NCBI GenBank assembly: GCA_022606425.2
Contig: JAHDVF020000136.1
Coordinates: 992,001-1,056,000 of the forward strand
DNA length: 64,000 nt
Origin: Lepidostoma basale
Taxonomy: Eukaryota; Arthropoda; Insecta; Trichoptera; Lepidostomatidae
Reading direction: 5' to 3'
The position numbers and the translations under genes are program-made. The notes under the pieces are model-generated. The model saw only the letters and a list, made by a program, of their open reading frames with translations, searched no databases and had not been told where the DNA came from. Shown here piece after piece: positions 1 through 64,000 of this stretch. Every line of letters starts with the position of its first letter. Positions within the stretch are counted from its first letter, which is position 1.

Positions 1-177
1 ATGTCCATTATTTGCAATGAACCTCTACCTTGAAATTTCAAATAACAACATTAATATTAGTTAGTTATTTAGTAAAAATAAAATCTGTATGTAGTGCATA
101 GTGATTAAAAAAAAATTGTAATCACGGAAATTGTGTAATGCAGTAAATATTGACTATAATATTGTAACATTATACAG

Positions 178-385
178 CCTGCCTCTAAAAGGCCGGTGGG
201 GAGAACAATCAAACTGCTCAACATAATCGCTTCGGAGATCGACTTCTTTCATATTAGTGAAAGGAACATACGTTCAGAAGACCAATACTCCTGACTTTAG
301 GGAGTATCGTGTTTTTCTAAAGTCGTACCATCTCACATGCGTTCCTGGTATTATATATTATATTTTACCTGTTCTTAATTAATTA
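178..385 (+). mobile_element. jockey-like LINE, 3' fragment
   Basis: Matches the last ~35 codons and 3' end of the next copy (the 'GRAI.LLN...SEIDVFHVSES' region), with small deletions. It ends near 380, directly followed by the second copy in the same orientation. Confidence 0.75.
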
Positions 386-1395
386 ATTAAAAATCCTGGA
401 GACTGTCTTTGCCTCCAGTCGGACATCAATAATATTGTCAACTGGAGTCACAGTAATCAAATGCAATTCAATGTCTCTAAATGCGTTATGCTATCTTTTA
501 CTAGAGCATTGAGAACTGTGTATTATAGATACACAATGAACAACCAGCAACTAGCACATGTATCTACGATGAGAGATCTCGGGATCATCTATGAGAGTAG
601 GCTGACTTTTCGTGCACATGTTGAGAGGATTTGTGGCACTGCACTGAGGATGTTGGGCTTCATCGTCCGGACCGGCAGAGTTTTCAGGGATCCCAATGTG
701 CTCAGAGTCCTATACAACGCATTGGTTCGGAGCAGACTCGAAAGTGGTTCTGTGATATGGAGTCCTCACGAGGCGAGATATTCCATTATGCTGGAGAGGG
801 TTCAGAAAAAATTTCTGAGGTATCTCTACATGAGGGAGTATGGTAGCTATCCTTGGCTCTATCCCACGGCATTTCTTTTGGGAATGCTCGGAACCAATTC
901 TCTACAGCTTCGAAGAGATGGACATCTAATTACCCATTTCTTTAGATTAATTAGGGGATACTTCGAGAACTCGGCCGTACTGGAGGGTGTTCGGCTTTTT
1001 GTCCCCGATAGATATCTCCGACAACGACAGCACAGATTGTTTTACCTACCGGCTGCCAGAACCAATCTGCCTCTGGTGACACCGGTGGGAAGAGCAATTA
1101 GTCTGTTGAACGCGGTCTCCTCGGAGATCGACGTCTTTCATGTTAGTGAAAGTACGTTCAGAAGGCAAATACTCTTAATTCTGGAGAGCATCCTGTCTTC
1201 CTAATGTTGAACCATCTCTTATGCGTTTCTGGTAGTATACTATATATAATATATTATTTTACCTGTTCTCAATAGATGCCTTAAAAATAAATTTTGTAAT
1301 GTCTGTTGATGAAATAAACTGATTTGATTAATATATGCCTTAAACTTTAATTTTTGTTTGTAATATCTTTGAGAAATAAACTGATTTGATTTGAA
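386..1395 (+). mobile_element. jockey-like non-LTR retrotransposon, 5' truncated, with ORF2 C-terminus
   Basis: An open frame from about 388 to the TAA at 1204 encodes the last part of a jockey-type reverse transcriptase: a palm remnant (NWSHSNQMQFNVSKC), then the thumb and C-terminal region (RDLGI, YNALVRSRLESGSVIWSP, FLRYLY). The 247-aa stretch from Met 461 has no internal stop. The 3' UTR runs to about 1393, where an AATAAACTGATTTGATT unit occurs twice. Length shows heavy 5' truncation, as usual for LINEs. Related pieces occur at 20785-20880, 34075-34200, 43743-44215 and 53772-54045. Confidence 0.85.
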
Positions 1396-1985
1396 CATCA
1401 TTTCAGTTACAAGTACATTATACATGTAATAATCGAAAATGCAAGTATTTTGTACATTTTTTTTTTCAAATATCGACCACGTTACATGGCAGTTCGAATT
1501 CATTGGACTGTTAACCTATCAGCGATAGTTTATTGAACTGTTTTTAAAGTTGGTTTTGTTCTGCATTGAGTTACTCACTAACTCATAGGTCAAACGTTTT
1601 GATTATGAGTCATTAGTGAAGGAATGTTCTGGTAAACGATTGTTGCTCGATGATGAATAATGCTAAACGTTTAAACAGCAGTTGATAGTCGGCACGTGTG
1701 CACACATAGTATATACTATTATACATTAAAGCAGGGTTGCCATACGTGCCGGTGCAACGTGTCATGTCACCGGATTAGAAACTATGTCCCGGTCGACCCG
1801 GTTGGCCCATCAAATGTCCCAGTCGGAATAAATGAACCGGAGCTCCTGAAGCTGGTCTTGACAGAAAAATATAAGAACAGTTGAATATTTTTGAACTATT
1901 GAATGCAAAATATAATGAAAATAATATTTGAATAACTTTTTGAAAACATTGTATTTTCACAACACTTTCTTGCACCTTTCAGTAG
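1396..1985. other. no gene recognised
   Basis: AT-rich DNA with a GC-richer patch at 1735-1860 (ccggt-rich). Short reading frames here show no family resemblance. Confidence 0.5.
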
Positions 1986-1987
1986 TT

Positions 1988-2190
1988 AAAAAAACATCCT
2001 TTTGTTTATAAGGATGTTTTTTTTAACTACTTCTACTTTGTCTTTATTTCGACAGCGACCGGTTTCGCCAGGCTCACTGGCATCGTCATACTTATAGAAA
2101 TAAAGAAAGTGGAAGAAGTTAAAAAACATCGTTTTATTTAATTATTATTTAAAATGAATTTCCATCAAGAGATTTCAGTTGAATCATTTG
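1988..2190. repeat. hammerhead-like element, family HH2 (antisense half best preserved)
   Basis: On the minus strand at 2055-2090 there is a hammerhead-like core: AUGACGA, U, GCCAG/CUGGC helix II, GAAAC and the palindromic ACCGGU, followed by C. The flanking CUUUAUUUC and GAAAUAAAG form a 9-bp helix I. C3 of the core is changed to A. Flanks share the AAACATCGTTTTATTTAATT arm with the other HH2 copies. Confidence 0.65.
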
Positions 2191-2194
2191 ATTA

Positions 2195-2310
2195 TCTTTC
2201 ACAAACATGTTTCGGGACACAGACTTCCCTTGTTTAGTTTATGAATTTTAAAACTCATACGCTGAAGAAGGGAAGTCTGTGTTGCGAAACATGTTTGTGA
2301 AAGGTGCAAA
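2195..2310. repeat. head-to-head hammerhead pair, family HH5
   Basis: The antisense half (2200-2245) has helix II GGG/CCC and GAAACAUGU but a decayed CUAAACA. The sense half has CUGAAGA at 2262-2268, an extra A at 2269 and GAAAC at 2286-2290 followed by AUGUU. Helix I starts G-U, C-G, A-U, U-G. Helix II of the sense half is weakened on its 3' side. Confidence 0.6.
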
Positions 2311-2404
2311 AATGTGTGAAAATAAAATGTTTCCAAAAATTTATTCAAATGTGAATCCACAACACAAAGTGATGGCGAATATAGAAGAAAATAATATTGT
2401 TGCT

Positions 2405-2625
2405 AATTAATACGAATGAAAACGTTAGTTTTCTAGAAGTTTTTATTATTATATTTTATGGGAATGACATGTTTCATGTCACATTTGATAATGCCTTAGA
2501 AGGGCAAAACAAGTCATTCTTTTAATAAAACTTCTAGAAAACTGACGTTTTCATTCGTATTAATTATTTAATATGGAGTTTTACACCATTGTTCAAGAAA
2601 CAATAAATAATATTGTTCCTGTTGA
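2405..2625. repeat. HH1 inverted repeat element (complete example)
   Basis: Long terminal arms (ACGAATGAAAACGT... and its complement) flank a palindromic centre with UUGAUAA, U, GCC...GGC, then a GAAAC-like and ACAUGUC-like segment. This is the commonest short repeat in the window. The core differs from a classical hammerhead at two positions (C3 to U, G8 to A), so it is probably inactive. Confidence 0.7.
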
Positions 2626-3049
2626 ATTGAAATCTATATCGTGTTCTACGCTAAATAAATATAAGCAATAAAAATGTTCCGTCATCATGTTTATTTATTT
2701 TTCTTATTAGGTAACTACTACTAGTAACTACTACTACCACCAACTACTAGGAACATCATTCTCACTTAGTTTACATTACTTTTCATGAGTTTTGATTTGT
2801 GTCCCGGTAGTATCTAGACTATTGTGCTAACCCTACATTATAGGCATGTACGAGTATATTGACATTTTATTAGGCTTGTGTGCTCTCATATTTATTGGTG
2901 GCACAGTGGCATCATTGTGTAAAAACAAAAGTCGCATTTTTCAACCTATTTTAATAAAAAAAAAAATCCAATTATTGTTCAAGTCTCTATATGAAACAAT
3001 TTAGAATTTTGTTTACTATTTTTTTAACAATGATGTAAATCTAGCTATT

Positions 3050-3610
3050 TAACCATTAAGCTGTCTATCTCCGATTCTTCAATATTCAGACATCGTGTCA
3101 TGCATGCAGTCGATTTCTCCGACTCTGTATGTTGCCGAAATTTAATATTTGATTGATTTTATCGTTTCACGTATTCCTTGGTCTTCCTCTATTTCTAGTT
3201 CCGTTTACATCGTTAACACATAATTTTTTACCATTCTTTCTACATTAAACCTTTCCATGTGTCCAAACCATCTTAATGTTATAAAAAGTAATGTCGTTAT
3301 TTGAATTTTTTTGGCAGAATTTCATTGTAAATATATTTTTTTTTTGTAAAAAATCTTTTTAAAATGTATATTTAGTTTAAATCCTGCTTGCTGCCTTCTA
3401 GAACATGGCAGCGAGCTACCGAAACCGGGCAAAGACGCAAAAATCAGTGGATTTTAACTAAATATACATTTTGAAAAGATTTTTTTTTTCATTATTTCCA
3501 GCTTAATGATCCTTTCATTTTGTTCATAACACTTTCATTCGCACTGCATTCACTTATTATATTTTCATTCGACACTCTTTTTCACACATTCGTCTAAGGA
3601 TGACCTCTCA
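3050..3610 (-). mobile_element. RTE-A LINE fragment, split by a short insertion
   Basis: Decayed RTE-A 3' coding region at 3050-3278 and 3502-3610, continuous in the consensus but interrupted by the element at 3279-3501. Confidence 0.8.
3279..3501. mobile_element. 223-bp hammerhead-like inverted-repeat insertion with 7-bp target duplication
   Basis: Inserted in an RTE-A copy. CTTAATG occurs at 3272-3278 and again at 3502-3508, and removing one copy plus the insert restores the RTE-A sequence. The arms (ATGTATATTTAGTT and complement) are inverted. The centre has a degenerate core: a GGCAGC/GCUACC-type helix then GAAACCGGGC. Confidence 0.8.
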
Positions 3611-3654
3611 AATAAACATAAACTAATAATAAACTAACAACCCACCAAATCACC

Positions 3655-3735
3655 TTCCAACAATGTTCCCATCAGGCGTAAGAGTAATAGCCACATGAGC
3701 TGAACCTCTGTAAGCCAGAAGATCCAAGTCCAAGT
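3655..3735 (-). repeat. fragment of the hAT-like MITE seen at 32392-32645
   Basis: Shares the internal block containing GAACCTCTGTAAGCCAGAAG with the MITE at 32392 and with 25550-25600. Confidence 0.6.
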
Positions 3736-3867
3736 CCTCATTTCTACTCCATTTATTATACTTACATTTTTTTTTGCCAGTTCCTAGCTTCGCTTCCATA
3801 CATATTCTATATTGTGTTATATATTTTAAAATATTAAAAATACAATATTAAAATTTAGAATAAAAAC

Positions 3868-4562
3868 TCACTTAACTAACTTACCATCACGCCGTCTCCC
3901 CGGAGGGGTAGGCAGAAAGAATGGAACGCCACACTGTTCTGTCCTGACATACGTCTCTCGCTTCCTCTACATTCATACATCTTGTCATGCACGCACGTCG
4001 ATTTTTCCGACTCCTCACGTGACCGACATTCAATATTTGATTGATTTGATCGTGCCACGTTTTCCTCGGCCTTCCTCTATTTCTAGCTCCGTTCACGCCG
4101 TTTACATATACCTTCTTTACCATTCTGTCTTCACTCATTCTTTCCATGTGTCCAAACCATCTTAATGACCCTTTCCTTATTTTGTTCATAACACTTTCAT
4201 TCCCACCACATTCACTTCTTATACTTGCATTTGTCACTCTATCATATACAGATTTGCCACACATTCGTCTTAGAGATCTCATTTCTACTGCATTTATTCT
4301 ACTTTCATCCTTCTTTTGCCAGTTCCATGCTTCACTTCCATACATAAGGGTCGGCACAAGAACACCATTGTGCACTGCCATCTTAGCTTTTTTGGATAGG
4401 CTTTTGTTTGCGATGACAACTTTAAGTGCACCATTTATTCTGTTGCCTGCCCCAACCCTTCTTTCAATATCCTTCTCCACCCTCCCATCCTTTGTAAACA
4501 TACTTCCTAAATAAACAAATTCATCCACTTGTTCCAGATTTTCACCGTTTACACTAATGTTA
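3868..4562 (-). mobile_element. RTE-A LINE, 5' truncated, open C-terminal frame
   Basis: The frame 4630-3887 is uninterrupted and encodes the RTE-A C-terminus (FCNISVNGENLEQVDEFVYL, SLRRMCGKSVYDRV, GRPRKTWHDQINQ), ending AYPSGETA-stop, then the TTAG tail. It is almost identical to 55503-56095, indicating recent activity of this subfamily. Confidence 0.9.
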
Positions 4563-4974
4563 CAAAATTTAGAATATATTGTGATATACCATACAATACA
4601 GTAGTTTGCACGTTGTTGCAAACGCTGCAATTCTTTATTATATCTAAATTATATGTATAGGTATGTATGGGTATACAGACACCTACATCATGACTTTTAC
4701 CTGTACGTTAGAAATGTTTCTGGTATTGAAAACAAGTAGGTAAAGCAGTAAAAGCAGGAAACTGCGTCCAACTGGTTTTATTACGACTTCTATAATGCAG
4801 CATTTCTGTTAATAATACGTAACGACTAACATTACAACATCAATGTTCTCTACTAAATTCAAAGGCAATTTATTTCAAGTACCTACCACAACACCGTTGC
4901 CTTGGTGAATCATTGTTCTATTTTCAAAAAAATGAAAATAATTAATGTATGAAAAAAAATGAAAATAAAAAAAC
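4563..4974. other. no gene recognised
   Basis: AT-rich intergenic DNA, no feature supported. Confidence 0.4.
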
Positions 4975-5478
4975 CTTTTTTTAGAGGCATACCTACAATA
5001 CATATTCAAAATGAAAAAAAAAAACACATTAAAATAATCTTTGATATTGGATTTAAAATGTCAATGATATTCGATTTATTTAATAGATAATTTTATGCCA
5101 TTATTGTTTAAATATGATTTCGGGCATATGAGCGCCACGGCTAGTTCGAATGAAGTGAAATCCAATTTTCGACAATTGTCGTCTTTGTGGATGCGTATTA
5201 TCCACTAGAGTGTAACATGGTGCGAAAACGATCCATGGTCTTCTGAATAACTTGCTCGGATGGACGATTATGTTGACCGTAAAAAGGACATAGTGCACGA
5301 TAAGTTTGGCGAACCGAACCATGATTTTCAAAATAATTTTGCACAATTCGTAAGCCCTGTTCTGACGTTAATTTATTTATGGTAAAATGGCAAAACGTAA
5401 TGACTACAAATCAACTTTCAACTGTCAAATTGACAGTCTGTAAAAACAATGTTGCCAGTTTAAAAACCAAACCTCTAA
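4975..5478 (-). mobile_element. mariner-like deletion derivative with transposase helix-turn-helix start
   Basis: Ends carry inverted TTTTTTAGAGG. The minus strand between about 5380 and 5205 reads as the N-terminal helix-turn-helix of insect mariner/Tc1-type transposases (NKLTSEQGLRIVQNYFENHG, then FYGQHNRPSEQVI), ending at a stop. The catalytic domain is missing. A second copy is at 15413-16447. Confidence 0.75.
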
Positions 5479-5487
5479 AAAAAACAC

Positions 5488-5640
5488 ACTATATATGCGA
5501 ACCCTACGCTCCATCGCAGGCAAAACCCTCAGTGATCGGATGATAATGTTGAGGACATAGTAAGATGGAGGAGAAGCAGAAGGCGCTTTTTACAGAGACC
5601 ACGTGGACCGCATGCAAGAATTGCAAAAAATAATATTTGG
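5488..5640 (+). mobile_element. LINE-B fragment
   Basis: Short decayed piece of the family encoding MRTLRSIAGKT (compare 19690-20175), broken by frameshifts. Confidence 0.6.
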
Positions 5641-6060
5641 TTGAATAACTTATTTTAGAGTTGTGAGACATAAGAAGAGTATAAAAAATATGCAATTATT
5701 TTAAATATTCGTTTGCATTGGGAATAATAATTACCTAAGTATATTGATTTTGATGAGAATTGGGTACACATATGTGTAATTAAAATACTATATTAACATA
5801 AACATATTTTTGTGATGAAAGCAAACATTAAATCTGTATGTGCATTAGGTTTATTTTATTTGTTTGCATTAAAACGACGTCCAATATTTTGAAAATTTCC
5901 CAGAACGCCTTTTGTCGATGATGTGAGTATTCAAATAAATATAAAAGATGGCAAATATTGTAATAGGTGAATGAGTTTAAAATAGAATGCAGAATTGATT
6001 GAATAAACGAATATCAAATTCTTGACTTAATATTTCGTTCATTTGTCATAGTTTGAATTA
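5641..6060. other. no gene recognised
   Basis: AT-rich intergenic DNA with no supported feature. Confidence 0.4.
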
Positions 6061-6094
6061 AATAATAATAGAAACAGGCACAAGGGAGAGTTAG

Positions 6095-6838
6095 CTATTA
6101 GGAAAACGATGTATGATACCCAACGACGAAATAATGAAGAAATGTAAGGCAGATGATTGCTTCTTCTCCTTCTTCTTTTTTTAATAGATCTGACTCTCTG
6201 TGACACAGAAATAATGTCTCGTCGGATGATGAGGTCCAGCTGTCCTTCCATCTCTTAGGCGGTCTTCCAGGTGTCCGGAGGGGATTTCATAAGCGGATGT
6301 ATATGCATGTCTGTCATCTTCCATTCTGGCTACATGGTCCCTCCAGTATCTTTTTCTGGATCTACTCCACTGAACGATATCCTCTATTTCGCAAGTTTTT
6401 CTTATGTCTAGGTTGCGGACACGATTTCGAAGAGTTTTTCCAGTCAAAGGAGGAGGGTCACTGGGTTAGGTTAGCCACCTGCCCGGGTCAAAAAAAAATC
6501 GTGCTCATAGCACAGAAGATGATTGCATCATAAGAAAATTTTAAAAAGATCCCTGAAATGGATTAGACATATGAAAATAATGAAGGTAGAATAATGGTTT
6601 AAGTGCTGTATACAAACAATGTGAGTTGAAGGAGAAGCCGTGGAATACCAAGGAGAGCATGGCACGACTAAATTAATCATCAATCATGACCACTAAATGG
6701 CGGCCACATTCGAAGTCGGAAAAATAAGCGAGTATGCATGTTACGATGTATGAATTTAGCGGAATCTCGAGAGGTATGTAAGGATAGAGCTGTATCGCGG
6801 TTTTTCCGGGGAAACTGCCTGACGATTAGTTAGTTAGT
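6095..6838 (+). mobile_element. old RTE-A copy interrupted by LINE-B
   Basis: RTE-A sequence at 6095-6160 continues at 6527-6838 and ends GACGATTAGTTAGTTAG. Many substitutions; no usable frame. Confidence 0.75.
6161..6516 (-). mobile_element. LINE-B insertion with 10-bp target-site duplication
   Basis: Minus-strand C-terminal LINE-B frame (TGKTLRNRVRNLDIRKTCEI, RYWRDHVARM) with a GAAGAA-rich 3' tail. AGATGATTGC at 6151-6160 and 6517-6526 flanks it. The interrupted sequence is an RTE-A copy. Confidence 0.8.
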
Positions 6839-6854
6839 TAATATTGGCTTTGAC

Positions 6855-7248
6855 ATATCGTCACCTGAGAGTAAGAAGGTTCCAACTGACAAAAGTAAAA
6901 AGCTGAGAAAAATGAAGTCAAAGTTTTGTTGGTTTCGGGTGTTTATCTTGGAATAAAGGGGTTTTATTCCAATTTCCAGAGATTCTTTTGCCGAGAAACG
7001 TGTAAATTTTGTCTGACAACAGTTGGAATAATAAAGTTCTAAGTTTAAATGAATCCTTCTTCAGTGAATCGTGGGTTTTGAATGATCAGATGGAACTTGA
7101 TTATTTTCGTAACATCAAAATGACGATACTTTTACATGTTTTTTTTTAATTGTACGTATAGATAAGATTAGTAAGAACCCTTTTCACGAAAAAAAGCCAA
7201 ATGTGAAATTTTGTTAGTTGGAACCCTCTTACTCTCAGGTGACGATAT
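6855..7248. mobile_element. TIR element TIR-1 (394 bp)
   Basis: Perfectly alignable terminal inverted repeats of at least 25 bp beginning ATATCGTCACCTGAGAGTAA. A second full-length copy is at 20399-20766 with similar interior. Superfamily not recognised. Confidence 0.8.
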
Positions 7249-7404
7249 TTCAAAAAGTCGACATACATTCAAATTTCATCAAATCAAATAAATCTCCCTC
7301 TGGAAAAAACGGCGTGATGGTCAGTTAGTAAGATAGTTAGATTCTAATGAATTGTGACAGGTAGCAAGACTATCGCCATTTTTATTGGACATGTTATTGT
7401 GTTG

Positions 7405-7535
7405 TGAAGGATCTCCAAATGTTAGGAGTAAAACCTGAGAAGTGGAAGTGCAGGGCTCAGGATAGGGATGGTTGGAGGAATTTTTTGGAGACGGCTGAGG
7501 TCCACCTAGGACTGTAAAGCCAGAAGGAAGCTGAA
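7405..7535 (+). mobile_element. LINE-D 3' fragment
   Basis: Decayed relative of the C-terminus at 12402-12659 (DRDGWRRFLEEA-like), ending near a TGTAAAGCC motif. Confidence 0.5.
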
Positions 7536-7889
7536 CATATTATTAAATAAACAAAAACATAGTGTAGATATTCAATAAAACACAATTCTTTCTCGAGAAT
7601 TCTTTCTTTCTCGAGAATTCTTTGGCATATAGAATGGAATAATACTCCTAGCGGCTTCTAACAATGTGTTGGTCGACAGCCTTCACATTGTGTTAATAAG
7701 GTAGTTTGCTAAATGCCGAAAATCATTCTCCATAGATGGCGTTAGTGGGTCGGTTGTATAGGTTAATTCTTGAAAAAAAATTCACTAGTGCAACCAAATC
7801 TACATAGATGGCTGACTGAAACTGCCACGTGAAGATAAATATGGATTTTGAAGTATATATACATCTTCCAAAAATTTGTCATGCATGAT

Positions 7890-8050
7890 CACAGATAACA
7901 AAGGTGGAATGGGGAATGTTGTAATTACATAAAGCGTGCGCTTAACCCAACCAATGACAGGTCATAAGTCCTGTAAACACCTTGATCATCCATGTTCAGT
8001 TTCCAGTTTACGTCTTCGTCTCTATTGAGATACAATTAAAAAATTAAAAA
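7890..8050. repeat. one arm of foldback element FB-1
   Basis: Matches the right arm of the element at 40377-40848 (CCAATGACAGGTCATAAGTC, TCTCTATTGAGATACAATTA). Confidence 0.7.
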
Positions 8051-8282
8051 AAAAAAAAAAACACACAATTGTTTATTTAATTTATTTATTTATAAGTGAG
8101 TATAATATATTACATGATGTTTTGTGAGCAATTAGTTATTTTATAAGCACATTATAATAACTCTTATATATTATTCGCACAAAATTATTGATAGGAATTA
8201 TTTTATTTATTTCATATAGTATATTAAATACCTAAGAACTTAATAATATAGTACAGTACAATTTCTATTATCCGAATCGCTT

Positions 8283-8430
8283 TCAGAATTTTAGAAAAAA
8301 AAATATGTGGAACATGTGGAACGCATGGATGAAGAAAGGACTCGCTGTATGAATGAGGAGGAAGCTAGATACGTGTGTCAGGATCGAGTAGTGAAATCAG
8401 ATTAATTGCGGTAGGTGCGTGTGGAAAATC
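8283..8430 (+). mobile_element. RTE-A remnant
   Basis: Short decayed piece around the GGAACGCATGGATGAAG and TGTCAGGATCGAGTAG motifs. Confidence 0.5.
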
Positions 8431-9145
8431 GATGTAGGACAGATTTTTTTACATGAATATTATAAAAATGTTTTGAAATACCTGTAAATAAATATAATGA
8501 ATACCATGCTGCCCCAATCCTAAATTTACTCCAGAATCGAAGTGGTAAAATCAACCATTACGGAAGCATATTGTTTCTTCACTTAAACCTATTTTATATG
8601 AAGATTAAATAACTAACATTAAAAATATATTTGAAACAACAAAGATTAAAAAAATATATTTTAGGACTTTCTTTTACACCATAGGTTCACAAACTGTTGT
8701 GGGTCACCGCACCCTTCTTTCAACGTCACCTCTCCCATAATATTTTGTTTATACCAAGTATTGAAATATTGTTGAATATTACATGATATATTAAGTCTAC
8801 TATCTATTAAGAATCACAAAGTGGAAAATAAAAATATTATCAAATATGGTAGAAAAATTACATTAATTGTAAATATTCCTGCACAAACATCAATAAGTAT
8901 GTTAAAAAATAATGAGGTGGTATAGGCTGATGAAGTTTATAATAAAATTCATAGAAAACAGTATTTTCAAATAATTTTATTATTAATTTCCTAATTAGGT
9001 AAGCTACGGCCGCCTCACATGACTACCCTTATGTCTAGTATTTGCCACTGGACTCACTACCGCCCCCTTCGAAGCTAGGACCTATGATTTACATGTTTCA
9101 GTAAAATATAATCCAATTGTTTTTTTTTAAATATAACCCAATTGG
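8431..9145. other. no gene recognised
   Basis: AT-rich DNA; no coding, RNA or repeat family recognised. Confidence 0.4.
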
Positions 9146-9149
9146 ATTT

Positions 9150-9290
9150 TTTTATAAATAAATTTAAAGTCGCTAATTCTAAGACCGGTCTGTCGATGCC
9201 AGCGAGCCTGCAAAACCGGTCACTGCCGAAATAAAGATAAAGTGAAACTACTATTTAAAAACATCGTTTTACTATTTTTTTCTTGAACAA
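9150..9290 (+). repeat. HH2 hammerhead-like half element
   Basis: Sense half with CUGUCGA, U, GCCAG...CCUG, then AAAACCGGUC and the helix I strand GAAAUAAAG. Core base A6 is U. Confidence 0.55.
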
Positions 9291-9292
9291 TG

Positions 9293-9850
9293 ATGTAAAA
9301 CTCCATATTAAATAATTAATACGAATGAAAACGTCAGTTTTCTAGAAGTTTTATTATATTTTATGGGAATTACATGTTTCGTACTTCTAAGGCATTATTA
9401 AATATAACAATACCTCAACTCGTTGTAGTTTATACTATACGCTAGTAAATAGAGCAGAATATGGTAATTAACGAAAATTGATGTGACTCTGTACATTTTT
9501 AACAAATAATTATTTGAGTAGGTCCAGAAATATTGGAAAGTGTTTCTTGGAACTCGTTAAGAAGTTTTATGACATTCGGGGATACTAAATGATATTATAT
9601 AAATCAAAAATAAGTTATTTGAGGTGGGACGAAATAAAGTGTTTCTAAGAAAAACATTTTTTTACCAATGATTTTACACATTTCAATGATTTTAAGTATT
9701 GTATATATAAAATATGTATAAGTATTATAGGTACTCGTATATAAAATATGCATGAAGTTTCGTCACATTTGATAATGCCTTAGAAGGGCGAAACATGTCA
9801 TTCCCATAAAATATAATAAAACTGACGTTTTCATTCGTTTTAATTGTTTT
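9293..9850. repeat. HH1 element with halves separated by ~360 bp
   Basis: The antisense half is at 9293-9400 and the sense half at 9762-9850 (UUGAUAAUGCC...GGGCGAAACAUGUC). Intervening DNA is unrelated AT-rich sequence. Confidence 0.6.
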
Positions 9851-10158
9851 ATTTAAGTATTAAACTAATTCTACGAGTAGGTACATAAATATGGAATTAG
9901 TTTTCTTAAAAATACGATCTATCATTTTATCCCTTATTAACATATATTTATCACACTTCTTCTTCGTGTAAATGGCAAGCTATTTTTATATATCGTAGGG
10001 TGACTCTAAAGAGAACGTAATCTCTTTTTTTTCTCTTGCCATTGTCGCGGAAGGTTTCGCCTACTTTGTCATTTCTAGGGGCTACGGGTGTTATAATTTG
10101 TATAACATATGAATAAACGAAATAACCATAACGATATATCACACTTAATAATTATATA
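9851..10158. other. no gene recognised
   Basis: AT-rich; small reading frames without resemblance. Confidence 0.35.
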
Positions 10159-10354
10159 CAGTCGAACTCGGTTATTACGATCACGGAAATAGCGAGATCT
10201 CGGATGTAACGAGGAGAAAGAAATACCTCTTGTCTTCATGTGACGGGTATTTTTTTAATCATTTAAAAATACATGTTATCATATAAAACTAGTATTGCTT
10301 ATAACGAGCAAATTAAGTCCGTCCCATCCTTCTTATACTAACCAATTTCGACTG
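10159..10354. mobile_element. Tc1/pogo-like MITE
   Basis: Inverted ends CAGTCGAACTCGGTTA and CAGTCGAAATTGGTTA flanked by TA on both sides, as in Tc1-mariner/pogo elements. Related partial copy at 58257-58500. Confidence 0.7.
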
Positions 10355-11425
10355 TAGTTACATTAATTATTTAAAAAAATAACATGATTCTCAAAATACA
10401 TTAAACAATTTGTTTATTCATCGAAACTTCTAGTTTTTGATTTATTTTTTTCATCATGTTTAGAATACAAAATACTTAATCTTTTAATGTAAGTATACTA
10501 AACATACCGAGAAACATAAACTAAAATGTATAATAAAAAGGGTTTCAATTAAAAAAAACTATATAATTATGAAATTCCATGGTGTTCTTCTAACATCTTA
10601 ATTTTATCGAAATATATTTATAACAATATGCACACAATCAAGAATATGAGATTTGACCAAAACTCACGAGTTTTAAGTAGATCGAATGACAATTTTGTTT
10701 ATCTCGTTCTAATATTAGAAATTTCTATTAAATCTGATCGATTTTAGTGCCATACAAAAAATATATTGTTTCTTGAACAATGAACTAAAATTCCATATTA
10801 AATAATGAATAGGAATGAATTTTTAAATTTTTTTTTTTTACATAGGTTTTGTGAACTCCGTAATTTTTACCGATTTGGGTCCTTGCTTGCCTTGATCCGC
10901 CACTGTTTAAAATAAGACGTGAAAATTGTTTCTTACAACGTTTAACTCGATTTAAAAAATGAGTAAACAAAACAAAATTAACGTTATTATATAAAAAAAT
11001 AACTTATTGTACACACCATTTCATTCACATAATAAAACATTTAAAGTAAAATATTAGGTTCTTAATTATATTAAAACTAAAAATAAAAACACCATATTAT
11101 TATTGAATAGTAATCACAGTAGACGCAGTATAATGAGCTTAAAAATTCATAATAAATACATAGATATCATTAATATTAAACATGTTTTTATTAGGACGAC
11201 ACAAACGAACCGTACATACAATTGGAGCGCTAAACCATCGACTACCATATCAAACAGCATGTGTAGTCTATGATGTGATGGAGAAAATACATTTTTTACA
11301 GTACTTTCTTTCCCACACAATCAAATATTGTGTCATGGATGCCTGCCATTTAAAAAAAAGAACTGATAGTTGATATTAAATTTCACATTCGATTTTTTCC
11401 TATGACGAAAAATTGGTTAATTAAA
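10355..11425. other. no gene recognised
   Basis: AT-rich DNA holding a short HH1 arm at 10765-10830. No coding family recognised. Confidence 0.4.
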
Positions 11426-11428
11426 TTT

Positions 11429-11516
11429 ACGAATAGGGTATCTAAAATTTGTATTTAAGATGGTAATACCATACGAATAGGGTATCTAAAATTTGTATCT
11501 AAGATGGTAATAACAA
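11429..11516. repeat. 44-bp tandem duplication (two units)
   Basis: The unit starting ACGAATAGGGTATCTAAAAT occurs at 11429 and 11473, nearly identical. Confidence 0.85.
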
Positions 11517-11564
11517 ACAGATTAAAATACAGTGTGCGTTTCAAAGAGTGAATAGGAATAACAA

Positions 11565-11660
11565 GAGTTCAGAACCTGTCCCAAGTGGCGCAAGACCGAG
11601 ATGCCTTTGCTGCAGTGATCGCCAACGTTGGGGGGACCTGACACGGCACCGAAAGAATTA
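11565..11660 (+). mobile_element. LINE-C 3' end fragment
   Basis: Encodes the diagnostic LSQVAQDRDAFAAVIANVGG terminus, followed by GACACGGCACCGAAAGAA. Same 3' end as 15060-15173. Confidence 0.7.
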
Positions 11661-11739
11661 GAATATGTGCTTTGAGTAATTTGATATTCGTTTAATTACG
11701 TTAAAAGCTATATTTTCTATAAATGATTCTTACTTAGGA

Positions 11740-12675
11740 TAGCTTCAGAACGTACAATGGCTTAAGACAGGGAGACGCTTTAGCATGCCTTCTGTTCAAC
11801 ATAGTCCTAGAGAAAGCTATAAGAGACTCGGGCATCGAAACAAGTGGAACCATATATACAAAGCCAGTTCAAATAATGGCATATGCTGACGATATTGACA
11901 TTATCGCAAGATCGGAATCTGCCCTGAGAGAAGCTTTCGTTGCTCTTGAGCTGTCAGCTAGAGGAGTGGGACTGCGCATTAATGAGGACAAAACGAAAAA
12001 TATTCCTGTCACAATGCTGCCTAGTAACAGTCAACCCACTGACATCAACATGAATAACTTCAAATTTGAGACCGTGGAACAGTTTACGTACCTAGGCTCC
12101 TTAGTTGATAAGATATTGGAAAAAGGATATTCGCAGCAAACAGATGCTACTTTGGCCTCAATAAGCACCTAAAGTCGCGTCTACTGTCTAGAAAGACAAA
12201 GACCACAATATAAAAAAAACGCTGATTAGACCAGTCCTAACATATGCCTCGGAGACTTGAACGCTCACTAAACGGGATGAAAACAAAATAAACTGCTTCG
12301 AAAGGAAGATCCTCCGCAGAATCTTCGGACCCATTAAGGATGGTCAGATGTGGAGAAGGAGATACAACACATAGCTCTACGATCTATACCAAGACGTCTG
12401 CGTGGTCAAGTTTATAACGATAAACAGACTGCGCTGGCTAGGGCACGTGCACCGCATGGGAGATCTGGAGCCCCCCAAAAGAGTGTTGTATGACAATCCA
12501 GCAGGGCGAAGAAGCATTGGTAGGCCGAGACTGCGATGGCTGGATGGGGCCGTGGCAGATTGTCGGGTCCTGGAGCAGCAAGACTGGGAGGTGGCGGCCA
12601 GAGATAGGACGGGATGGAGACGTTTCTTGGAGGAGGCCAAGACCCACCAAGGGATGTAGCGCCGGAGAAGAAGAA
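11740..12675 (+). mobile_element. LINE-D reverse transcriptase fragment with YADD
   Basis: Open from about 11740 to 12174: RT palm RTYNGLRQGDALACLLFNIV, then MAYADDIDIIARS (catalytic YADD at 11882-11893). A frameshifted stretch follows, then the C-terminal frame 12402-12659 (LRWLGHVHRM, GRPRLRWLDGAVADCR, RTGWRRFLEEAK) ending TAG and a GAAGAAGAAG tail. Not functional. Confidence 0.85.
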
Positions 12676-12794
12676 GAGGATTCTCACTTCACCTCATGAG
12701 AATTGCATTAAAAATGTATAATGATAATTAATACATCTGATGAAACAAATGAATATCAAGGTTTTCTTCTTTGAAAATCATTGTTTTAAATACA

Positions 12795-12800
12795 TTTATT
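12795..12800 (-). terminator. candidate polyadenylation signal of the NRF-6-like gene
   Basis: AATAAA on the minus strand 22 bases after the stop codon. It would give a very short 3' UTR. Alternative signals further down in AT-rich DNA cannot be excluded. Confidence 0.4.
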
Positions 12801-12821
12801 GAGTACTAAGACAATAATTTT

Positions 12822-13013
12822 TCATTCCATTTTATTAATTTTGCCATTATAATATACTTTAGTTTTCATTGATATTTCTTCTGATGGACGCGTTCGTTGT
12901 ATGCTTGACTTGAACATCATGGAGACCAGTTTATCACAAGGCATTTCAATACAGAGCACCATTACAATTGAAAATATAAACGTCAGCAAGATGAGCCCAG
13001 CACAGTTGATTGA
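12822..13013 (-). CDS. NRF-6-like exon 13: last helix, tail and stop
   Basis: Encodes residues 676-738: the last membrane helix (LILLTFIFSIVMVLCIEMP), the CDKLV motif and a basic cytosolic tail ending in KINKME before TGA. Acceptor CTTTTCAG|TCAATC. It has no initiator in this frame because it is an internal block, but it continues exon 12 exactly in phase. Confidence 0.92.
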   Translation of the reverse strand, partial: SINCAGLILLTFIFSIVMVLCIEMPCDKLVSMMFKSSIQRTRPSEEISMKTKVYYNGKINKME

Positions 13014-16000
13014 CTGAAAAGAAGCACAATATAAGAATTATTAATAAAACATTTGGTTTCTACAAAACTAACTAACTTTTACGCTGCTAAGGCAGAGAGT
13101 GAGGCACTCTTCTTTCTTGACACATTTCTCTATATTCATAAATATTCATACAGCGTATCATGGGCATTGATTTTTCGGCTCGACATTTAAAAGTGCATAT
13201 TTCGTCGTGCAATATTATCCTTGATCTTCCTTCTTCTTCTGCTTGTTCCTCTACTATCGGAGGTTGGATATTTATATGGCCGAGCCATAGAGGGCTCCCT
13301 CCGCTTACCCGAAGCTGTTATAGGCGCAGCGGCGCCTTTCGTCAGCTTCACTCGTGTACTCCCTAGGCCCGTACCCTGTCCATGCGGGACTTACGTTTAA
13401 AAAAATAATATATGTATATTTGCAACCAAAGGGGACCCAGATCACATTTAAGCTACGCTACTCTCCCTCGATGTCCCGCCGTACACACATATCAATACAA
13501 CAGCAAAAGAAAATACACAATTGAAACATAAATAACATATGTTAGAGAAAGAATAAAAAAGAAATAATGCACAGCAGGAGGCACAGGAGGGAGGGAGGAG
13601 ACAAAATGCAGGATGGGGGAAATAAGGAAATTTATACGGAGGTAATAATATACTAATAGAGTCAAATAATATAGACCTAAAACTGAGAATACTCCTCATC
13701 AAGACCTATGTATGGAGTGTCTTGATGTACGGCTGCGAGACATGGTGCCTATCCGAAAGGGATAAGTGGAGACTAGAGGCTTTTGAGATGTGGTCCTATA
13801 GAAGACTATTAGGAATTTCCTGGAGACACCACATCACGAATGAGGAAGTTCTTCAAGGAATCGAAGGAGGAAGGCACCTGCTCAGGACCTTGTCCGAAAG
13901 GCGTGCAAGATGAATCGGCCATGTAATACGACAAGAAGGTCTCTTGCATTCCATAATGGAGGGTATGACCGAGGGAACAAACTCTAGGGGACGCCCACGC
14001 CGAGAGTACCTGGAGGACCTGTTGGTGGACGTGCGCTGCTCATCATATGCAGATTTCAAAAGAGCCGCACAAGACAGGGAAGAATGGAAGAGAATAATAG
14101 AGGAAATTGCTGCAAACCAATCCCAGGATTGAAACCAGAGAAGAGATACAGAGGTTGGATAGCATCATGGCTATTTTTACTCTTGATATAGCAGCTCTAA
14201 ACAAGGATGTTTTTCTGCAACTGAACCATTCTTAAAGGTTTTCTAGCCAGGATTTTCATCTTCTCCTGACACTTCATTTTCCGTTCATTTTATTGTCTAT
14301 GATAATTTAAATATTCTACGATATATTCACATTTCAAAGGCATCCAGCTTTTTTAGTGAAAGCTTTTGTCAAGTTCCATGTTTCCATACTATAAAACAAA
14401 ACGGAAAGCATCGAACTAAAGCTCATTCACAATTTATGGGGTAGGTCTTCTATTTCTTAACACATTTTGAAGAAGCTATTTTGGGCCATTCATCATTCAG
14501 CCAACAGCCTAGGTATTTGTTCATATTCACGCTAATTTCACTGGTATTCTTTCTTCATTTTCATTTCAAAGATGATGATGGACGTTCAATCACTCGTATA
14601 TTTTAATATTAAAATACCCGGACATTGAAATAAAATGCAGAATTGAAGTTACACGAGCTGCATTTAATAAAATGAGAACCTTCTTTTGCAACGATAATCT
14701 TAACTTGAAACTCCGATAAAGAATGATTAAATGTTATATACGGTCGGTTCTACTCTATGGCTGCGAAACCTGGACTCTAAAGTGAATGTACTGAACATGT
14801 TATAGGCGTTTGAGATGTGGATATACTGCAGAATGTTCCGTTTACCGTGGACCGATAAGGTCAGAAATGCAGACGTACTACAGAGAACCAGAGCCAATAT
14901 AGAGCTGTTGTCGAGTGTAAAAATTAGAAAGGTCTCATATTTGGGACATGTGCTAAGGAGAGAAAAATACCACTTTCTTCGAATGATATTAATGGGTAAA
15001 GTAGACGGACGTCGGGGAATTAGTAGAAGGCAGCTGTCCTGGTGCGGAACATAAAATAGTGGACAGGACTAACAGAAGTTTATAACCTGTTCCAAGTGGC
15101 GCAGGACAGAGATGCCTTTGCTGCAGTGATCGCCAACGTTGGGGGACCTGACACGGCACCGAAAGAAGAAGATTAAAATACTCACAACGCTCATTATGGT
15201 GAACTCCCAACTCTGGTCGCTGTATGCCCCGACCGTGTACGTCACTATTGGATTTATAAGGTAAGCCCAGAAGGTCAACTGTGACAGAGGAACCCACAGA
15301 GGCTGGGACAAGATTTTTGTCATGATACCTGAAAACAGATAAAATATTTTAAATAATTGGATTTAATTTTTAATAAATCAATTTAATTTTATATTAAGAT
15401 TTGTATAGGGTGTTTTTTTAAAGGTATACCAGAGGTTCCCAAACTTTTTTGTCCCGTAGACCCCATGTCGATTTCTTCTATTTTGTGTAGACCCCCTGCT
15501 TTCCTAATATTGTTTTTTTTTTACACATTCATCTATAACTATAAAGTTAGTGTTTGAAGCTGACACAGAGCTAAATCAGGCCAATAGAGAAAGGAAAAAA
15601 AAAGAAAAAGCCGGAATTCGTTGTCGACCTTTTTTTTTATTAAGCTCATTGGGAAAAATCTGCTAGTTGATACCTTTGGTGATCTTTTTTTTTAGCTCAT
15701 TTGGGAAAATCGAATGTCCAATCTTTGCCAAATGACAAAAAAAAAGTTTGCCAAACGTTACGACTGGCAGATTTTCCCCAATGAGCTAAAAAAAAAATAG
15801 GTCGCCAACGATTTCGACCATCCGACATGAGATCCACAATCGTGGACCCCCATTTTCATTTAATGGACCCCCAATTTTTTTTTACACTGACATGGACCCC
15901 TTGCAGGTTGTCGTAGACCCCTGGGGGTATATATAGACCACTTTGGGAATCACTGAAGTATACAATACACATTCAAAATGAAAAAAAAAAACACATTAAA

Positions 16001-18864
16001 ATAATGTGAATGTCTATTTGGTTTTATTTTATAGATAATTTTATGCCATTATTGTTGAAATATTATATGATTTCGGACATATAAGCGTCACGGCTAGCTC
16101 GAATGAAGCGCAATCGTGAAATCCAATTTTAGACAATTGTCGTCTTTGTGGATGCGTATTATCCACTAGAGTGTACGTGGTGCGAAAAACATCCATGGTC
16201 TTCCGAATAACTTGCTCGGATGGACGATTATGTCTACCGTAAAATGGACGTAGTGCACGATAAGTTTGACGAACCGAACCATGATTTTTACAAAATAAAT
16301 TTGCACAATTTGCAAGCTCTGTTCTGACGTCAGTCTATTCATGGTAAAATGGCAAAACGTATTGACTACAAATCAAATGTCAACTCTCAAATTGATAGAC
16401 TGTAGAAACAATGTTGCCAGTTTAAAAACCAAACCTCTAAAAAACACCATATAATATTAAATTATTAACTGTTTAAATAAAAAAAAAACATTTTATAAAT
16501 ATCACAATTGATTACATTCTGTCGCGACAGCTATTTCGCAACCGATCAACTAAAAAAACATCAGAAAGACTTACTTCATATATAAAATTATTATTATTAC
16601 TAAGTTTTTCTGATGTTAATTAATACGGATGAAAACGTCAGTTTTCTAGAAGTTTTATTAAATTTTATGGGAATGACATGTTTCGCCCTTCTAAGGCACT
16701 ATCAAATGACATTTGATAATACCTTAGAAGGACGAAATCTTTCGGATGTATTTTTTAGTTGATTGTAAGACCTGACGATGCTAACATCGGTTAGCGAAAC
16801 AGCTATCGCGAAAAAATACAATCAATAATCGAAAAATCGAAACAATTTATTTATTTATAAATTATACATAAATGAGACATTACAAACGATAAAACATTTA
16901 GGCGACTCATTTGGACACAAAACGGTATTACAAAGATAAAATAAAACAAAACAACATGAGACCAAAAAATCATACATATCAGAAGGAATCCAAATATGTC
17001 GACGTCAGTGGGGCAGTACTCTTTCCAGAATTTGTAATATTTTTTTATGAATACTGCCTCACTGACACTGAAAATGTCCAAATCCGAGATGATTAGATTC
17101 AGCGTCCAGGAACAAGGCAAAGGAACAATACATTTAAATTAAAAAAAAATAACCTGGGCTAATTGCTATAAGTACTAATAATTATTTATTAGTAGGTACT
17201 TATACTCGTAGAACTTATATTTCCAAAGTAATACTATGGAATTCCACAGTGTTAATGCTGACTATTATTTAACCAAATATTCGTTTAAAAAAATTTACAC
17301 GTTAACCGATTATTCGTGTTAACCAACTGATTGTGTTGAATAAAACGTGTGCATACATACCTCCATGGCCGGTGAGGCAAGCTAACACGACCCAACCCAC
17401 CATCAGGGCCCACAGATTTCTAGACAAGCTCATGTATAGCATGCTCGCCACGACGGGAATGTTCCTGTCTATATAACCGAACTCCAGGTAAACACCAATA
17501 GAAATCATTGCCACCCACATGAGAGAGACATATTTCTGAAAATAATAATTATTATTATCCAATGACTCCGCCACAGTATCATTCTTCTTCTTTGTATCAA
17601 ATAGTATTATTAGGCGGACCAGGAATTAAACCATTATTTTGAAACGGTCAGATTTTAACCACTTTGTGTCCGTATACGATAGAGGTAAAACGTGTCTTAG
17701 ATATTATTCGAATAGAACTATTTTTTAGAAGAATTAAATTTGGAAAACCCCTGATATGAAGATCAGCAGCAAAGTGAGAATTTATAAGACTTGCGTGCGA
17801 CCTATCATGACATATGAGATCGAGTGCAGGGCGGACACCGCAATCACAAAAAACGCGCCAGAGTGTCAGAAATGAAGACGCTCAGATATATATCTGGCAA
17901 AACACTTCAAGAGAGGATAAGGAATACACGGATAAGCGAGATATGCGAGGTCGAGGATGTCGTTAGGTGGGGAAGACAAAGGAGAAGATACTGGTATGCA
18001 CACGTGAGGAGAATGGACCCATCCAGACTCCCCTTCATTGTGTTGCACGGCCAGCCCCAAGGTAGACGACCCCCGAGCAGACCACCTGGTGAATTGTATG
18101 TATGAGGTATGCATGCGAAATGATCTGATGATGAATGTTAATAAGTCCAAGGTAATGATTTTTGAAAAGGAAGAAACCATGACAGTTTGCAACATTAGCG
18201 TGAATGGTGAAAATTTGGAGCAAGTAGTTGAGTTTGTGTATTTAGGTAGTATGTTTACAAGAGATGGGAGAGTGGAGAGGGATATTGAAAGAAGGGTTGG
18301 GGCAGGCAACAAAGTGAATGGTGCACTTAAAGTTGTCATCGCAAACAAAAACCTATCCAAAAAAGCTAGAATGGCGGTGCACAATGGTGTTCTTCTACCG
18401 ACCCTTATGTATGGAAGCGAAGCATGGAACTGGCAAAATAAGGATGAAAGTAGAATAAATGCAGTATAAATGAGATCTCTTAGACGAATGTGTGGATACT
18501 CTGTGTATGATAGAGTGTCGAATGAAAATATAAGAAGTGAATGCGGTGCGAATGATGGTGTCATGAACAAAATAATGAAAGGATTAAGATGGTTTGGACA
18601 TATGGAAAGAATGAATGAAGAAAGAATGGTAAAAAAATTATATGTTAATGATGTAAATGGAACCAGAAATAGAGGAAGACCGAGGAAAACGTGGCACGAT
18701 CAAATAAATCAAATATTGAATGTCGGCCATGTGAGAAGTCAGAGAAATCGACGCGCGTGCATGACACGATGTATGAATGTTGAGGAAGCGAGAGAAATAT
18801 GTCAGGAAAGAAAGGTGTGGCAGTCCATTCTTTCTGCCTACCCCTTCGGGGAGACGGCGAGATG

Positions 18865-18896
<32 letters not shown>

Positions 18897-21800
18897 TAAT
18901 AATAATAAGTCTTTAATAAACTTTTTCATAATTTTCATTCACTTCTTATATTTTTACAAATAATTAAATATTTATTCGAATAGTTACAATAATTATGACG
19001 TATTATCTGCTAACCACAACCCATAACGCTTATAAGGTTAATGTAATCTACTCTTGTCACTCATTGTGGTTTCAGGTGACGAAGTTCAAGAGTCGATTAT
19101 GGGTTTACCTTTAAAATTTAGGTTGTGCGTTATGCCACATTCAGGTGTCATTTAATAAAAAGAGACTTCAAGAAACTAACAAACAATTGAAATAAACCTT
19201 ATTAGTGAATTCTTATTAGTAACAGAATTGAAGTTGCGCGAGCTGCATTTAATAAAAAAAGAACATTATTTTGCAACGATAATCTTACCGAGTCAATGTC
19301 CAGTTTCCCGTTGATTTTTTTGTATAAATATCCATAACCCGTCCCAATGATGTAAGGGCCAATTCTCATCCACGGAGTGTAGTAGAACGTCTCAACCATC
19401 ACGAAGAAGTTTACTACGCTGGAAAAGAAAACACAATTTTTTTAAATAATTAAAATAAATTATAATCGATGTGATAGACAAGTATCTGTTTAATAAGGTC
19501 CCAGGTGACTCCTGTTAGAACATCCTTACACACGTCTCGGAAACATGAAACACGCCGAACGCAAGATGAAAAAGAATATTTTATAAAGGGGGAATATGGA
19601 AAATAACAGCATTTTAAAAACAACAATCAGTGCTTAATGATATCAAAAGAGCCTCTCAGATATAAACTGATCATCGATAACACACCTATTGAGCAAGTCA
19701 TGCTTACCTAGGCATAGAGATCGATAGCTACAGTGACCTATATGATGAGGTGCGAGCACAAACCAACAAAGCGACAGCCGTGGCTGGCTGCTTGCGCGAC
19801 ACCATATGGAGGAACAAATACATGCTAACCGAAAGTCAAGTCAAGATGTACAAGGCATGCGTTCGCCCCATCATGACGTATGGAACAGAGGTCAGAGCCG
19901 ATACCAATAGAACTAAGAACCTTCTTAGAGTAGCAGAAATGCGAACCCTACGCTCTATCGCAGGCAAAACCCCTCAGAGATCGGATCAGAAATGAAACGA
20001 TAAGGTCTGTCTGTGGTGTTGAGGACATAGTAAGATGGGGAAGAAGCAGAAGGTGCTTTTGGAGAGACCACGTGGACCGCATGGAGAATACAAGAATTGC
20101 AAAAATTATTAAAGATGAAAACCCAAGCAGCAAGAGATTACCAGCCCACCGTCACAAACAGGTTTTACGACCTAAACTAAGAGGAAGAATAAGAAGATAT
20201 CAGAAGCATCACAGAACTACATTGCAATGCACTAATGATACATTATAAAAAGTTTGAGACGTACAATAATAAATAATACATAGTAAAATAATAAAGGTAG
20301 CGAGAAAAAAAAAGTGACTTACATGATAAACTAACGAAATGAACCCACAAATACATACACCAAATACAGCGTCGCCCTCAGGTGAGTCACACCTCATCAT
20401 ATCGTCGCCTGAGAGTAAGAAGGTTCCATGTCAAAAGTAAAAAGCTGAGAAAAATGAAGGGTGTGTATCTTGAAAAAAAAGCGTTCCACTTGAAGCAGAT
20501 GAAACTCTTTTACCGAGAAGCGTGTAAATTTTCTAGCGATAGTAAAAATAATACAGTTCTAAGTGTAAATGAATCCTTATTCAGTGAATCGTGTGTTTTG
20601 AATGATCAGATGGAACTTGATTCTTTTCGTAACATCAAAATGACGATACTATTACATGTTTTTTTAGTTGTACGTATAGATAAGGTTAGTAAGAACCCTT
20701 TTCACGAAAAAAAGCCAAATGTGAAATTTTGTTAGTTGGAACCTTCTTACTCTCAGGTGACGATATCACAAAAAAGTCGATCTCCGAGGTGACACGATTT
20801 AGCAAAGATATTGCTCTATCTACCTGGTTGGTCCTGCATCGTCGGAGATAAAACAATCTGAGTCAGAATCGATGATTATACAGATAATCAGATACATACA
20901 TACGTAGGCCCCATCTAGAGTCACGCAGCTCAGACCCACACGTCTAATCTCTAAATCCTACAAAATATGGTCAACATCTTCGTACTGGGTGCTCCCTTTG
21001 GGACTAAGATACATAACTACTCGTATTCTTAAAGGCGAGTCTCCCGATTCTAGATGAACACATCTCTTCCCTCTATTAATACATTAGCTAACTAACTAAC
21101 TAACCATCACGCCGTCTCCCCGAAGGAGTAGGCAGAAAGAATGGACTACCACACTTTTAGTGATGCGGCACTCCATCTTTCTCTTTTCGCCCCCGCGGGA
21201 GGCGCGGTGTGATGGTTTGGTAACCTCATCGCCACCAATAGGCATCTCCCGCACACACTTAGTAACTAAAACTTCCACATATGATTCATAATATCTATAT
21301 TATTCAAATTAAATTTAAGAAAATGCCTTGTCTTCATTATTCTGTTATAACTTCTTCTTCTTCTGCTTTATTTAGGACTGTGTCCTGTTATTTCTCGGAG
21401 CCGGTTCCTAGGATACAGATGTCCAACTGTCTCGACATCTTTTAGGTGGTCTTCCTGCAGGTCGATTTCCTGTTGTTACTTTATTTGCGGCTATATGATC
21501 ACTCTTTCAGAACATGCTCTTTCCACATGATCTCTCCAGTAGCGTCTTCTCAGTCTTCCCCATCGCACGACATCTTCTACATTGCAGATCTTTCTTATTT
21601 CAGAATTTCTTATTCTGTCTCGGAGTGTCGTTCCCGCAACGAATAATTATTTTATTTAAATAAACATAACTGCACTTTGTATTTTTAAAACACTATATTA
21701 CGCATTTCATAGACATGTTTCGGCTATAGCATATGTTCAGTGTACATTGAAAAAGGTTAAAATATTATACGATACATTGAAAAAGATTGTGTCCCAACCG

Positions 21801-24800
21801 AAACATGTCGGTGAAAAGTGTAATAAAGTGTTGTAGAAATACTAAGTGCAGTTATATTTATTCAAATATATTGATAATTCAATTTAAATATAGAATCCGT
21901 TTTCTAAATATTACCCATTCATACTTCAGTTTCATGAACGCCCCCTGTTTTCAAAATAGCCACCCAGCGGGCACCCACACATTGAGAAACACCGCTCCAG
22001 GCGAAAGCGAAAATCTACATCTGGATAATATTTAGCAATACGCTAAGCGCCGGCAATATTTACTTATTTTTTGCGTTGCAGATTAACAGGGCAAAACTCG
22101 AAATGAATATATATATATTATATAAAAAAAAATCACTTCTAATTTTGTATGTTCAAACATGACCGGACGGTTTTTATACAGACCCTTAAGTGGGGATATA
22201 GTTTAGAGCAGTGGTTCCCAAAGTGGTCTATATCGATTTCGACTTGCAAGGGGTCGTTGACAATTGGGAAAAAGTGGGAAAAAGTTAAATGGGGGTCCAT
22301 TATATGGTTCAACTTAATTGAACCCGAATAATGAAATTTTGATATCATAGCATCAGGCTCATCTCTCCTATTATAATAGAATATTGTTTTGTTTGTGTTA
22401 TTATTTTATGTACAATAAAAATGTTTGATTTGCATTTTGTTTCGTTTTAATTAATAATTCTATGTCTAAATTGTACAGTCCATTGTTGGCCGAAACACTG
22501 CGATACCTAAACATTATTAACTGAAAAATAAATTTACAACACGCAAAAATAGGTCGACAACGAATTCTAGCTTTTTTTCCCGGATTTTTTTTGGCCGGCG
22601 CACTAAGGGGTATTTCCTGTAATTAGCCGGCCATAAATCGAATTCGTAGAATTTATCCCCGATAAGAAAGAAAATGTTTTTGGGAATCTTGAATTGAAAC
22701 CAAACAATGAGCAAACCTTTCCGTCATCCAATATAAAGCTTGGGCTGGAGTGTGTCTGTTTGAATTAGACCGTCGATCTAAGTTTCGTATCTCTTTAAAT
22801 AACTCTTCAAAAATCAGTGATTTATAAAGTGAATATTTTTATTTTGGAGTTCGCTTGGAAAATTTTTGTGATGGATTCAGTTATTTCAGGTAAGCGTACA
22901 AATATACTGATAATTAAATATATTATAGAAGGTTGAAAGTCATGTTCATTATTTTTGTAAATAATTCTTTGTTTTATGTATTCAAAATGGTTTTTGTTGT
23001 ACTTCCGGGCATGTCCCCATAGTTTATCGATTGTAATTGAAAAAAGAGCGTTTACACTTATTAAACACATCAAATTTGACCGCAAGACCCCGTAAGTCGA
23101 TGTTTTTAGGGTCAATGAACCAAACTATTGCAATACCACCTTATTTCAAGATAAACTTATTTTTGAGTTGAGTTTTTAGAGTTGTCTAGGGAGGAGTTTG
23201 TTCTTAAAACAACTGAATGTTGAAGAAGTTTTTATATTTTCAAAATGAATTAGGTATGTTCTCACAATACATGACTTTAATGTACATTCTTTCTACATGA
23301 CCAGCCCAGTGTAGGCATTGAGACATTTAGAATCTCTCCCAAAGGTTTCTTGATCCATCAGTAGCTCTTACTCAAGATTTCTTTTGATTCTGTTAGTCCC
23401 ATTCTCCAGGGTGTGTCTAACATTGTTTCTCAGAATCTTCCATTCGAATATTCCCAGCTTACTTTCGTCTCTCTGCGTAATGGACCATGCTTTACAGTTG
23501 CAAGTGAATATCGGTCTTATGATGGTTTTTGGATAGGATGTCTACACTAAAAAAAGTTTGTTAGAAAATGTTTTATGCTTTCCGAATACGCCCCTTGTAG
23601 CTGCAACATCTTCCTAGTACAAGTGTATTTACCTAATCAGAGCCTTACCAAGTAGTACAATTAGGAAACACGTAATACTTTTCCATATTATGCAGGTGTT
23701 TATTAGTTTGACCATGTACGCAAACGTTTAGCACCGTCGTGTTATGGTACACTGTGATCTTAAATGGCGACGAAAGAAGGTGAAATTCGAGAGAAAGCAT
23801 CCATTAAAAGGTTAAGCTAATAACCTTGACACTTTCGACATTCACGTGTTAAGATTTACGTAGGTTATTTTAGATTTTTTTTTGATAAACATGTTGAATT
23901 TCCATGAAACACTGAAATGATGGAAATTGATAAATTTCATTAACCATAGATTCGACATGTCCAGAAATTTATTTCTTCTTCTTCTTTCTCTTAGTTTAGG
24001 TCGTATGACCTGTTTGTAACGGTGGGCTGTCCTGGGATGATGAAGTCTAGCCATTTCTCCATCTCTACGGCAGCCTTCCTGGTAATCTCTTGCTGCTTGG
24101 GTTTTCATCTTTAACAATTTTCGCAATTCTTGTATTTTCCATGCGGTCCACGTGGTCTCTCCAAAAGCGCCTTCTGCTTCTTCCCCATCTCTGACCTCAA
24201 CACCACAGACAGACCAAATTGTTTCATTTCTGACCCGATCTCTGAGGGTTTTGCCTACGTGGAAGCGTAGGGTTCGCATTTCTGCTACCCTAAGAAGGTT
24301 CTTAGTTCTATTGGTATCGGCTCTGACCTCTATTCCGTACGTCATGATGGGGCGAACGCATGTCTTGTATATCCTGACTTTACTTTCGGTTAGCATGTGT
24401 TTTCCTCCATATGGTGTCGCGCAAGCAGCCAGCCACGGCTGTCGCTTTGTTGGTTTGTGCTCGCACCTCGTCATATAGGTCACTGTAGCCACTGATGTTA
24501 TTTGTTAAATTCAATAGTCAAGACAGGGATTCAAGTGACTGGAAGTGTGGGAAAGTGGGAGGTGCCCTGCTGGAAGGTATGTGTATCAAATGCCGTGAAA
24601 CGCTAACTTGCATGACAACAGCAAGACTTCCTATAAGTCTGACTCCTTCGCATCCTGGAGTGGTCCTCGCGATATCGCGATTATCGGCAATGTGATCAAT
24701 AACCTTACTATCTGAAGAATGCCGGGTATATGACGAATCTTCGGCGCCACAAAACTGAAACCCACCAGCTAATGGAAGGTTACTCCTACAGAAAATCCCT

Positions 24801-27800
24801 GGATAAGGCAACGGGAAACCACTACAGTAACATTTACCAGGGAAATTATCGTGGCTCAAAAGCATTTCGGCACTATAAGAAGAAGAATAAGTTAAATATA
24901 CCATAGGTGGGTTTTATGAGTGACATTTTACTGTATTGATGTGTGACCCCACTCAAATATTTTGTGATTAGTGATCTAGTATGGAATTAAAACTATATTA
25001 ATTTGATAGATGTGTATATTGATATTTTATATAATCATTTTATTATTATGTATTATTATTGTTTAATATTATTTATTAGTTCTTACTGATAAAAACTAAG
25101 TATTAATACTTATAGACCAGGTTATTTTTTAAATTTAAAGAATTTTTCCTTCGTATTGTATCGACTATTAAATGCGTTTTTTATTAGTCTTTCTTTGTTT
25201 AGTTTTTATTATATATTTACACCTGAAGATGGAGGTATCCTCCGAAAGATGTCGCGTTTTTTTAATATTTGTATATTATAAACAACGTTATTTTAAATTT
25301 CCAAAGTGTATTAATTTGATACATTTATGGTACTGTAAATACTGGATAAAAATTAAACAAACAAAAGTTTTTTTTAAATAAAATAAAAAGTTATTACATT
25401 GAAACTTCACCCCAATGCATTCAGAAAGCGAATGTTGAGGAAAGTTTGCAGCATCAAAGAGATAAGAAACCTATTTCTTAAGACTTAAATGAACTTTACG
25501 TAACATAAAGTACTGGTATATTTATAGTACATCTCTCTGGCAATAGACGTAAGAGGAATAGCCATTAGAGCTGAACCTCTGTAAGCCAGAAGATCCATCT
25601 GTTTTAGGAACATGTAAATTGCTGACTACGAATTTTTTGGAGATCTTCTTTATATAAAGCGATGTTAAGCGAATTAAAACAGCGATTTTTGACAGATTCA
25701 CCTATTCATTATATGTTAATTACGCATATCTTACTATTTATACTCCGATTATTTATTTATTCACGGTAAAAAACAACGATTGTAATACATACATAGAAAC
25801 AGTATAATAAGGCCTATTATAAGCTACCATAAATGTAAATGATTAGAAGAGTCAACAGTACAGACTAATGAATCGAAATTGAAGTCAAACTGAATTCAAA
25901 CAAAGTATAGTATAATAATTAAATAAAACGGTGTTTTTTACTACTTCCACTTTTGTCTTTATTTTGACGGCGACAGGTTTCGCCAGGCTCGCTGTCGAAA
26001 TAAAGATAAAAGTGGAAGTATTATAGTTAAAAAAAAACATCGTTTTTTTAAATTATTATTTAAAATGAACTTCCATTAGGAGATTTCTGCAAAATCATTT
26101 GATTATCTTAAAAAAAGTATACAATTATTTTAAAGAGTTAAAGTAACATTATAGTTTCAGTAACGTCGAAAGGTCCAACCATTAAAAAAAAACGTCGGAC
26201 CCTAATATATCATTTATTTACATTTACATATTACCATTCATTCATTTGGAAAACATTGATGTTACTAAATCACTTTTTGTAACTGTCACATATTCGGTAC
26301 GTTGCCGCGCTTTGAGCGTAGTTGGTGCGATAAGCAGAAAGGTAGAATCTCTTAGACGAATGTGTGGATACTCTGTGTATGATAGAGTGTCGAATGAAAA
26401 TATAAGAAGTGAATGCGGTGCGAATGATGGTGTAATGAACAAAATAATGAAAGGATCATTAAGATGGTTTGGACATATGGAAAGAAAGAATGGTAAAAAA
26501 ATTATATGTTAACGATGTAAATGGAATAAGAAATAGAGGTAATCGAGACAGAAATACGAGTTACAAGGATTTTCCCAAGATCCCAAAAAACATATTGCTA
26601 CCAATTATTTCATGCGCATTCTTTTTAGAGATCTCATTTCATCATACTTTCATCCTTCTTTTGCCATCACCAAGCTTCACTTCCATACGTAAGGAATAAT
26701 GCATATAGTTTTATGATAAGATTCCCGCTGCGAAAATTCTTATTCAGCTTTAACTGGTCCCTTTAGTGGTATTTTATTATCTAACTAACTAACTTACCAT
26801 CACGCTGTCTCTCCGAAGGGGTAGGCAGAAATAATGGAAAGAAAGAATGGTAAAAAAAATATATGTTAATGATGTAAATGGAACTAGAAATAGAGGAAGA
26901 CCGAGGAAAACGTGGCACGATCAAATAAATCAAATATTGAATGTCGGCCAAGTGAGGAGCCAGAGAAATCGACGCGCATGCATGACACGATGTATGAATG
27001 TTGAGGAAGCGAGAGAAATATGTCAGGAAAGAAAAGTGTGGCAGTCCATTCTTTCTGCCTACCCCTTCGGGGAGACGGCGTGATGGTTAGTTAGTTAGTT
27101 AGTTTTAGAATACTTGGCTCGCCGTGTGATTAGAAGCTAAATAAGTGTGAACTTTAATAACACAAGGCACGTGCATAATAAGTATAATATTGATTGTCTT
27201 ACTAAGGTTTGTAGTCCACGATGTATGTAGTAACCGCAATGGTGATTATTGATCCAACCAAAATGGCCAACATCAAGCTCGCTGCCAATTTGAAATATCT
27301 GAAAAAAAAAATAAAACGGTTAGTAATTTTCACTTTTAAAACATATACATACATACATAACAAACACAGCCAAAATAATCAAATAAAATATGCTCAGTTT
27401 TCTAAAAATATATAATATGAGTATTTAAAATCGTAATAAATCATGCGTATAGAGTTTTAAGAGATAAAATAATATAATCAAACAGTTTTTGCCGGGCCCA
27501 CTATGATACTTTTATACTATAAAATTAATTGTTTTATTTGATAATTTATTAAAATTAGATAAAAGGTAGCTCTATACACTTTTGACAGTTGCTAAAAAAG
27601 TATACGTTAACGATGTAAAGGAGTACGGAGTCGAGGTAGACCGAGGAAAACATGGCATGACCAAATTAATCAAATTTTAAAGGTTGGTCATGTCAGAAGC
27701 CGGAAGAATCGACGTGCGTGTATGACTCGCTGTATGAATGTGGAGGAAGCTAGCATGTCAGTATAGAGTAGTGTGGCGGTCCATTCTCTCTGCCAACCCC

Positions 27801-30800
27801 TGCGGGGAAACGGCGTGATGGTTTGTTGTTGTTGGTGTCGCTAAAAATTCTACTTGAACTCCACAGTTATGTAATTATGTATTTTTATTTAGTTTTTATA
27901 TTGCTATGATTAAGCTTGGGTACAAGCGAAACTAAAAAAGATGGCTAAGATATTTATAGATATACAGTTTTTTTTTTCCACTTTTGAGTTTATTTTTCTC
28001 GACATGTTTTGACCCAACCACCATCTTCAAAAATAAACTGAAAAGTGGAAAAAAAACATTGTTTTAATTCATTAAAACAATCGTCATTATGGAATTCCAT
28101 AGTGTTAACATCTTAAGTTTATCTAAAAATATTCGTAGTCGAGTGGTAAGTGCATTGACTGCCACCCCGAAGGTTCCGGGTTCGATTCTCTGCGAGGGCA
28201 AGTTTCCTGCGAGAGCAGTTTGATTGTCACACTGTCAATGATCTGGTGTAGAATTCACGCGACAATAAAATGTCCATAGATTAGCTACCTATCAAGTATC
28301 ACGAGAATTACCATGATAGCTATAATACCCTTTACATCGATTTGGCTCAAGCTATCATGATGTAAAGAGCGATACAACAAAATAATAATAAAAATATGTC
28401 TTTATTATAATAACATTGTTATAATTATTTAGTTAATCGATTATTTAAACATAAAAAGTACGTAGGTGTATGACTCGCTGTATACGAGTATATGCGAAAT
28501 AATCTAAACAGGCCATTAAGATGGTTTGGGCACATCGAAATAATAAATGAAGACGGAATTGTGAAGGAATTGTATGTTAACGACGTAAACTGAACTTGAA
28601 ATAGAGGAGGACCGAGAAAATCGTGGCACGATCAATTGAACCAAATATTAAATGTCGGCCGCGTAAGGAGTCGGAGAAATCGGAATCGGAAAGAGGAAGC
28701 CCATAAGTATGTCAGGACAGATCAACGTGGCGGGCTTCTTATCTGCCTGACTCTTGGGGGAATAGGCCTGATGGTAACTTAGTTATGAAAAGTTATAAAC
28801 ATTGTTGTCTGTCTACAAATATTGGTAACATTCAGCGAATAATTGCACTCGGTAAAGACATAAAATAAAGGATTTCAAATATGGCGGTTTTCCTTCACAA
28901 TTCAGACGAAACGTATTATTTGTAAAAAATACGATTATGCGATGTGTGCTCAGATATTGCAGGCACGGCACATAAAAGTCTACAAATCTTTACCTCATCT
29001 CAATATTTACTTATTTCACTATGGCTGTATTGCGGTGATTATTTTAATGGCTTAAAATCAACATTACGGATGCATTCCAAGGTCATTCGGCGAAACTTGT
29101 GATTTATAATATTCTAAGAATAATATCTCATAAAATCATATGTTTTTTGTATTTTTACCAAAAAATATTTTTAAACCCCTTGTGTCAATGATTATTCGGT
29201 TTGTCTTAAATCATGAACTGTCCCTTTACTAAATCAATAGCTTTAGAACAATAAACCACCCTCAACTCAAAACTAACATACAAAAAAATATTTCAAATTT
29301 AACCCATTGATCTTTGTACTTTTATGTCCCTGGTACTCTGCTACGTTAACTAACTAACTAACTAACCATCACGCCGTCTCTCCGAAGGAGCAGGCAGAAA
29401 GAATGGACTGCCACACTTTTCTTTCCTGACATATTTCTCTCGCTTCCTCAACATTCGTCGTGTCATGCACGCGCGTCGATTTCTCTGACTTCTCACATGG
29501 CCGACATTCAATATTTGATTTATTTGATCGTGTCATGTTTTCCTCGGTCTTCCTCTATTTCTGGTTCCATTTACATCGTTAAAATATTTTTTTTTTTACC
29601 ATTCTTTCTTCATTCATTCTTTCCATATGTCCAAACCATGATCCTTTCATTATTTTGTTCATAACACCATCATTTGCACCGCATTCACTTCTTATATTTT
29701 CATTCGACACTCTATCATGCACAGAGTATCCACACATTCGTCTAGGACATCTCATTTATCCGGCATTTATTCTACTTTCATCCTTCTACTGCCAGTTCCA
29801 TGCTTCGCATCCATACACGAGGGTCGGTAGAAGAACACCATTGTGCACTGGCATTCTAGCTTTTTTGGATAGGTTTTTGTTTGCGATGACAACATTACGT
29901 TAACTAACACATGTTACATATGTTTCTAGATATTTGCAATAATTTTGTAATAATTTTGGTTAGTTTACACCGTTCTCCCGCTGATGAAGGTGTAAAGCCT
30001 TCGAAACAAGTCGAGAAAAATAAACTCAAAAGTGGAAAAAGCAGTGTTTTAATTTATAAAAAAATCGTTATTTTGGATCTCCACAGTATTAACACCTTAA
30101 GTTTATCTTAACGAACCTTTATATCCTCAGGCATAATTTAGGTTGTTTAATGAAATTTTCCGGACATACTACATAGAAATATTCCGGACAGCGCAGGATA
30201 GGGAAGAGTTTACCAGAGTGATCGCCAACGTCGGGGGGACCTGACAGGGCACTTTAAGAAGAAGAATGAAATTTATTTGCAGAACTTCATTATAATTATA
30301 AAGGTAAAACAACGCTTCAAATGTGGACATTTTTATGTCAGTGAGACTACCCTATAAAGCTTCCATCTTTAATATATTATTTATTGTTTCTTAAAAATGA
30401 TGTAAAACTATCTATTGATAATGCCTTAGCAAGGCAAAACGTATCATTACGATATCCAGTTATGTCGGTAGGTAGAACATAGTGATAGTGTAGTTGACCT
30501 GAGGGAGGCGCTGTCTCTGTCATTGTTATAATTGTGAGGTCATCGTGTTATTTACTATTGTATTTCAAACTTTTTATTAATCATATTATGTATCATTGGT
30601 GTATTGGAATGTAGTTCTGTGATGTTTGATATATTTAAATAAATAAATGGAATAAGTGAAAAAAATTAAATAAATGAAATAAAAGAATTAAATTAAATAA
30701 ATGAAATAAATGAAATAAATGAAACAAATGAAACAAATTAAATAAATGGAATAAATGAAATAAATGAAATATACGAAATAAATGATAAATGAAATAAATG

Positions 30801-32974
30801 GAATAAATGAAATAAATGAAATACACGAAATAAATGAAATAAATGAAATACATGGAATAAATGAAATAAATGAAATAAATGAAATAAATGAAATAAATGA
30901 AATAAATGAAATACATGGATTAAATGAAATAAATGAAATAAATGATAAATGAAATAAAATAAATAAATAAATGAAATAAATAAAGGAAATAAATGAAACA
31001 AATAAAGGAAATAAATGAAACAAATAAAGGAAACAAATGAAACAAATGAAATAAATGAAACAAATGAAACAAATGAAACAAATGAAACAAATGAAACAAA
31101 TGAAACAAATGAAACAAATGAAACAAATGAAACAAACGAAACAAACGAAATAAACTAAATAAACGAAATAAACGAAATAAACGAAATAAATGAAATAAAC
31201 GAAATAAATTAAATAAACTAAATTTATCACCTAGCTTTGTACTAACTGAAGCACTGCTGTGTGGTTTTAATTTAGTAAAACTCCATTATAATACGAGTGT
31301 GTATTAAAAACGCGATTGTTTTTTGGTTTCACATTGATTTTTTAAATAATTTATGTACCGGATAAAAAAATATGTATAAATAATAGTGACAAATTTACTT
31401 CGCCTTGCGAGAGTTTGAGAATGTCCTCATATCAAATTTATATTGTCGATATACAAAATAATATGATTAGTGATGTTGCTGAAGTATTGAATCTATACTA
31501 ATAATATACACGCTTTAACTGTTATAATGCAACGTGCAAATGCTTTTTAGAAATATTGGTAACTCTTATTTGAATTTCCGTATCAATTATTTGCATCTAA
31601 GATTTAGTACTATTTCCGTGAAAAATATTATGATGATATAATATAATATGTTATGCTTCCAAAATTGATATTTGATAATGGCTTTATAACGCGAATTATA
31701 TTTCATAATCAAACGTTTGTGACAACTCCGGAAAAACTTTGAAGTTAAGCTTTGAAGTTGCATGTTGTTGAAGAACAATATAAAATTTAGAAAACATTGT
31801 AAAAAAATCATTTCAAAGTCTTTTTAAAGTAAGATGTGGATGATGACTTTCATAGCGCGATTTTTGTGAGAGATTCACTTCAAGGGCGCTCTTCGTCCGA
31901 AAAGCTTCTCATAAAAAGGACATTTTTAAGAGAGCATCTAAATACTCCTTCGTTGTCTTGATTGATATATCTTGATTGCTTTGATTGATATTTTAGGGCA
32001 GCCTGTTCCACGCCGCCGGTCCTTCGATACCAAATGCACGATCCGCGAAATTTTAAGCTCTTTGGAGCCGCGGAACAAGAAGTTTGTGTGTTGTTTCTTC
32101 TTTTGAAGATCGTAGAGCTGACTGCTGGGAGTTCAGATCGATTAGCTTGCAATGGTCTGTAAGGTAGTGGGGTGCTTGTCCGTGCAAGGTTTTATGAACC
32201 AGTAGACATAGTTATATGTTTAATATTTCTTAAACATCGTCCGAAATTATCAAAGACCCTGTTTCTATAATATGAAATCAGATATTTGCATTGAAATGTT
32301 TTGTCCACATGTGTATCATTGAAATATTTAACAATGGTCAGTTTGATGATGCCATAGGAAAGCAATAACAATGCTATCGTAATAATGAGAGCAGTGGCGG
32401 TACTCCCATAGAAGCCCAGAAGCCCTGCTTGCGTAAGAAATTTTGAATCAAAACCTACTTCTAGCTTACAGAGTTTCAGTTTTTGCGGCTATTCCTCTTA
32501 CGTCTGTCTGATGGGAACATTGTTGGAAGGTGATTTGGTGGGTTGTTGGTCTATGCGGGGGCATGATTACTTAGATTTGGGGGTTTTGATTCAAAATTTC
32601 TTACGCAAGCCGGGCTTTTGGGCTTCTATGGGAGTACCGCCACTGAATGAGAGTAAAACCCTTGACGCGAATTTCAATTTATCTTACGAAATAATTGCTT
32701 CAAATTGCAATTTTAAGAATTAAAATGATATGTACAATATGTCAAAATGATATAAAAATGAAATAAAACGATGTTTTTAAATGACTATTTCCACTTCCAC
32801 TACATATTGGTCACCAGTCTGTCGATACCAGCCAACCTGGCGAATCTGGTTGCTGTCGAAATAAACACTGGTTGCTGTCAAAGTGGAAGAATTTATTTAA
32901 AAAAAAACATCGTTTTATTTAATTGTTATAATAAATAAGCTTTCATCTGAGATTTCGGTAAAATCATTAGATTA

Positions 32975-33026
<52 letters not shown>

Positions 33027-36000
33027 CATAACGCCGTCTCCTCGATAGGGTAGGCAGAAAGAATGGACTGCCACACTTTAAACGATGCGGCACTCCATCT
33101 TTGTCTTTTGGCCCCCGCGAGAGACGCGTTGTGATGGGTTGCGAACCTCATCGCCACCAATAGGCATCTCCAATAGGTATCTAAATAAAACGATGTTTTT
33201 AAATTACTATTTCTACTTCCACTACATATTGGTCGCCAGTCTGTAGATGCCAGCCAACCTGGCGAAACTGGTTGCTGTCGAAATAAACACAAAGGTGAAA
33301 GAATTTATTTAAAAAAAATCGTTTTATTTAATTATTATTTCATCTGAGATTTCGGTAAAATCATTAGATTTTCTTAAATTAATTGATCTTACTTCTTGGA
33401 TAGATGGCAGAGCAGCGTGACAATGATGAAGAACTGCATCTCGTTGGCGAGATAATAAGTCCACGTCATGCACATGGCCTGCTTTTCCGGGTACATGTTG
33501 TTGATGTAGAGAAGGTTGGTCCACCACATCTGCGGGCAGAACACGTCGTTCCTCTCGTTCAGGTAGAGGGAGCTGGTGTCGTGGGTCCAGGCTGCAAGGA
33601 CGAAGGTCATTCCCAGGGCGTACATGTAGGACGGCGTTATCCTGTCAACATTTTATTATTGTGGTTAGATCGGTAATGCGTTTTTTATTTTTATTTTTTT
33701 TATTTTTTATTATTTTTTTTTACGTATACAACAGGTCGTTTGAATCCAATTACTGTATACAATTTTATTTTTTAGCTATTATATTGATTCTCGTGACATG
33801 TGATAGGTAGCCAATCTATCGCAATTTTATAACTAACTAACTTACTAACCATCACGCCATTTCCCCGGAGGGGTAGGCAGAGAGGATGGATCGCCACACT
33901 GGCCTGTCCTGGCATACCTCTCGAGCTTCCTCTACATCCATACATCGTACCATGCACGCACGTCGATTGTTCCGACTTCGAATGTGGCCGCCTTTTAGTA
34001 ATTGATTAATTTGGTCATGCCATGTTTTCCTCGGTCGTCCTCGGCTTCTTTTCCCACTCACGCGAGTTAACTCGAAGTTCTCCTGTATTGAAAGCGATTC
34101 GTCTCTTAAATGAGGTTGCAGAAGAGATAGACCTCTTTGGATGCAATTATGGCAAATTCGTAAATACCCTTATGATAAAGGCAGCAAGCAAATAACTGGC
34201 TTTTCCTATTCATAAGATTCTATGTATATTTCTTTTGATATTCTTTTTTTTTACCCTTTACATCGATTTGGCTTGCGCTGTAATGATGTAAGGAGTTTTT
34301 TCAACAAAATAATAATAATAATAATAATAACGTATTTTAAAGTAGAAATATAACTTACGTATTTCGACGTTATTGAAAGACCGAGGAAAACGTGGCACGA
34401 TCAAATAAATCAAATATTGAATGTCGGCCAAGTGAGGAGTCAGAATCGACGCGCGTGCATGACACGATGTGTGAATGTTGAGGAAGCGAGAGAAATATGT
34501 CAGGAAAGAAAAGTGCGGCAGTCCATTCTTTCTGCCTACCCCTTCGGGGAGACGGTGTAATGGTTAGTTAATTAGTTATTTCAATGTATGAAATTTTAAA
34601 CATTGTCGATATTTGTGTTTTTTTTTAGTGGACGTGCGCTGCTCATCATATGCAGATTTCAAAAGAGCCGCACAAGATAGGGAAGAATGAAAGAGAAGAA
34701 TAGAAGAAATTGCTGCAAACCAATCCCAGGATTGAAACTTTCTAACTAATATGCAATTTCGTAATATAATACTAAAAGGTAAAATGCCGGCCAGTCTGTA
34801 AATGTCTTTTACGTGCATTTCTATTGGAATACTATATATATTACTTATTGCCCTATTTTAAATAACCTGGATTTTAGATATAAGCTTTTTAGTTGAAAAA
34901 ACTCATATGCATGATAAATAAACTACATGAGAGTGAATCATTGCACAGTACACTGCACGTAGTAGTGAGATGGGAAGAGTTTCTTTAAATCTATATAGTA
35001 TACCTGCGACTGATGTGATCTTTGAGTAAGTAAGTTGTAATTAGTTTGAACTATTGGCACATGATGGACATTAATTAATAATGCTTACTCCTGAGAGCTT
35101 ATTGGACATGAAAACACTTGAATAATTTATTCACGCCGCATTGTTGATTTCACGTTTCCATCTTGAAATTACTTAACCACTTAATCAGAGTCCGACTTCC
35201 GTGTTTAACATACACATTATAAATCCGAGGAAAACGTGGCAAGATCAAATCAATCAAATATTAAAAGCCGGCCATGTGAGAAGTCAGAGAAGAAAAAAAT
35301 TAAATCGGAGAAAAAAGAGAGAAAAAAGTGATGACTTTAGTGGCAGAGCGGTGGACTATCTCACCGAAAGTCCCGAGTTCGATTCCCGGCGAGAGCAGTG
35401 TTATTCTCATACTGTCTATGGTCTGCATATGAAAATAATTAATGAAGAAAGAATGGTAATTAGTATATAATATGTTAACGATGTAAGCTAAGGGTGTCAA
35501 ACTCAAAGGCTAACATGGGCCAAACAAACAAGGCTTAACTTTAGGTGGGTATATAAATAAATGTACGCATTTGAGAAAAAAAATGATTACAATTAAAAAA
35601 AACGTTTATCGAATTCTACTTATCTTATTTTTATTCTGGGTCGGTTTGTTATTTTATTAAATACAGGAATAAACCTATTGGCCGGGCCGCAAAAATAATT
35701 GTTGCAGGCCGCGAGTTTGACGCCCCTGATGTTAACGGAACTAGAAATATACGACACGTGACACGATCAAATAAATCAAGTTTTGAATGTCGACAAAATC
35801 TACGTGCGTGCATGACACGATGTATGAATGTTGTGGAAACGAGAGAAGTATGTCAGGAAAAAACAGTGTGGCGATACATTCTTTCTGCCTACCCCTTCGA
35901 GAGACGGCGTGATGGTTGGTTAATTAGTTAGTTAATTAGTCTATGCTTTGGTGTAGAACATACGTGACAATAAAATGGCCAGAAATTTGCTACCTATCAT

Positions 36001-39000
36001 ATGTCATGAGAACCTTTTACATCGATTTAGATCTATGAACCAGTGTAATAGCTAAAAAACGAATTGTTTACAGTATTTGGGTTCCTATAGTATACAACAA
36101 AAAATCGACACGATATATGAATGTTGAGAAATGTCAAGAAAGAACAGTGTGGCGGTCTTTTTATTTTGTCTACACCTTCGGGGAAACGGCGTGATGGTTA
36201 TTTTATTTGAGTTGTATTCATTGATCAAGAAATAAAAAATCAAATGTTAAAAAAAAATTATGTATGTAGAAATTTACCCAACACATGCGAATGGAGCATA
36301 AAACCGAGAAGACTTAATCAATAGATATAATTCAAATTACCTGATATAAAACAAAAAAAAATTGGTGAATTTTTAATTACATTGTAATAAATAGAAATAA
36401 AGTCACATGGAATAACATGCGATGTATGATAGAATACCGTAATAATAAGGAAGAAATATACCATAAGGCAGATGATTGCATCACAAGTAAAATTAAAAAA
36501 GAATCCCTGAGTTGGTTTGGATATATGGAACGAATGGATGAATTAAATACGGCTACATTCGAAGTCGGAAAAATCGACGAGCGTGCATGTTATGTTACAA
36601 TGTACTAATGTAGAGAAATCTCGAGAGGTATATCAGGACAGAACAGAATGGTGGTCCCTCCTCTTTGCCTATCCCTCTGGAGAAACGGCGTGATGGGTTA
36701 GTTAGTTTTTGTAATAAATACCTGAAAAATCTTTTCAGCACACCCATCAAGTAAGCCTTGAAATGTGTCCATTTTGAGCTCAGATCTGGATCTTCCTTTG
36801 TTTTGAAGAATCCGGTGGCCATCAAGAACCCACTAGAACACGCGTCAAAAACATATCATTAATATAATCTAATGATTTTACTGAAATCTCTTGATTCATT
36901 TTAAATAATAATTAAATAAAACGATGTCTTTTAATAACAACTCCATTTTCGTCTTTATTTCGACAGCGACCAGTTTCACCAGGCAAGCTGGCATCGACAG
37001 ACTACGACCAGTTTATCGATGCCAGCTAGCCTGGTGAAATATGTCGCTGTCAAAATAACACAAAAGTGGAACTAGATATTTAAAAATATCGTTTTATTAA
37101 ATTATATCAAACGATGTTTCGCAAGCCGACTTTCGCAAGTTTTCTTGCTTTTAAAATTTTGTTGGGACTTGCAGCGGATATTCACACAGTGAAAGGCACT
37201 CATTTGGAAGTTTTATTATATGAGAGGTCTTTAGCTATATAAAGGAGGTCCGTCACACACACCCAAACATGTTATAGAACGCAGCGGCTCCTAATCGTCA
37301 AATTTGCTCTTGCACTTTCTAGACCCGTGTCCCATCCAAGCGAGACTGACTTTAACAGGCCACATTTAATTTACTGACTAAAAATAAAACTTTTACATAT
37401 CTCAAATTTTTACAATTTATTACATTCATAAAAATAATAAATCACACCAGAAGAAAAACAACACAAAATAACCACAGATAAATTGCTTTACACTAAAAAA
37501 AGTTTGCGAATCGATACAATTTATGGGCTAGTACTTTCAGTTGTAACAATTATAAATCGAAAAAGTGCATTTATGGAACGCGTTAGATTCGCTATCTAAT
37601 ATATTTTGTCTATGATATTTGGTTCGTGCACTTGCCTCATGCAGAAGAAAGCGTCAGTGGTGTATGACGAATTGATCATAAATTGTCCAAAATATGAGTT
37701 CGGTACGTTGAAGGCGTAGACCTTATTCTTGTAGAATTCCATGGCGAATATGAAACTGTGGCTTATCATCACAAACGTTGTTGTGTACATTCTGAAAAAG
37801 AAAAATATTTCATAATATTTTATATACTTCTTTTATACGGGCGTTCGTAGTTGTACTCCTAAACGGTTGGACCCATTTTGATGAAATTTTTTGTGTGTTT
37901 AAGTGGTTCACTGGATGGTTTAGATTCACAATTGGATCCGGTAGGTGACCGTTAAATCCTTTTGGGAAGTTCATGAATAATTGACCTGAGAATAAATCAT
38001 AGTTATATTTGTTTACCATAGATGGCGCTGATGTTGAATTATGTGTTTGAGCATGCGCAAATTTAAATGTAAGTATAGTGTAAAAACGAACTTTTTTGAA
38101 ATGTCAAATGTCATTTAGTAATATATAGTAATGTCATTTAGTAATATATATATCAGGGCTTGTTAAGTCTGGTTTCTTCCAACTGAGACAGCTAAAGCAC
38201 ATACGGAGATGTTTACCTGTTGGTGAAGCTAGGACCCTCGTAAATTCTTTTGTAGTGTCACGGAAAGGCAACGTTCACTCCGATCAGTAGAAACAAGTGC
38301 AAACAACATAGCGATTCCAGTCAGAGCCTATAAAGCATGTTTCTATGATCGTGCTTTCAGCGTTGCGGGTCCGTTGGCGTGGAATAGCCTCCATGTTAGT
38401 ATTAAGTATGAGGATAGTGACGTTAAATTTAAGAAACATCTGAAGACTGCACTGTTCGGTCAGTCATTTCCTAGTGCGCCCTTGGAGTAATTGATTTTAC
38501 AAAACGGCGCACTTAAAATACAAATCATCATAATAATAAATAATAAATAGTTTATCGAAAATTCGAATATCGAAAAAACAATTGCTGAACCAGCTAACAG
38601 CGGGCAATTCAACGTATGGGTAGGACAACGTCTTTCGGATCCGCTAGTATTATATAAATATATATAACAATAACATATGTCTTCTTCATCTTATTCTAGA
38701 TCATTGATCTGTTCTTGAACGGGGTCATCCTTTGAGAAGTGGAATACCAGCTATCTCTCCATATTTTTGGCAGTCTTCCTAGCAGGCAATGTCCCACGGT
38801 TATACCGTGAGCAACCACGTGGGGAATTCTCGCATCACCCATCAAAATTTTAAAAGGTTTGTCTTAATATTTATAAGTTGATATAATTCAAGTAGCGACA
38901 TACCTCAGGCCACAGATCGGCAATAGAGTGCCGGGTCTGGCTTTCATGGTAAACAAACTCTGCGAGTTTGAATATATACTAAAACTCAGGGCGATGCTGT

Positions 39001-42000
39001 CCATCGTATTGATCTCATGCTTAGCTTGTTTTTGAAGAGTATTCTCGACGTGGTAACCATTTGCGTGACCTAAAAAAATCAACAAATTTAAAATCGATAC
39101 AATGCAACTGGAATTAGATTGGCCGATCTTTTTTTTTTCAAAACGTTATTGCCTTTCAATGTCAATTTCTAGATTATATTATATTTAAATATAATTAATA
39201 ATTAATAACTTTCTTCTATACTTTGTGTTGTAGATGTTTTAATTCTCTTTTTATTTTTTATATAATTTGTATACCTATACAACACTTCCATTTAAAAAAT
39301 TAAATTACATAGATATGTTTCGGACAACCAGTCCTTCTTCAGTGATACATATTATAAAGATATATATTTAAAATATTATAAAATTGTTTACATGATCTGA
39401 AAGATGTTATTAATATTTTATTTTGGAACGTTTATGCTTTTGTTATAACAAATATTATGATTCAATTTAGAATTTAAAATAATAATTTAAAGTTCTTATT
39501 GGGGTTCAGGTCATTACTTACAACAAAGGAAATAAATCAAAGATTGGACTTGACGTTAAATTTATTTGATTATTTATAATATTTTATTTACTTTTAATTG
39601 CTTTTTTAATTTCTAAAATTTTGAGATTGTTTAAAGTTATATTTCTGTTATTAACATGCAATTTTCAACGACATTAAACAATTTTATAATATTTTAAATA
39701 TGTATCACTGAAGGACTGGTTGTCCGAAACATGTTTATGTATAATAATTATATTTTTTTTAATATAAGTGTTGTATATACAAAGTATATAATAAAAAAAG
39801 AGAAATTAGTCCTTTTTTATAAAACAATTCTTTAATACAAGCAAGGTTTATAAAAAAACTTTCATCAAATATATTTTAATTTCATTAGTATTTCATATTA
39901 CTCGTATATTAACTTTTAAACCATAATGTATTATTTAAACTATTTATTACACTATTCACATACATGTTTCGAGTGGTTCTCATCCTTCTTTGGTTGATAA
40001 ATTTTAAATTTTGTTCGTAATTTAATATTTGTACTTTGAAGATAGATGTTGGAGGAAGATTATTGTTGTGAAATTACAATGTTTTAAAAAAGTTAACGTA
40101 GTAATGAAAGGTTATGGTTAATATAATATAGTGATAAGAATTTCTCACCGTTTTGTTCAGCTGGTATATTGTAATTTCTGTTTGATACATTGCTATTAAT
40201 TTCGACTTCCACGTTCTGGTTCAGCAGTGAAGGCTGATGATATTGCAGGTCGTACCAAGTTCCGTATATAACTAATAATACTACTATAATTGACACCATC
40301 CTGAAATTAAGTCAAAATTTATAAATATTTATACACGATGAAAAAAAAAACATGACATAAACAACATTTATTTATTGTTTTTAAATGTATACAAAAACTT
40401 GTAGACAAATACTGGATTTTGCACATTGCGGGTTAATCATTTTAAAGGATTAATTGTATCTCAATAGAGACGAAGATGTTAATTGTTTTTTGGAAACAGA
40501 ATATGGTGGTCGAGGCGTTTACAGGACTTATGACCTGTCATTGGTTGGGTTAAGCGATCGCTTTATGTTAACAATATTCCCCATTCCTCCCTTCTTACAA
40601 CCAGCATAGTGGCATATATACAATCTCAACACAGTACTCGTAGCATATATACATCTTTCAACAATTTGTCGGACTTGGTGGTCGTAAGAAGAGCGGAATG
40701 GGGAATGTTGTTAACATAAAGCGATCGCTTAACCCAACCAATGACAGGTCATAAGTCCTGTAAACGCCTCGACCACCATATTCTGTTTCCAGAAAACAAT
40801 TTATATCTTCGTCTCTATTGAGATACAATTAATCCTTAAAAACATTTATTTTTATTTAATATTAATGAAGACGTACGTTTTCTAGATGTTTTATTATAAT
40901 TTACTACAGAACAGTGATATGTTTTGCTTTGCTAAGGCATTATCAAGCATGTTATTCCCAGATAAATAATAAAACATCTAGAAAACAGATGTTTTCGTAA
41001 TATTTAGTATAGAGATTTACATCATAACTAACTAACTAACGAACTAATCATCACGCTTTCTCCCCTGAGGGGTAGGCAGAATGAATGCAACGTCACATTG
41101 TTCATTCCTGACATACTTCTTTCAATTCCTCAACATTCATAAATCGTGTCATGCACGCACGTCGATTTCTTCGACTCCATGAGTGGCCGACATTTAATAT
41201 TATTTTCCCATTATCTTATATTTATTTCGTTCGAATAACTACAAATATGTAATTGTGCGGGAAGCGTTCTTGATGTCATATTTACTTTAACTGAAGTTTT
41301 TTATTTGTTTTAATTTTTTTCAATGACGCAATGATGTTTATATATCTCTGTATATTTATTTCTTTTTAACGTTCGTTTGTAATTTTTTTTAACCATTCTT
41401 CCCTCATCCGTTTGTTCCATATGTTCAAACCATCTTAGTGAGCCTTTTTTAATTTTATTTAGGACGCATTATCAGTTTTACATTTATTTCTTACTTCATC
41501 ATTAGATATTCTATCATAAATTGTTTTTTTGCACATTCTTCTTAGTAACCTCATTTCTACGGCATTTATCCTACTCTCATCATAATTCTGCCAACTCCAA
41601 GCTTCACTTCCATACATAATGGTCGCCACCAAAACTTCATTGTGCATTACCATCTTTGCTTCAGTTTTCAGCTTCATTTATTTTATATCCAGGTCCAACC
41701 CTTCTTTCGATATCTTTCTCCATATTTTCATGTCTTGTAAAATTACTTTGTTTAAAGTTTGTAATAAATCTTTAAAATGATTACTGCTAAAATTTAAAAC
41801 ACAGTTATAATATTACAATTTCTTTTTATTCACTGAGAGTGTCGCGACAGCTGTTTCGCCATGTTGGCATCATCAGGCGTTACAATAAACTTATGGTAAA
41901 CAGTTTATTGTAACATCTGATGATGCCAAAATCGGTTGGCGATACAGCTCTCGTGACACTCTCAGTGAATAAAAATAAAATGTGATATTATAACTGTGTT

Positions 42001-45000
42001 TTAAATTTTAACAGGAATCATAGTATTGTTTTTTTTTTTTTATACAAATACTTGTAGACAAAAACTGGATTTTTACCCATTGCGGGTTAATCATTTTTAA
42101 AGGATTAATTGTATCTTAATAGAGTTGGAGTAGATTAATTGAATTTGAATAATGTTTGGAGGTTTTTATAGTAAATTGGATATTGTCAGAAAGGGAAGAA
42201 GGGATGTGTTAACACATCTAAATATTGTCAAAAAAGGACAAAGGGTTTAAGTGATATTTCAAAATATAGAGAAAAAAAATGGTAAAGTGTTATTTTCTGA
42301 TTTTCAACAATTTGAAGTCAGCGACACGGCTTTTCTATCTTCAAGTGATCTTCTCACTTTAAGTGATCGCTTAACCCAACCAATGACAGGTCATAAGTCC
42401 CGTAAACGTCTCGACTACCATATTCTGTTTCCAAATAATTTACATCTTCGTCTCTATTGAGATACAATTAATCCTTAAGTAATCATAGTGTTTGGCCAAA
42501 ACAACGGACTATTTAATCTTTAAAATGTTTTAATACTCACATGAATATAACAGATATAGGATGGTCATACATTGAGAACCGCTTCTCCGTCTTTTTGACT
42601 TCTAGAACTCTCAATGACATGTTGTATATCCTTTGCTGGTACAGGACATCCGCATTGAAATACTTTTGTAGAAGATCAGATACCTCGCTCTCGGTGCAGA
42701 CTGAGGGCAGGCAGAGGCCCAAGGATACTTTGGTCTGGTGAATAAACATTTACATGCTCATATATTATATTTAAAAAAGTATTGTTAAAAACAATTCGTT
42801 AAAAAATATCACCGATATAACAATTTAATCTTCTTCTTCTTCTTCATCGTCAGCATCTTCTTCTTCTTCATCGGTCCACTGCTGGACATAGGCCTCTTCC
42901 TTTCCCTTCCACTCGTCTCTATCTCCTGCCAGCCGTAGCCACATTCCCCCACCCCCCCACGCCACGGCAGCAATGTCGTCGCCGACGGTACGGCCGTGGC
43001 GGTACTCCCATAGAAGCCCAGAAGCCCAGCTTGCATAAGAAATTTTGAATCAAAACCTCTTCTGGCTTACAGAGGTTCAGCTCTTGGGGCTATTCATTTT
43101 AAGTCTGATTTGGTGGGTAGTTGGTTTATGCGGGGGCAGGATTACTTAGATTTGGGGTGTTTTATTCAAAATTTCTTACGCAAGCCGGGCTTCTGGGCTT
43201 TTATGGGAGTACCGCCACTGGCACTCGTCGGCCCACCTTTTTTGCGGCCTGCCGACGTTTCTCCTATTCTCCCATGGTTACCCTCCTCACCTTATTATTT
43301 TCTGGGTCCATCTATCCTCACTCTGTCTCGCCACATGACCCGCCCATTGCCAAATCAGTCTGTTCCCTATGTTAAGGGCGGCTGACTTATAAACTCACCA
43401 ACCCATTTGGCAAGCGTGGTGTTTAAATGCCAAAAACCTTCAAAACCAAAATGCACTCGAACAATTTAATGCGTGCCATTATTTTCCAAAATTATTTTAA
43501 ATAAAACCTTTCTACAAACGTTTAAGCAATTATGGACTCTAAAAATTGGAATCTGAGTCCGACTATTAAGGTCTATATTCGCCTGTCTTACGAAAATAAT
43601 CATTTTCATTTCATTTTCATTTTCATTTATTTTGATAATAATCACAAACATTACAGACATACAATTCCAAATCGTTTGCAATTACATTATAAACAGAGAA
43701 GCATTAAAAAAAATAAAAATTAAGCTTAAGAGTAAGAAAAAATCATAACATTGATATTGCATCCCTGAGGCAACTCACACTATCACGAAATATGTCGACC
43801 TCCGAGGCGATCCGATTAAGCAATAAGATTGCCCTACCCACAGGCATTACCATTGGCAGGTTGGTTCTGCAGCGTGGCAAATAAAACAATCTGTGCTGTC
43901 TTTGACGAAGGTAATTATCAGGGACAAATAGACCTACATCACTCAGGACATCCGAGTTCTGTATACGGCCGCCAATCAGCTGAAAGAAGTGAACTCCCAA
44001 GTGAATGTTCCTCCTTCTCTCCAATGATTGGTAGCTTAGCATACCTAGCAAGAATTCAGTCGGAAAGAGCCACGGGTAATAACCGCGCTCCCTGAGGTAA
44101 AGAAAGCGCAGAAATTTTTTCTGCACTCGCTCCACCATCAGAGAATATCGGATCCCAGGCGGTGACCAAATAACGGAACTATATTCCAGCCGACTTCTTA
44201 CCAGGGAATCCTTTAATACATTAATTTTTTAAGTTAATTAGAGCTCGATTCGTAACAAAAGTATAACCAGAAAAACCGCCGGAGTACAATTAATGAATAT
44301 TAAAAGTTTTACCCCGGTCCGATAAATATTTACAGAATTATCGGGAAACACAATAACGCACTTTCGCATTTGTGTATATAGATGTATACACAAATAGTAC
44401 ATAAATTTTATTATAGTTAAAATGTTTGATTTTTAAAACTAACTAACTAACCAACCATCATGCCGTTTCCCCGGAGGGATAGGCAGAGAAAATGGACTGC
44501 CATACCAATCTGTCCTGATACACCTCTCTAGATTCCTATACATTTATACATCATGACATGTACGCTCGTCGATTTTTTTTACTGTGGCCAGCTTTTAGTA
44601 TTAGATTAATTTGGTCATGCCATGCTTTCCTTCGTCTCCCACGCTTTCTCTTTCTACTCACACTGCTCGTATACAACAATTTAACCATTCTTTTCTCGTC
44701 CATTCGTTCCATATGTCCAATCCATCTTAGGAAACCTTTTTAATTTTACTTATGACCTGCCTTACATTTCTTTCTTATTTCGTTGTTCGGTATTCTTTTC
44801 CTGCAGATTATTCTCAGTGATCTCATTTCTACAGCATTTATCCTACTTTCATTCTTCTTTTGCCAGCTCCAAGCTTCACTTCCATACATTAAGGTTGGCA
44901 CTAGAACTCCTGACTATGAGATCGCCGTTTATTTTGTTTCCAGCACCGCCCCTTTTTTCAATGTCACATTTCATTTTACATCTTTTGTAAACACGCTTCC

Positions 45001-48000
45001 CAGAAAAATAAATTCGGTTATTTCTCCAGTTTCTCACCGTTCGTAATTATGTCACAATTCTCATACATTCTTCCTTTTCAAATATCATCACTTTAGACTT
45101 GGATACATTAATTACAAGGTCAATCTTATTGCATGCTTCATATTTGAGACCTTGAAAATTGTACACAGAGTGACCATGGAAGAGCCAACAGACAGCAGCT
45201 ACAAATTAACTAAAAATTCAGACATACACAGACACTGGACCAGGAACTGTGACAGATATCACTTACCGAATGCACGAACTAAGACAGGACAATCAACGAT
45301 ATTGAATAATGGACTGAAACTTTACAATGAACTACCAAAAGACACAAGGAGTCTCACTACAACTCAATTTAAAAAATACCTGATACATTACATAATTAAA
45401 AGTAAGATCCAAAAATGTATCCATATAACTCAATTGGAATCCTTAAAAAAAAAATATAAACGCGTCTCTCGCGATGGCGAAAAGAGAAGGATGGAGTGCC
45501 GCATCGAAAGTGTGGTAGTCCATTCTTTCTGCCTACCCTTTCGGGGAGACGGCGTGATGGTTAGTTAGTTAGTTACAAGTTTATATATTTGATACTAAAA
45601 CTTGCAGATTTTCCATATTGTAAGCGGTTAACAATACTGCTTGATTTTTTTAAAAATTGAAATAACTTGAGCTTAAAATATAAACACATAAATCAAATTA
45701 AAAATACTTTTTAATGAAATAATAATTTACCATTGGAAAAATCACAAATGAATAAAAAATCTAAACAATGAATTTTACAAATACAGAATCAATACCTCAT
45801 TGATCCAGTGTACAGAGATCTGTATATCCGAGTTGTGGAACATGTTGGCGACATAGTAGGCCACTTCGAAGGGCGGCGTCCCCTGGCTTTCTATCCTCGC
45901 AGCCGACTCTGCAGGGTTTAGGTGCGGGTAGCCCTCCAGGCCCGCAGACAGGCACTGATCCCGCGACCCCAGCCAGAAGGTGTTGCCCCAATGAAGGCCA
46001 CTGCTTGGCAGACCCGAGGCGTCTAGAACTGAAAAATATTGTATTATTATAACATTAAAGACAATGACAATGTCTTCACTTGTGGTATTATAATTCTTGT
46101 CCTGTCACACCTCCATGGTGCATAGGGCCGCAAGGAACCTTCTTCACCCGACTCGCATTCCTGATGCCTAACTTCATCCAAAATGAGGCCTGCTGTTTTA
46201 ACCACGTCCTGCAGGGGTTCTTTCCAGGTGGCTCTAGGTCAGCCTCACTTCCTCTTTTCCCCATAGGGGACCAGTATAGTGCTCTCTGAGCGATGCAGGC
46301 TGGGTTCCGTCTCAGAGTGTGACTGATCCACAGCCATTTGCATCTAGCGACTTGTTCGATCGATAGATCTTAAATATTGAGTGAAGCCCGGACAAGAAGA
46401 CTGCTGACTTGGAGACCGTGGACGGCGAAGAGAAGTGCAGGGCGACCGCAACTACGGTGAAAAGATGATCTAAACAGACACGTCGGAATAACCTGGATGC
46501 AGTCTGCACAGGACAGAATGAAATGGAAGCAAATGGAGGAAGCCTTTGTCCAGGAGTGGACGGGAATAGGCTGAGGAAGAAGAGTGAAGGCACCTATTTA
46601 TAAACACCTGGAGTTTTTCAATAACGTCCGCGGTAGATTTCCAAGTCTCACATCTGTATAGCAGTAGGTACGCTTCTAACGCTACTGTTGAATATTTGGA
46701 GCTTGAGCTTTCTCGAAATGATACTGGAACCTCATACAGGACGAAGCATTGCGAAAGCTTCCCTTGCCTTGTTGAATCTGCTGGCTTCATCTTACTCCGT
46801 ACCTCCCGAGCCTGCTCTCATACTATCGAGGTAGCAAAAGCTGGTCATGGTCACAAGGGGGACACCGTGGAGCAAGATTGGGATGGAGTCATTTTTGGCA
46901 TCTTCACCTGTGGTATAACATGAAATATAACGACGTGAAGACAGCCTTACGTTCCATCACAATGGAAAGAAAAAAAGGAGTGATAAGGGGAGATCATAAC
47001 AAACCAACTTTCACTCCGCAGGAGGGGTAGGCAGAAATAATGGACCACCACATTATTCTGTTCAAACATACTTTTTTGGATTCCTCTACATTCATACATC
47101 GTGTCATGCATGCACGTCGATTTCTCCGACTGCGTGATCGACTTTTAATATTTGATTGAATTAATCGTACGACGTTTTTCTCGGCCTTTCTCTATTTCTA
47201 GCTCCATTCACGTCGTTTATATATACTTTCTTGACCATTCTCTCTTCAATACTTATATTTACTTATTTACGTTTAAAAAATATTGTGTACACCATTTATT
47301 TGACCAGTTGGTATGATAAGTGTTAAAAATTAACATTTTAAAAATATCATTATTTTGTTCATAACACCGCATTCACTTCCTTTATTTGTATTGTACATAT
47401 ATTGACCGAGGGGACAAACTCTAGGGGACGCCCACGCCGAGAGTACCAGGAGGACCTGTTGGTGGACGTGCGCTGCTCATCATATGTAGATTTCAAAAGA
47501 GCCGCACAAGACAGGGAAGAATGGAAGAGAGAATAGAAGAAATTGCTGCAAACCAATCCCAGGATTGAAACTTTCTAACTAATTTGTATTTGATACTCTA
47601 TCATATACAGATTTACTAAGCATTCGTCTTAGAGATCTCATGTCTAATACATTCATTCTACTTTAATCCATCTTTTGCCAGTTTCACATATACATATATA
47701 CATATAAGGGTCGGCACAAAAACCCCATTGGGACAACTTTAAGTGCTCCATTCACTTTGTTGCCTGCCCCATCCCTTTTTTTTAATATCCCTCTCTACTC
47801 GCCCATCTTTTGTAAACACAGTACCTACCTAAATACTCGTATACAAACTCTTCTACTTGCTCCAGATTTTCACTATACACGCTGATGTTACAGACTGTCA
47901 TGATTTCTTCTTTTCAAAAATCATTACCTTAGACTTATTCACATTCATCATCAGATCATTTTGCATGTACGAGTATATCTCATACATACTAGTCACCGGG

Positions 48001-49846
48001 ACTTGTAGTCTGCAAGTAAGATAGCGTCATCCGCATACTGACACTCCGCTCATTTTGGCACCTACATCCAACCCTTTCAGCTCTTTCATACACTTGTCTA
48101 TATACAGATTACATAACTATGGGGACATTACCCTGTTTGAAACCTTTATTGATATTAAACCAGGCTGTAAGATCCCCATTTACTCTGACACCATAGCTCT
48201 CCGTGTATAGCGACTTAATTTACGTGATTAGTTTTGTATTCATTCCACATTCTGATAATATTTTCCTCAACTTCTTCTTCTTTTGTGCCGTGTCAGGTCC
48301 ACCAACGTTGGCGATCACTGCTGCAGAGGCATCTCTGTCCTGCGCCACTTGGAACAGGTTCTGGATTCTGGTCATTCCTGTCAAATCTTTTATATACAGG
48401 ACAACTGCTTTATACCAACTCGACATCCCTCTACTTTACCGATTAATATCAGTCGAAAAAGGTGGTATTTTTCTCCCATTAGTGCATGACCCAAATATGA
48501 GACCTTTTTAACTTTCACACTCGAAAACAGCTCTTTATTGTCTCGGCCTCTCTGTAGTACGTCTGCATTACTGACCCTTTCGGTCCACGGTATAATAATA
48601 TTATAATACATACAGATATAATACATCAGTGTTTCTTATCATATCGGTCCAAGATATTCTTAACATTCTACATCCACATTTCAAATGCTTCAAGGCGTTT
48701 TCTTATATTAACTTAAAGAGTCTACAATAGGCGCCTGCAGAAAATTTTCTAGGGGGGGGCAAAATATTTTTAGTAATGTCTTAATGTGGTTTTAATTTAC
48801 TGTAGCGTATTTGTATGGTGAACGAACGGACAGGACACTGTAGTAATAAAGGGTATACTGTAGCAACATTTTTTTTATTAATACAATACTCGTATATGTA
48901 TATAACATTATTTGACTATTTTCAAGTTAAGTAATGGGGCAAGTGTCCCGCCTTGCCCCCCCCCCCCCCCTGCGAGCGCCCATGGAGTCTACGCCTCTAC
49001 ACCGTAATTTTTTTTTTGAAAAGGAACATAGAAGTTCCCGCCACATACCCGAGGCTGTTATAGGGCGTAGCGGCGCCCTTTTATCAGCCTCGCTCGTATA
49101 CTCCCTGGGCCTGTCCCCTGTCCATCCGGGACTTACATTTAAATACGGCAACAACAAGGGGGTGCCAGACCACATTTAATCTACTCAATCGTACTTCTAT
49201 GCTCCGCTGTACTTTATTGAATAAATAAACATAATATATAATACATGAACATTTTAAGAACATTATATAAAAGATAAAAATAATGATACGCCACAGGAAT
49301 ATACAGCGGGAAGAACAGGAGAGGCAGAGGAGACAAATGCGGGATGGGAAAAAAAAATGTGGAGTACAGTTTTTGGCATGTAGGACAAAGGATGAGGTTT
49401 AGGAAGCATTTCATAATATTAAATAAATAAATAAAACCACTGCACAAATTATTATTATGGCCAAGAGGGAGAGGAACGAGGCCCGTCACAGAGGGGCAAC
49501 CTCCCTCTCCCAGCCGGAAAACATTGCACCCTCAGAGGGCAAGAAACAGCACCGTACACACCTACACCGTAAAGTAAGACCGACTATACGTAGCATTAAA
49601 AAGAATAATAAAGATATATTTCTTACGTTTTACAGCCCATCTCTCTTGATGATCCACAGCCGCGGTGGTATTGATCAGCTGCAGATGACACTGCGAGCCT
49701 AGCTCCAGCTTCTCCGCCATCCACCCCAGGCCATAGAACACCGAGCTGGTCTCCAGCCTGATATCCTCGCACAACCCACTGTCCAGAAACATTGCCAACA
49801 TGGCCACAAACGTAAGCACTTTCATGATAGAATGGTTTTTAAACAT
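12822..49846 (-). CDS. NRF-6-like multi-pass acyltransferase gene (13 coding exons, overview)
   Basis: I assembled this gene by joining 13 reading-frame blocks at splice sites whose phases all agree. Exons: 49627-49846, 45796-46028, 42541-42734, 40149-40300, 38904-39069, 37636-37791, 36722-36832, 33393-33641, 27203-27298, 19289-19418, 17361-17535, 15186-15328 and 12822-13013. The product is about 738 aa: signal peptide (about residues 8-27), a cysteine-containing N-terminal NRF domain (about 40-200), a membrane segment near 220, and a multi-pass acyltransferase_3 domain from about 315 to 700. Motifs typical of the family include HWINE, the exon 6 ISHSF, a WWTNLLYINN block with MCMTWTYYLAN, and a late LCIEMPCDKL. 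Family members are membrane proteins named after the C. elegans fluoxetine-resistance gene nrf-6; an acyl-transfer substrate is not established. The length fits a complete member. No internal stop or frameshift was seen, so the gene looks functional. The ortholog cannot be named from sequence alone. Confidence 0.93.
13079..13240 (-). mobile_element. decayed RTE-A remnant
   Basis: Weak similarity to the minus-strand RTE-A 3' region (GGCAGAGAG..., ATTCATACAGCGTATCATG). Low confidence because of heavy decay. Confidence 0.4.
13240..13480. repeat. dispersed GC-richer repeat GR-1
   Basis: Shares ACCCGAAGCTGTTATAGGCG, ACTCCCTAGGCC and CATGCGGGACTTAC blocks with 49030-49200 and, partly, 37230-37375. 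Class not recognised. Confidence 0.6.
13690..14150 (+). mobile_element. LINE-E ORF C-terminus with one nonsense codon
   Basis: One frame encodes KTYVWSVLMYGCETWCLSER, LLGISWRHHI, GRPRREYLEDLL and ADFKRAAQDREEWKR. It is broken only by TGA at 13911-13913, where related LINEs have Trp. Ends TGA then GATTGAAACC. Related pieces at 34625-34740 and 47393-47581. Confidence 0.85.
14638..15173 (+). mobile_element. LINE-C ORF C-terminus
   Basis: RT thumb and C-terminal region (AAFNKMRTFFCNDNLNLKLR, CYIRSVLLYGCETW, KVSYLGHVLRREKYHF, FQVAQDRDAFAAVIANVGG) spread over frames by stops and a shift. Ends in GAAAGAAGAAG about 12 bases from the exon 12 donor. Confidence 0.8.
15186..15328 (-). CDS. NRF-6-like exon 12
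   Basis: Encodes residues 628-675 (LSQPLWVPLSQLTFWAYLIN, then PIVTYTVGAY). Acceptor TTTTCAG|GTATC, donor GTT|GTGAGTAT; phase 1 in and phase 0 out. The 3' tail of a LINE-C copy lies about 12 bases into the downstream intron. Confidence 0.94.
15413..16447 (-). mobile_element. mariner-like derivative, second copy, carrying a nested hAT element
   Basis: Same deletion derivative as 4975-5478, with terminal TAAAGGTATAC and CCTCTAAAAA and the transposase N-terminal region at 16080-16340. It is split at its left end by 15430-15955. Confidence 0.75.
15430..15955. mobile_element. hAT-like non-autonomous element (526 bp)
   Basis: Ends CAGAGGTTCCCAAAC and CAGTGATTCCCAAAG are hAT-type. Flanks AGGTATAC (15422-15429) and AAGTATAC (15956-15963) make an 8-bp target duplication with one mismatch. 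Interior contains inverted GTAGACCCC-type blocks. A related end is at 22209. Confidence 0.85.
16505..16850. repeat. HH3-related hammerhead pair with an HH1 element between the halves
   Basis: Antisense half at 16520-16555 (GAAAUAGCUGUC, then GCGACAG on minus), sense half at 16765-16830. The outer helix I UUGAUU/AAUCAA links the half strands. The middle (16618-16740) is an HH1 copy. Confidence 0.65.
16772..16812 (+). ncRNA. hammerhead ribozyme candidate, intron 11 (antisense to gene)
   Basis: CUGACGA at 16772-16778, extra U at 16779, helix II GCUAAC (16780-16785) with loop AUCG and GUUAGC (16790-16795), GAAA at 16796-16799. Then C-AGCU-A-UC, with expected cleavage after C16807. Helix III is weakened by a C-A mismatch, so activity is uncertain. 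Confidence 0.6.
16940..17110. repeat. hairpin repeat HP-1
   Basis: GTCAGTGGGGCAGTA and TACTGCCTCACTGAC are inverted around a short spacer. A second copy of the same hairpin is at 52800-52880. Confidence 0.6.
17361..17535 (-). CDS. NRF-6-like exon 11
   Basis: Encodes residues 570-628 (KYVSLMWVAMISIGVY, SLSRNLWALMVGWVVLAC, TGHGG). The SRNLWALMVGW block with the following TGHGG is diagnostic of the family. Acceptor TTTTCAG|AAATATG, donor GGAG|GTATGT; phase 0 in and phase 1 out. Confidence 0.95.
17750..18082 (+). mobile_element. LINE-B fragment joined to RTE-A
   Basis: Encodes RIYKTCVRPIMTYEIECRAD and, in another frame, KTLRYISGKTLQERIRNTRI to GRRPPSRP, then switches abruptly to RTE-A sequence in the same orientation. 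Confidence 0.8.
18083..18895 (+). mobile_element. RTE-A LINE, 5' truncated
   Basis: Starts at CTGGTGAATTGTATGTATGA in the RT region and continues to AYPFGETA. The stop at GETA is altered to CGA, followed by (TTAG)7. One nonsense change at 18466-18468 (GAA to TAA before MRSLRRM) and one lost Ser codon in the KGSLRWFGHM motif. Confidence 0.9.
19222..19288 (+). mobile_element. LINE-C fragment abutting exon 10
   Basis: About 65 bases align at roughly 90% to 14638-14703 (GAATTGAAGTT, GAGCTGCATTTAATAAAA, TTTGCAACGATAATCTTA). Homology stops at the exon 10 splice donor. Confidence 0.8.
19289..19418 (-). CDS. NRF-6-like exon 10
   Basis: Encodes residues 526-569, containing FYYTPWMRIGPYIIGTGYGY, a strongly conserved family block. 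Acceptor CTTTTCCAG|CGTAG, donor GACTCG|GTAAGA; phase 2 in and phase 0 out. The sequence right after the donor is LINE-C-derived (19222-19288). Confidence 0.94.
19690..20175 (+). mobile_element. LINE-B 3' region
   Basis: Open piece 19750-19995 encodes ATAVAGCLRDTIWRNKYMLT, VRPIMTYGTEVRAD and AEMRTLRSIAGKT, then shifts frame. It ends with CGACCTAAACTAAGAGGAAG and an AAGAAG tail. Confidence 0.8.
20399..20766. mobile_element. TIR-1 element, second copy
   Basis: Same inverted ends as 6855-7248. The plus frame 20382-20735 crosses it and encodes a lysine-rich 117-aa product; the homologous interior of the first copy is broken by stops. Confidence 0.8.
20785..20880 (-). mobile_element. jockey-like LINE fragment
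   Basis: Minus strand resembles the C-terminal block near LVTPVGRAISLLN and SEIDVF of 461-1204. Confidence 0.5.
21086..21252 (-). mobile_element. SINE-like element R3S with an RTE-A 3' end
   Basis: On the minus strand, a unique ~100-bp head (GATGCCTATTGGTGGCGATG, then GGAGTGCCGCATCACT) joins the last ~70 bases of RTE-A, including its C-terminal hairpin, stop and TTAG tail. The same junction occurs at 32974-33183 and 45462-45575. Confidence 0.8.
21340..21640 (-). mobile_element. LINE-B fragment
   Basis: Minus strand carries the ERDSETRN..IRNI.NVEDVVRWG-like region and a GAAGAAGAAG tail at 21352-21366. Decayed. Confidence 0.6.
21690..21850. repeat. hammerhead-like pair, family HH6
   Basis: Antisense half: CUGAACA, UAUGCUAUAGCC, GAAACAUGUC on minus at 21712-21752. 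Sense half: CCAACC-GAAACAUGUC at 21790-21810. G8 is C in the better half, so probably inactive. Confidence 0.5.
22209..22335. mobile_element. hAT-like element, left end
   Basis: Begins CAGTGGTTCCCAAAGTGGTC, matching the end of 15430-15955; the rest is decayed. Confidence 0.6.
22340..23230. other. no gene recognised
   Basis: AT-rich intronic DNA of intron 9. The minus frame 22822-23115 shows no domain. Confidence 0.4.
23235..23560 (-). mobile_element. decayed LINE ORF fragment
   Basis: Minus strand reads in pieces as a LINE C-terminal region (KTIIRPIFTCNCKAWSITQR, FEWKILRNNVRHTLENG). Family not assigned. Confidence 0.55.
23985..24492 (-). mobile_element. LINE-B 3' region
   Basis: Open minus frame with PTKRQPWLAACATPYGGKHM, VRIYKTCVRPIMTYGIEVRA and ETTWTAWKIQELRKLLKMKT, ending RPKLRERRRRNK over the AAGAAGAAG tail at about 23970-23990. 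Related to 19690-20175. Confidence 0.85.
24493..24895 (+). repeat. GC-richer LINE-like 3' region with AAG tail
   Basis: Ends TATAAGAAGAAGAATAAG. Composition and tail resemble LINE 3' regions, but no protein family was recognised. Confidence 0.35.
25216..25262 (+). ncRNA. hammerhead ribozyme candidate HH7, intron 9 (antisense to gene)
   Basis: CUGAAGA 25223-25229, extra U 25230, perfect helix II GGAGG/CCUCC (25231-25235, 25239-25243), GAAA 25244-25247, then G-AUGUC with expected cleavage after 25253. The usual C after GAAA is G. Same family as 62863-62903. Confidence 0.65.
25550..25600 (-). repeat. hAT-like MITE fragment
   Basis: Shares GAACCTCTGTAAGCCAGAAG with 3655-3735. Confidence 0.55.
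25601..25915. other. no gene recognised
   Basis: AT-rich intron 9 DNA. Confidence 0.35.
25920..26115. repeat. HH2 hammerhead-like element
   Basis: CTTTATTTTGACGGCGACAG and CTGTCGAAATAAAGATAAAA arms around a deleted centre. Right flank carries the family ATCGTTTTTTTAAATTATTA arm. Confidence 0.6.
26340..26700. mobile_element. rearranged RTE-A pieces
   Basis: Plus-strand piece 26342-26537 (RRMCGYSVYDRVSNENI) and minus-strand piece 26620-26700, both truncated. Confidence 0.7.
26785..27105. mobile_element. two RTE-A ends in opposite orientation
   Basis: A 50-base minus-strand 3' end (26785-26835, with TTAG tail) abuts a plus-strand piece (26834-27105, frame 26847-27083 ending AYPFGETA, TTAG tail). 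Confidence 0.8.
27203..27298 (-). CDS. NRF-6-like exon 9: transmembrane helix
   Basis: A 96-base exon for residues 494-526, mainly a hydrophobic helix (SLMLAILVGSIITIAVTTYI). Acceptor TTTTTTCAG|ATATTTC, donor CCTTA|GTAAGA. Both junctions fall in codons (Lys and Tyr) that only read through if this exon is included. Confidence 0.9.
27592..27825 (+). mobile_element. RTE-A 3' fragment
   Basis: GRPRKTWHDQINQ-type region with decay, ending CCCCTGCGGGGAAACGGCGT. Confidence 0.75.
27965..28125. repeat. HH4 hammerhead-like element
   Basis: Minus strand: UUGAAGA, U, GGUGG, then CAAAACAUGUC. Helix I is a perfect 10-bp GUUUAUUUUU/AAAAAUAAAC. The GAAAC box is CAAAAC here. Confidence 0.6.
28133..28388 (+). 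mobile_element. tRNA-derived SINE with 9-bp target duplication
   Basis: tRNA-like head (AGTCGAGTGGTAAGTGC as box A, GGTTCGATTCTC as box B), a body with TTTACATCGATTTGG and an AATAATAAT tail. TAAAAATAT at 28124-28132 and 28389-28397 flanks it. Not a real tRNA gene. Confidence 0.85.
28485..28785 (+). mobile_element. decayed RTE-A 3' region
   Basis: Recognisable LRWFGHIE and GRPRKSWHDQL-type segments with frameshifts. Confidence 0.65.
28790..29340. other. no gene recognised
   Basis: AT-rich intron 8 DNA. Confidence 0.4.
29346..29895 (-). mobile_element. RTE-A LINE 3' region
   Basis: Minus-strand copy with TTAG tail at 29350-29366 and the usual C-terminal region. Several deletions. Confidence 0.85.
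29930..30115 (+). repeat. HH4 hammerhead element, sense half
   Basis: CUGAUGA at 29981-29987, an AGG...CCU helix, GAAAC at 30003-30007, AAGUC, then GAGAAAAAUAAACUC as helix I strand. Extra UC before GAAAC makes the fold less regular than in HH7 or HH3. Confidence 0.55.
30185..30270 (+). mobile_element. LINE-C 3' end fragment
   Basis: Encodes AQDREEFTRVIANVGG and ends in AAGAAGAAG. Confidence 0.65.
30370..30460 (+). repeat. HH1 fragment
   Basis: UUGAUAAUGCCUUAGCAAGG followed by CAAAACGUAUC. Confidence 0.5.
30644..31225. repeat. 9-bp minisatellite of about 580 bp
   Basis: Tandem ATGAAATAA-type units with drift (GAAACAAAT variants at the right). The 9-bp period keeps all minus frames open for 74-180 codons as Phe/Ile/His/Leu-rich repeats, which are not genes. 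Confidence 0.95.
31230..31810. other. no gene recognised
   Basis: AT-rich intron 8 DNA. Confidence 0.4.
31815..32240 (-). mobile_element. CR1/L2-like LINE C-terminus
   Basis: Minus strand encodes NFADRAFGIEGPAAWNRLP preceded by HKLLVPRLQRA and followed by a KMSFL-like end, the standard C-terminal block of CR1/L2-type elements. Confidence 0.7.
32392..32645. mobile_element. hAT-like MITE with perfect 8-bp target duplication
   Basis: Long inverted repeats (CAGTGGCGGTACTCCCATAG at both ends) and AATGAGAG at 32384-32391 and 32646-32653. Second copy 42994-43223. Confidence 0.9.
32759..32975 (+). repeat. HH2 element, left member of a direct duplication
   Basis: CUGUCGA, U, ACCAG...CCUGGC, then GAAUCUGGUUGC; core decayed. 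The same segment recurs at 33183-33376. Confidence 0.65.
32974..33183 (-). mobile_element. SINE-like R3S element with long TTAG tail
   Basis: RTE-A-derived 3' end joined to the R3S head; tail of about 12 TTAG units at 32976-33024. Sits between the two HH2 copies. Confidence 0.8.
33183..33376 (+). repeat. HH2 element, right member of the duplication
   Basis: CUGUAGA, U, GCCAG...CUGGC, GAAACUGGUUGC, GAAAUAAAC. Ends about 15 bases from the exon 8 donor. Confidence 0.65.
33393..33641 (-). CDS. NRF-6-like exon 8: central acyltransferase_3 block
   Basis: Encodes residues 411-494 and is the most recognisable exon: ITPSYMYALGM, then WWTNLLYINNMYP, then MCMTWTYYLANEMQFFII. These are the core helices and loops of the acyltransferase_3 domain in NRF-6-like proteins. 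Acceptor TTGACAG|GATAACG, donor AAGAA|GTAAGA; 249 bases. Confidence 0.95.
33835..34070 (-). mobile_element. RTE-A 3' fragment
   Basis: Minus frame 34061-33852 (GRPRKTWHDQINQLLKGGHI, ending AYPSGEMA). Confidence 0.85.
34075..34330 (+). mobile_element. jockey-like fragment followed by a SINE 3' end
   Basis: 34075-34200 resembles the jockey-like C-terminus; 34250-34335 is the SINE body end (TTTACATCGATTTGGC, then AATAATAAT tail). Confidence 0.55.
34372..34578 (+). mobile_element. RTE-A 3' fragment
   Basis: GRPRKTWHDQINQILNVGQV-like region to the TTAG tail, with small deletions. Confidence 0.8.
34625..34740 (+). mobile_element. LINE-E 3' end
   Basis: VDVRCSSYADFKRAAQDREE-like end followed by GATTGAAACTTTCTAAC. 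Confidence 0.75.
34741..35200. other. no gene recognised
   Basis: AT-rich intron 7 DNA. Confidence 0.4.
35325..35427 (+). mobile_element. tRNA-derived SINE head
   Basis: TAGTGGCAGAGCGGTGGA and GAGTTCGATTCCCGGCGAG match box A/box B of the family at 28133. Confidence 0.75.
35489..35728. mobile_element. hAT-like MITE (240 bp) inside RTE-A
   Basis: Ends TAAGGGTGTCAAACTC and CAGGGGCGTCAAACTC, a known hAT-type terminus. Flanks ATGTAAGC and ATGTTAAC form an imperfect 8-bp duplication. Confidence 0.75.
36085..36205 (+). mobile_element. RTE-A 3' remnant
   Basis: Ends CACCTTCGGGGAAACGGCGT then TGATGG. Confidence 0.6.
36410..36706 (+). mobile_element. RTE-A 3' region near exon 7
   Basis: ATGTATGATAGAATACC to GGAGAAACGGCGTGATGGG and two TTAG units, ending about 15 bases before the exon 7 donor (opposite strand). 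Confidence 0.75.
36722..36832 (-). CDS. NRF-6-like exon 7
   Basis: Encodes residues 374-411 (SGFLMATGFFKTKED and LMGVLKRFFR). Acceptor GTTCTAG|TGGG, donor TTCAG|GTATTT; 111 bases, phase 2 on both sides. An RTE-A copy on the opposite strand ends within about 15 bases of the donor. Confidence 0.92.
36855..37115. repeat. HH2 inverted pair
   Basis: Antisense half at 36955-37005 and sense half at 37010-37075 (AUCGAUGCCAG...CUGGUGAAAUAUGUC). Arms include TAATCTAATGATTTTACTGA. Cores decayed. Confidence 0.65.
37230..37375. repeat. GR-1 repeat, partial
   Basis: Blocks similar to 13240-13480 (AGCGGC..., TAGACCCGTGTCCCATCCAAG). Confidence 0.45.
37636..37791 (-). CDS. NRF-6-like exon 6: acyltransferase_3 start, ends at a GC donor
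   Basis: Encodes residues 322-374. It contains MISHSF, where the His is well conserved near the start of acyltransferase_3 proteins, and ends in SSYTTDAFFCM. The exon is followed by AG|GCAAGT, the strong consensus of GC-AG introns. Splicing there to exon 7 restores the family motif FFCMSGFL in frame. Confidence 0.91.
38190..38485 (+). mobile_element. CR1/L2-like LINE C-terminus
   Basis: Reads RAYKACFYDRAFSVAGPLAW, then FKKHLKTALFGQSF and a stop. Classic end of a CR1/L2-type ORF2. Confidence 0.75.
38904..39069 (-). CDS. NRF-6-like exon 5: loop and entry to acyltransferase_3 domain
   Basis: Encodes residues 267-322. A hydrophilic loop leads into SIYSNSQSLFTM and then PICGLR, the block that precedes the acyltransferase_3 domain in this family. 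Acceptor TTTTTTTAG|GTCACG, donor CTGAG|GTATGT; phase 1 in and phase 2 out. Confidence 0.92.
39240..39810. repeat. head-to-head hammerhead pair, family HH8, with ~350-bp spacer
   Basis: Antisense half at 39305-39350 (good core), sense half at 39695-39730 (three bases missing from the core). Outer arms with ACAACACTT are inverted. Confidence 0.65.
39305..39350 (-). ncRNA. hammerhead ribozyme candidate in intron 4, sense with the NRF-6-like gene
   Basis: CUGAAGA at 39342-39336, extra A 39335, helix II GGAC (39334-39331), loop UGGUU, GUCC (39325-39322), GAAAC 39321-39317, then AUAUC with expected cleavage after 39312. Helix I pairing near the core is weak. Confidence 0.55.
39950..40080 (-). repeat. 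hammerhead-like half element related to HH5
   Basis: Minus strand: AAAGA, A, GGAUGAG...CACUC, GAAACAUGUA. Core lacks the CUG. Confidence 0.45.
40149..40300 (-). CDS. NRF-6-like exon 4: first transmembrane helix
   Basis: Encodes residues 216-267. It opens with the hydrophobic run VSIIVVLLVIYGTW, a membrane helix, then an Asn-rich hydrophilic loop. Acceptor TTTCAG|GATGG, donor AACG|GTGAGA; 152 bases, phase 2 in and phase 1 out. Confidence 0.92.
40377..40848. mobile_element. foldback element FB-1 (~470 bp)
   Basis: Inverted arms of about 150 bp: 40440-40600 and 40690-40842, with blocks TAATTGTATCTCAATAGAGA, GGACTTATGACCTGTCATTG and AAGCGATCGCTT. Other copies: 7890-8050, 42045-42480, 59222-59830. 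Confidence 0.8.
40855..41008. repeat. HH1 element
   Basis: ACGTTTTCTAGATGTTTTATTA and complement around ATATGTTTTGCTTTGCTAAG (antisense half). Short, complete arms. Confidence 0.6.
41030..41760 (-). mobile_element. RTE-A-related copy in two parts
   Basis: 41030-41205 (3' end, TTAG tail at 41024-41045) and 41385-41760 (VAMIMYGSEAWSWQ-type frame), separated by 180 bp of unrelated DNA. Confidence 0.75.
41775..42015. repeat. HH3 head-to-head hammerhead pair
   Basis: Arms ACACAGTTATAATATTACA and complement enclose an intact antisense half (41835-41890) and a mutated sense half (41915-41965: CUGAUGA, U, GCC...GGC, but GAUAC for GAAAC). Confidence 0.75.
41835..41890 (-). ncRNA. hammerhead ribozyme in intron 3, sense with the NRF-6-like gene
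   Basis: CUGAUGA at 41876-41870, extra U 41869, helix II GCCA (41868-41865), loop ACA, UGGC (41861-41858), GAAA 41857-41854. Then the 8-nt palindrome ACAGCUGU and C17 at 41846; expected cleavage between 41846 and 41845. Helix I CGC/GCG closes the core, and an outer UUUAUU/AAUAAA helix can form. All core bases except the extra U match the type I consensus. Confidence 0.75.
42045..42480. mobile_element. FB-1 foldback element, partial
   Basis: Left arm start at 42045-42125 and right arm at 42360-42478; the middle differs from 40377-40848. Confidence 0.65.
42541..42734 (-). CDS. NRF-6-like exon 3: end of NRF domain
   Basis: Encodes residues 152-216, starting TKVSLGLCLPSVCTESEV, the second cysteine-containing block of the NRF domain, followed by a linker and the start of the first membrane segment (PISVIF). 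Acceptor ATTCACCAG, donor TTCAT|GTGAGT, phase 0 in and phase 2 out. Joins exon 4 through a split Met codon. Confidence 0.93.
42830..43385 (-). mobile_element. LINE 3' region (RTE type common in insects) split by a MITE
   Basis: GGTCCACTGCTGGACATAGG is the reverse of a very common insect LINE 3' motif, next to a (CTT)n/GAAGAA tail. Continuation at 43224-43385 (GGGTCATGTGGCGAGACAGA on minus). Confidence 0.7.
42994..43223. mobile_element. hAT-like MITE, second copy
   Basis: Same inverted ends and interior as 32392-32645. Target duplication not clear here. Confidence 0.8.
43400..43742. other. no gene recognised
   Basis: AT-rich intron 2 DNA with a short (TTTTCA)n run near 43605. Confidence 0.35.
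43743..44215 (-). mobile_element. jockey-like LINE C-terminus
   Basis: Minus frame 44138-43743: MVERVQKKFLRFLYLRERGY, FVPDNYLRQRQHRLFYLPRC. Related to 461-1204, with the same domain order. Confidence 0.85.
44438..45110 (-). mobile_element. RTE-A-related copy
   Basis: TTAG tail at 44438-44455, then C-terminal and RT-side segments on minus. Many indels. Confidence 0.75.
45135..45420 (+). mobile_element. LINE ORF C-terminus, family unassigned
   Basis: Frame with YHLPNARTKTGQSTILNNGL, KLYNELPKDTRSLTT, FKKYLIHYI, a pattern seen at the end of jockey/CR1-type ORF2 proteins. Confidence 0.65.
45462..45575 (+). mobile_element. SINE-like R3S element, third copy
   Basis: AACGCGTCTCTCGCG and GGAGTGCCGCATCG head joined to the RTE-A 3' end and TTAG tail. 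5' part truncated. Confidence 0.8.
45796..46028 (-). CDS. NRF-6-like exon 2: NRF domain core
   Basis: Encodes residues 74-151. The stretch LDASGLPSSGLHWGNTFWLG followed by SRDQC is a typical NRF-domain signature (soluble extracellular region with conserved cysteine), and the exon ends in HWINE. Acceptor TTTTTCAG, donor AATGAG|GTATTG; 233 bases, phase 1 in and phase 0 out. G+C content is clearly higher than the flanking introns. Confidence 0.93.
46390..46690. mobile_element. LINE pieces in opposite orientation
   Basis: Plus 46390-46590 ends with LRKKS over GAGGAAGAAGAG. Minus 46690-46600 encodes LLLYRCETWKSTADVIEKLQ, an RT-downstream motif. Confidence 0.55.
46990..48275 (-). mobile_element. 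RTE-A copy with several interruptions
   Basis: Segments 46995-47248, 47345-47392, 47582-47960 and 47985-48275 follow RTE-A order on the minus strand up to the RT domain. Old and full of indels. Confidence 0.75.
47393..47581 (+). mobile_element. LINE-E insertion with 9-bp target duplication
   Basis: 3' end of LINE-E (GRPRREYQEDLLVDVRCSSY). ATTTGTATT at 47384-47392 and 47582-47590 flanks it inside RTE-A. Confidence 0.8.
48282..48640 (-). mobile_element. LINE-C 3' region
   Basis: Minus frames: IPWTERVSNADVLQRGRDNK, VKKVSYLGHALMGEKYHLFR, NLFQVAQDRDASAAVIANVG, tail of AAGAAGAAG next to RTE-A. Confidence 0.8.
48722..48985. mobile_element. candidate non-autonomous DNA element
   Basis: Ends TAGGCGCCTGCAGA and TGGGCGCTCGCAGG are inverted and followed by G/C runs (GGGGGGGGCAA and CTTGCCCC...). 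Confidence 0.5.
49010..49200. repeat. GR-1 repeat
   Basis: Shares GAGGCTGTTATAGGGCGTAG-type and CATCCGGGACTTACATTTAA blocks with 13240-13480. Confidence 0.6.
49627..49846 (-). CDS. NRF-6-like exon 1: signal peptide and start of NRF domain
   Basis: Two in-frame ATGs are possible, at 49846 and 49825. The second gives a textbook signal peptide beginning MKVLTFVAMLAMF and ending near SGLCED. The codon just before 49846 is GTG, and an in-frame TAA lies about 30 bases upstream, so the coding sequence begins here. The exon ends at residue 74 in phase 1 with donor AAAAC|GTAAGA. No convincing promoter was identified upstream. Confidence 0.9.
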
Positions 49847-49984
49847 CACCGCACTCTTTGTATAAATAATGTTTGTTTATAATAACGTTAATATTTTACA
49901 TGTTTTTATTCTGGATCTGAAATATAAAAAAAAAATTAACCTGGGCCTTAAATTTAAGGAGTTAATATTCTTAAATAAATTCCA

Positions 49985-50760
49985 TGAGCTAAACACTTTT
50001 CTAGAATATTTATTGTTTCTTGAACAACGGTGTAAAACCCCATATTAAAACATCAATAAGAATATAAACGTCTGTTTTCTAGAAGTTTTATTATAATTTA
50101 TGGGAATGACATGTTTAGCCTTTCTAAGTCATTAACAAACGTAGGTTTATCGTCTAAGTCTGGAATATTCTAAGATATTCGCTATATTTGATAATGCCTA
50201 AGAGAGGCGAAACATTACCCTTATGTATGGAAGCGAAGCATGGAACTGGCAAAAGAAGGATGAAATGAGATCTCTTAGACAAATGTGTGGATACTCTGTG
50301 TATGATATGGAGTCGAAAGAAAATAAAATAATTGAATGCGGTGCGAATGATGGCGTTATGAACAAAATAATGAAAGGACCATTAAGATGGAAGGAATGAA
50401 TGAAGAAAGAATGGTAAAAAAATTATATGTAAAGATGTAAATGGAACCTGAAATAGGGGAAGACTGCGGAAAACGTGGCACGATCAAACAAATTAAATAT
50501 TGAATGTCGGCCATGTGAAGAGTCAGAGAAATCGGCGGGCGTGCATGACACGATATATGAATATTGAGAAAGCGAGAGAAATTTGTCAGAAAAGAAAAGT
50601 GTGACAGTCCATTCTTTCTGCCTACCCCTTCGGGGAGACGGCGTGATAGTTAGTAAGTTAGTTAGTTAGAGGCGAAACATGCCATACCCATTTACTATAT
50701 TAAAACTTCTAGAGAACATACGTTTTCGTTAATTAATTAATTATTTAATATGAAGTTTAG
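49985..50760. repeat. HH1 element interrupted by RTE-A
   Basis: Left arm 49985-50125; the sense half starts at about 50185 and is split in its GAAACAU box by the RTE-A insert, resuming at 50681-50760. Confidence 0.75.
50216..50668 (+). mobile_element. RTE-A insertion with 12-bp target duplication
   Basis: Starts ACCCTTATGTATGGAAG, ends in a TTAG tail. GAGGCGAAACAT at 50204-50215 and 50669-50680 flanks it. Several internal deletions. Confidence 0.85.
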
Positions 50761-50784
50761 CATCATTTGGATATACTCGTACAC

Positions 50785-52740
50785 TAGGGTGTCCCTTATA
50801 TGGGCAAAAATGTTTTTTTTTGGATTATTGAAACGCATACCCCCTAATTGTGTTTAATAGTCTACTAGTTACCAAATACAGAATTTCAACTTCCTACGTT
50901 AATTCTAACCCGTGCCGACTTGCCCTCAAAGTTTTAGAAAATAGGTGATTTAAGTGTCTCTTAAATGTAGTTGTAGATGATCACTTAAAACCATTATGTT
51001 AGATAAATGTTGATGAAAACACATATTTATAAAATGCTTTTCATGTAACTATCAAAAAAGATCCATATTTATTTTTATTAACTTGGATATTTCCTCTTTA
51101 AAGTCTCTTTTTTTACAGTCTGGGTAAATTTTTCTATGTTCTTGCACACAACATAATATGAACTGCTTATGTTCCTATGAAAGTCTGTCATTAGATTAAC
51201 AGCTCTTTTAGCTGTGTTTTTAACTGCTTTTGAGCTAGTAACCTTCTTTTTAGCTTCCAAAAACGCCCCGCTGTCTTTCTATGAAGATACATTTTCTTGG
51301 AGGAAACTACTATCAAGTTTCAGTCGTGAAAATAATTTTTTACTCTTGACAGAAACAAAATCACTCAAAGATTTCCATGAAACAAGATAACAAATACTTG
51401 TAGTACCTATAAATAAAACAAATAAGTTCTAAATTAAATACCAGATTAAACACTACTTACGTACCATATAGAGACCCAGACATCTGTTCCTTCGATGGAA
51501 CATATTTCTTTCCCGAATCACCAAAACTTTATTTTTGTAAGTTTTCTACAATGTTTTCTTTAGTCTGCTCATCAACGTTGTCATCAAAAATTAAAAGGAT
51601 AGCTATTTCTTCTGACAAGTACCACAAATGTTGACTGAACTTGTTTAAAGCCGCTTTGGAAATTGTCAATTTCTTCGTTATCTTTTAAGGTCTTTCAAAA
51701 ACATAAATCTTGATTCTGGGCTTTTATTGCTAAACTACATTCAAGCCAGGGCTTCACATAAACTGCCACAATAAATAAACAAACATCTAGTAAAGCTTGT
51801 TTGTCCTTAGCGCACATTATAAACTAGGACTGCAGCAAAAGTATTTTTAAGGAGTAAATAGCTCTTGCCATCCATCGTGCTTGATGCATTGGGCCAGCAG
51901 GTATCATTTTTATTTTATTTTTATTGCCTCCACCCAGAAAAACAATAGCAAGCTCAATGAGTTCTCTATAATCATCTCGTACAATCGATTTTGCGATTCA
52001 AATGCACTTTTGAGCATCAGTTTTTATATGTGATCGTGGCCAGCAAAGAGTAACAAATCCCTTTCTAGTTTTTGCACATAAGCTCCCTTCAAGCATCCTG
52101 TATAAAATGCTGTCATACCACAGCACATTCAAGAGCATAGGCGTGTGCGATATCGAATAAATTATCTAATTCAAGTTGAAAGTTCCTTTCGCGGCGCCAA
52201 TGCAAGTCCTGAATCTTCTTGCTATTTTTGCAGTTCTCGTCAGACCTGATGAAGATCCACTAACTTCTTAACATAATTAAGAACAGCTCTGGTAGGTATT
52301 CTAGCCTTTTTTCTGAATATGTTGCACTCCAGAATGACAAGATTGGCGCTTTCATTAACAGTCAAATTAACTTCACGCATGTTGAAAAATAGATCTGCGA
52401 GAACTTGACGATTAGATGGTTGTTTACACCTGTTATTTGGTGATTTACTTCACCAACCAAGAAAATACTTTTTTAATTGCTTCTTAGTTCCATTGAAATC
52501 TTCAAAATATAAAACAATCCGTGTTTACTACCCTACAATCGAGACTAAATCATAATAACAACGACAACGCGCCGCTCCTGTGACGCAATTTGTATGGGAC
52601 ATCTTTACGCGCAAGTCGGCACGGGTTACACTGTTCCGAATAAGGAAAAAAAATGGTTTCGGATGTTTTAGGCCCAAATGAATAAAACAATAGCCTATGC
52701 ATTGTAAAATTAAAACTTTGAAAAATAACGGACACCCTAA
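50785..52740 (-). mobile_element. decayed ~1.95-kb DNA transposon
   Basis: Inverted ends TAGGGTGTCCCTTATA / TAGGGTGTCCGTTATT and subterminal TAACCCGTGCCGACTTGC at 50905-50925 and 52605-52626. Minus-strand coding traces (AGPMHQARWMAR-like, KYVPSKEQMSGSLYG) are broken by many stops. Superfamily uncertain; TACAC at both flanks could be part of a diverged target duplication. Confidence 0.65.
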
Positions 52741-52794
52741 TATACACATGTAAATATGATTAAGAAACAAGAAACAACATATCCCAAAAGGATA

Positions 52795-52890
52795 ATAGGT
52801 CGACATCAGTGAGGCATCTTTCCAGAAGTGATAATATATTTTTTATGAGCACTGCCTCACTTACACTAAAAATGTTTATATCCGAGACGA
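52795..52890. repeat. hairpin repeat HP-1
   Basis: TCAGTGAGGCATC... and ACTGCCTCACTTACAC arms, same as 16940-17110. Confidence 0.55.
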
Positions 52891-52914
52891 TTAAACAAAT
52901 AGAAATATATCCAC

Positions 52915-53395
52915 AGAAGCAAAGATGGCAGTACACAATGGAGTTCTAGTGCTAACCCTCATGTATGGAAGTGAAGTTTGGAGCTGGCAAAAGAAGGATG
53001 AAAGCAGGATAAACGCCGTTGAAATGAGATCACTAAGAAGAATGTGCGAGAAAACGGTGTATGATAGAATACCGAGCGATGAAATAAAAAAGAAATGTAA
53101 GGCAGATGACTGCATCATGGATAAAATTAAAAATGGATCCCTGAGATGGTTTGGACATATGAAACGAATGGATGAGAGTAGAATGGTTAAAAAGTTGTAC
53201 GCAAGCAGCGTGAGTGGAAAAAGAAGCCGAGGACGACCGAGGAAGACATGGCATGACCAAATTAATCAATTGCTAAAAGGCTCGAAGTCGGAATAATCGA
53301 GGTGCGTGCATGGTACGATGTATGAATGTAGAGGATCCCGAGAAGTATGCCAGGAGAGAGCACTGTGGCGATCCATCCTCGTTAGTTAGTTAGTT
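52915..53395 (+). mobile_element. RTE-A-related LINE, divergent subfamily
   Basis: Open frame 52925-53296: MAVHNGVLVLTLMYGSEVWS, RRMCEKTVYDRIPSDEIKKK, GRPRKTWHDQINQLLKGSKS. Ends in TTAG tail at 53381-53397. Confidence 0.85.
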
Positions 53396-53409
53396 AGTCA
53401 AAATATAAA

Positions 53410-53770
53410 CTGTTGAATTGTTTATTAATATGAAAGAAAACGTTTGTTTTCTAAAATTTTGATTATATTTTATGGAATTTAGATTGTTTCTTGAACAATG
53501 GTGTAAAACCTTATATTAAATAATAATTACGAATAAAGACGTTAGTTTTATACAACTTTTATTATAATTTATGTGAATAACATGTTTCGCCTGTCTAAGG
53601 CATCAAATGTCTTTTAAGAATTGATAATGCTTTAGGCAAACAAAATAAAAATTCTAGGTTGTTAGATATTTTGCTCCTCTAAGGCAATAATAAATACGAT
53701 CGAAAACGTCTGTTTTGAAATAGTTTTATTATATTTTATGGGAGTGGCAAATTTCGCCTTGCTAAGGCAT
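53410..53770. repeat. HH1 elements, two partial copies
   Basis: Arms at 53430-53475, a second copy at 53480-53660 (ACATGTTTCGCCTGTCTAAG centre) and a third arm to 53770. Confidence 0.6.
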
Positions 53771-53771
53771 T

Positions 53772-54045
53772 AAGGAAACACCGGTGGGAAAAGCAATTAA
53801 TCTGCTGAACGCGGTCTCCTCAGAGATCGACGTCTTTCATATTAGTGAAAGTACGTTCAGAAGGCAAATACTCTTAATTCTGGAGAGTATCCTGTCTTCC
53901 TAATGTTGAACCATCTCTCATGCGTTTCTGGTAGTATACTATACACAATATATTATTTTACCTGTTCTCAATAGATGCCTCAAAAATTAATTTTGTAATG
54001 TCTGTTGATGAAATAAACTGATTTGATTTGATTTTGTTTGCATTC
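53772..54045 (+). mobile_element. jockey-like LINE 3' end
   Basis: Nearly identical to 1084-1340: C-terminal codons, stop, and the GATGAAATAAACTGATTTGA tail. Confidence 0.85.
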
Positions 54046-54049
54046 ATAT

Positions 54050-54545
54050 TAATTATAAAAGTGATATGTAGTTAATGCGTTCAAAGAACGAATTAAGAAT
54101 ACACGTAAAATACAGACATAAGGATCTATAAAAGTTAAAATAATATGATAACCACTCAATAAAACAAATGGAAAAAACCGAACGAATAAATATTAATGGA
54201 TGAATGTCAACAAAAAATGGATTGCTTAATTACTAGGCAAATAAACTTCTGGACATTTCTAGAATATTTAATCCAACATTATTATAAACAAAGTCGTAAT
54301 CATGCAATGATTCACGATGCAAAATAAATTATATAATATTTGTTTTTATTTCCTTACTCGATAATCAAATAGCACACATGAGATTTGTGCACTCGTATAA
54401 TATTATTTTTCAAAATCAATAATTTTCAATTCTGTATTTAAAATCAGAAAATTAGTTTAAATATTTTTATTTTTAAACTTTTTAAACAATTTATCACCAA
54501 CGTTACCCGAAACTGGTCGCGGTAATTTTAACAATAATTCAAATG
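54050..54545. other. no gene recognised
   Basis: AT-rich intergenic DNA. Confidence 0.4.
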
Positions 54546-54549
54546 TAAG

Positions 54550-54692
54550 TGCTATAACTGCCACACAAAAACTCCCGAGTTCGATTCCCGGCGAAGGCAG
54601 AGTGATTGTCACACTGTCTTTGGTCTGGTGTAAAATTCACGTGACAATAAAATGGCGATAGATTGACTACCTATCACATATCATTAGAATAA
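54550..54692 (+). mobile_element. tRNA-derived SINE, partial
   Basis: GAGTTCGATTCCCGGCGAAG (box B) and the TGACAATAAAATGGCGATAG body block. Confidence 0.75.
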
Positions 54693-55495
54693 ATTTGCCC
54701 TGGTGTCTAGTATGTATGAGGTATGCAAGCGATACGATTTGATAATGAATGTGAATATGTCCAAGGTAATGATTTTCGAAAAAGAAGGAACCATGACAGT
54801 CTGCAACATTAGTGTAAACGGTGAAAATCTGGAACAAGTGGATGAATTTGTTTATTTAGGAAGTATGTTTACAAAGAATGGGAGGGTGGAGAAGGATATT
54901 GAAAGAAGGGTTGGAGCAGGCAGCAGAGTAAATGGTGCACTTAAAGTTGTCATCGCAAACAAAAGCCTATCCAAAAAAGCTAAGATGGCAGTGCATAATG
55001 GTGTTCTTATACCGACCCTTATGTATGGAAACGAAGCATGGAACTGGCAAAAGAAGGATGAAAGTAGAATAAATGGAGTAGAAATGAGATCTCTTAGACG
55101 AATGTGTGGATACTCTGTGTATGATAGAGTGTCGAATGAAAATAAAATAATTGAATGCAGTGCGAATGATGGCGTTATGAACAAAATAATGAAAGGATCA
55201 TTAAGATGGTTTGGAAATATGGAAAGAATGAATGAAGAAAGAATAGTAAAAAAATTCTATGTTAACGATGTAAATCGAACCAGAAATAGAGGAAGACCGA
55301 GGAAAACGTGGCACGATCAAATAAATCAAATAATGTCGGCCATGTGAGGAGTCAGAGAAATCGACGCGCGTGCAAGACACGATGTATGAATGTTGAGGAA
55401 TCGAGCGAAATATGTCAGGAAAGAAAAGTGTGGCAGTCTATTATTTCTGCCTACCCCTTTGGGGAGACGGCGTCATGGTTATTTGGTTAGTTTTA
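54693..55495 (+). mobile_element. RTE-A LINE, open 214-aa frame
   Basis: Frame 54703-55347 intact from YEVCKRYDLIMNVN to KTWHDQINQ, then a small deletion shifts frame. Ends GGGGAGACGGCGTCATGGTT; the stop is lost (TCA). Confidence 0.9.
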
Positions 55496-55502
55496 TTTTA
55501 TC

Positions 55503-56095
55503 AAAACTAACTAACTAACTAACTTACCATCACGCCGTCTCCCCGGAGGGGTAGGCAGAAAGAATGGAACGCCACACTGTTCTGTCCTGACATACGTCTC
55601 TCGCTTCCTCTACATTCATACATCTTGTCATGCACGCACGTCGATTTTTCCGACTCTTCACGTGACCGACATTCAATATTTGATTGATTTGATCGTGCCA
55701 CGTTTTTCTCGGCCTTCCTCTATTTCTAGCTCCGTTCACGCCGTTTACATATACCTTCTTTACCATTCTGTCATCACTCATTCTTTCCATGTGTCCAAAC
55801 CATCTTAATGACTCTTTCCTTATTTTGTTCATAACACTTTCATTCGCACCACATTCACTTCTTATACTTGCATTTGTCACTCTTATCATATACAGATTTG
55901 CCACACATTCGTCTTAGAGATCTCATTTCTACTGCATTTATTCTACTTTCATCCTTCTTTTGCCAGTTCCATGCTTCACTTCCATACATAAGGGTCGGCA
56001 CAAGAACACCATTGTGCACTGCCATCTTAGCTTTTTTGGATAGGCTTTTGTTTGCGATGACAACTTTAAGTGCACCATTTATTCTGCACTTCATT
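55503..56095 (-). mobile_element. RTE-A LINE, young copy
   Basis: TTAG tail at 55506-55525. Frames 55904-55530 and 56094-55855 overlap across one inserted base near 55885. Nearly identical to 3868-4562. Confidence 0.9.
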
Positions 56096-56099
56096 CATT

Positions 56100-56630
56100 T
56101 ATTCATTTTATCAATGTTAAATAATTCTAAATTTAAACCTAAAACATTCCTATTGAGCTTTCGCACTGTTTGAATAAAGAACGTCTTTATTGTTCTCGAA
56201 TTTTCAAAGCTTGCCAGAGTTCAGTTTACATGTAGGTACATACTTCTGTCATCGACCTTTCTTGAAGCCGTCTCGGATTCTGTGTTGACACAAAGGTAAT
56301 AGATATTGCGCCATTATTCAAATTATACATGGTGTCACCGGACAAATAGGAGGAGACACTATACCCGTATTGTTGTGTGCATCTCCGCTTATTTACTATG
56401 TATTTGCTATATATTTATATATATATTTTGTATGTCAAGTTAGCCATTGAATATAATTTAACCAGTGCTTATTTGTCTTACATAAATATTGACAAGTAAA
56501 TATTCTCCAAATGTATTTCGGCCGAATCATATATGACTATTGTTGACTTTTACTTTTCGAGACCACGAACCGCATACTGTTAAATATTGGACGTCTTTTT
56601 CTTCTCATTTACAAGTTACCATAAAAACTA
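56100..56630. other. no gene recognised
   Basis: AT-rich DNA; no feature supported. Confidence 0.4.
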
Positions 56631-56639
56631 TAAGTTTTT

Positions 56640-56690
56640 ATACTGCCATGTACAAGCGAAACCGGTTGGCGTTAAGTATTATATATAATT
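56640..56690 (+). repeat. weak hammerhead-like motif (CAAGC-GAAACCGGUU)
   Basis: CAAGCGAAACCGGTTGGCGT resembles the 3' half of a hammerhead with palindromic AACCGGUU. Similar at 58228-58255, and GCUUG/CAAGC-GAAAC at 27912. The CUGANGA half is missing. Confidence 0.35.
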
Positions 56691-56774
56691 ACAATTCTGT
56701 GAAAAATATACAAAGTGCTGTTATAATAAATTGTAATTTATTCATAAAATGTTTAAATTTAAAATAAATGCCTA

Positions 56775-57290
56775 AGAAATGAGGTCACTAAGAAGAATGT
56801 GCAAAAAAATAATGTAAGAAAGAATATCTAAATAATTTAATATGGAGTTATTATATAGATTTATAATAGATCTGTTTAATCTATACATGGACAAGTTTAT
56901 GAAAGTGCATAAATTAAGAAGTTCATTAAGAATAATGTGCAGAAAAACAATGTATGATAGAATATCTAATGATGGTAAGAAAGAAACGTAGGGCGAATAA
57001 ATGCGTGATAAATAAAATCTAGAAAGAGTCACTAAGATGGTTTGGACATATGAAACGAATGGATGAGGGAAGAATGGTTCAAAAGATATATGCAAATAGT
57101 ATGAATTGGAAAAGAAGGAGGAAGGTCAAGGAAGGCATGGCATCATTAAATTAATCAAATTCAAATTAAAGTAGGAACAATCGACGAGCGTGCATGTCGA
57201 GGCGCGAGAATCATGCCAGGATAGAACAATGTGGCGATCCATCCTCTCTGCCTACCCCTCCGGAGAAACGGCGCGATGGTTAGTTAGTTA
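56775..57290 (+). mobile_element. decayed RTE-A-related copy
   Basis: RRMCRKTMYDRIS-like and LRWFGHMKRM-like pieces, ending GGAGAAACGGCGCGATGG with TTAG tail. Confidence 0.7.
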
Positions 57291-57324
57291 GTTAAAAATA
57301 GAGTTTTACATCATTGATCAAGAA

Positions 57325-57540
57325 ACAATAAATATATAAAACGATGTTTTTTAAAAACTACTTTTTTGTCTTTATTTTGCCAGTCTCGCTGACATCAACA
57401 GATCAGTCTGTCGAAATAACTAAGAAGCTGAAACCAATAGCTATTGAAGTGAAGACAAAGGTGGAAGTATTTCTTAAGAAACGTGAACTTGAACTTCCAA
57501 CGAGAGATTTTATTAGAATTATTAGATTATCCAAAAAATA
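57325..57540 (+). repeat. HH2 element, decayed
   Basis: AACGATGTTTTTTAAAAACT arm and TCTGTCGAAATAAC, AGAGATTTTATTAGAATTAT blocks. Confidence 0.5.
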
Positions 57541-57579
57541 CTAGTTTTAGACATCACAAATCTTTCTTTAAACAAATAA

Positions 57580-57800
57580 GCTTAAGGCGTTAAAACTGTG
57601 GAATTCCATAATGAATTTTCTTTATATAATTTATACACGGTTTTTCCACTTTTGAGTTTTTTATCGATCTGTCAGAAGGTTTAACACCTTCGTCCTCGGG
57701 AGATCGAGAAAAATAAACTCCAAAGTGGTTTTAATTCATATTTTTTTTAAATTCATAATAATAAACACGATCGTTTAATGGTTTTACTTGGATTTAATTT
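57580..57800. repeat. HH4 element
   Basis: GAGAAAAATAAACTCCAAAG and CCACTTTTGAGTTTTTTATC arms around AAGGTTTAACACCTTCG. Confidence 0.55.
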
Positions 57801-57864
57801 ATGTAATAAATTATATAAATAGTAGTGAATTTTTTTTTTCGTCTGATAGTTTGATAGTGTAAAT

Positions 57865-58197
57865 TAAATCCACACTGTCTTTGGTCTGGTAATTCACGTG
57901 ACAATAAAATGCCAGATTGGGCTACCTATCACATGTCATGAGAATCAATATAATAGCTAAAAGAACTACGATGGTTTGGACATATGGAACGAATGGATGA
58001 GGAAGGAATGGTTAAAAAGATCTATGGAAGTGGTGTGAATCGAAAAGAGAACCTTGAACCAAATACTGAAAATTGGATGTTACGGTGTGTGGATCTAGAA
58101 GAAGCTCGAGAGTTATGTTAGGATAGAACAGTGTGGCGGTCCATCCTCTCTGCCATTCACCTCCGCGGAAACGGGGTGATGGTTAGTTAGTTAGTTA
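57865..58197 (+). mobile_element. SINE fragment followed by an RTE-A remnant
   Basis: 57865-57960 is the SINE body (ACACTGTCTTTGGTCTGGTA, TGACAATAAAATGCC). 57965-58197 is RTE-A ending in TTAG units. Confidence 0.65.
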
Positions 58198-58256
58198 GTT
58201 AAATAAAAAAACTGTAAGTTTTTACACTGCCCTGTTCAAGCGAAACCGGTTGGTGT

Positions 58257-58495
58257 TGAGTATACAATCTAACTCGGTTATTACGATCACGGAAATAGCG
58301 AGAACTCGGATGCAACGAGGAAACATTCGTTGACATTTTAGTTTGTGATTTTCCCCATTCAATTTTATAACGAGTTAATTAGTATGTGTGTAAATAAAGT
58401 CTAAATTTGCATTTTTGTTTGAATTTCAATTTTTTGATCTATATGACCGCTCTAGATACGTCATGTCTTCATGTAATGGGTATTTTTATAATACC
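58257..58495. mobile_element. Tc1/pogo-like MITE, partial
   Basis: CTAACTCGGTTATTACGATC and ATAGCGAGAACTCGGATG match 10159-10354. Confidence 0.55.
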
Positions 58496-58499
58496 TGCC

Positions 58500-59222
58500 T
58501 GTAATTGAACTACAGTACGCCGATGACTCTGTTGTCTGTTCCAATACTGAAGAGGGTCTTCAGGTATTGATGCGTATGTGGAGGCATACGAGATGATGGG
58601 ACTAAAGGTCAATATTGGAAAGATCAAAGTCTTATATCAAAAATAACCCAAATCATCAATCATTGCCCCATCACTGATAGATGTGCAGAACAACCCACTC
58701 GAGGCTGTCTCACACCACAAATACCCGGGTAGCCATGTATCACAAAAGGCACACATTTGAGTGATTCATAGTTCAAGTGATCCAAAACCGCATAAAGTCG
58801 GCCTGCGCTGCCTTCGGGCGCATGCAAAAGTGAATATTGGACAACCATGACCTCAGGAAGGACACCAAGATGGTTGTCTACAAGTCTGTTGTCCTGCCAA
58901 CACTCCTATATGCCTCGGAAACGTGGACCCCATAGAGAAGGCACATAAAAGCCCTAGAGCGATACCACCAACGCTGTCTACGAAGGCTCCTAAATGTGAA
59001 ATGGCAAGACAAACGGATAAATGATAGCATACTTACTGAGGTCAATATGACTAGTATTGAGGCTATCGACATTCAGACACAACTGCGCTGGACTGGTCAC
59101 GTCATCAGAATGCCTGAGACAAGACTCCCAAGGAAAATTATGTACTCTCAGCTGACCAAAGGGAAACGTTCACACGGTAGTCAGAGGAAACGCTTCAAGG
59201 ACTCCCTAAAAGGACTTACGAG
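58500..59222 (+). mobile_element. decayed LINE, RT palm to C-terminus
   Basis: YADDSVVCSNTEEGLQ-like, KVYKSVVLPTLLYASETW-like and LRWTGHVIRMPETRLPRKIM segments in different frames. It ends exactly where FB-1 sequence begins. Confidence 0.7.
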
Positions 59223-59830
59223 GCGCTTACAGGACTTATGACCTGTCATTGGTTGGGTTGAGCGATCGCTTTATGTTTAACAACATTCCCCATTCCTCCT
59301 TTTTACTTATGACCACAACGTCTGACAAATTTTTGGAACTTGTATATATGGTAGGATTCCACGACTATCTTTACATATTTAAGTTGTCTCTACACTAGCG
59401 TCATCTATTAAGATTGGAAAGCATTAAGCAGAAAACCTTTAATAATGTACTGTGAAAGTCTCTGCAAATCGTACAGTACTAGACTACGCTTGGAGATGTC
59501 TCTCCAATTTTACGCCTACTTGGACCAGTTATTTTATACATTTGGAATGTATACAAATTCTTGTAGACAAATACTGGATTTCACCCATTTCGGATAAATT
59601 ATTTTTATTTTATAAGGATTAATTGTATCTCAATAGAGACGAAGTTGTAAATTGTTTTCTGGGAATTGAATTTAATTAATAGGGAATGTTGTTAAACATA
59701 AAGCGATCGCTCAACCCAACCAATGACAGGTCATAAGTCCTGTAAGCGCCTCGGCCACCACATTCTGTTCCCAGAAAACAATTTACATCTTCGTTTCTAT
59801 TGAGATACAATTAATCCTTATAAAATAGTA
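59222..59830. mobile_element. FB-1 foldback element, long copy
   Basis: Left arm 59222-59310, central AT-rich DNA, second arm start at 59565-59650 and right arm 59690-59822. AAGCGATCGCT present in both arms. Confidence 0.7.
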
Positions 59831-60205
59831 TAAAACTTTAAAATATGTAGTAATATCCTTAAATAATCACCAGCAAGGATCATAATATTTTGAAACTGAG
59901 AATAGAAAAAAAATGCGACGAGGATGGTGCCCTTTCAACTGCAAACAGTCGGATTAGTTAGTTTGTGGGAACCATGGCATAACATTAAATAAATTTGAAT
60001 TAAGTAAACACGTGTAAATGATTACAAAGTGTTAAAGCAGCAATAATCATATAATCGTTTAATAATTTCGCATAATAAATGAATTATTTGTGATGAGACG
60101 TCTGGTTCATCGTCACCTTATCTCAAGACTCGAGGGTCACGGCGAGAAGGTTAACGCGAACAATATTATTGGTACACTGGCAAGTGTGACGAATCAATCA
60201 CGATT
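59831..60205. other. no gene recognised
   Basis: No feature supported. Confidence 0.35.
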
Positions 60206-60229
60206 ATCGACTAACTAACTAACTAACCA

Positions 60230-61471
60230 TCACGCCGTCTCCCCGAAGGGGTAGGCAGAAAGAATGGACTGCCACACCTTTCTTTCCTGACATATTTCTC
60301 TCGCTTCCTCAACATTCATACATCGTGTCATGCACGCGCGTCGATTTCTCTGACTCCTCACATGGCCGACATTCAATATTTGATTTATTTGATCGTGCCA
60401 CGTTTTCCTTGGTCTTCCTCTATTTCTGGTACCATTTACATCATTAACATATAATTTTTTTACCATTCTTTCTTCATTCATTCTTTCCATATGTCCAAAC
60501 CATCTTAATGATCCTTTCATTATTTTGTTCATGACACCATCATTCGCACCGCATTCACTTCTTATATTTTCATTCGACACTCTATCATACACAGAATATC
60601 CACACATTCGTCTAAGAGATCTCATTTCTACTGCATTTATTCTACTTTCATCCTTCCTTTGCCAGTTCCATGCTTCGCTTCCATACATGAGGGTCGGTAG
60701 AAGAACACCATTGTGCACTGCCATTCTAGCTTTTTTGGATAGGTTTTTGTTTGCGATGACAACTTTAAGTGCACCATTCACTTTGTTGCCTGCCCCAACC
60801 CTTCTTTCAATATCCCTCTCCACTCTCCCATCTCTTGTAAACATACTACCTAAATACACAAACTCAACTACTTGCTCCAAGTTTTCACCATTCACGCTAA
60901 TGTTGCAGACTGTCGTGGTTTCTTCCTTTTCAAAAATCATTACCTTGGACTTATTAACATTCATCATCAGATCATTTCGCATGCATACCTCATACATACA
61001 ATTCACCAGGACTTGTAGTTCATGCTCGTTGTCTGCAAGTAGGACAGCGTCATCCGCATACAAGAGACAGCTTACTGACACTCCGCTCATTTTGGCACCT
61101 ACATCCAACCCTTTCAGCTCTCTCATACAATTGTCCATATACAGATTAAATAACCACGGGGACATTACGCAACCTTGTTTGACACCTTTATTGATATCAA
61201 ACCAGGCTGTAAGATCTCCATTTACTCTGACACTAGCAGTGCTTTCCGTGTATAGCGACTTAATGGCCGTGATCAGTTTTGTACTTATTCCATATTCAGA
61301 CAATATTTTCCACAACTTTTCTCTATTAACGTAATCATATGCTTTTTGTAAGTCGACAAATGCACAGAAAAGTTTGCGATTTTTGGCCAGAAACTTCTCT
61401 GTCAATGTACGAAGTCCAAAATTTGATCCATACATCCTCTGCCATTCATAAAGGCACCTTGCACATCCCAA
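60230..61471 (-). pseudogene. RTE-A ORF2, second part (RT palm, thumb, C-terminus)
   Basis: Continues after the one-base deletion: LRTLTEKFLAKNRKLFCAFV (DLQKAYD catalytic Asp region), GVKQGCVMSPWLFNLYMD, SCLLYADDAVLLAD (YADD at 61049-61060), then the C-terminal region with YLGSMFTRDGRVERDIERRV, GRPRKTWHDQINQIL and QSILSAYPFGETA-stop. All palm motifs are intact. Except for the shift near 61418, the protein would be complete from the linker on. Confidence 0.9.
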
Positions 61472-62424
61472 ACTTTGTCACTCGTCAATTTTCTTACTCT
61501 TTCTATTAAAATTCTGCCATAGACTTTACCAACGACACTCAAAAGACTAATAGCTCTGTGGTTTCCACATTCCATACGCGATCCTTTTCCTTTGTACAGG
61601 GGCATAATTACTGCTCTCCTCCAGTCTAGCGGCGTATATCCCTCCTCCAAGCACTGGTTAAATAACTTACATAACCATGTAGAAACCACTTCGCCACCGC
61701 TTTTAATAAAGTCTATGGCAATACAATCAAACCCAACAGCTTTTCCACTTTTCATTGCACTCACGGATCTTTTCATCTCATTCGTACTTATTTTTTCAAT
61801 ATTATCATTCATAGGTCCCGCACTCGCACTAGCTGTCATATTTTCGATCACGCTTGTATCACCACCATACATCTCCTTAAAATATTCCATCCATCTTTCT
61901 TGTATGATCTTACTCTCCGTTAACATTCTTCCCTCGTTGTCTAAAATTGCTTTCACACATCCACTATCAGGAGGATTTCGGGCTTTTTTAACTTCTTTCC
62001 AAAACATTTTTAAATTTGCTTGGAAGTTGTTTGTCATTTTGAGCCCTTCTTCCTCCTTCAGCTTTTCTTTCCGCGCTTTCACTACCGACTTCACTCTCTT
62101 CTTGCATACCTTATACAAATCTTTTGCTCTTTCATACTTAACTCTGTCATTCTTATTTATCGACAACATATTCAACCAAGCATCTTTCTTCTCTTTAACA
62201 GCAATCTTTACGTCATCATTCCACCATGCATCCCCTTTCTTTCTTCCTTGTACACACACACCACACGATTCTTTCGCTGATTCACACAAACTCTCCTTCA
62301 AGTATTTCCAGGTCTCGTCAATACTCAACTCACTTACATCCCGCTCACTCAATCTATCTTTCACTTTTCTTACGAAATTATTTCTAACGTCATTGTTTTG
62401 CAGTTTTTCAACTTTGACTCTAGT
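61402..62424 (-). pseudogene. RTE-A ORF2, first part (linker and RT fingers)
   Basis: Open upstream of the first listed codon (APTRVKVEKLQNNDVRNNFV) and then 320 aa: ESCGVCVQGRKKGDAWWNDD, KSGKAVGFDCIAIDFIKSGG, HRAISLLSVVGKVYGRILIE, VQGAFMNGRGCMDQ. The RT motifs 0-2 are all recognisable. It runs out of frame after DQ near 61418 because one base is missing. There is no true ATG at the beginning, consistent with truncation. Confidence 0.88.
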
Positions 62425-62454
62425 CGGTGCGACTATACTGTGATAATGATATCT

Positions 62455-62693
62455 GCACCACCATTGTGCGAATGATGGTGTTATTCATAACACCATCATT
62501 CGCACCGCATTCATTTCTTATATTTTCATTCGACACTATCATACACAGAGTATCCACACATTCGTCTAAGAGATCTCATTTCTATTGCATTTATTATATT
62601 ATAACTCATTATTATTATTATTTATTATATTATATTATTATCTATTATTTTATTATAACTTATGTGAATGACATTTTTCGCCTGTATAATTAT
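62455..62693. mobile_element. 239-bp chimeric insertion between 25-bp direct repeats
   Basis: CGACTATACTGTGATAATGA... (25 bp) at 62430-62454 and 62694-62718. The insert starts with a 17-base inverted copy of its own next segment (AATGATGGTGTTAT / ATAACACCATCATT), then contains a 204-bp segment identical to 63217-63420. Confidence 0.8.
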
Positions 62694-62839
62694 CGACTAT
62701 ACTGTGATAATGATATCTCTGGGCTCAAAGTCAGGACTGACATTTCTTATGCCATTTTCCCTGCATTATTTAAACAATCCATACAGATAAATTGAACAAC
62801 TTATTAAATTAAATTGAAAATTAATTTGTTTAATCCACA

Positions 62840-62915
62840 AAATATTTAAAAAATATTAAAAAAACACGACATGTTTCGGTGGATACCTCCATCTTCAGAT
62901 GTTAAAATATAAAAA
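62840..62915 (-). repeat. HH7 hammerhead element directly after an RTE-A tail
   Basis: AT-rich arms (AATATTTAAAAAATATT) and the core described below. The RTE-A tail of the next copy begins at 62918. Confidence 0.65.
62863..62903 (-). ncRNA. hammerhead ribozyme, best core in the window
   Basis: CUGAAGA 62898-62892, extra U 62891, helix II GGAGG (62890-62886), loop UAU, CCACC (62882-62878, one A-A mismatch). GAAA 62877-62874, then palindromic ACAUGU and C17 at 62868; expected cleavage between 62868 and 62867. Helix I AACAU (62903-62899) pairs with GUGUU (62867-62863), with a further AUAU/AUAU helix beyond an internal loop. This is a complete type I core apart from the extra U. Confidence 0.75.
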
Positions 62916-62917
62916 AG

Positions 62918-63395
62918 CTAACTAACTAACCATCACGCTGTCTCTCCGAAGGGGTAGGCAGAAAGAATGGACTGCCACAATTTTCTTTCCTGACATATTT
63001 TTCTCGATTCATCAACATTCATACATCGTGTCATGCACGCGCGTCGATCTCTCTGACTCCTCAGATGGCCGACATTCAATATTTGATTTATTTGATCGTG
63101 CCACGTTTTTCTCGGTATTCCTTTATTTCTGGTTCCATTTACATCGTTAACATATAATTTTTTTACCCTTCATTCTTTCCATATGCCCAAACCATCTTAA
63201 TGATCCTTTCATTGTTTTATTCATAACACCATCATTCGCACCGCATTCATTTCTTATATTTTCATTCGACACTATCATACACAGAGTATCCACACATTCG
63301 TCTAAGAGATCTCATTTCTATTGCATTTATTATATTATAACTCATTATTATTATTATTTATTATATTATATTATTATCTATTATTTTATTATAAC
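62918..63395 (-). mobile_element. RTE-A 3' region
   Basis: TTAG tail 62918-62931, C-terminal region to about 63330, then an AT-rich stretch joined to HH1 sequence at 63395. Confidence 0.85.
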
Positions 63396-63530
63396 TTATG
63401 TGAATGACATTTTTCGCCTGCCTAAAGCATTATCAACAGACACATTTGAGGCGAAATATGTCATTCACATAAATTTTAATAAAACTTCTAGAAAACAGAC
63501 GTTTTCATTCGTATTAATTATATGACGAAT
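63395..63530. repeat. HH1 element
   Basis: ACATTTTTCGCCTGCCTAAAG / GAGGCGAAATATGTCATTCA halves and the AAAACAGACGTTTTCATTCG arm. Confidence 0.65.
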
Positions 63531-63534
63531 ATTA

Positions 63535-63605
63535 AATGAATTTTAACACTGTTTTTTCCACTTTAGAGTTTATTTCTCTTTTGTTAGAGGGCTCGACACC
63601 TTCAA
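63535..63605. repeat. HH4 arm
   Basis: TTTTTTCCACTTTAGAGTTT and GCTCGACACCTTCAAAC match family HH4. Confidence 0.5.
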
Positions 63606-63606
63606 A

Positions 63607-64000
63607 CAACAACAAGCCATCACGCCGTTTCGCCGCAGGAATAGGGAGAGAGAATGGACCACCACACTACTCTATCCTGACATACCTCTCTAGCTTCCTC
63701 CACATTCATACAGCGAGTCATGTCGATTCTTCTGGCTTCTGACATGACCAACCTTTAAAATTTGATTAATTTGGTCATGCCATGTTTTCCTCGGTCTACC
63801 TCGACCGTATACCATTTTATCTTCACCCATGCGCTCTATATGTCCGAACCAACGCAGCGATCCTTCCGTAATTTTGTTCATAATGCCTTCTTTCGCTCTA
63901 CATTCCTTTCTAATATCAGCATTTGAGATTCTGTCGTACATCGTTCTACCACACATATGTCTTAGGGACCTCATCTGTACCGCATTTATTCTGCTCTCAT
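63607..64000 (-). mobile_element. RTE-A-related LINE, cut by the window edge
   Basis: Minus frame 63974-63690: MRSLRHMCGRTMYDRISNAD, LRWFGHIERM, GRGRPRKTWHDQINQILKVG. The 3' end at 63616 lacks a clear TTAG tail. Confidence 0.85.

Follow-up and report, generated by a model that had tools for sequence, protein, structure and literature searches.

The small dimeric hammerhead ribozymes of Penelope-like elements (PLEs) reportedly combine a CUGANGA box, a short helix II, GAAAC and a palindromic helix III suited to dimers, as Lunse et al. in 2017 and Cervera and De la Pena in 2014 are said to have described, and De la Pena and Flores are said to have described in 2001 a viroid hammerhead whose core holds an additional nucleotide, placed between A9 and helix II. 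The anatomy of PLEs is already on record: the available text of PMC3846280 gives pLTRs placed head-to-head, one arm of which may carry a tail, and takes a self-priming view of inverted pLTR pairs. For purified PAc, both strands are cut and extended, and reverse transcription has two internal start sites on the RNA, which bound the 'tail' (PMC11167929, in its available part). Earlier work noted the head-to-head pLTRs and the tail, with no tested mechanism behind the pairs. Here, we report that a 64 kb window, meaning the whole stretch of DNA analysed, carries throughout its length short, often head-to-head repeats with putative small hammerhead ribozymes. Taken as a whole, the best explanation, which we hold with considerable confidence, is that they would be pLTR insertions of this genome's own PLEs, with pairs arising from two reverse transcriptions per insertion.

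The window holds 51 arms in six families, A to F (D 19, C 13, F 7, B 6, A 4 and E 2), all with the same ordered signature of a hammerhead-like box, one spacer base, helix II, GAAAC, a palindrome and NUH. Among neighbouring arms of the same family at most 300 bp apart (n = 18), 15 adjacencies are head-to-head, one is tail-to-tail and two are tandem (binomial P 3e-7 for 15/18 against an expectation of 25%). A preliminary description of this DNA had proposed several hammerhead-bearing families, the shared signature and the head-to-head layout; all three are borne out, with the spacer base as an addition. Its picture of an antisense core facing a sense core fits the orientation of the arms but not the many pairs that lack two intact cores, since in most sampled family C pairs the tail arm begins near its core or below it. 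It had also called the families sequence-unrelated, which does not hold for all of them: the tails of A and F resemble each other. The paired layout, which it had singled out as unusual, is a published Penelope trait, the tail on one arm included (PMC3846280, available text). Absent from that description were the one-tail rule, the target-site duplication (TSD) that encloses the pair as a unit, the lone base separating CUGANGA from helix II and the altered boxes in half of the consensuses.

Family D forms head-to-head pairs at 2404..2590 (2404-2475, minus strand; 2481-2590, plus), 16617-16737, 40853..41025 (40853-40946, minus; 40945-41025, plus) and, within 63384..63579, at 63384-63436 (minus) and 63449-63521 (plus), where a family F fragment follows (63522-63579, minus). 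The arm at 9289..9403 (minus) is succeeded by one at 9765-9852 (plus), with an intact-stem core, TTGATAA-T-GCC..GGC-GAAAC, at 9769. Further D arms occupy 50031..50767 (50031-50142, minus; 50186-50215 and 50670-50767, plus), fragments lie at 30415..30454 (plus) and 62648..62689 (minus), and three tandem minus-strand arms at 53424..53772 account for both of the window's tandem adjacencies (at most 300 bp apart). Family F is represented by an arm at 10500-10612 (plus), with a D fragment behind it at 10779-10819 (minus; together 10500..10819), by pairs at 27972..28128 (27972-28012, minus; 28029-28128, plus) and 57576..57728 (57576-57713, minus; 57704-57728, plus), and by a plus-strand arm at 29962..30111 with its core at 29981. 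Two B arms at 16442..16811 (16442-16546, minus; 16757-16811, plus, core at 16772) enclose the D pair at 16617-16737; the head-to-head B pair at 41770..42021 (41770-41891, minus, core at 41876; 41901-42021, plus) has a 9 nt centre and two tailless arms, and B tail fragments are found at 22477..22542 (minus) and 42469..42511 (plus). Family A has fragments at 17125..17258 (17125-17191, minus; 17219-17258, plus), a plus-strand arm at 25030..25313 with the core CTGAAGA-T-GGAGGTATCCTCC-GAAAG at 25223, and a minus-strand arm at 62811..62921 whose core at 62898 has one mismatch in helix II. The two E arms are at 39258..39368 (minus, core CTGAAGA-A-GGACTGGTTGTCC-GAAAC at 39342) and 39693-39791 (plus).

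The link to Penelope made in the preliminary description is confirmed elsewhere in the genome, where PLE gene adjacency is established for two of the six families, C and A. Family C lies beside a GIY-YIG endonuclease (EN) at six loci (L073-L076, L079 and L080), in direct or inverted orientation or both, with best copies 96-99% identical; the frame at L079 matches PF01541 (GIY-YIG) and is 49% identical to P0001 (RVT_1 + GIY-YIG + PF26215). Family A arms (78-94%) flank EN fragments in opposite orientations at four loci (L071, L072, L077 and L082) of a second PLE lineage. A firefly RT-domain protein, P0004, aligns through its residues 1-392 within open frames of 758 aa, at C236 and C742, that also contain an endonuclease match (alignment coordinates); elsewhere in the genome, frames of 829-873 aa match it over nearly its full length. 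Two other GIY-YIG matches were rejected as PLEs, one (L068) being UvrC by Pfam and one (L070) being judged UvrC-like from its frame. On these adjacencies, families A and C are identified as pLTRs of PLEs present elsewhere in this genome, and we infer the same status for B, D, E and F. In the 64 kb of the window no match to a Penelope coding frame was found, in agreement with the earlier observation that reverse transcriptase and GIY-YIG frames are missing; what it had called non-autonomous repeats are better read as promoter-less PLE insertion products.

Among 97 pair alignments, 73 combine a short arm with a tail arm, 8 consist of two short arms, none has two tails and 16 are unclassified; one family A locus (L105) was counted twice, giving 96 distinct left arms. 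The tail is about 40 nt long and sits on one arm of the pair. A TSD-like score of at least 8 surrounds the whole pair in 25/40 cases for B (control 33/587), 19/33 for C (17/480) and 6/11 for A (6/110), after filtering of B and C for good alignment (40/45 and 33/38) and with the 11 of 14 A pairs that have full flanks; 15/40, 14/33 and 5/11 pairs, respectively, have no clear TSD. Where it surrounds the pair, the duplication speaks for a single insertion event. A head-to-head neighbour was present at 13/26 family A-seeded loci, leaving out two of the 28 (L121 and L122) that had been taken from a listing of facing pairs.

The 5' ends of B arms fall at consensus 1-4 in 32/34 tail arms and likewise in 32/34 short arms, and those of C short arms at consensus 35-42 in 27/36, about 30 nt below TATATAAA in PLE copies. 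These sharp ends lie near a TATA-linked start. The 5' ends of C tail arms are spread over 69-102 in 31/36, with no lone spike where cleavage is predicted (consensus 75/76), as self-cleaved RNA serving as the template would have left, and in most sampled C pairs the tail-bearing arm starts near or below its core. B arms extend through the entire core to the start, so B templates were not cleaved there.

Head-to-head C pairs in the window (n = 5) are found at 2007..2195 (short arm 2007-2092, minus, with a degenerate core at 2089; tail arm 2097-2195, plus), 25912..26106 (short 25912-25994, minus; tail arm 25989-26106, plus; 6 nt junction overlap), 32752..33370 (two pairs, 32752-32975 and 33182-33370, the latter with the core CTGTAGA at 33241) and 36864..37105 (tail arm 36864-37003, minus, core CTGTCGA at 37000; short arm 37007-37105, plus), besides a lone arm at 9184..9271 (plus) and remnants at 57323..57530 (57323-57383, minus; 57490-57530, plus). 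The C alignment first used 19/30 fetched loci (plus-strand matches only), and later analyses used all 30. Each arm has at least 20 nt absent from the other in 25/36 C pairs, so neither arm was copied from its partner; 24 of these are among 31 fetched pairs, a share biased by the query, a window pair that was itself one-tailed with mutually exclusive arms, and one is among the five in the window, where this query pair passes and another has 15 nt. C junctions differ from pair to pair and contain filler.

This anatomy suggests two reverse transcriptions per insertion, because the arms of many C pairs are mutually exclusive, one arm at most bears the tail and the TSD surrounds the pair. The PLE protein would cut both target strands, each of which would prime one reverse transcription; both would start internally on the RNA, at the tail site in one case and about 40 nt short of it in the other. 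The cDNAs would then proceed towards the transcript 5' end and be united by end joining with filler. Because reverse transcription would begin near the transcript 5' end, only a promoter-less pLTR of about 120-330 nt would come from a single-unit transcript, and such copies would be dead on arrival. Every full arm would contain the hammerhead because it lies between the transcription start and the reverse-transcription start; its role is probably to process multi-unit PLE transcripts, as a dimer, rather than to cause the pairs.

The strongest rival is a single template: one cDNA or antisense transcript primes itself and is copied back, and the resulting hairpin is inserted as an inverted pair. 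Family B, in which arms have equal 5' ends and the tail arm contains the entire short arm, would on its own be compatible with one cDNA copied back on itself, and in three of the five window C pairs the tail arm covers the short arm to within a few bases. Head-to-head junctions inside PLE coding regions, judged by eye (n = 8), divide evenly, four being nearly symmetric (0-6 residues), the pattern expected of self-priming, and four differing by 69-108 residues; the latter four speak against a hairpin, as do the variable centre filler and the private sequence in 25/36 C pairs. B centres measure 0-22 nt and may be partly templated by arm ends (5.9 nt versus 4.5 nt in shuffles). Arms that share a B locus resemble each other a little more than shuffled arms do (0.0590 versus 0.0632, P 0.0002), as one template would have it, but at B site 76 (G/T, 26% T) they differ at 11 loci, while T occurs in both arms at 5, against 2.8 expected under independence, and in neither at 24. 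Divergence alone has little power on the independence of arms, most differences being private. Given the query bias in the C sample, the single template, though still unlikely, carries somewhat more weight, and we advance only tentatively the fuller double-priming reading, in which PLE integration would be obligatorily double-primed, one cut target strand from a distal tail site and the other from a proximal site, cDNA 5' ends would be fused, paired pLTRs would be a by-product, and the half of the hammerhead families that keep a changed catalytic box would be natural core variants.

Two further origins are far less probable. Foldback or MITE-like DNA transposons with terminal inverted repeats, their hammerhead-like sequence fortuitous, would account for many duplication-flanked short inverted repeats of about 250 bp; this is most improbable given the almost spacer-less centre, TSDs that vary in length (about 8-16) or are absent from some pairs, unequal outer ends with a tail on one arm, and the EN genes beside A and C arms. 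Equally hard to credit are retrozymes, non-autonomous tandem repeats spreading via self-cleaved circular RNA: these, too, are small dispersed type I hammerhead repeats in animal genomes, with PLEs proposed as helpers (PMC7229834, available text), but they are direct tandem repeats with canonical hammerheads, whereas helix III is minimal here, 2/18 window adjacencies are tandem against 15/18 head-to-head, and among the first 100 strict genome matches listed there are 8 head-to-head to 1 tandem within 200 bp and 9 to 3 within 400 bp.

The cores themselves were located with a strict descriptor (exact CTGANGA, a stem of at least 4 bp, GAAAC and NUH), which finds three sites in the window (16772 plus, 39342 minus and 41876 minus) where 40 shuffles average 0.025; relaxing the box gives 6 against 0.325, and the bare pattern CTGANGA-N6-30-GAAA is weak in the window (9 found, 4.0 expected). 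A stem descriptor lacking the spacer base failed to find the window sites. The pattern CTGANGA-N10-24-GAAAC-N2-4-GTC occurs 36,236 times in the genome (18,222 + 18,014) compared with 64 for a reversed control, and one family A core has 2,999 copies (control 0). Across 41 distinct strict cores helix II pairs at 148/164, versus 93.4 in shuffles (maximum 113), and this covariation appears only when one base, U or A in the cores examined, is placed after CUGANGA, between A9 and helix II. Helix III is palindromic in 44/47 strict cores displayed with letters. The search for Rfam hammerheads advised earlier came back empty: Rfam 15 gave none in the window, whether at the gathering score or with E relaxed to 10. 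That blank is what chance or AT-rich low-complexity sequence mimicking hammerheads would predict, but the helix II pairing, the strict window sites and, at genome scale, the 36,236 strict cores against 64 lead us to reject such an origin. Judged from these patterns, the repeats carry predicted type-I-like hammerhead cores with a minimal palindromic helix III.

The preliminary description had expected family consensuses to restore CUGANGA and GAAA. GAAA(C) is kept in 6/6; the box is CUGANGA in B and E and CUGAAGA in A, where it was preselected by the search pattern used to choose copies. Three of the six consensuses deviate: C has CTGTCGA (A6U), D has TTGATAA (C3U+G8A, which may be a compensating change) and F has CCGATGA (U4C, from about 10 copies).

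The genome offers natural insertion products in very large number and with clean ends, and minimal hammerheads, too, occur in it naturally on a large scale, with one base inserted in the core and with variant boxes. About 100 insertion products already favour two reverse transcriptions per insertion, a proposal directly testable with the published in vitro PLE system. Possibly new are the scale, the TSD round the pair, one tail but never two, the sharp 5' ends and the mutually exclusive arms.

Compared with known systems, the cores have a short helix II, GAAAC, a palindromic helix III and, in some family consensuses, CUGANGA in common with the small dimeric PLE hammerheads but, in those examined, an additional U or A separates A9 from helix II; the viroid hammerhead reportedly has an extra base likewise, though a viroid is not a retroelement. 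Metazoan non-LTR retrozymes are similar as small dispersed animal repeats with type I hammerheads, and differ in their direct tandem arrays, canonical hammerheads with tertiary contacts and, in the available text, no head-to-head pairs (PMC7229834). The closest match is to Penelope/Poseidon-type PLEs (GIY-YIG EN and telomerase-like RT), for which the available texts describe pLTRs both direct and inverted head-to-head, an optional tail of about 31-40 nt on one inverted pLTR, a short TSD, an RT+EN frame and a minimal type I hammerhead in the pLTR (PMC3846280, PMC11167929). Unlike those elements, pLTR-only pairs are common here and a single core pattern reaches 36,236 copies, the tail is never on both arms (97 pair alignments), and 3/6 family consensuses alter the CUGANGA box.

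Repeats with a hammerhead signature, as the preliminary description proposed, are present: the strict core CTGANGA-N10-24-GAAAC-N2-4-GTC has 36,236 matches in the genome searched (768.8 Mb in 1572 contigs) against 64 for the reversed pattern. In the window, located at C420:992001-1056000 of this assembly, an exact box, stem and GAAA occur at 16772 and 25223 on the forward strand and at 39342 and 41876 on the reverse strand. When CTGANGA, a stem of four or more pairs, GAAAC and NUH are all required, the window yields three sites, compared with 0.025 on average over 40 dinucleotide shuffles; relaxing the box yields six, compared with 0.325. Skipping one base after CUGANGA leaves helix II paired at 148 of 164 positions in 41 distinct strict cores drawn from 47 listed matches, whereas shuffles average 93.4 and peak at 113; that control overstates independence, because the cores come from few families. 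With no base skipped, only 50 positions pair (49.4 in shuffles). This extra base is U in 32 cores and A in nine, and the second helix II pair alternates among CG, GC and UA. The AC-loop-GU is palindromic in 44 of the 47 strict cores, a requirement of dimeric helix III. As to the suggested covariance-model check, Rfam hammerhead models give no match to these cores in the window; the extra base after the box and the absent helix III are the most likely reasons. A viroid hammerhead sets a precedent for an additional core nucleotide, reportedly between A9 and helix II.

Six families, A–F, were compared; their copies were either the top-ranked results of similarity searches or those met first along the contig order, and their counts are not genome-wide rates. 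The consensus cores are CTGATGA-U-GCCAAC/GUUGGC for B, CTGTCGA-U-GCCAG/CUGGC for C, TTGATAA-U-GCC/GGC for D (72 copies), CTGAAGA-A-GGAC/GUCC for E and CCGATGA-U-GAAGG/CUUUC for F (16 copies, about 10 covering the box); that of A is CTGAAGA-U-GGAGG/CCUCC. The expectation that consensuses restore both boxes therefore holds for GAAA in all six families, and for CUGANGA in A, B and E and not in C, D and F; the box of A is not independent, because its copies were selected with a pattern containing it. The CTGTCGA box is also carried by the C copies at the Penelope-like element (PLE) genes described below, and a C-like core with a regular box, CTGAAGATGGCAGCGAGCTGACGAAACCGGTC, is also present in the genome. 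Among family D copies that cover the positions concerned, 77% have T instead of C at position 3, and 81% have A instead of G at position 8. This joint change from C-G to U-A would keep the 3-8 pair, whose importance is known; PMC11167929 reports that a C3G/G8C double mutant partly regains hammerhead cleavage.

The facing-pair layout noted earlier is well borne out. The 51 repeat copies (arms) in the window form 18 same-family adjacencies within 300 bp, of which 15 are head-to-head, two tandem and one tail-to-tail (P = 3e-7 for head-to-head against 25%). Among 26 family A loci picked by one exact core, with pairing not a criterion, a head-to-head partner lies within 400 bp in 13; the set also shows one tandem adjacency, four split alignments and no tail-to-tail arrangement, and adding two loci picked as pairs gives 15 of 28. 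The 100 strict cores that come first in contig order form eight head-to-head adjacencies and one tandem at distances up to 200 bp, and nine and three at up to 400 bp. At 16442-16811 of the window a D head-to-head pair (16617-16737) sits between two B arms, as though it had landed in the middle of an earlier B insertion.

We then have 97 pair alignments with 96 distinct left arms (14 A, 45 B and 38 C, from fetched loci and the window). In 73 (7 A, 33 B, 33 C) a proximal site marks the end of one arm, while its partner continues for a tail of ~40 nt beyond that site, the count for C being biased because its query carries one tail. Eight pairs, all B, are tailless on both arms, 16 were left unclassified since an arm end fell elsewhere, and no two-tail pair occurs among the 97. 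For B, sampled with a tailless query and hence without bias towards tails, 6.6 two-tail pairs are expected under independence (P(0) = 0.0007). All five window C pairs of the set, one being the query, have exactly one tail. Repeats resembling target-site duplications (TSDs; score at least 8) surround the whole pair in 25 of 40 B, 19 of 33 C and 6 of 11 A pairs, with B and C pre-filtered for good alignments, compared with 33 of 587, 17 of 480 and 6 of 110 in a control that joins flanks taken from separate loci. So wherever a TSD is seen, the pair is a single insertion and not two.

The GIY-YIG endonuclease domain (PF01541) has 62 matches in the genome. The proposed link to Penelope elements sharing the arms stands for families C and A; no PLE gene was linked to B, D, E or F. 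In one lineage, family C adjoins the endonuclease gene at six loci (L073-L076, L079 and L080), with direct copies, inverted copies or both, the best being 96–99% identical. In a second lineage (L071, L072, L077 and L082) an endonuclease fragment is flanked by oppositely oriented A arms, 78–94% identical; at L081 a single A arm shares the strand of the endonuclease, and L078 carries three such arms plus a short one on the opposite strand. The L079 frame contains the GIY-YIG domain; it shares 49% identity over 99% with P0001, a protein with RVT_1, GIY-YIG and PF26215. Residues 1-392 of P0004, a hypothetical firefly protein whose sources name it as having a reverse-transcriptase domain, align inside 758-aa frames at contigs C236 and C742, and P0004 aligns over nearly its full length inside many frames of 829-873 aa (all alignment coordinates). 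PLE frames with identical scores and a tandem spacing of 2,954 bp lie at C308:2096145-2107985 (facing tandems) and C502:3014-14849 (opposite strands), probably reflecting recent activity. Two endonuclease loci were rejected as PLE: L068 (C102:22626-22847) is UvrC by Pfam in a long bacterial-type frame, and L070 (C729:135548-135769) has a long bacterial-type frame that looks like it; both UvrC-like contigs are probably contaminant or endosymbiont. No PLE coding match falls in the 64-kb window, confirming the reported lack of a Penelope frame there. The window also holds LINE-type fragments (3867-4427, 29351-29900, 41031-41661, 55510-56071, 60210-62364 and others), some ending in GATGGTTAGTTAGTTAG repeats, with longest frames of 413 and 320 aa, and at 30636-31217 a tandem array of ~65 copies of the 9-bp unit TAAATGAAA with an artefactual 180-aa frame. 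The LINE-type reverse-transcriptase frames point to an insect, perhaps of the moths or butterflies.

Arm 5' ends in family B lie at consensus 1-4 in 32 of 34 tail arms and 32 of 34 short arms, and they are separated by a centre of 0-22 nt that varies greatly from copy to copy; its longest match to the arm ends is 5.9 nt against 4.5 shuffled (a descriptive comparison over the 29 fillers that are 5 nt or longer). The C short arm begins at 35-42 in 27 of 36, a point that looks like a transcription start, because PLE copies have a TATA box, TATATAAA, ~30 nt upstream; no C arm in the 38 C pairs reaches it. The C tail arm begins at 69-102 in 31 of 36, near and below the predicted cleavage point 75/76. 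Of 36 C pairs, 25 have arms that each hold at least 20 nt missing from the partner, so neither was copied from the other; this share is biased (24 of 31 among loci retrieved with a query built in this way; one of five window pairs, the query itself). These pairs are mostly separate events, since their junctions and filler vary from locus to locus. Judged from sequence, many pairs fit two reverse transcriptions per insertion. According to PMC11167929, purified PLE protein cuts and extends both target strands in vitro, reverse transcription starts inside the RNA at two sites bounding the tail, and hammerhead cleavage is dispensable. Each reverse transcription would thus be primed from one target strand, and a start near the RNA 5' end would leave a one-unit RNA yielding only a promoter-less pseudo-LTR (pLTR), which would explain the abundance of pLTR-only copies. 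Self-priming on an antisense template, suggested in PMC3846280, is opposed by the mutually exclusive arms of that biased C sample. At site 76 of B, the sole common variant, arms differ at 11 loci, share it at five and lack it at 24. Self-priming may also occur in some pairs, given window C pairs whose tail arm covers the short arm, arms that are slightly more alike inside a B locus than expected, and symmetric coding-region junctions: of eight head-to-head junctions inside PLE coding, read by eye from match lists with arms at most 30 nt apart, four are truncated within 6 residues and four 69-108 residues apart.

In the open-licence literature searched we found no report of the one-tail rule as a count, of mutually exclusive arms or of pLTR-only pairs at this scale, all weak evidence of absence. 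The kind of repeat is already known, namely PLE pLTRs with minimal hammerheads. The head-to-head layout, called unusual in the preliminary description, is not new either: PMC3846280 describes inverted head-to-head pLTRs with a 31-bp tail on one and TSDs of 8-10 bp.
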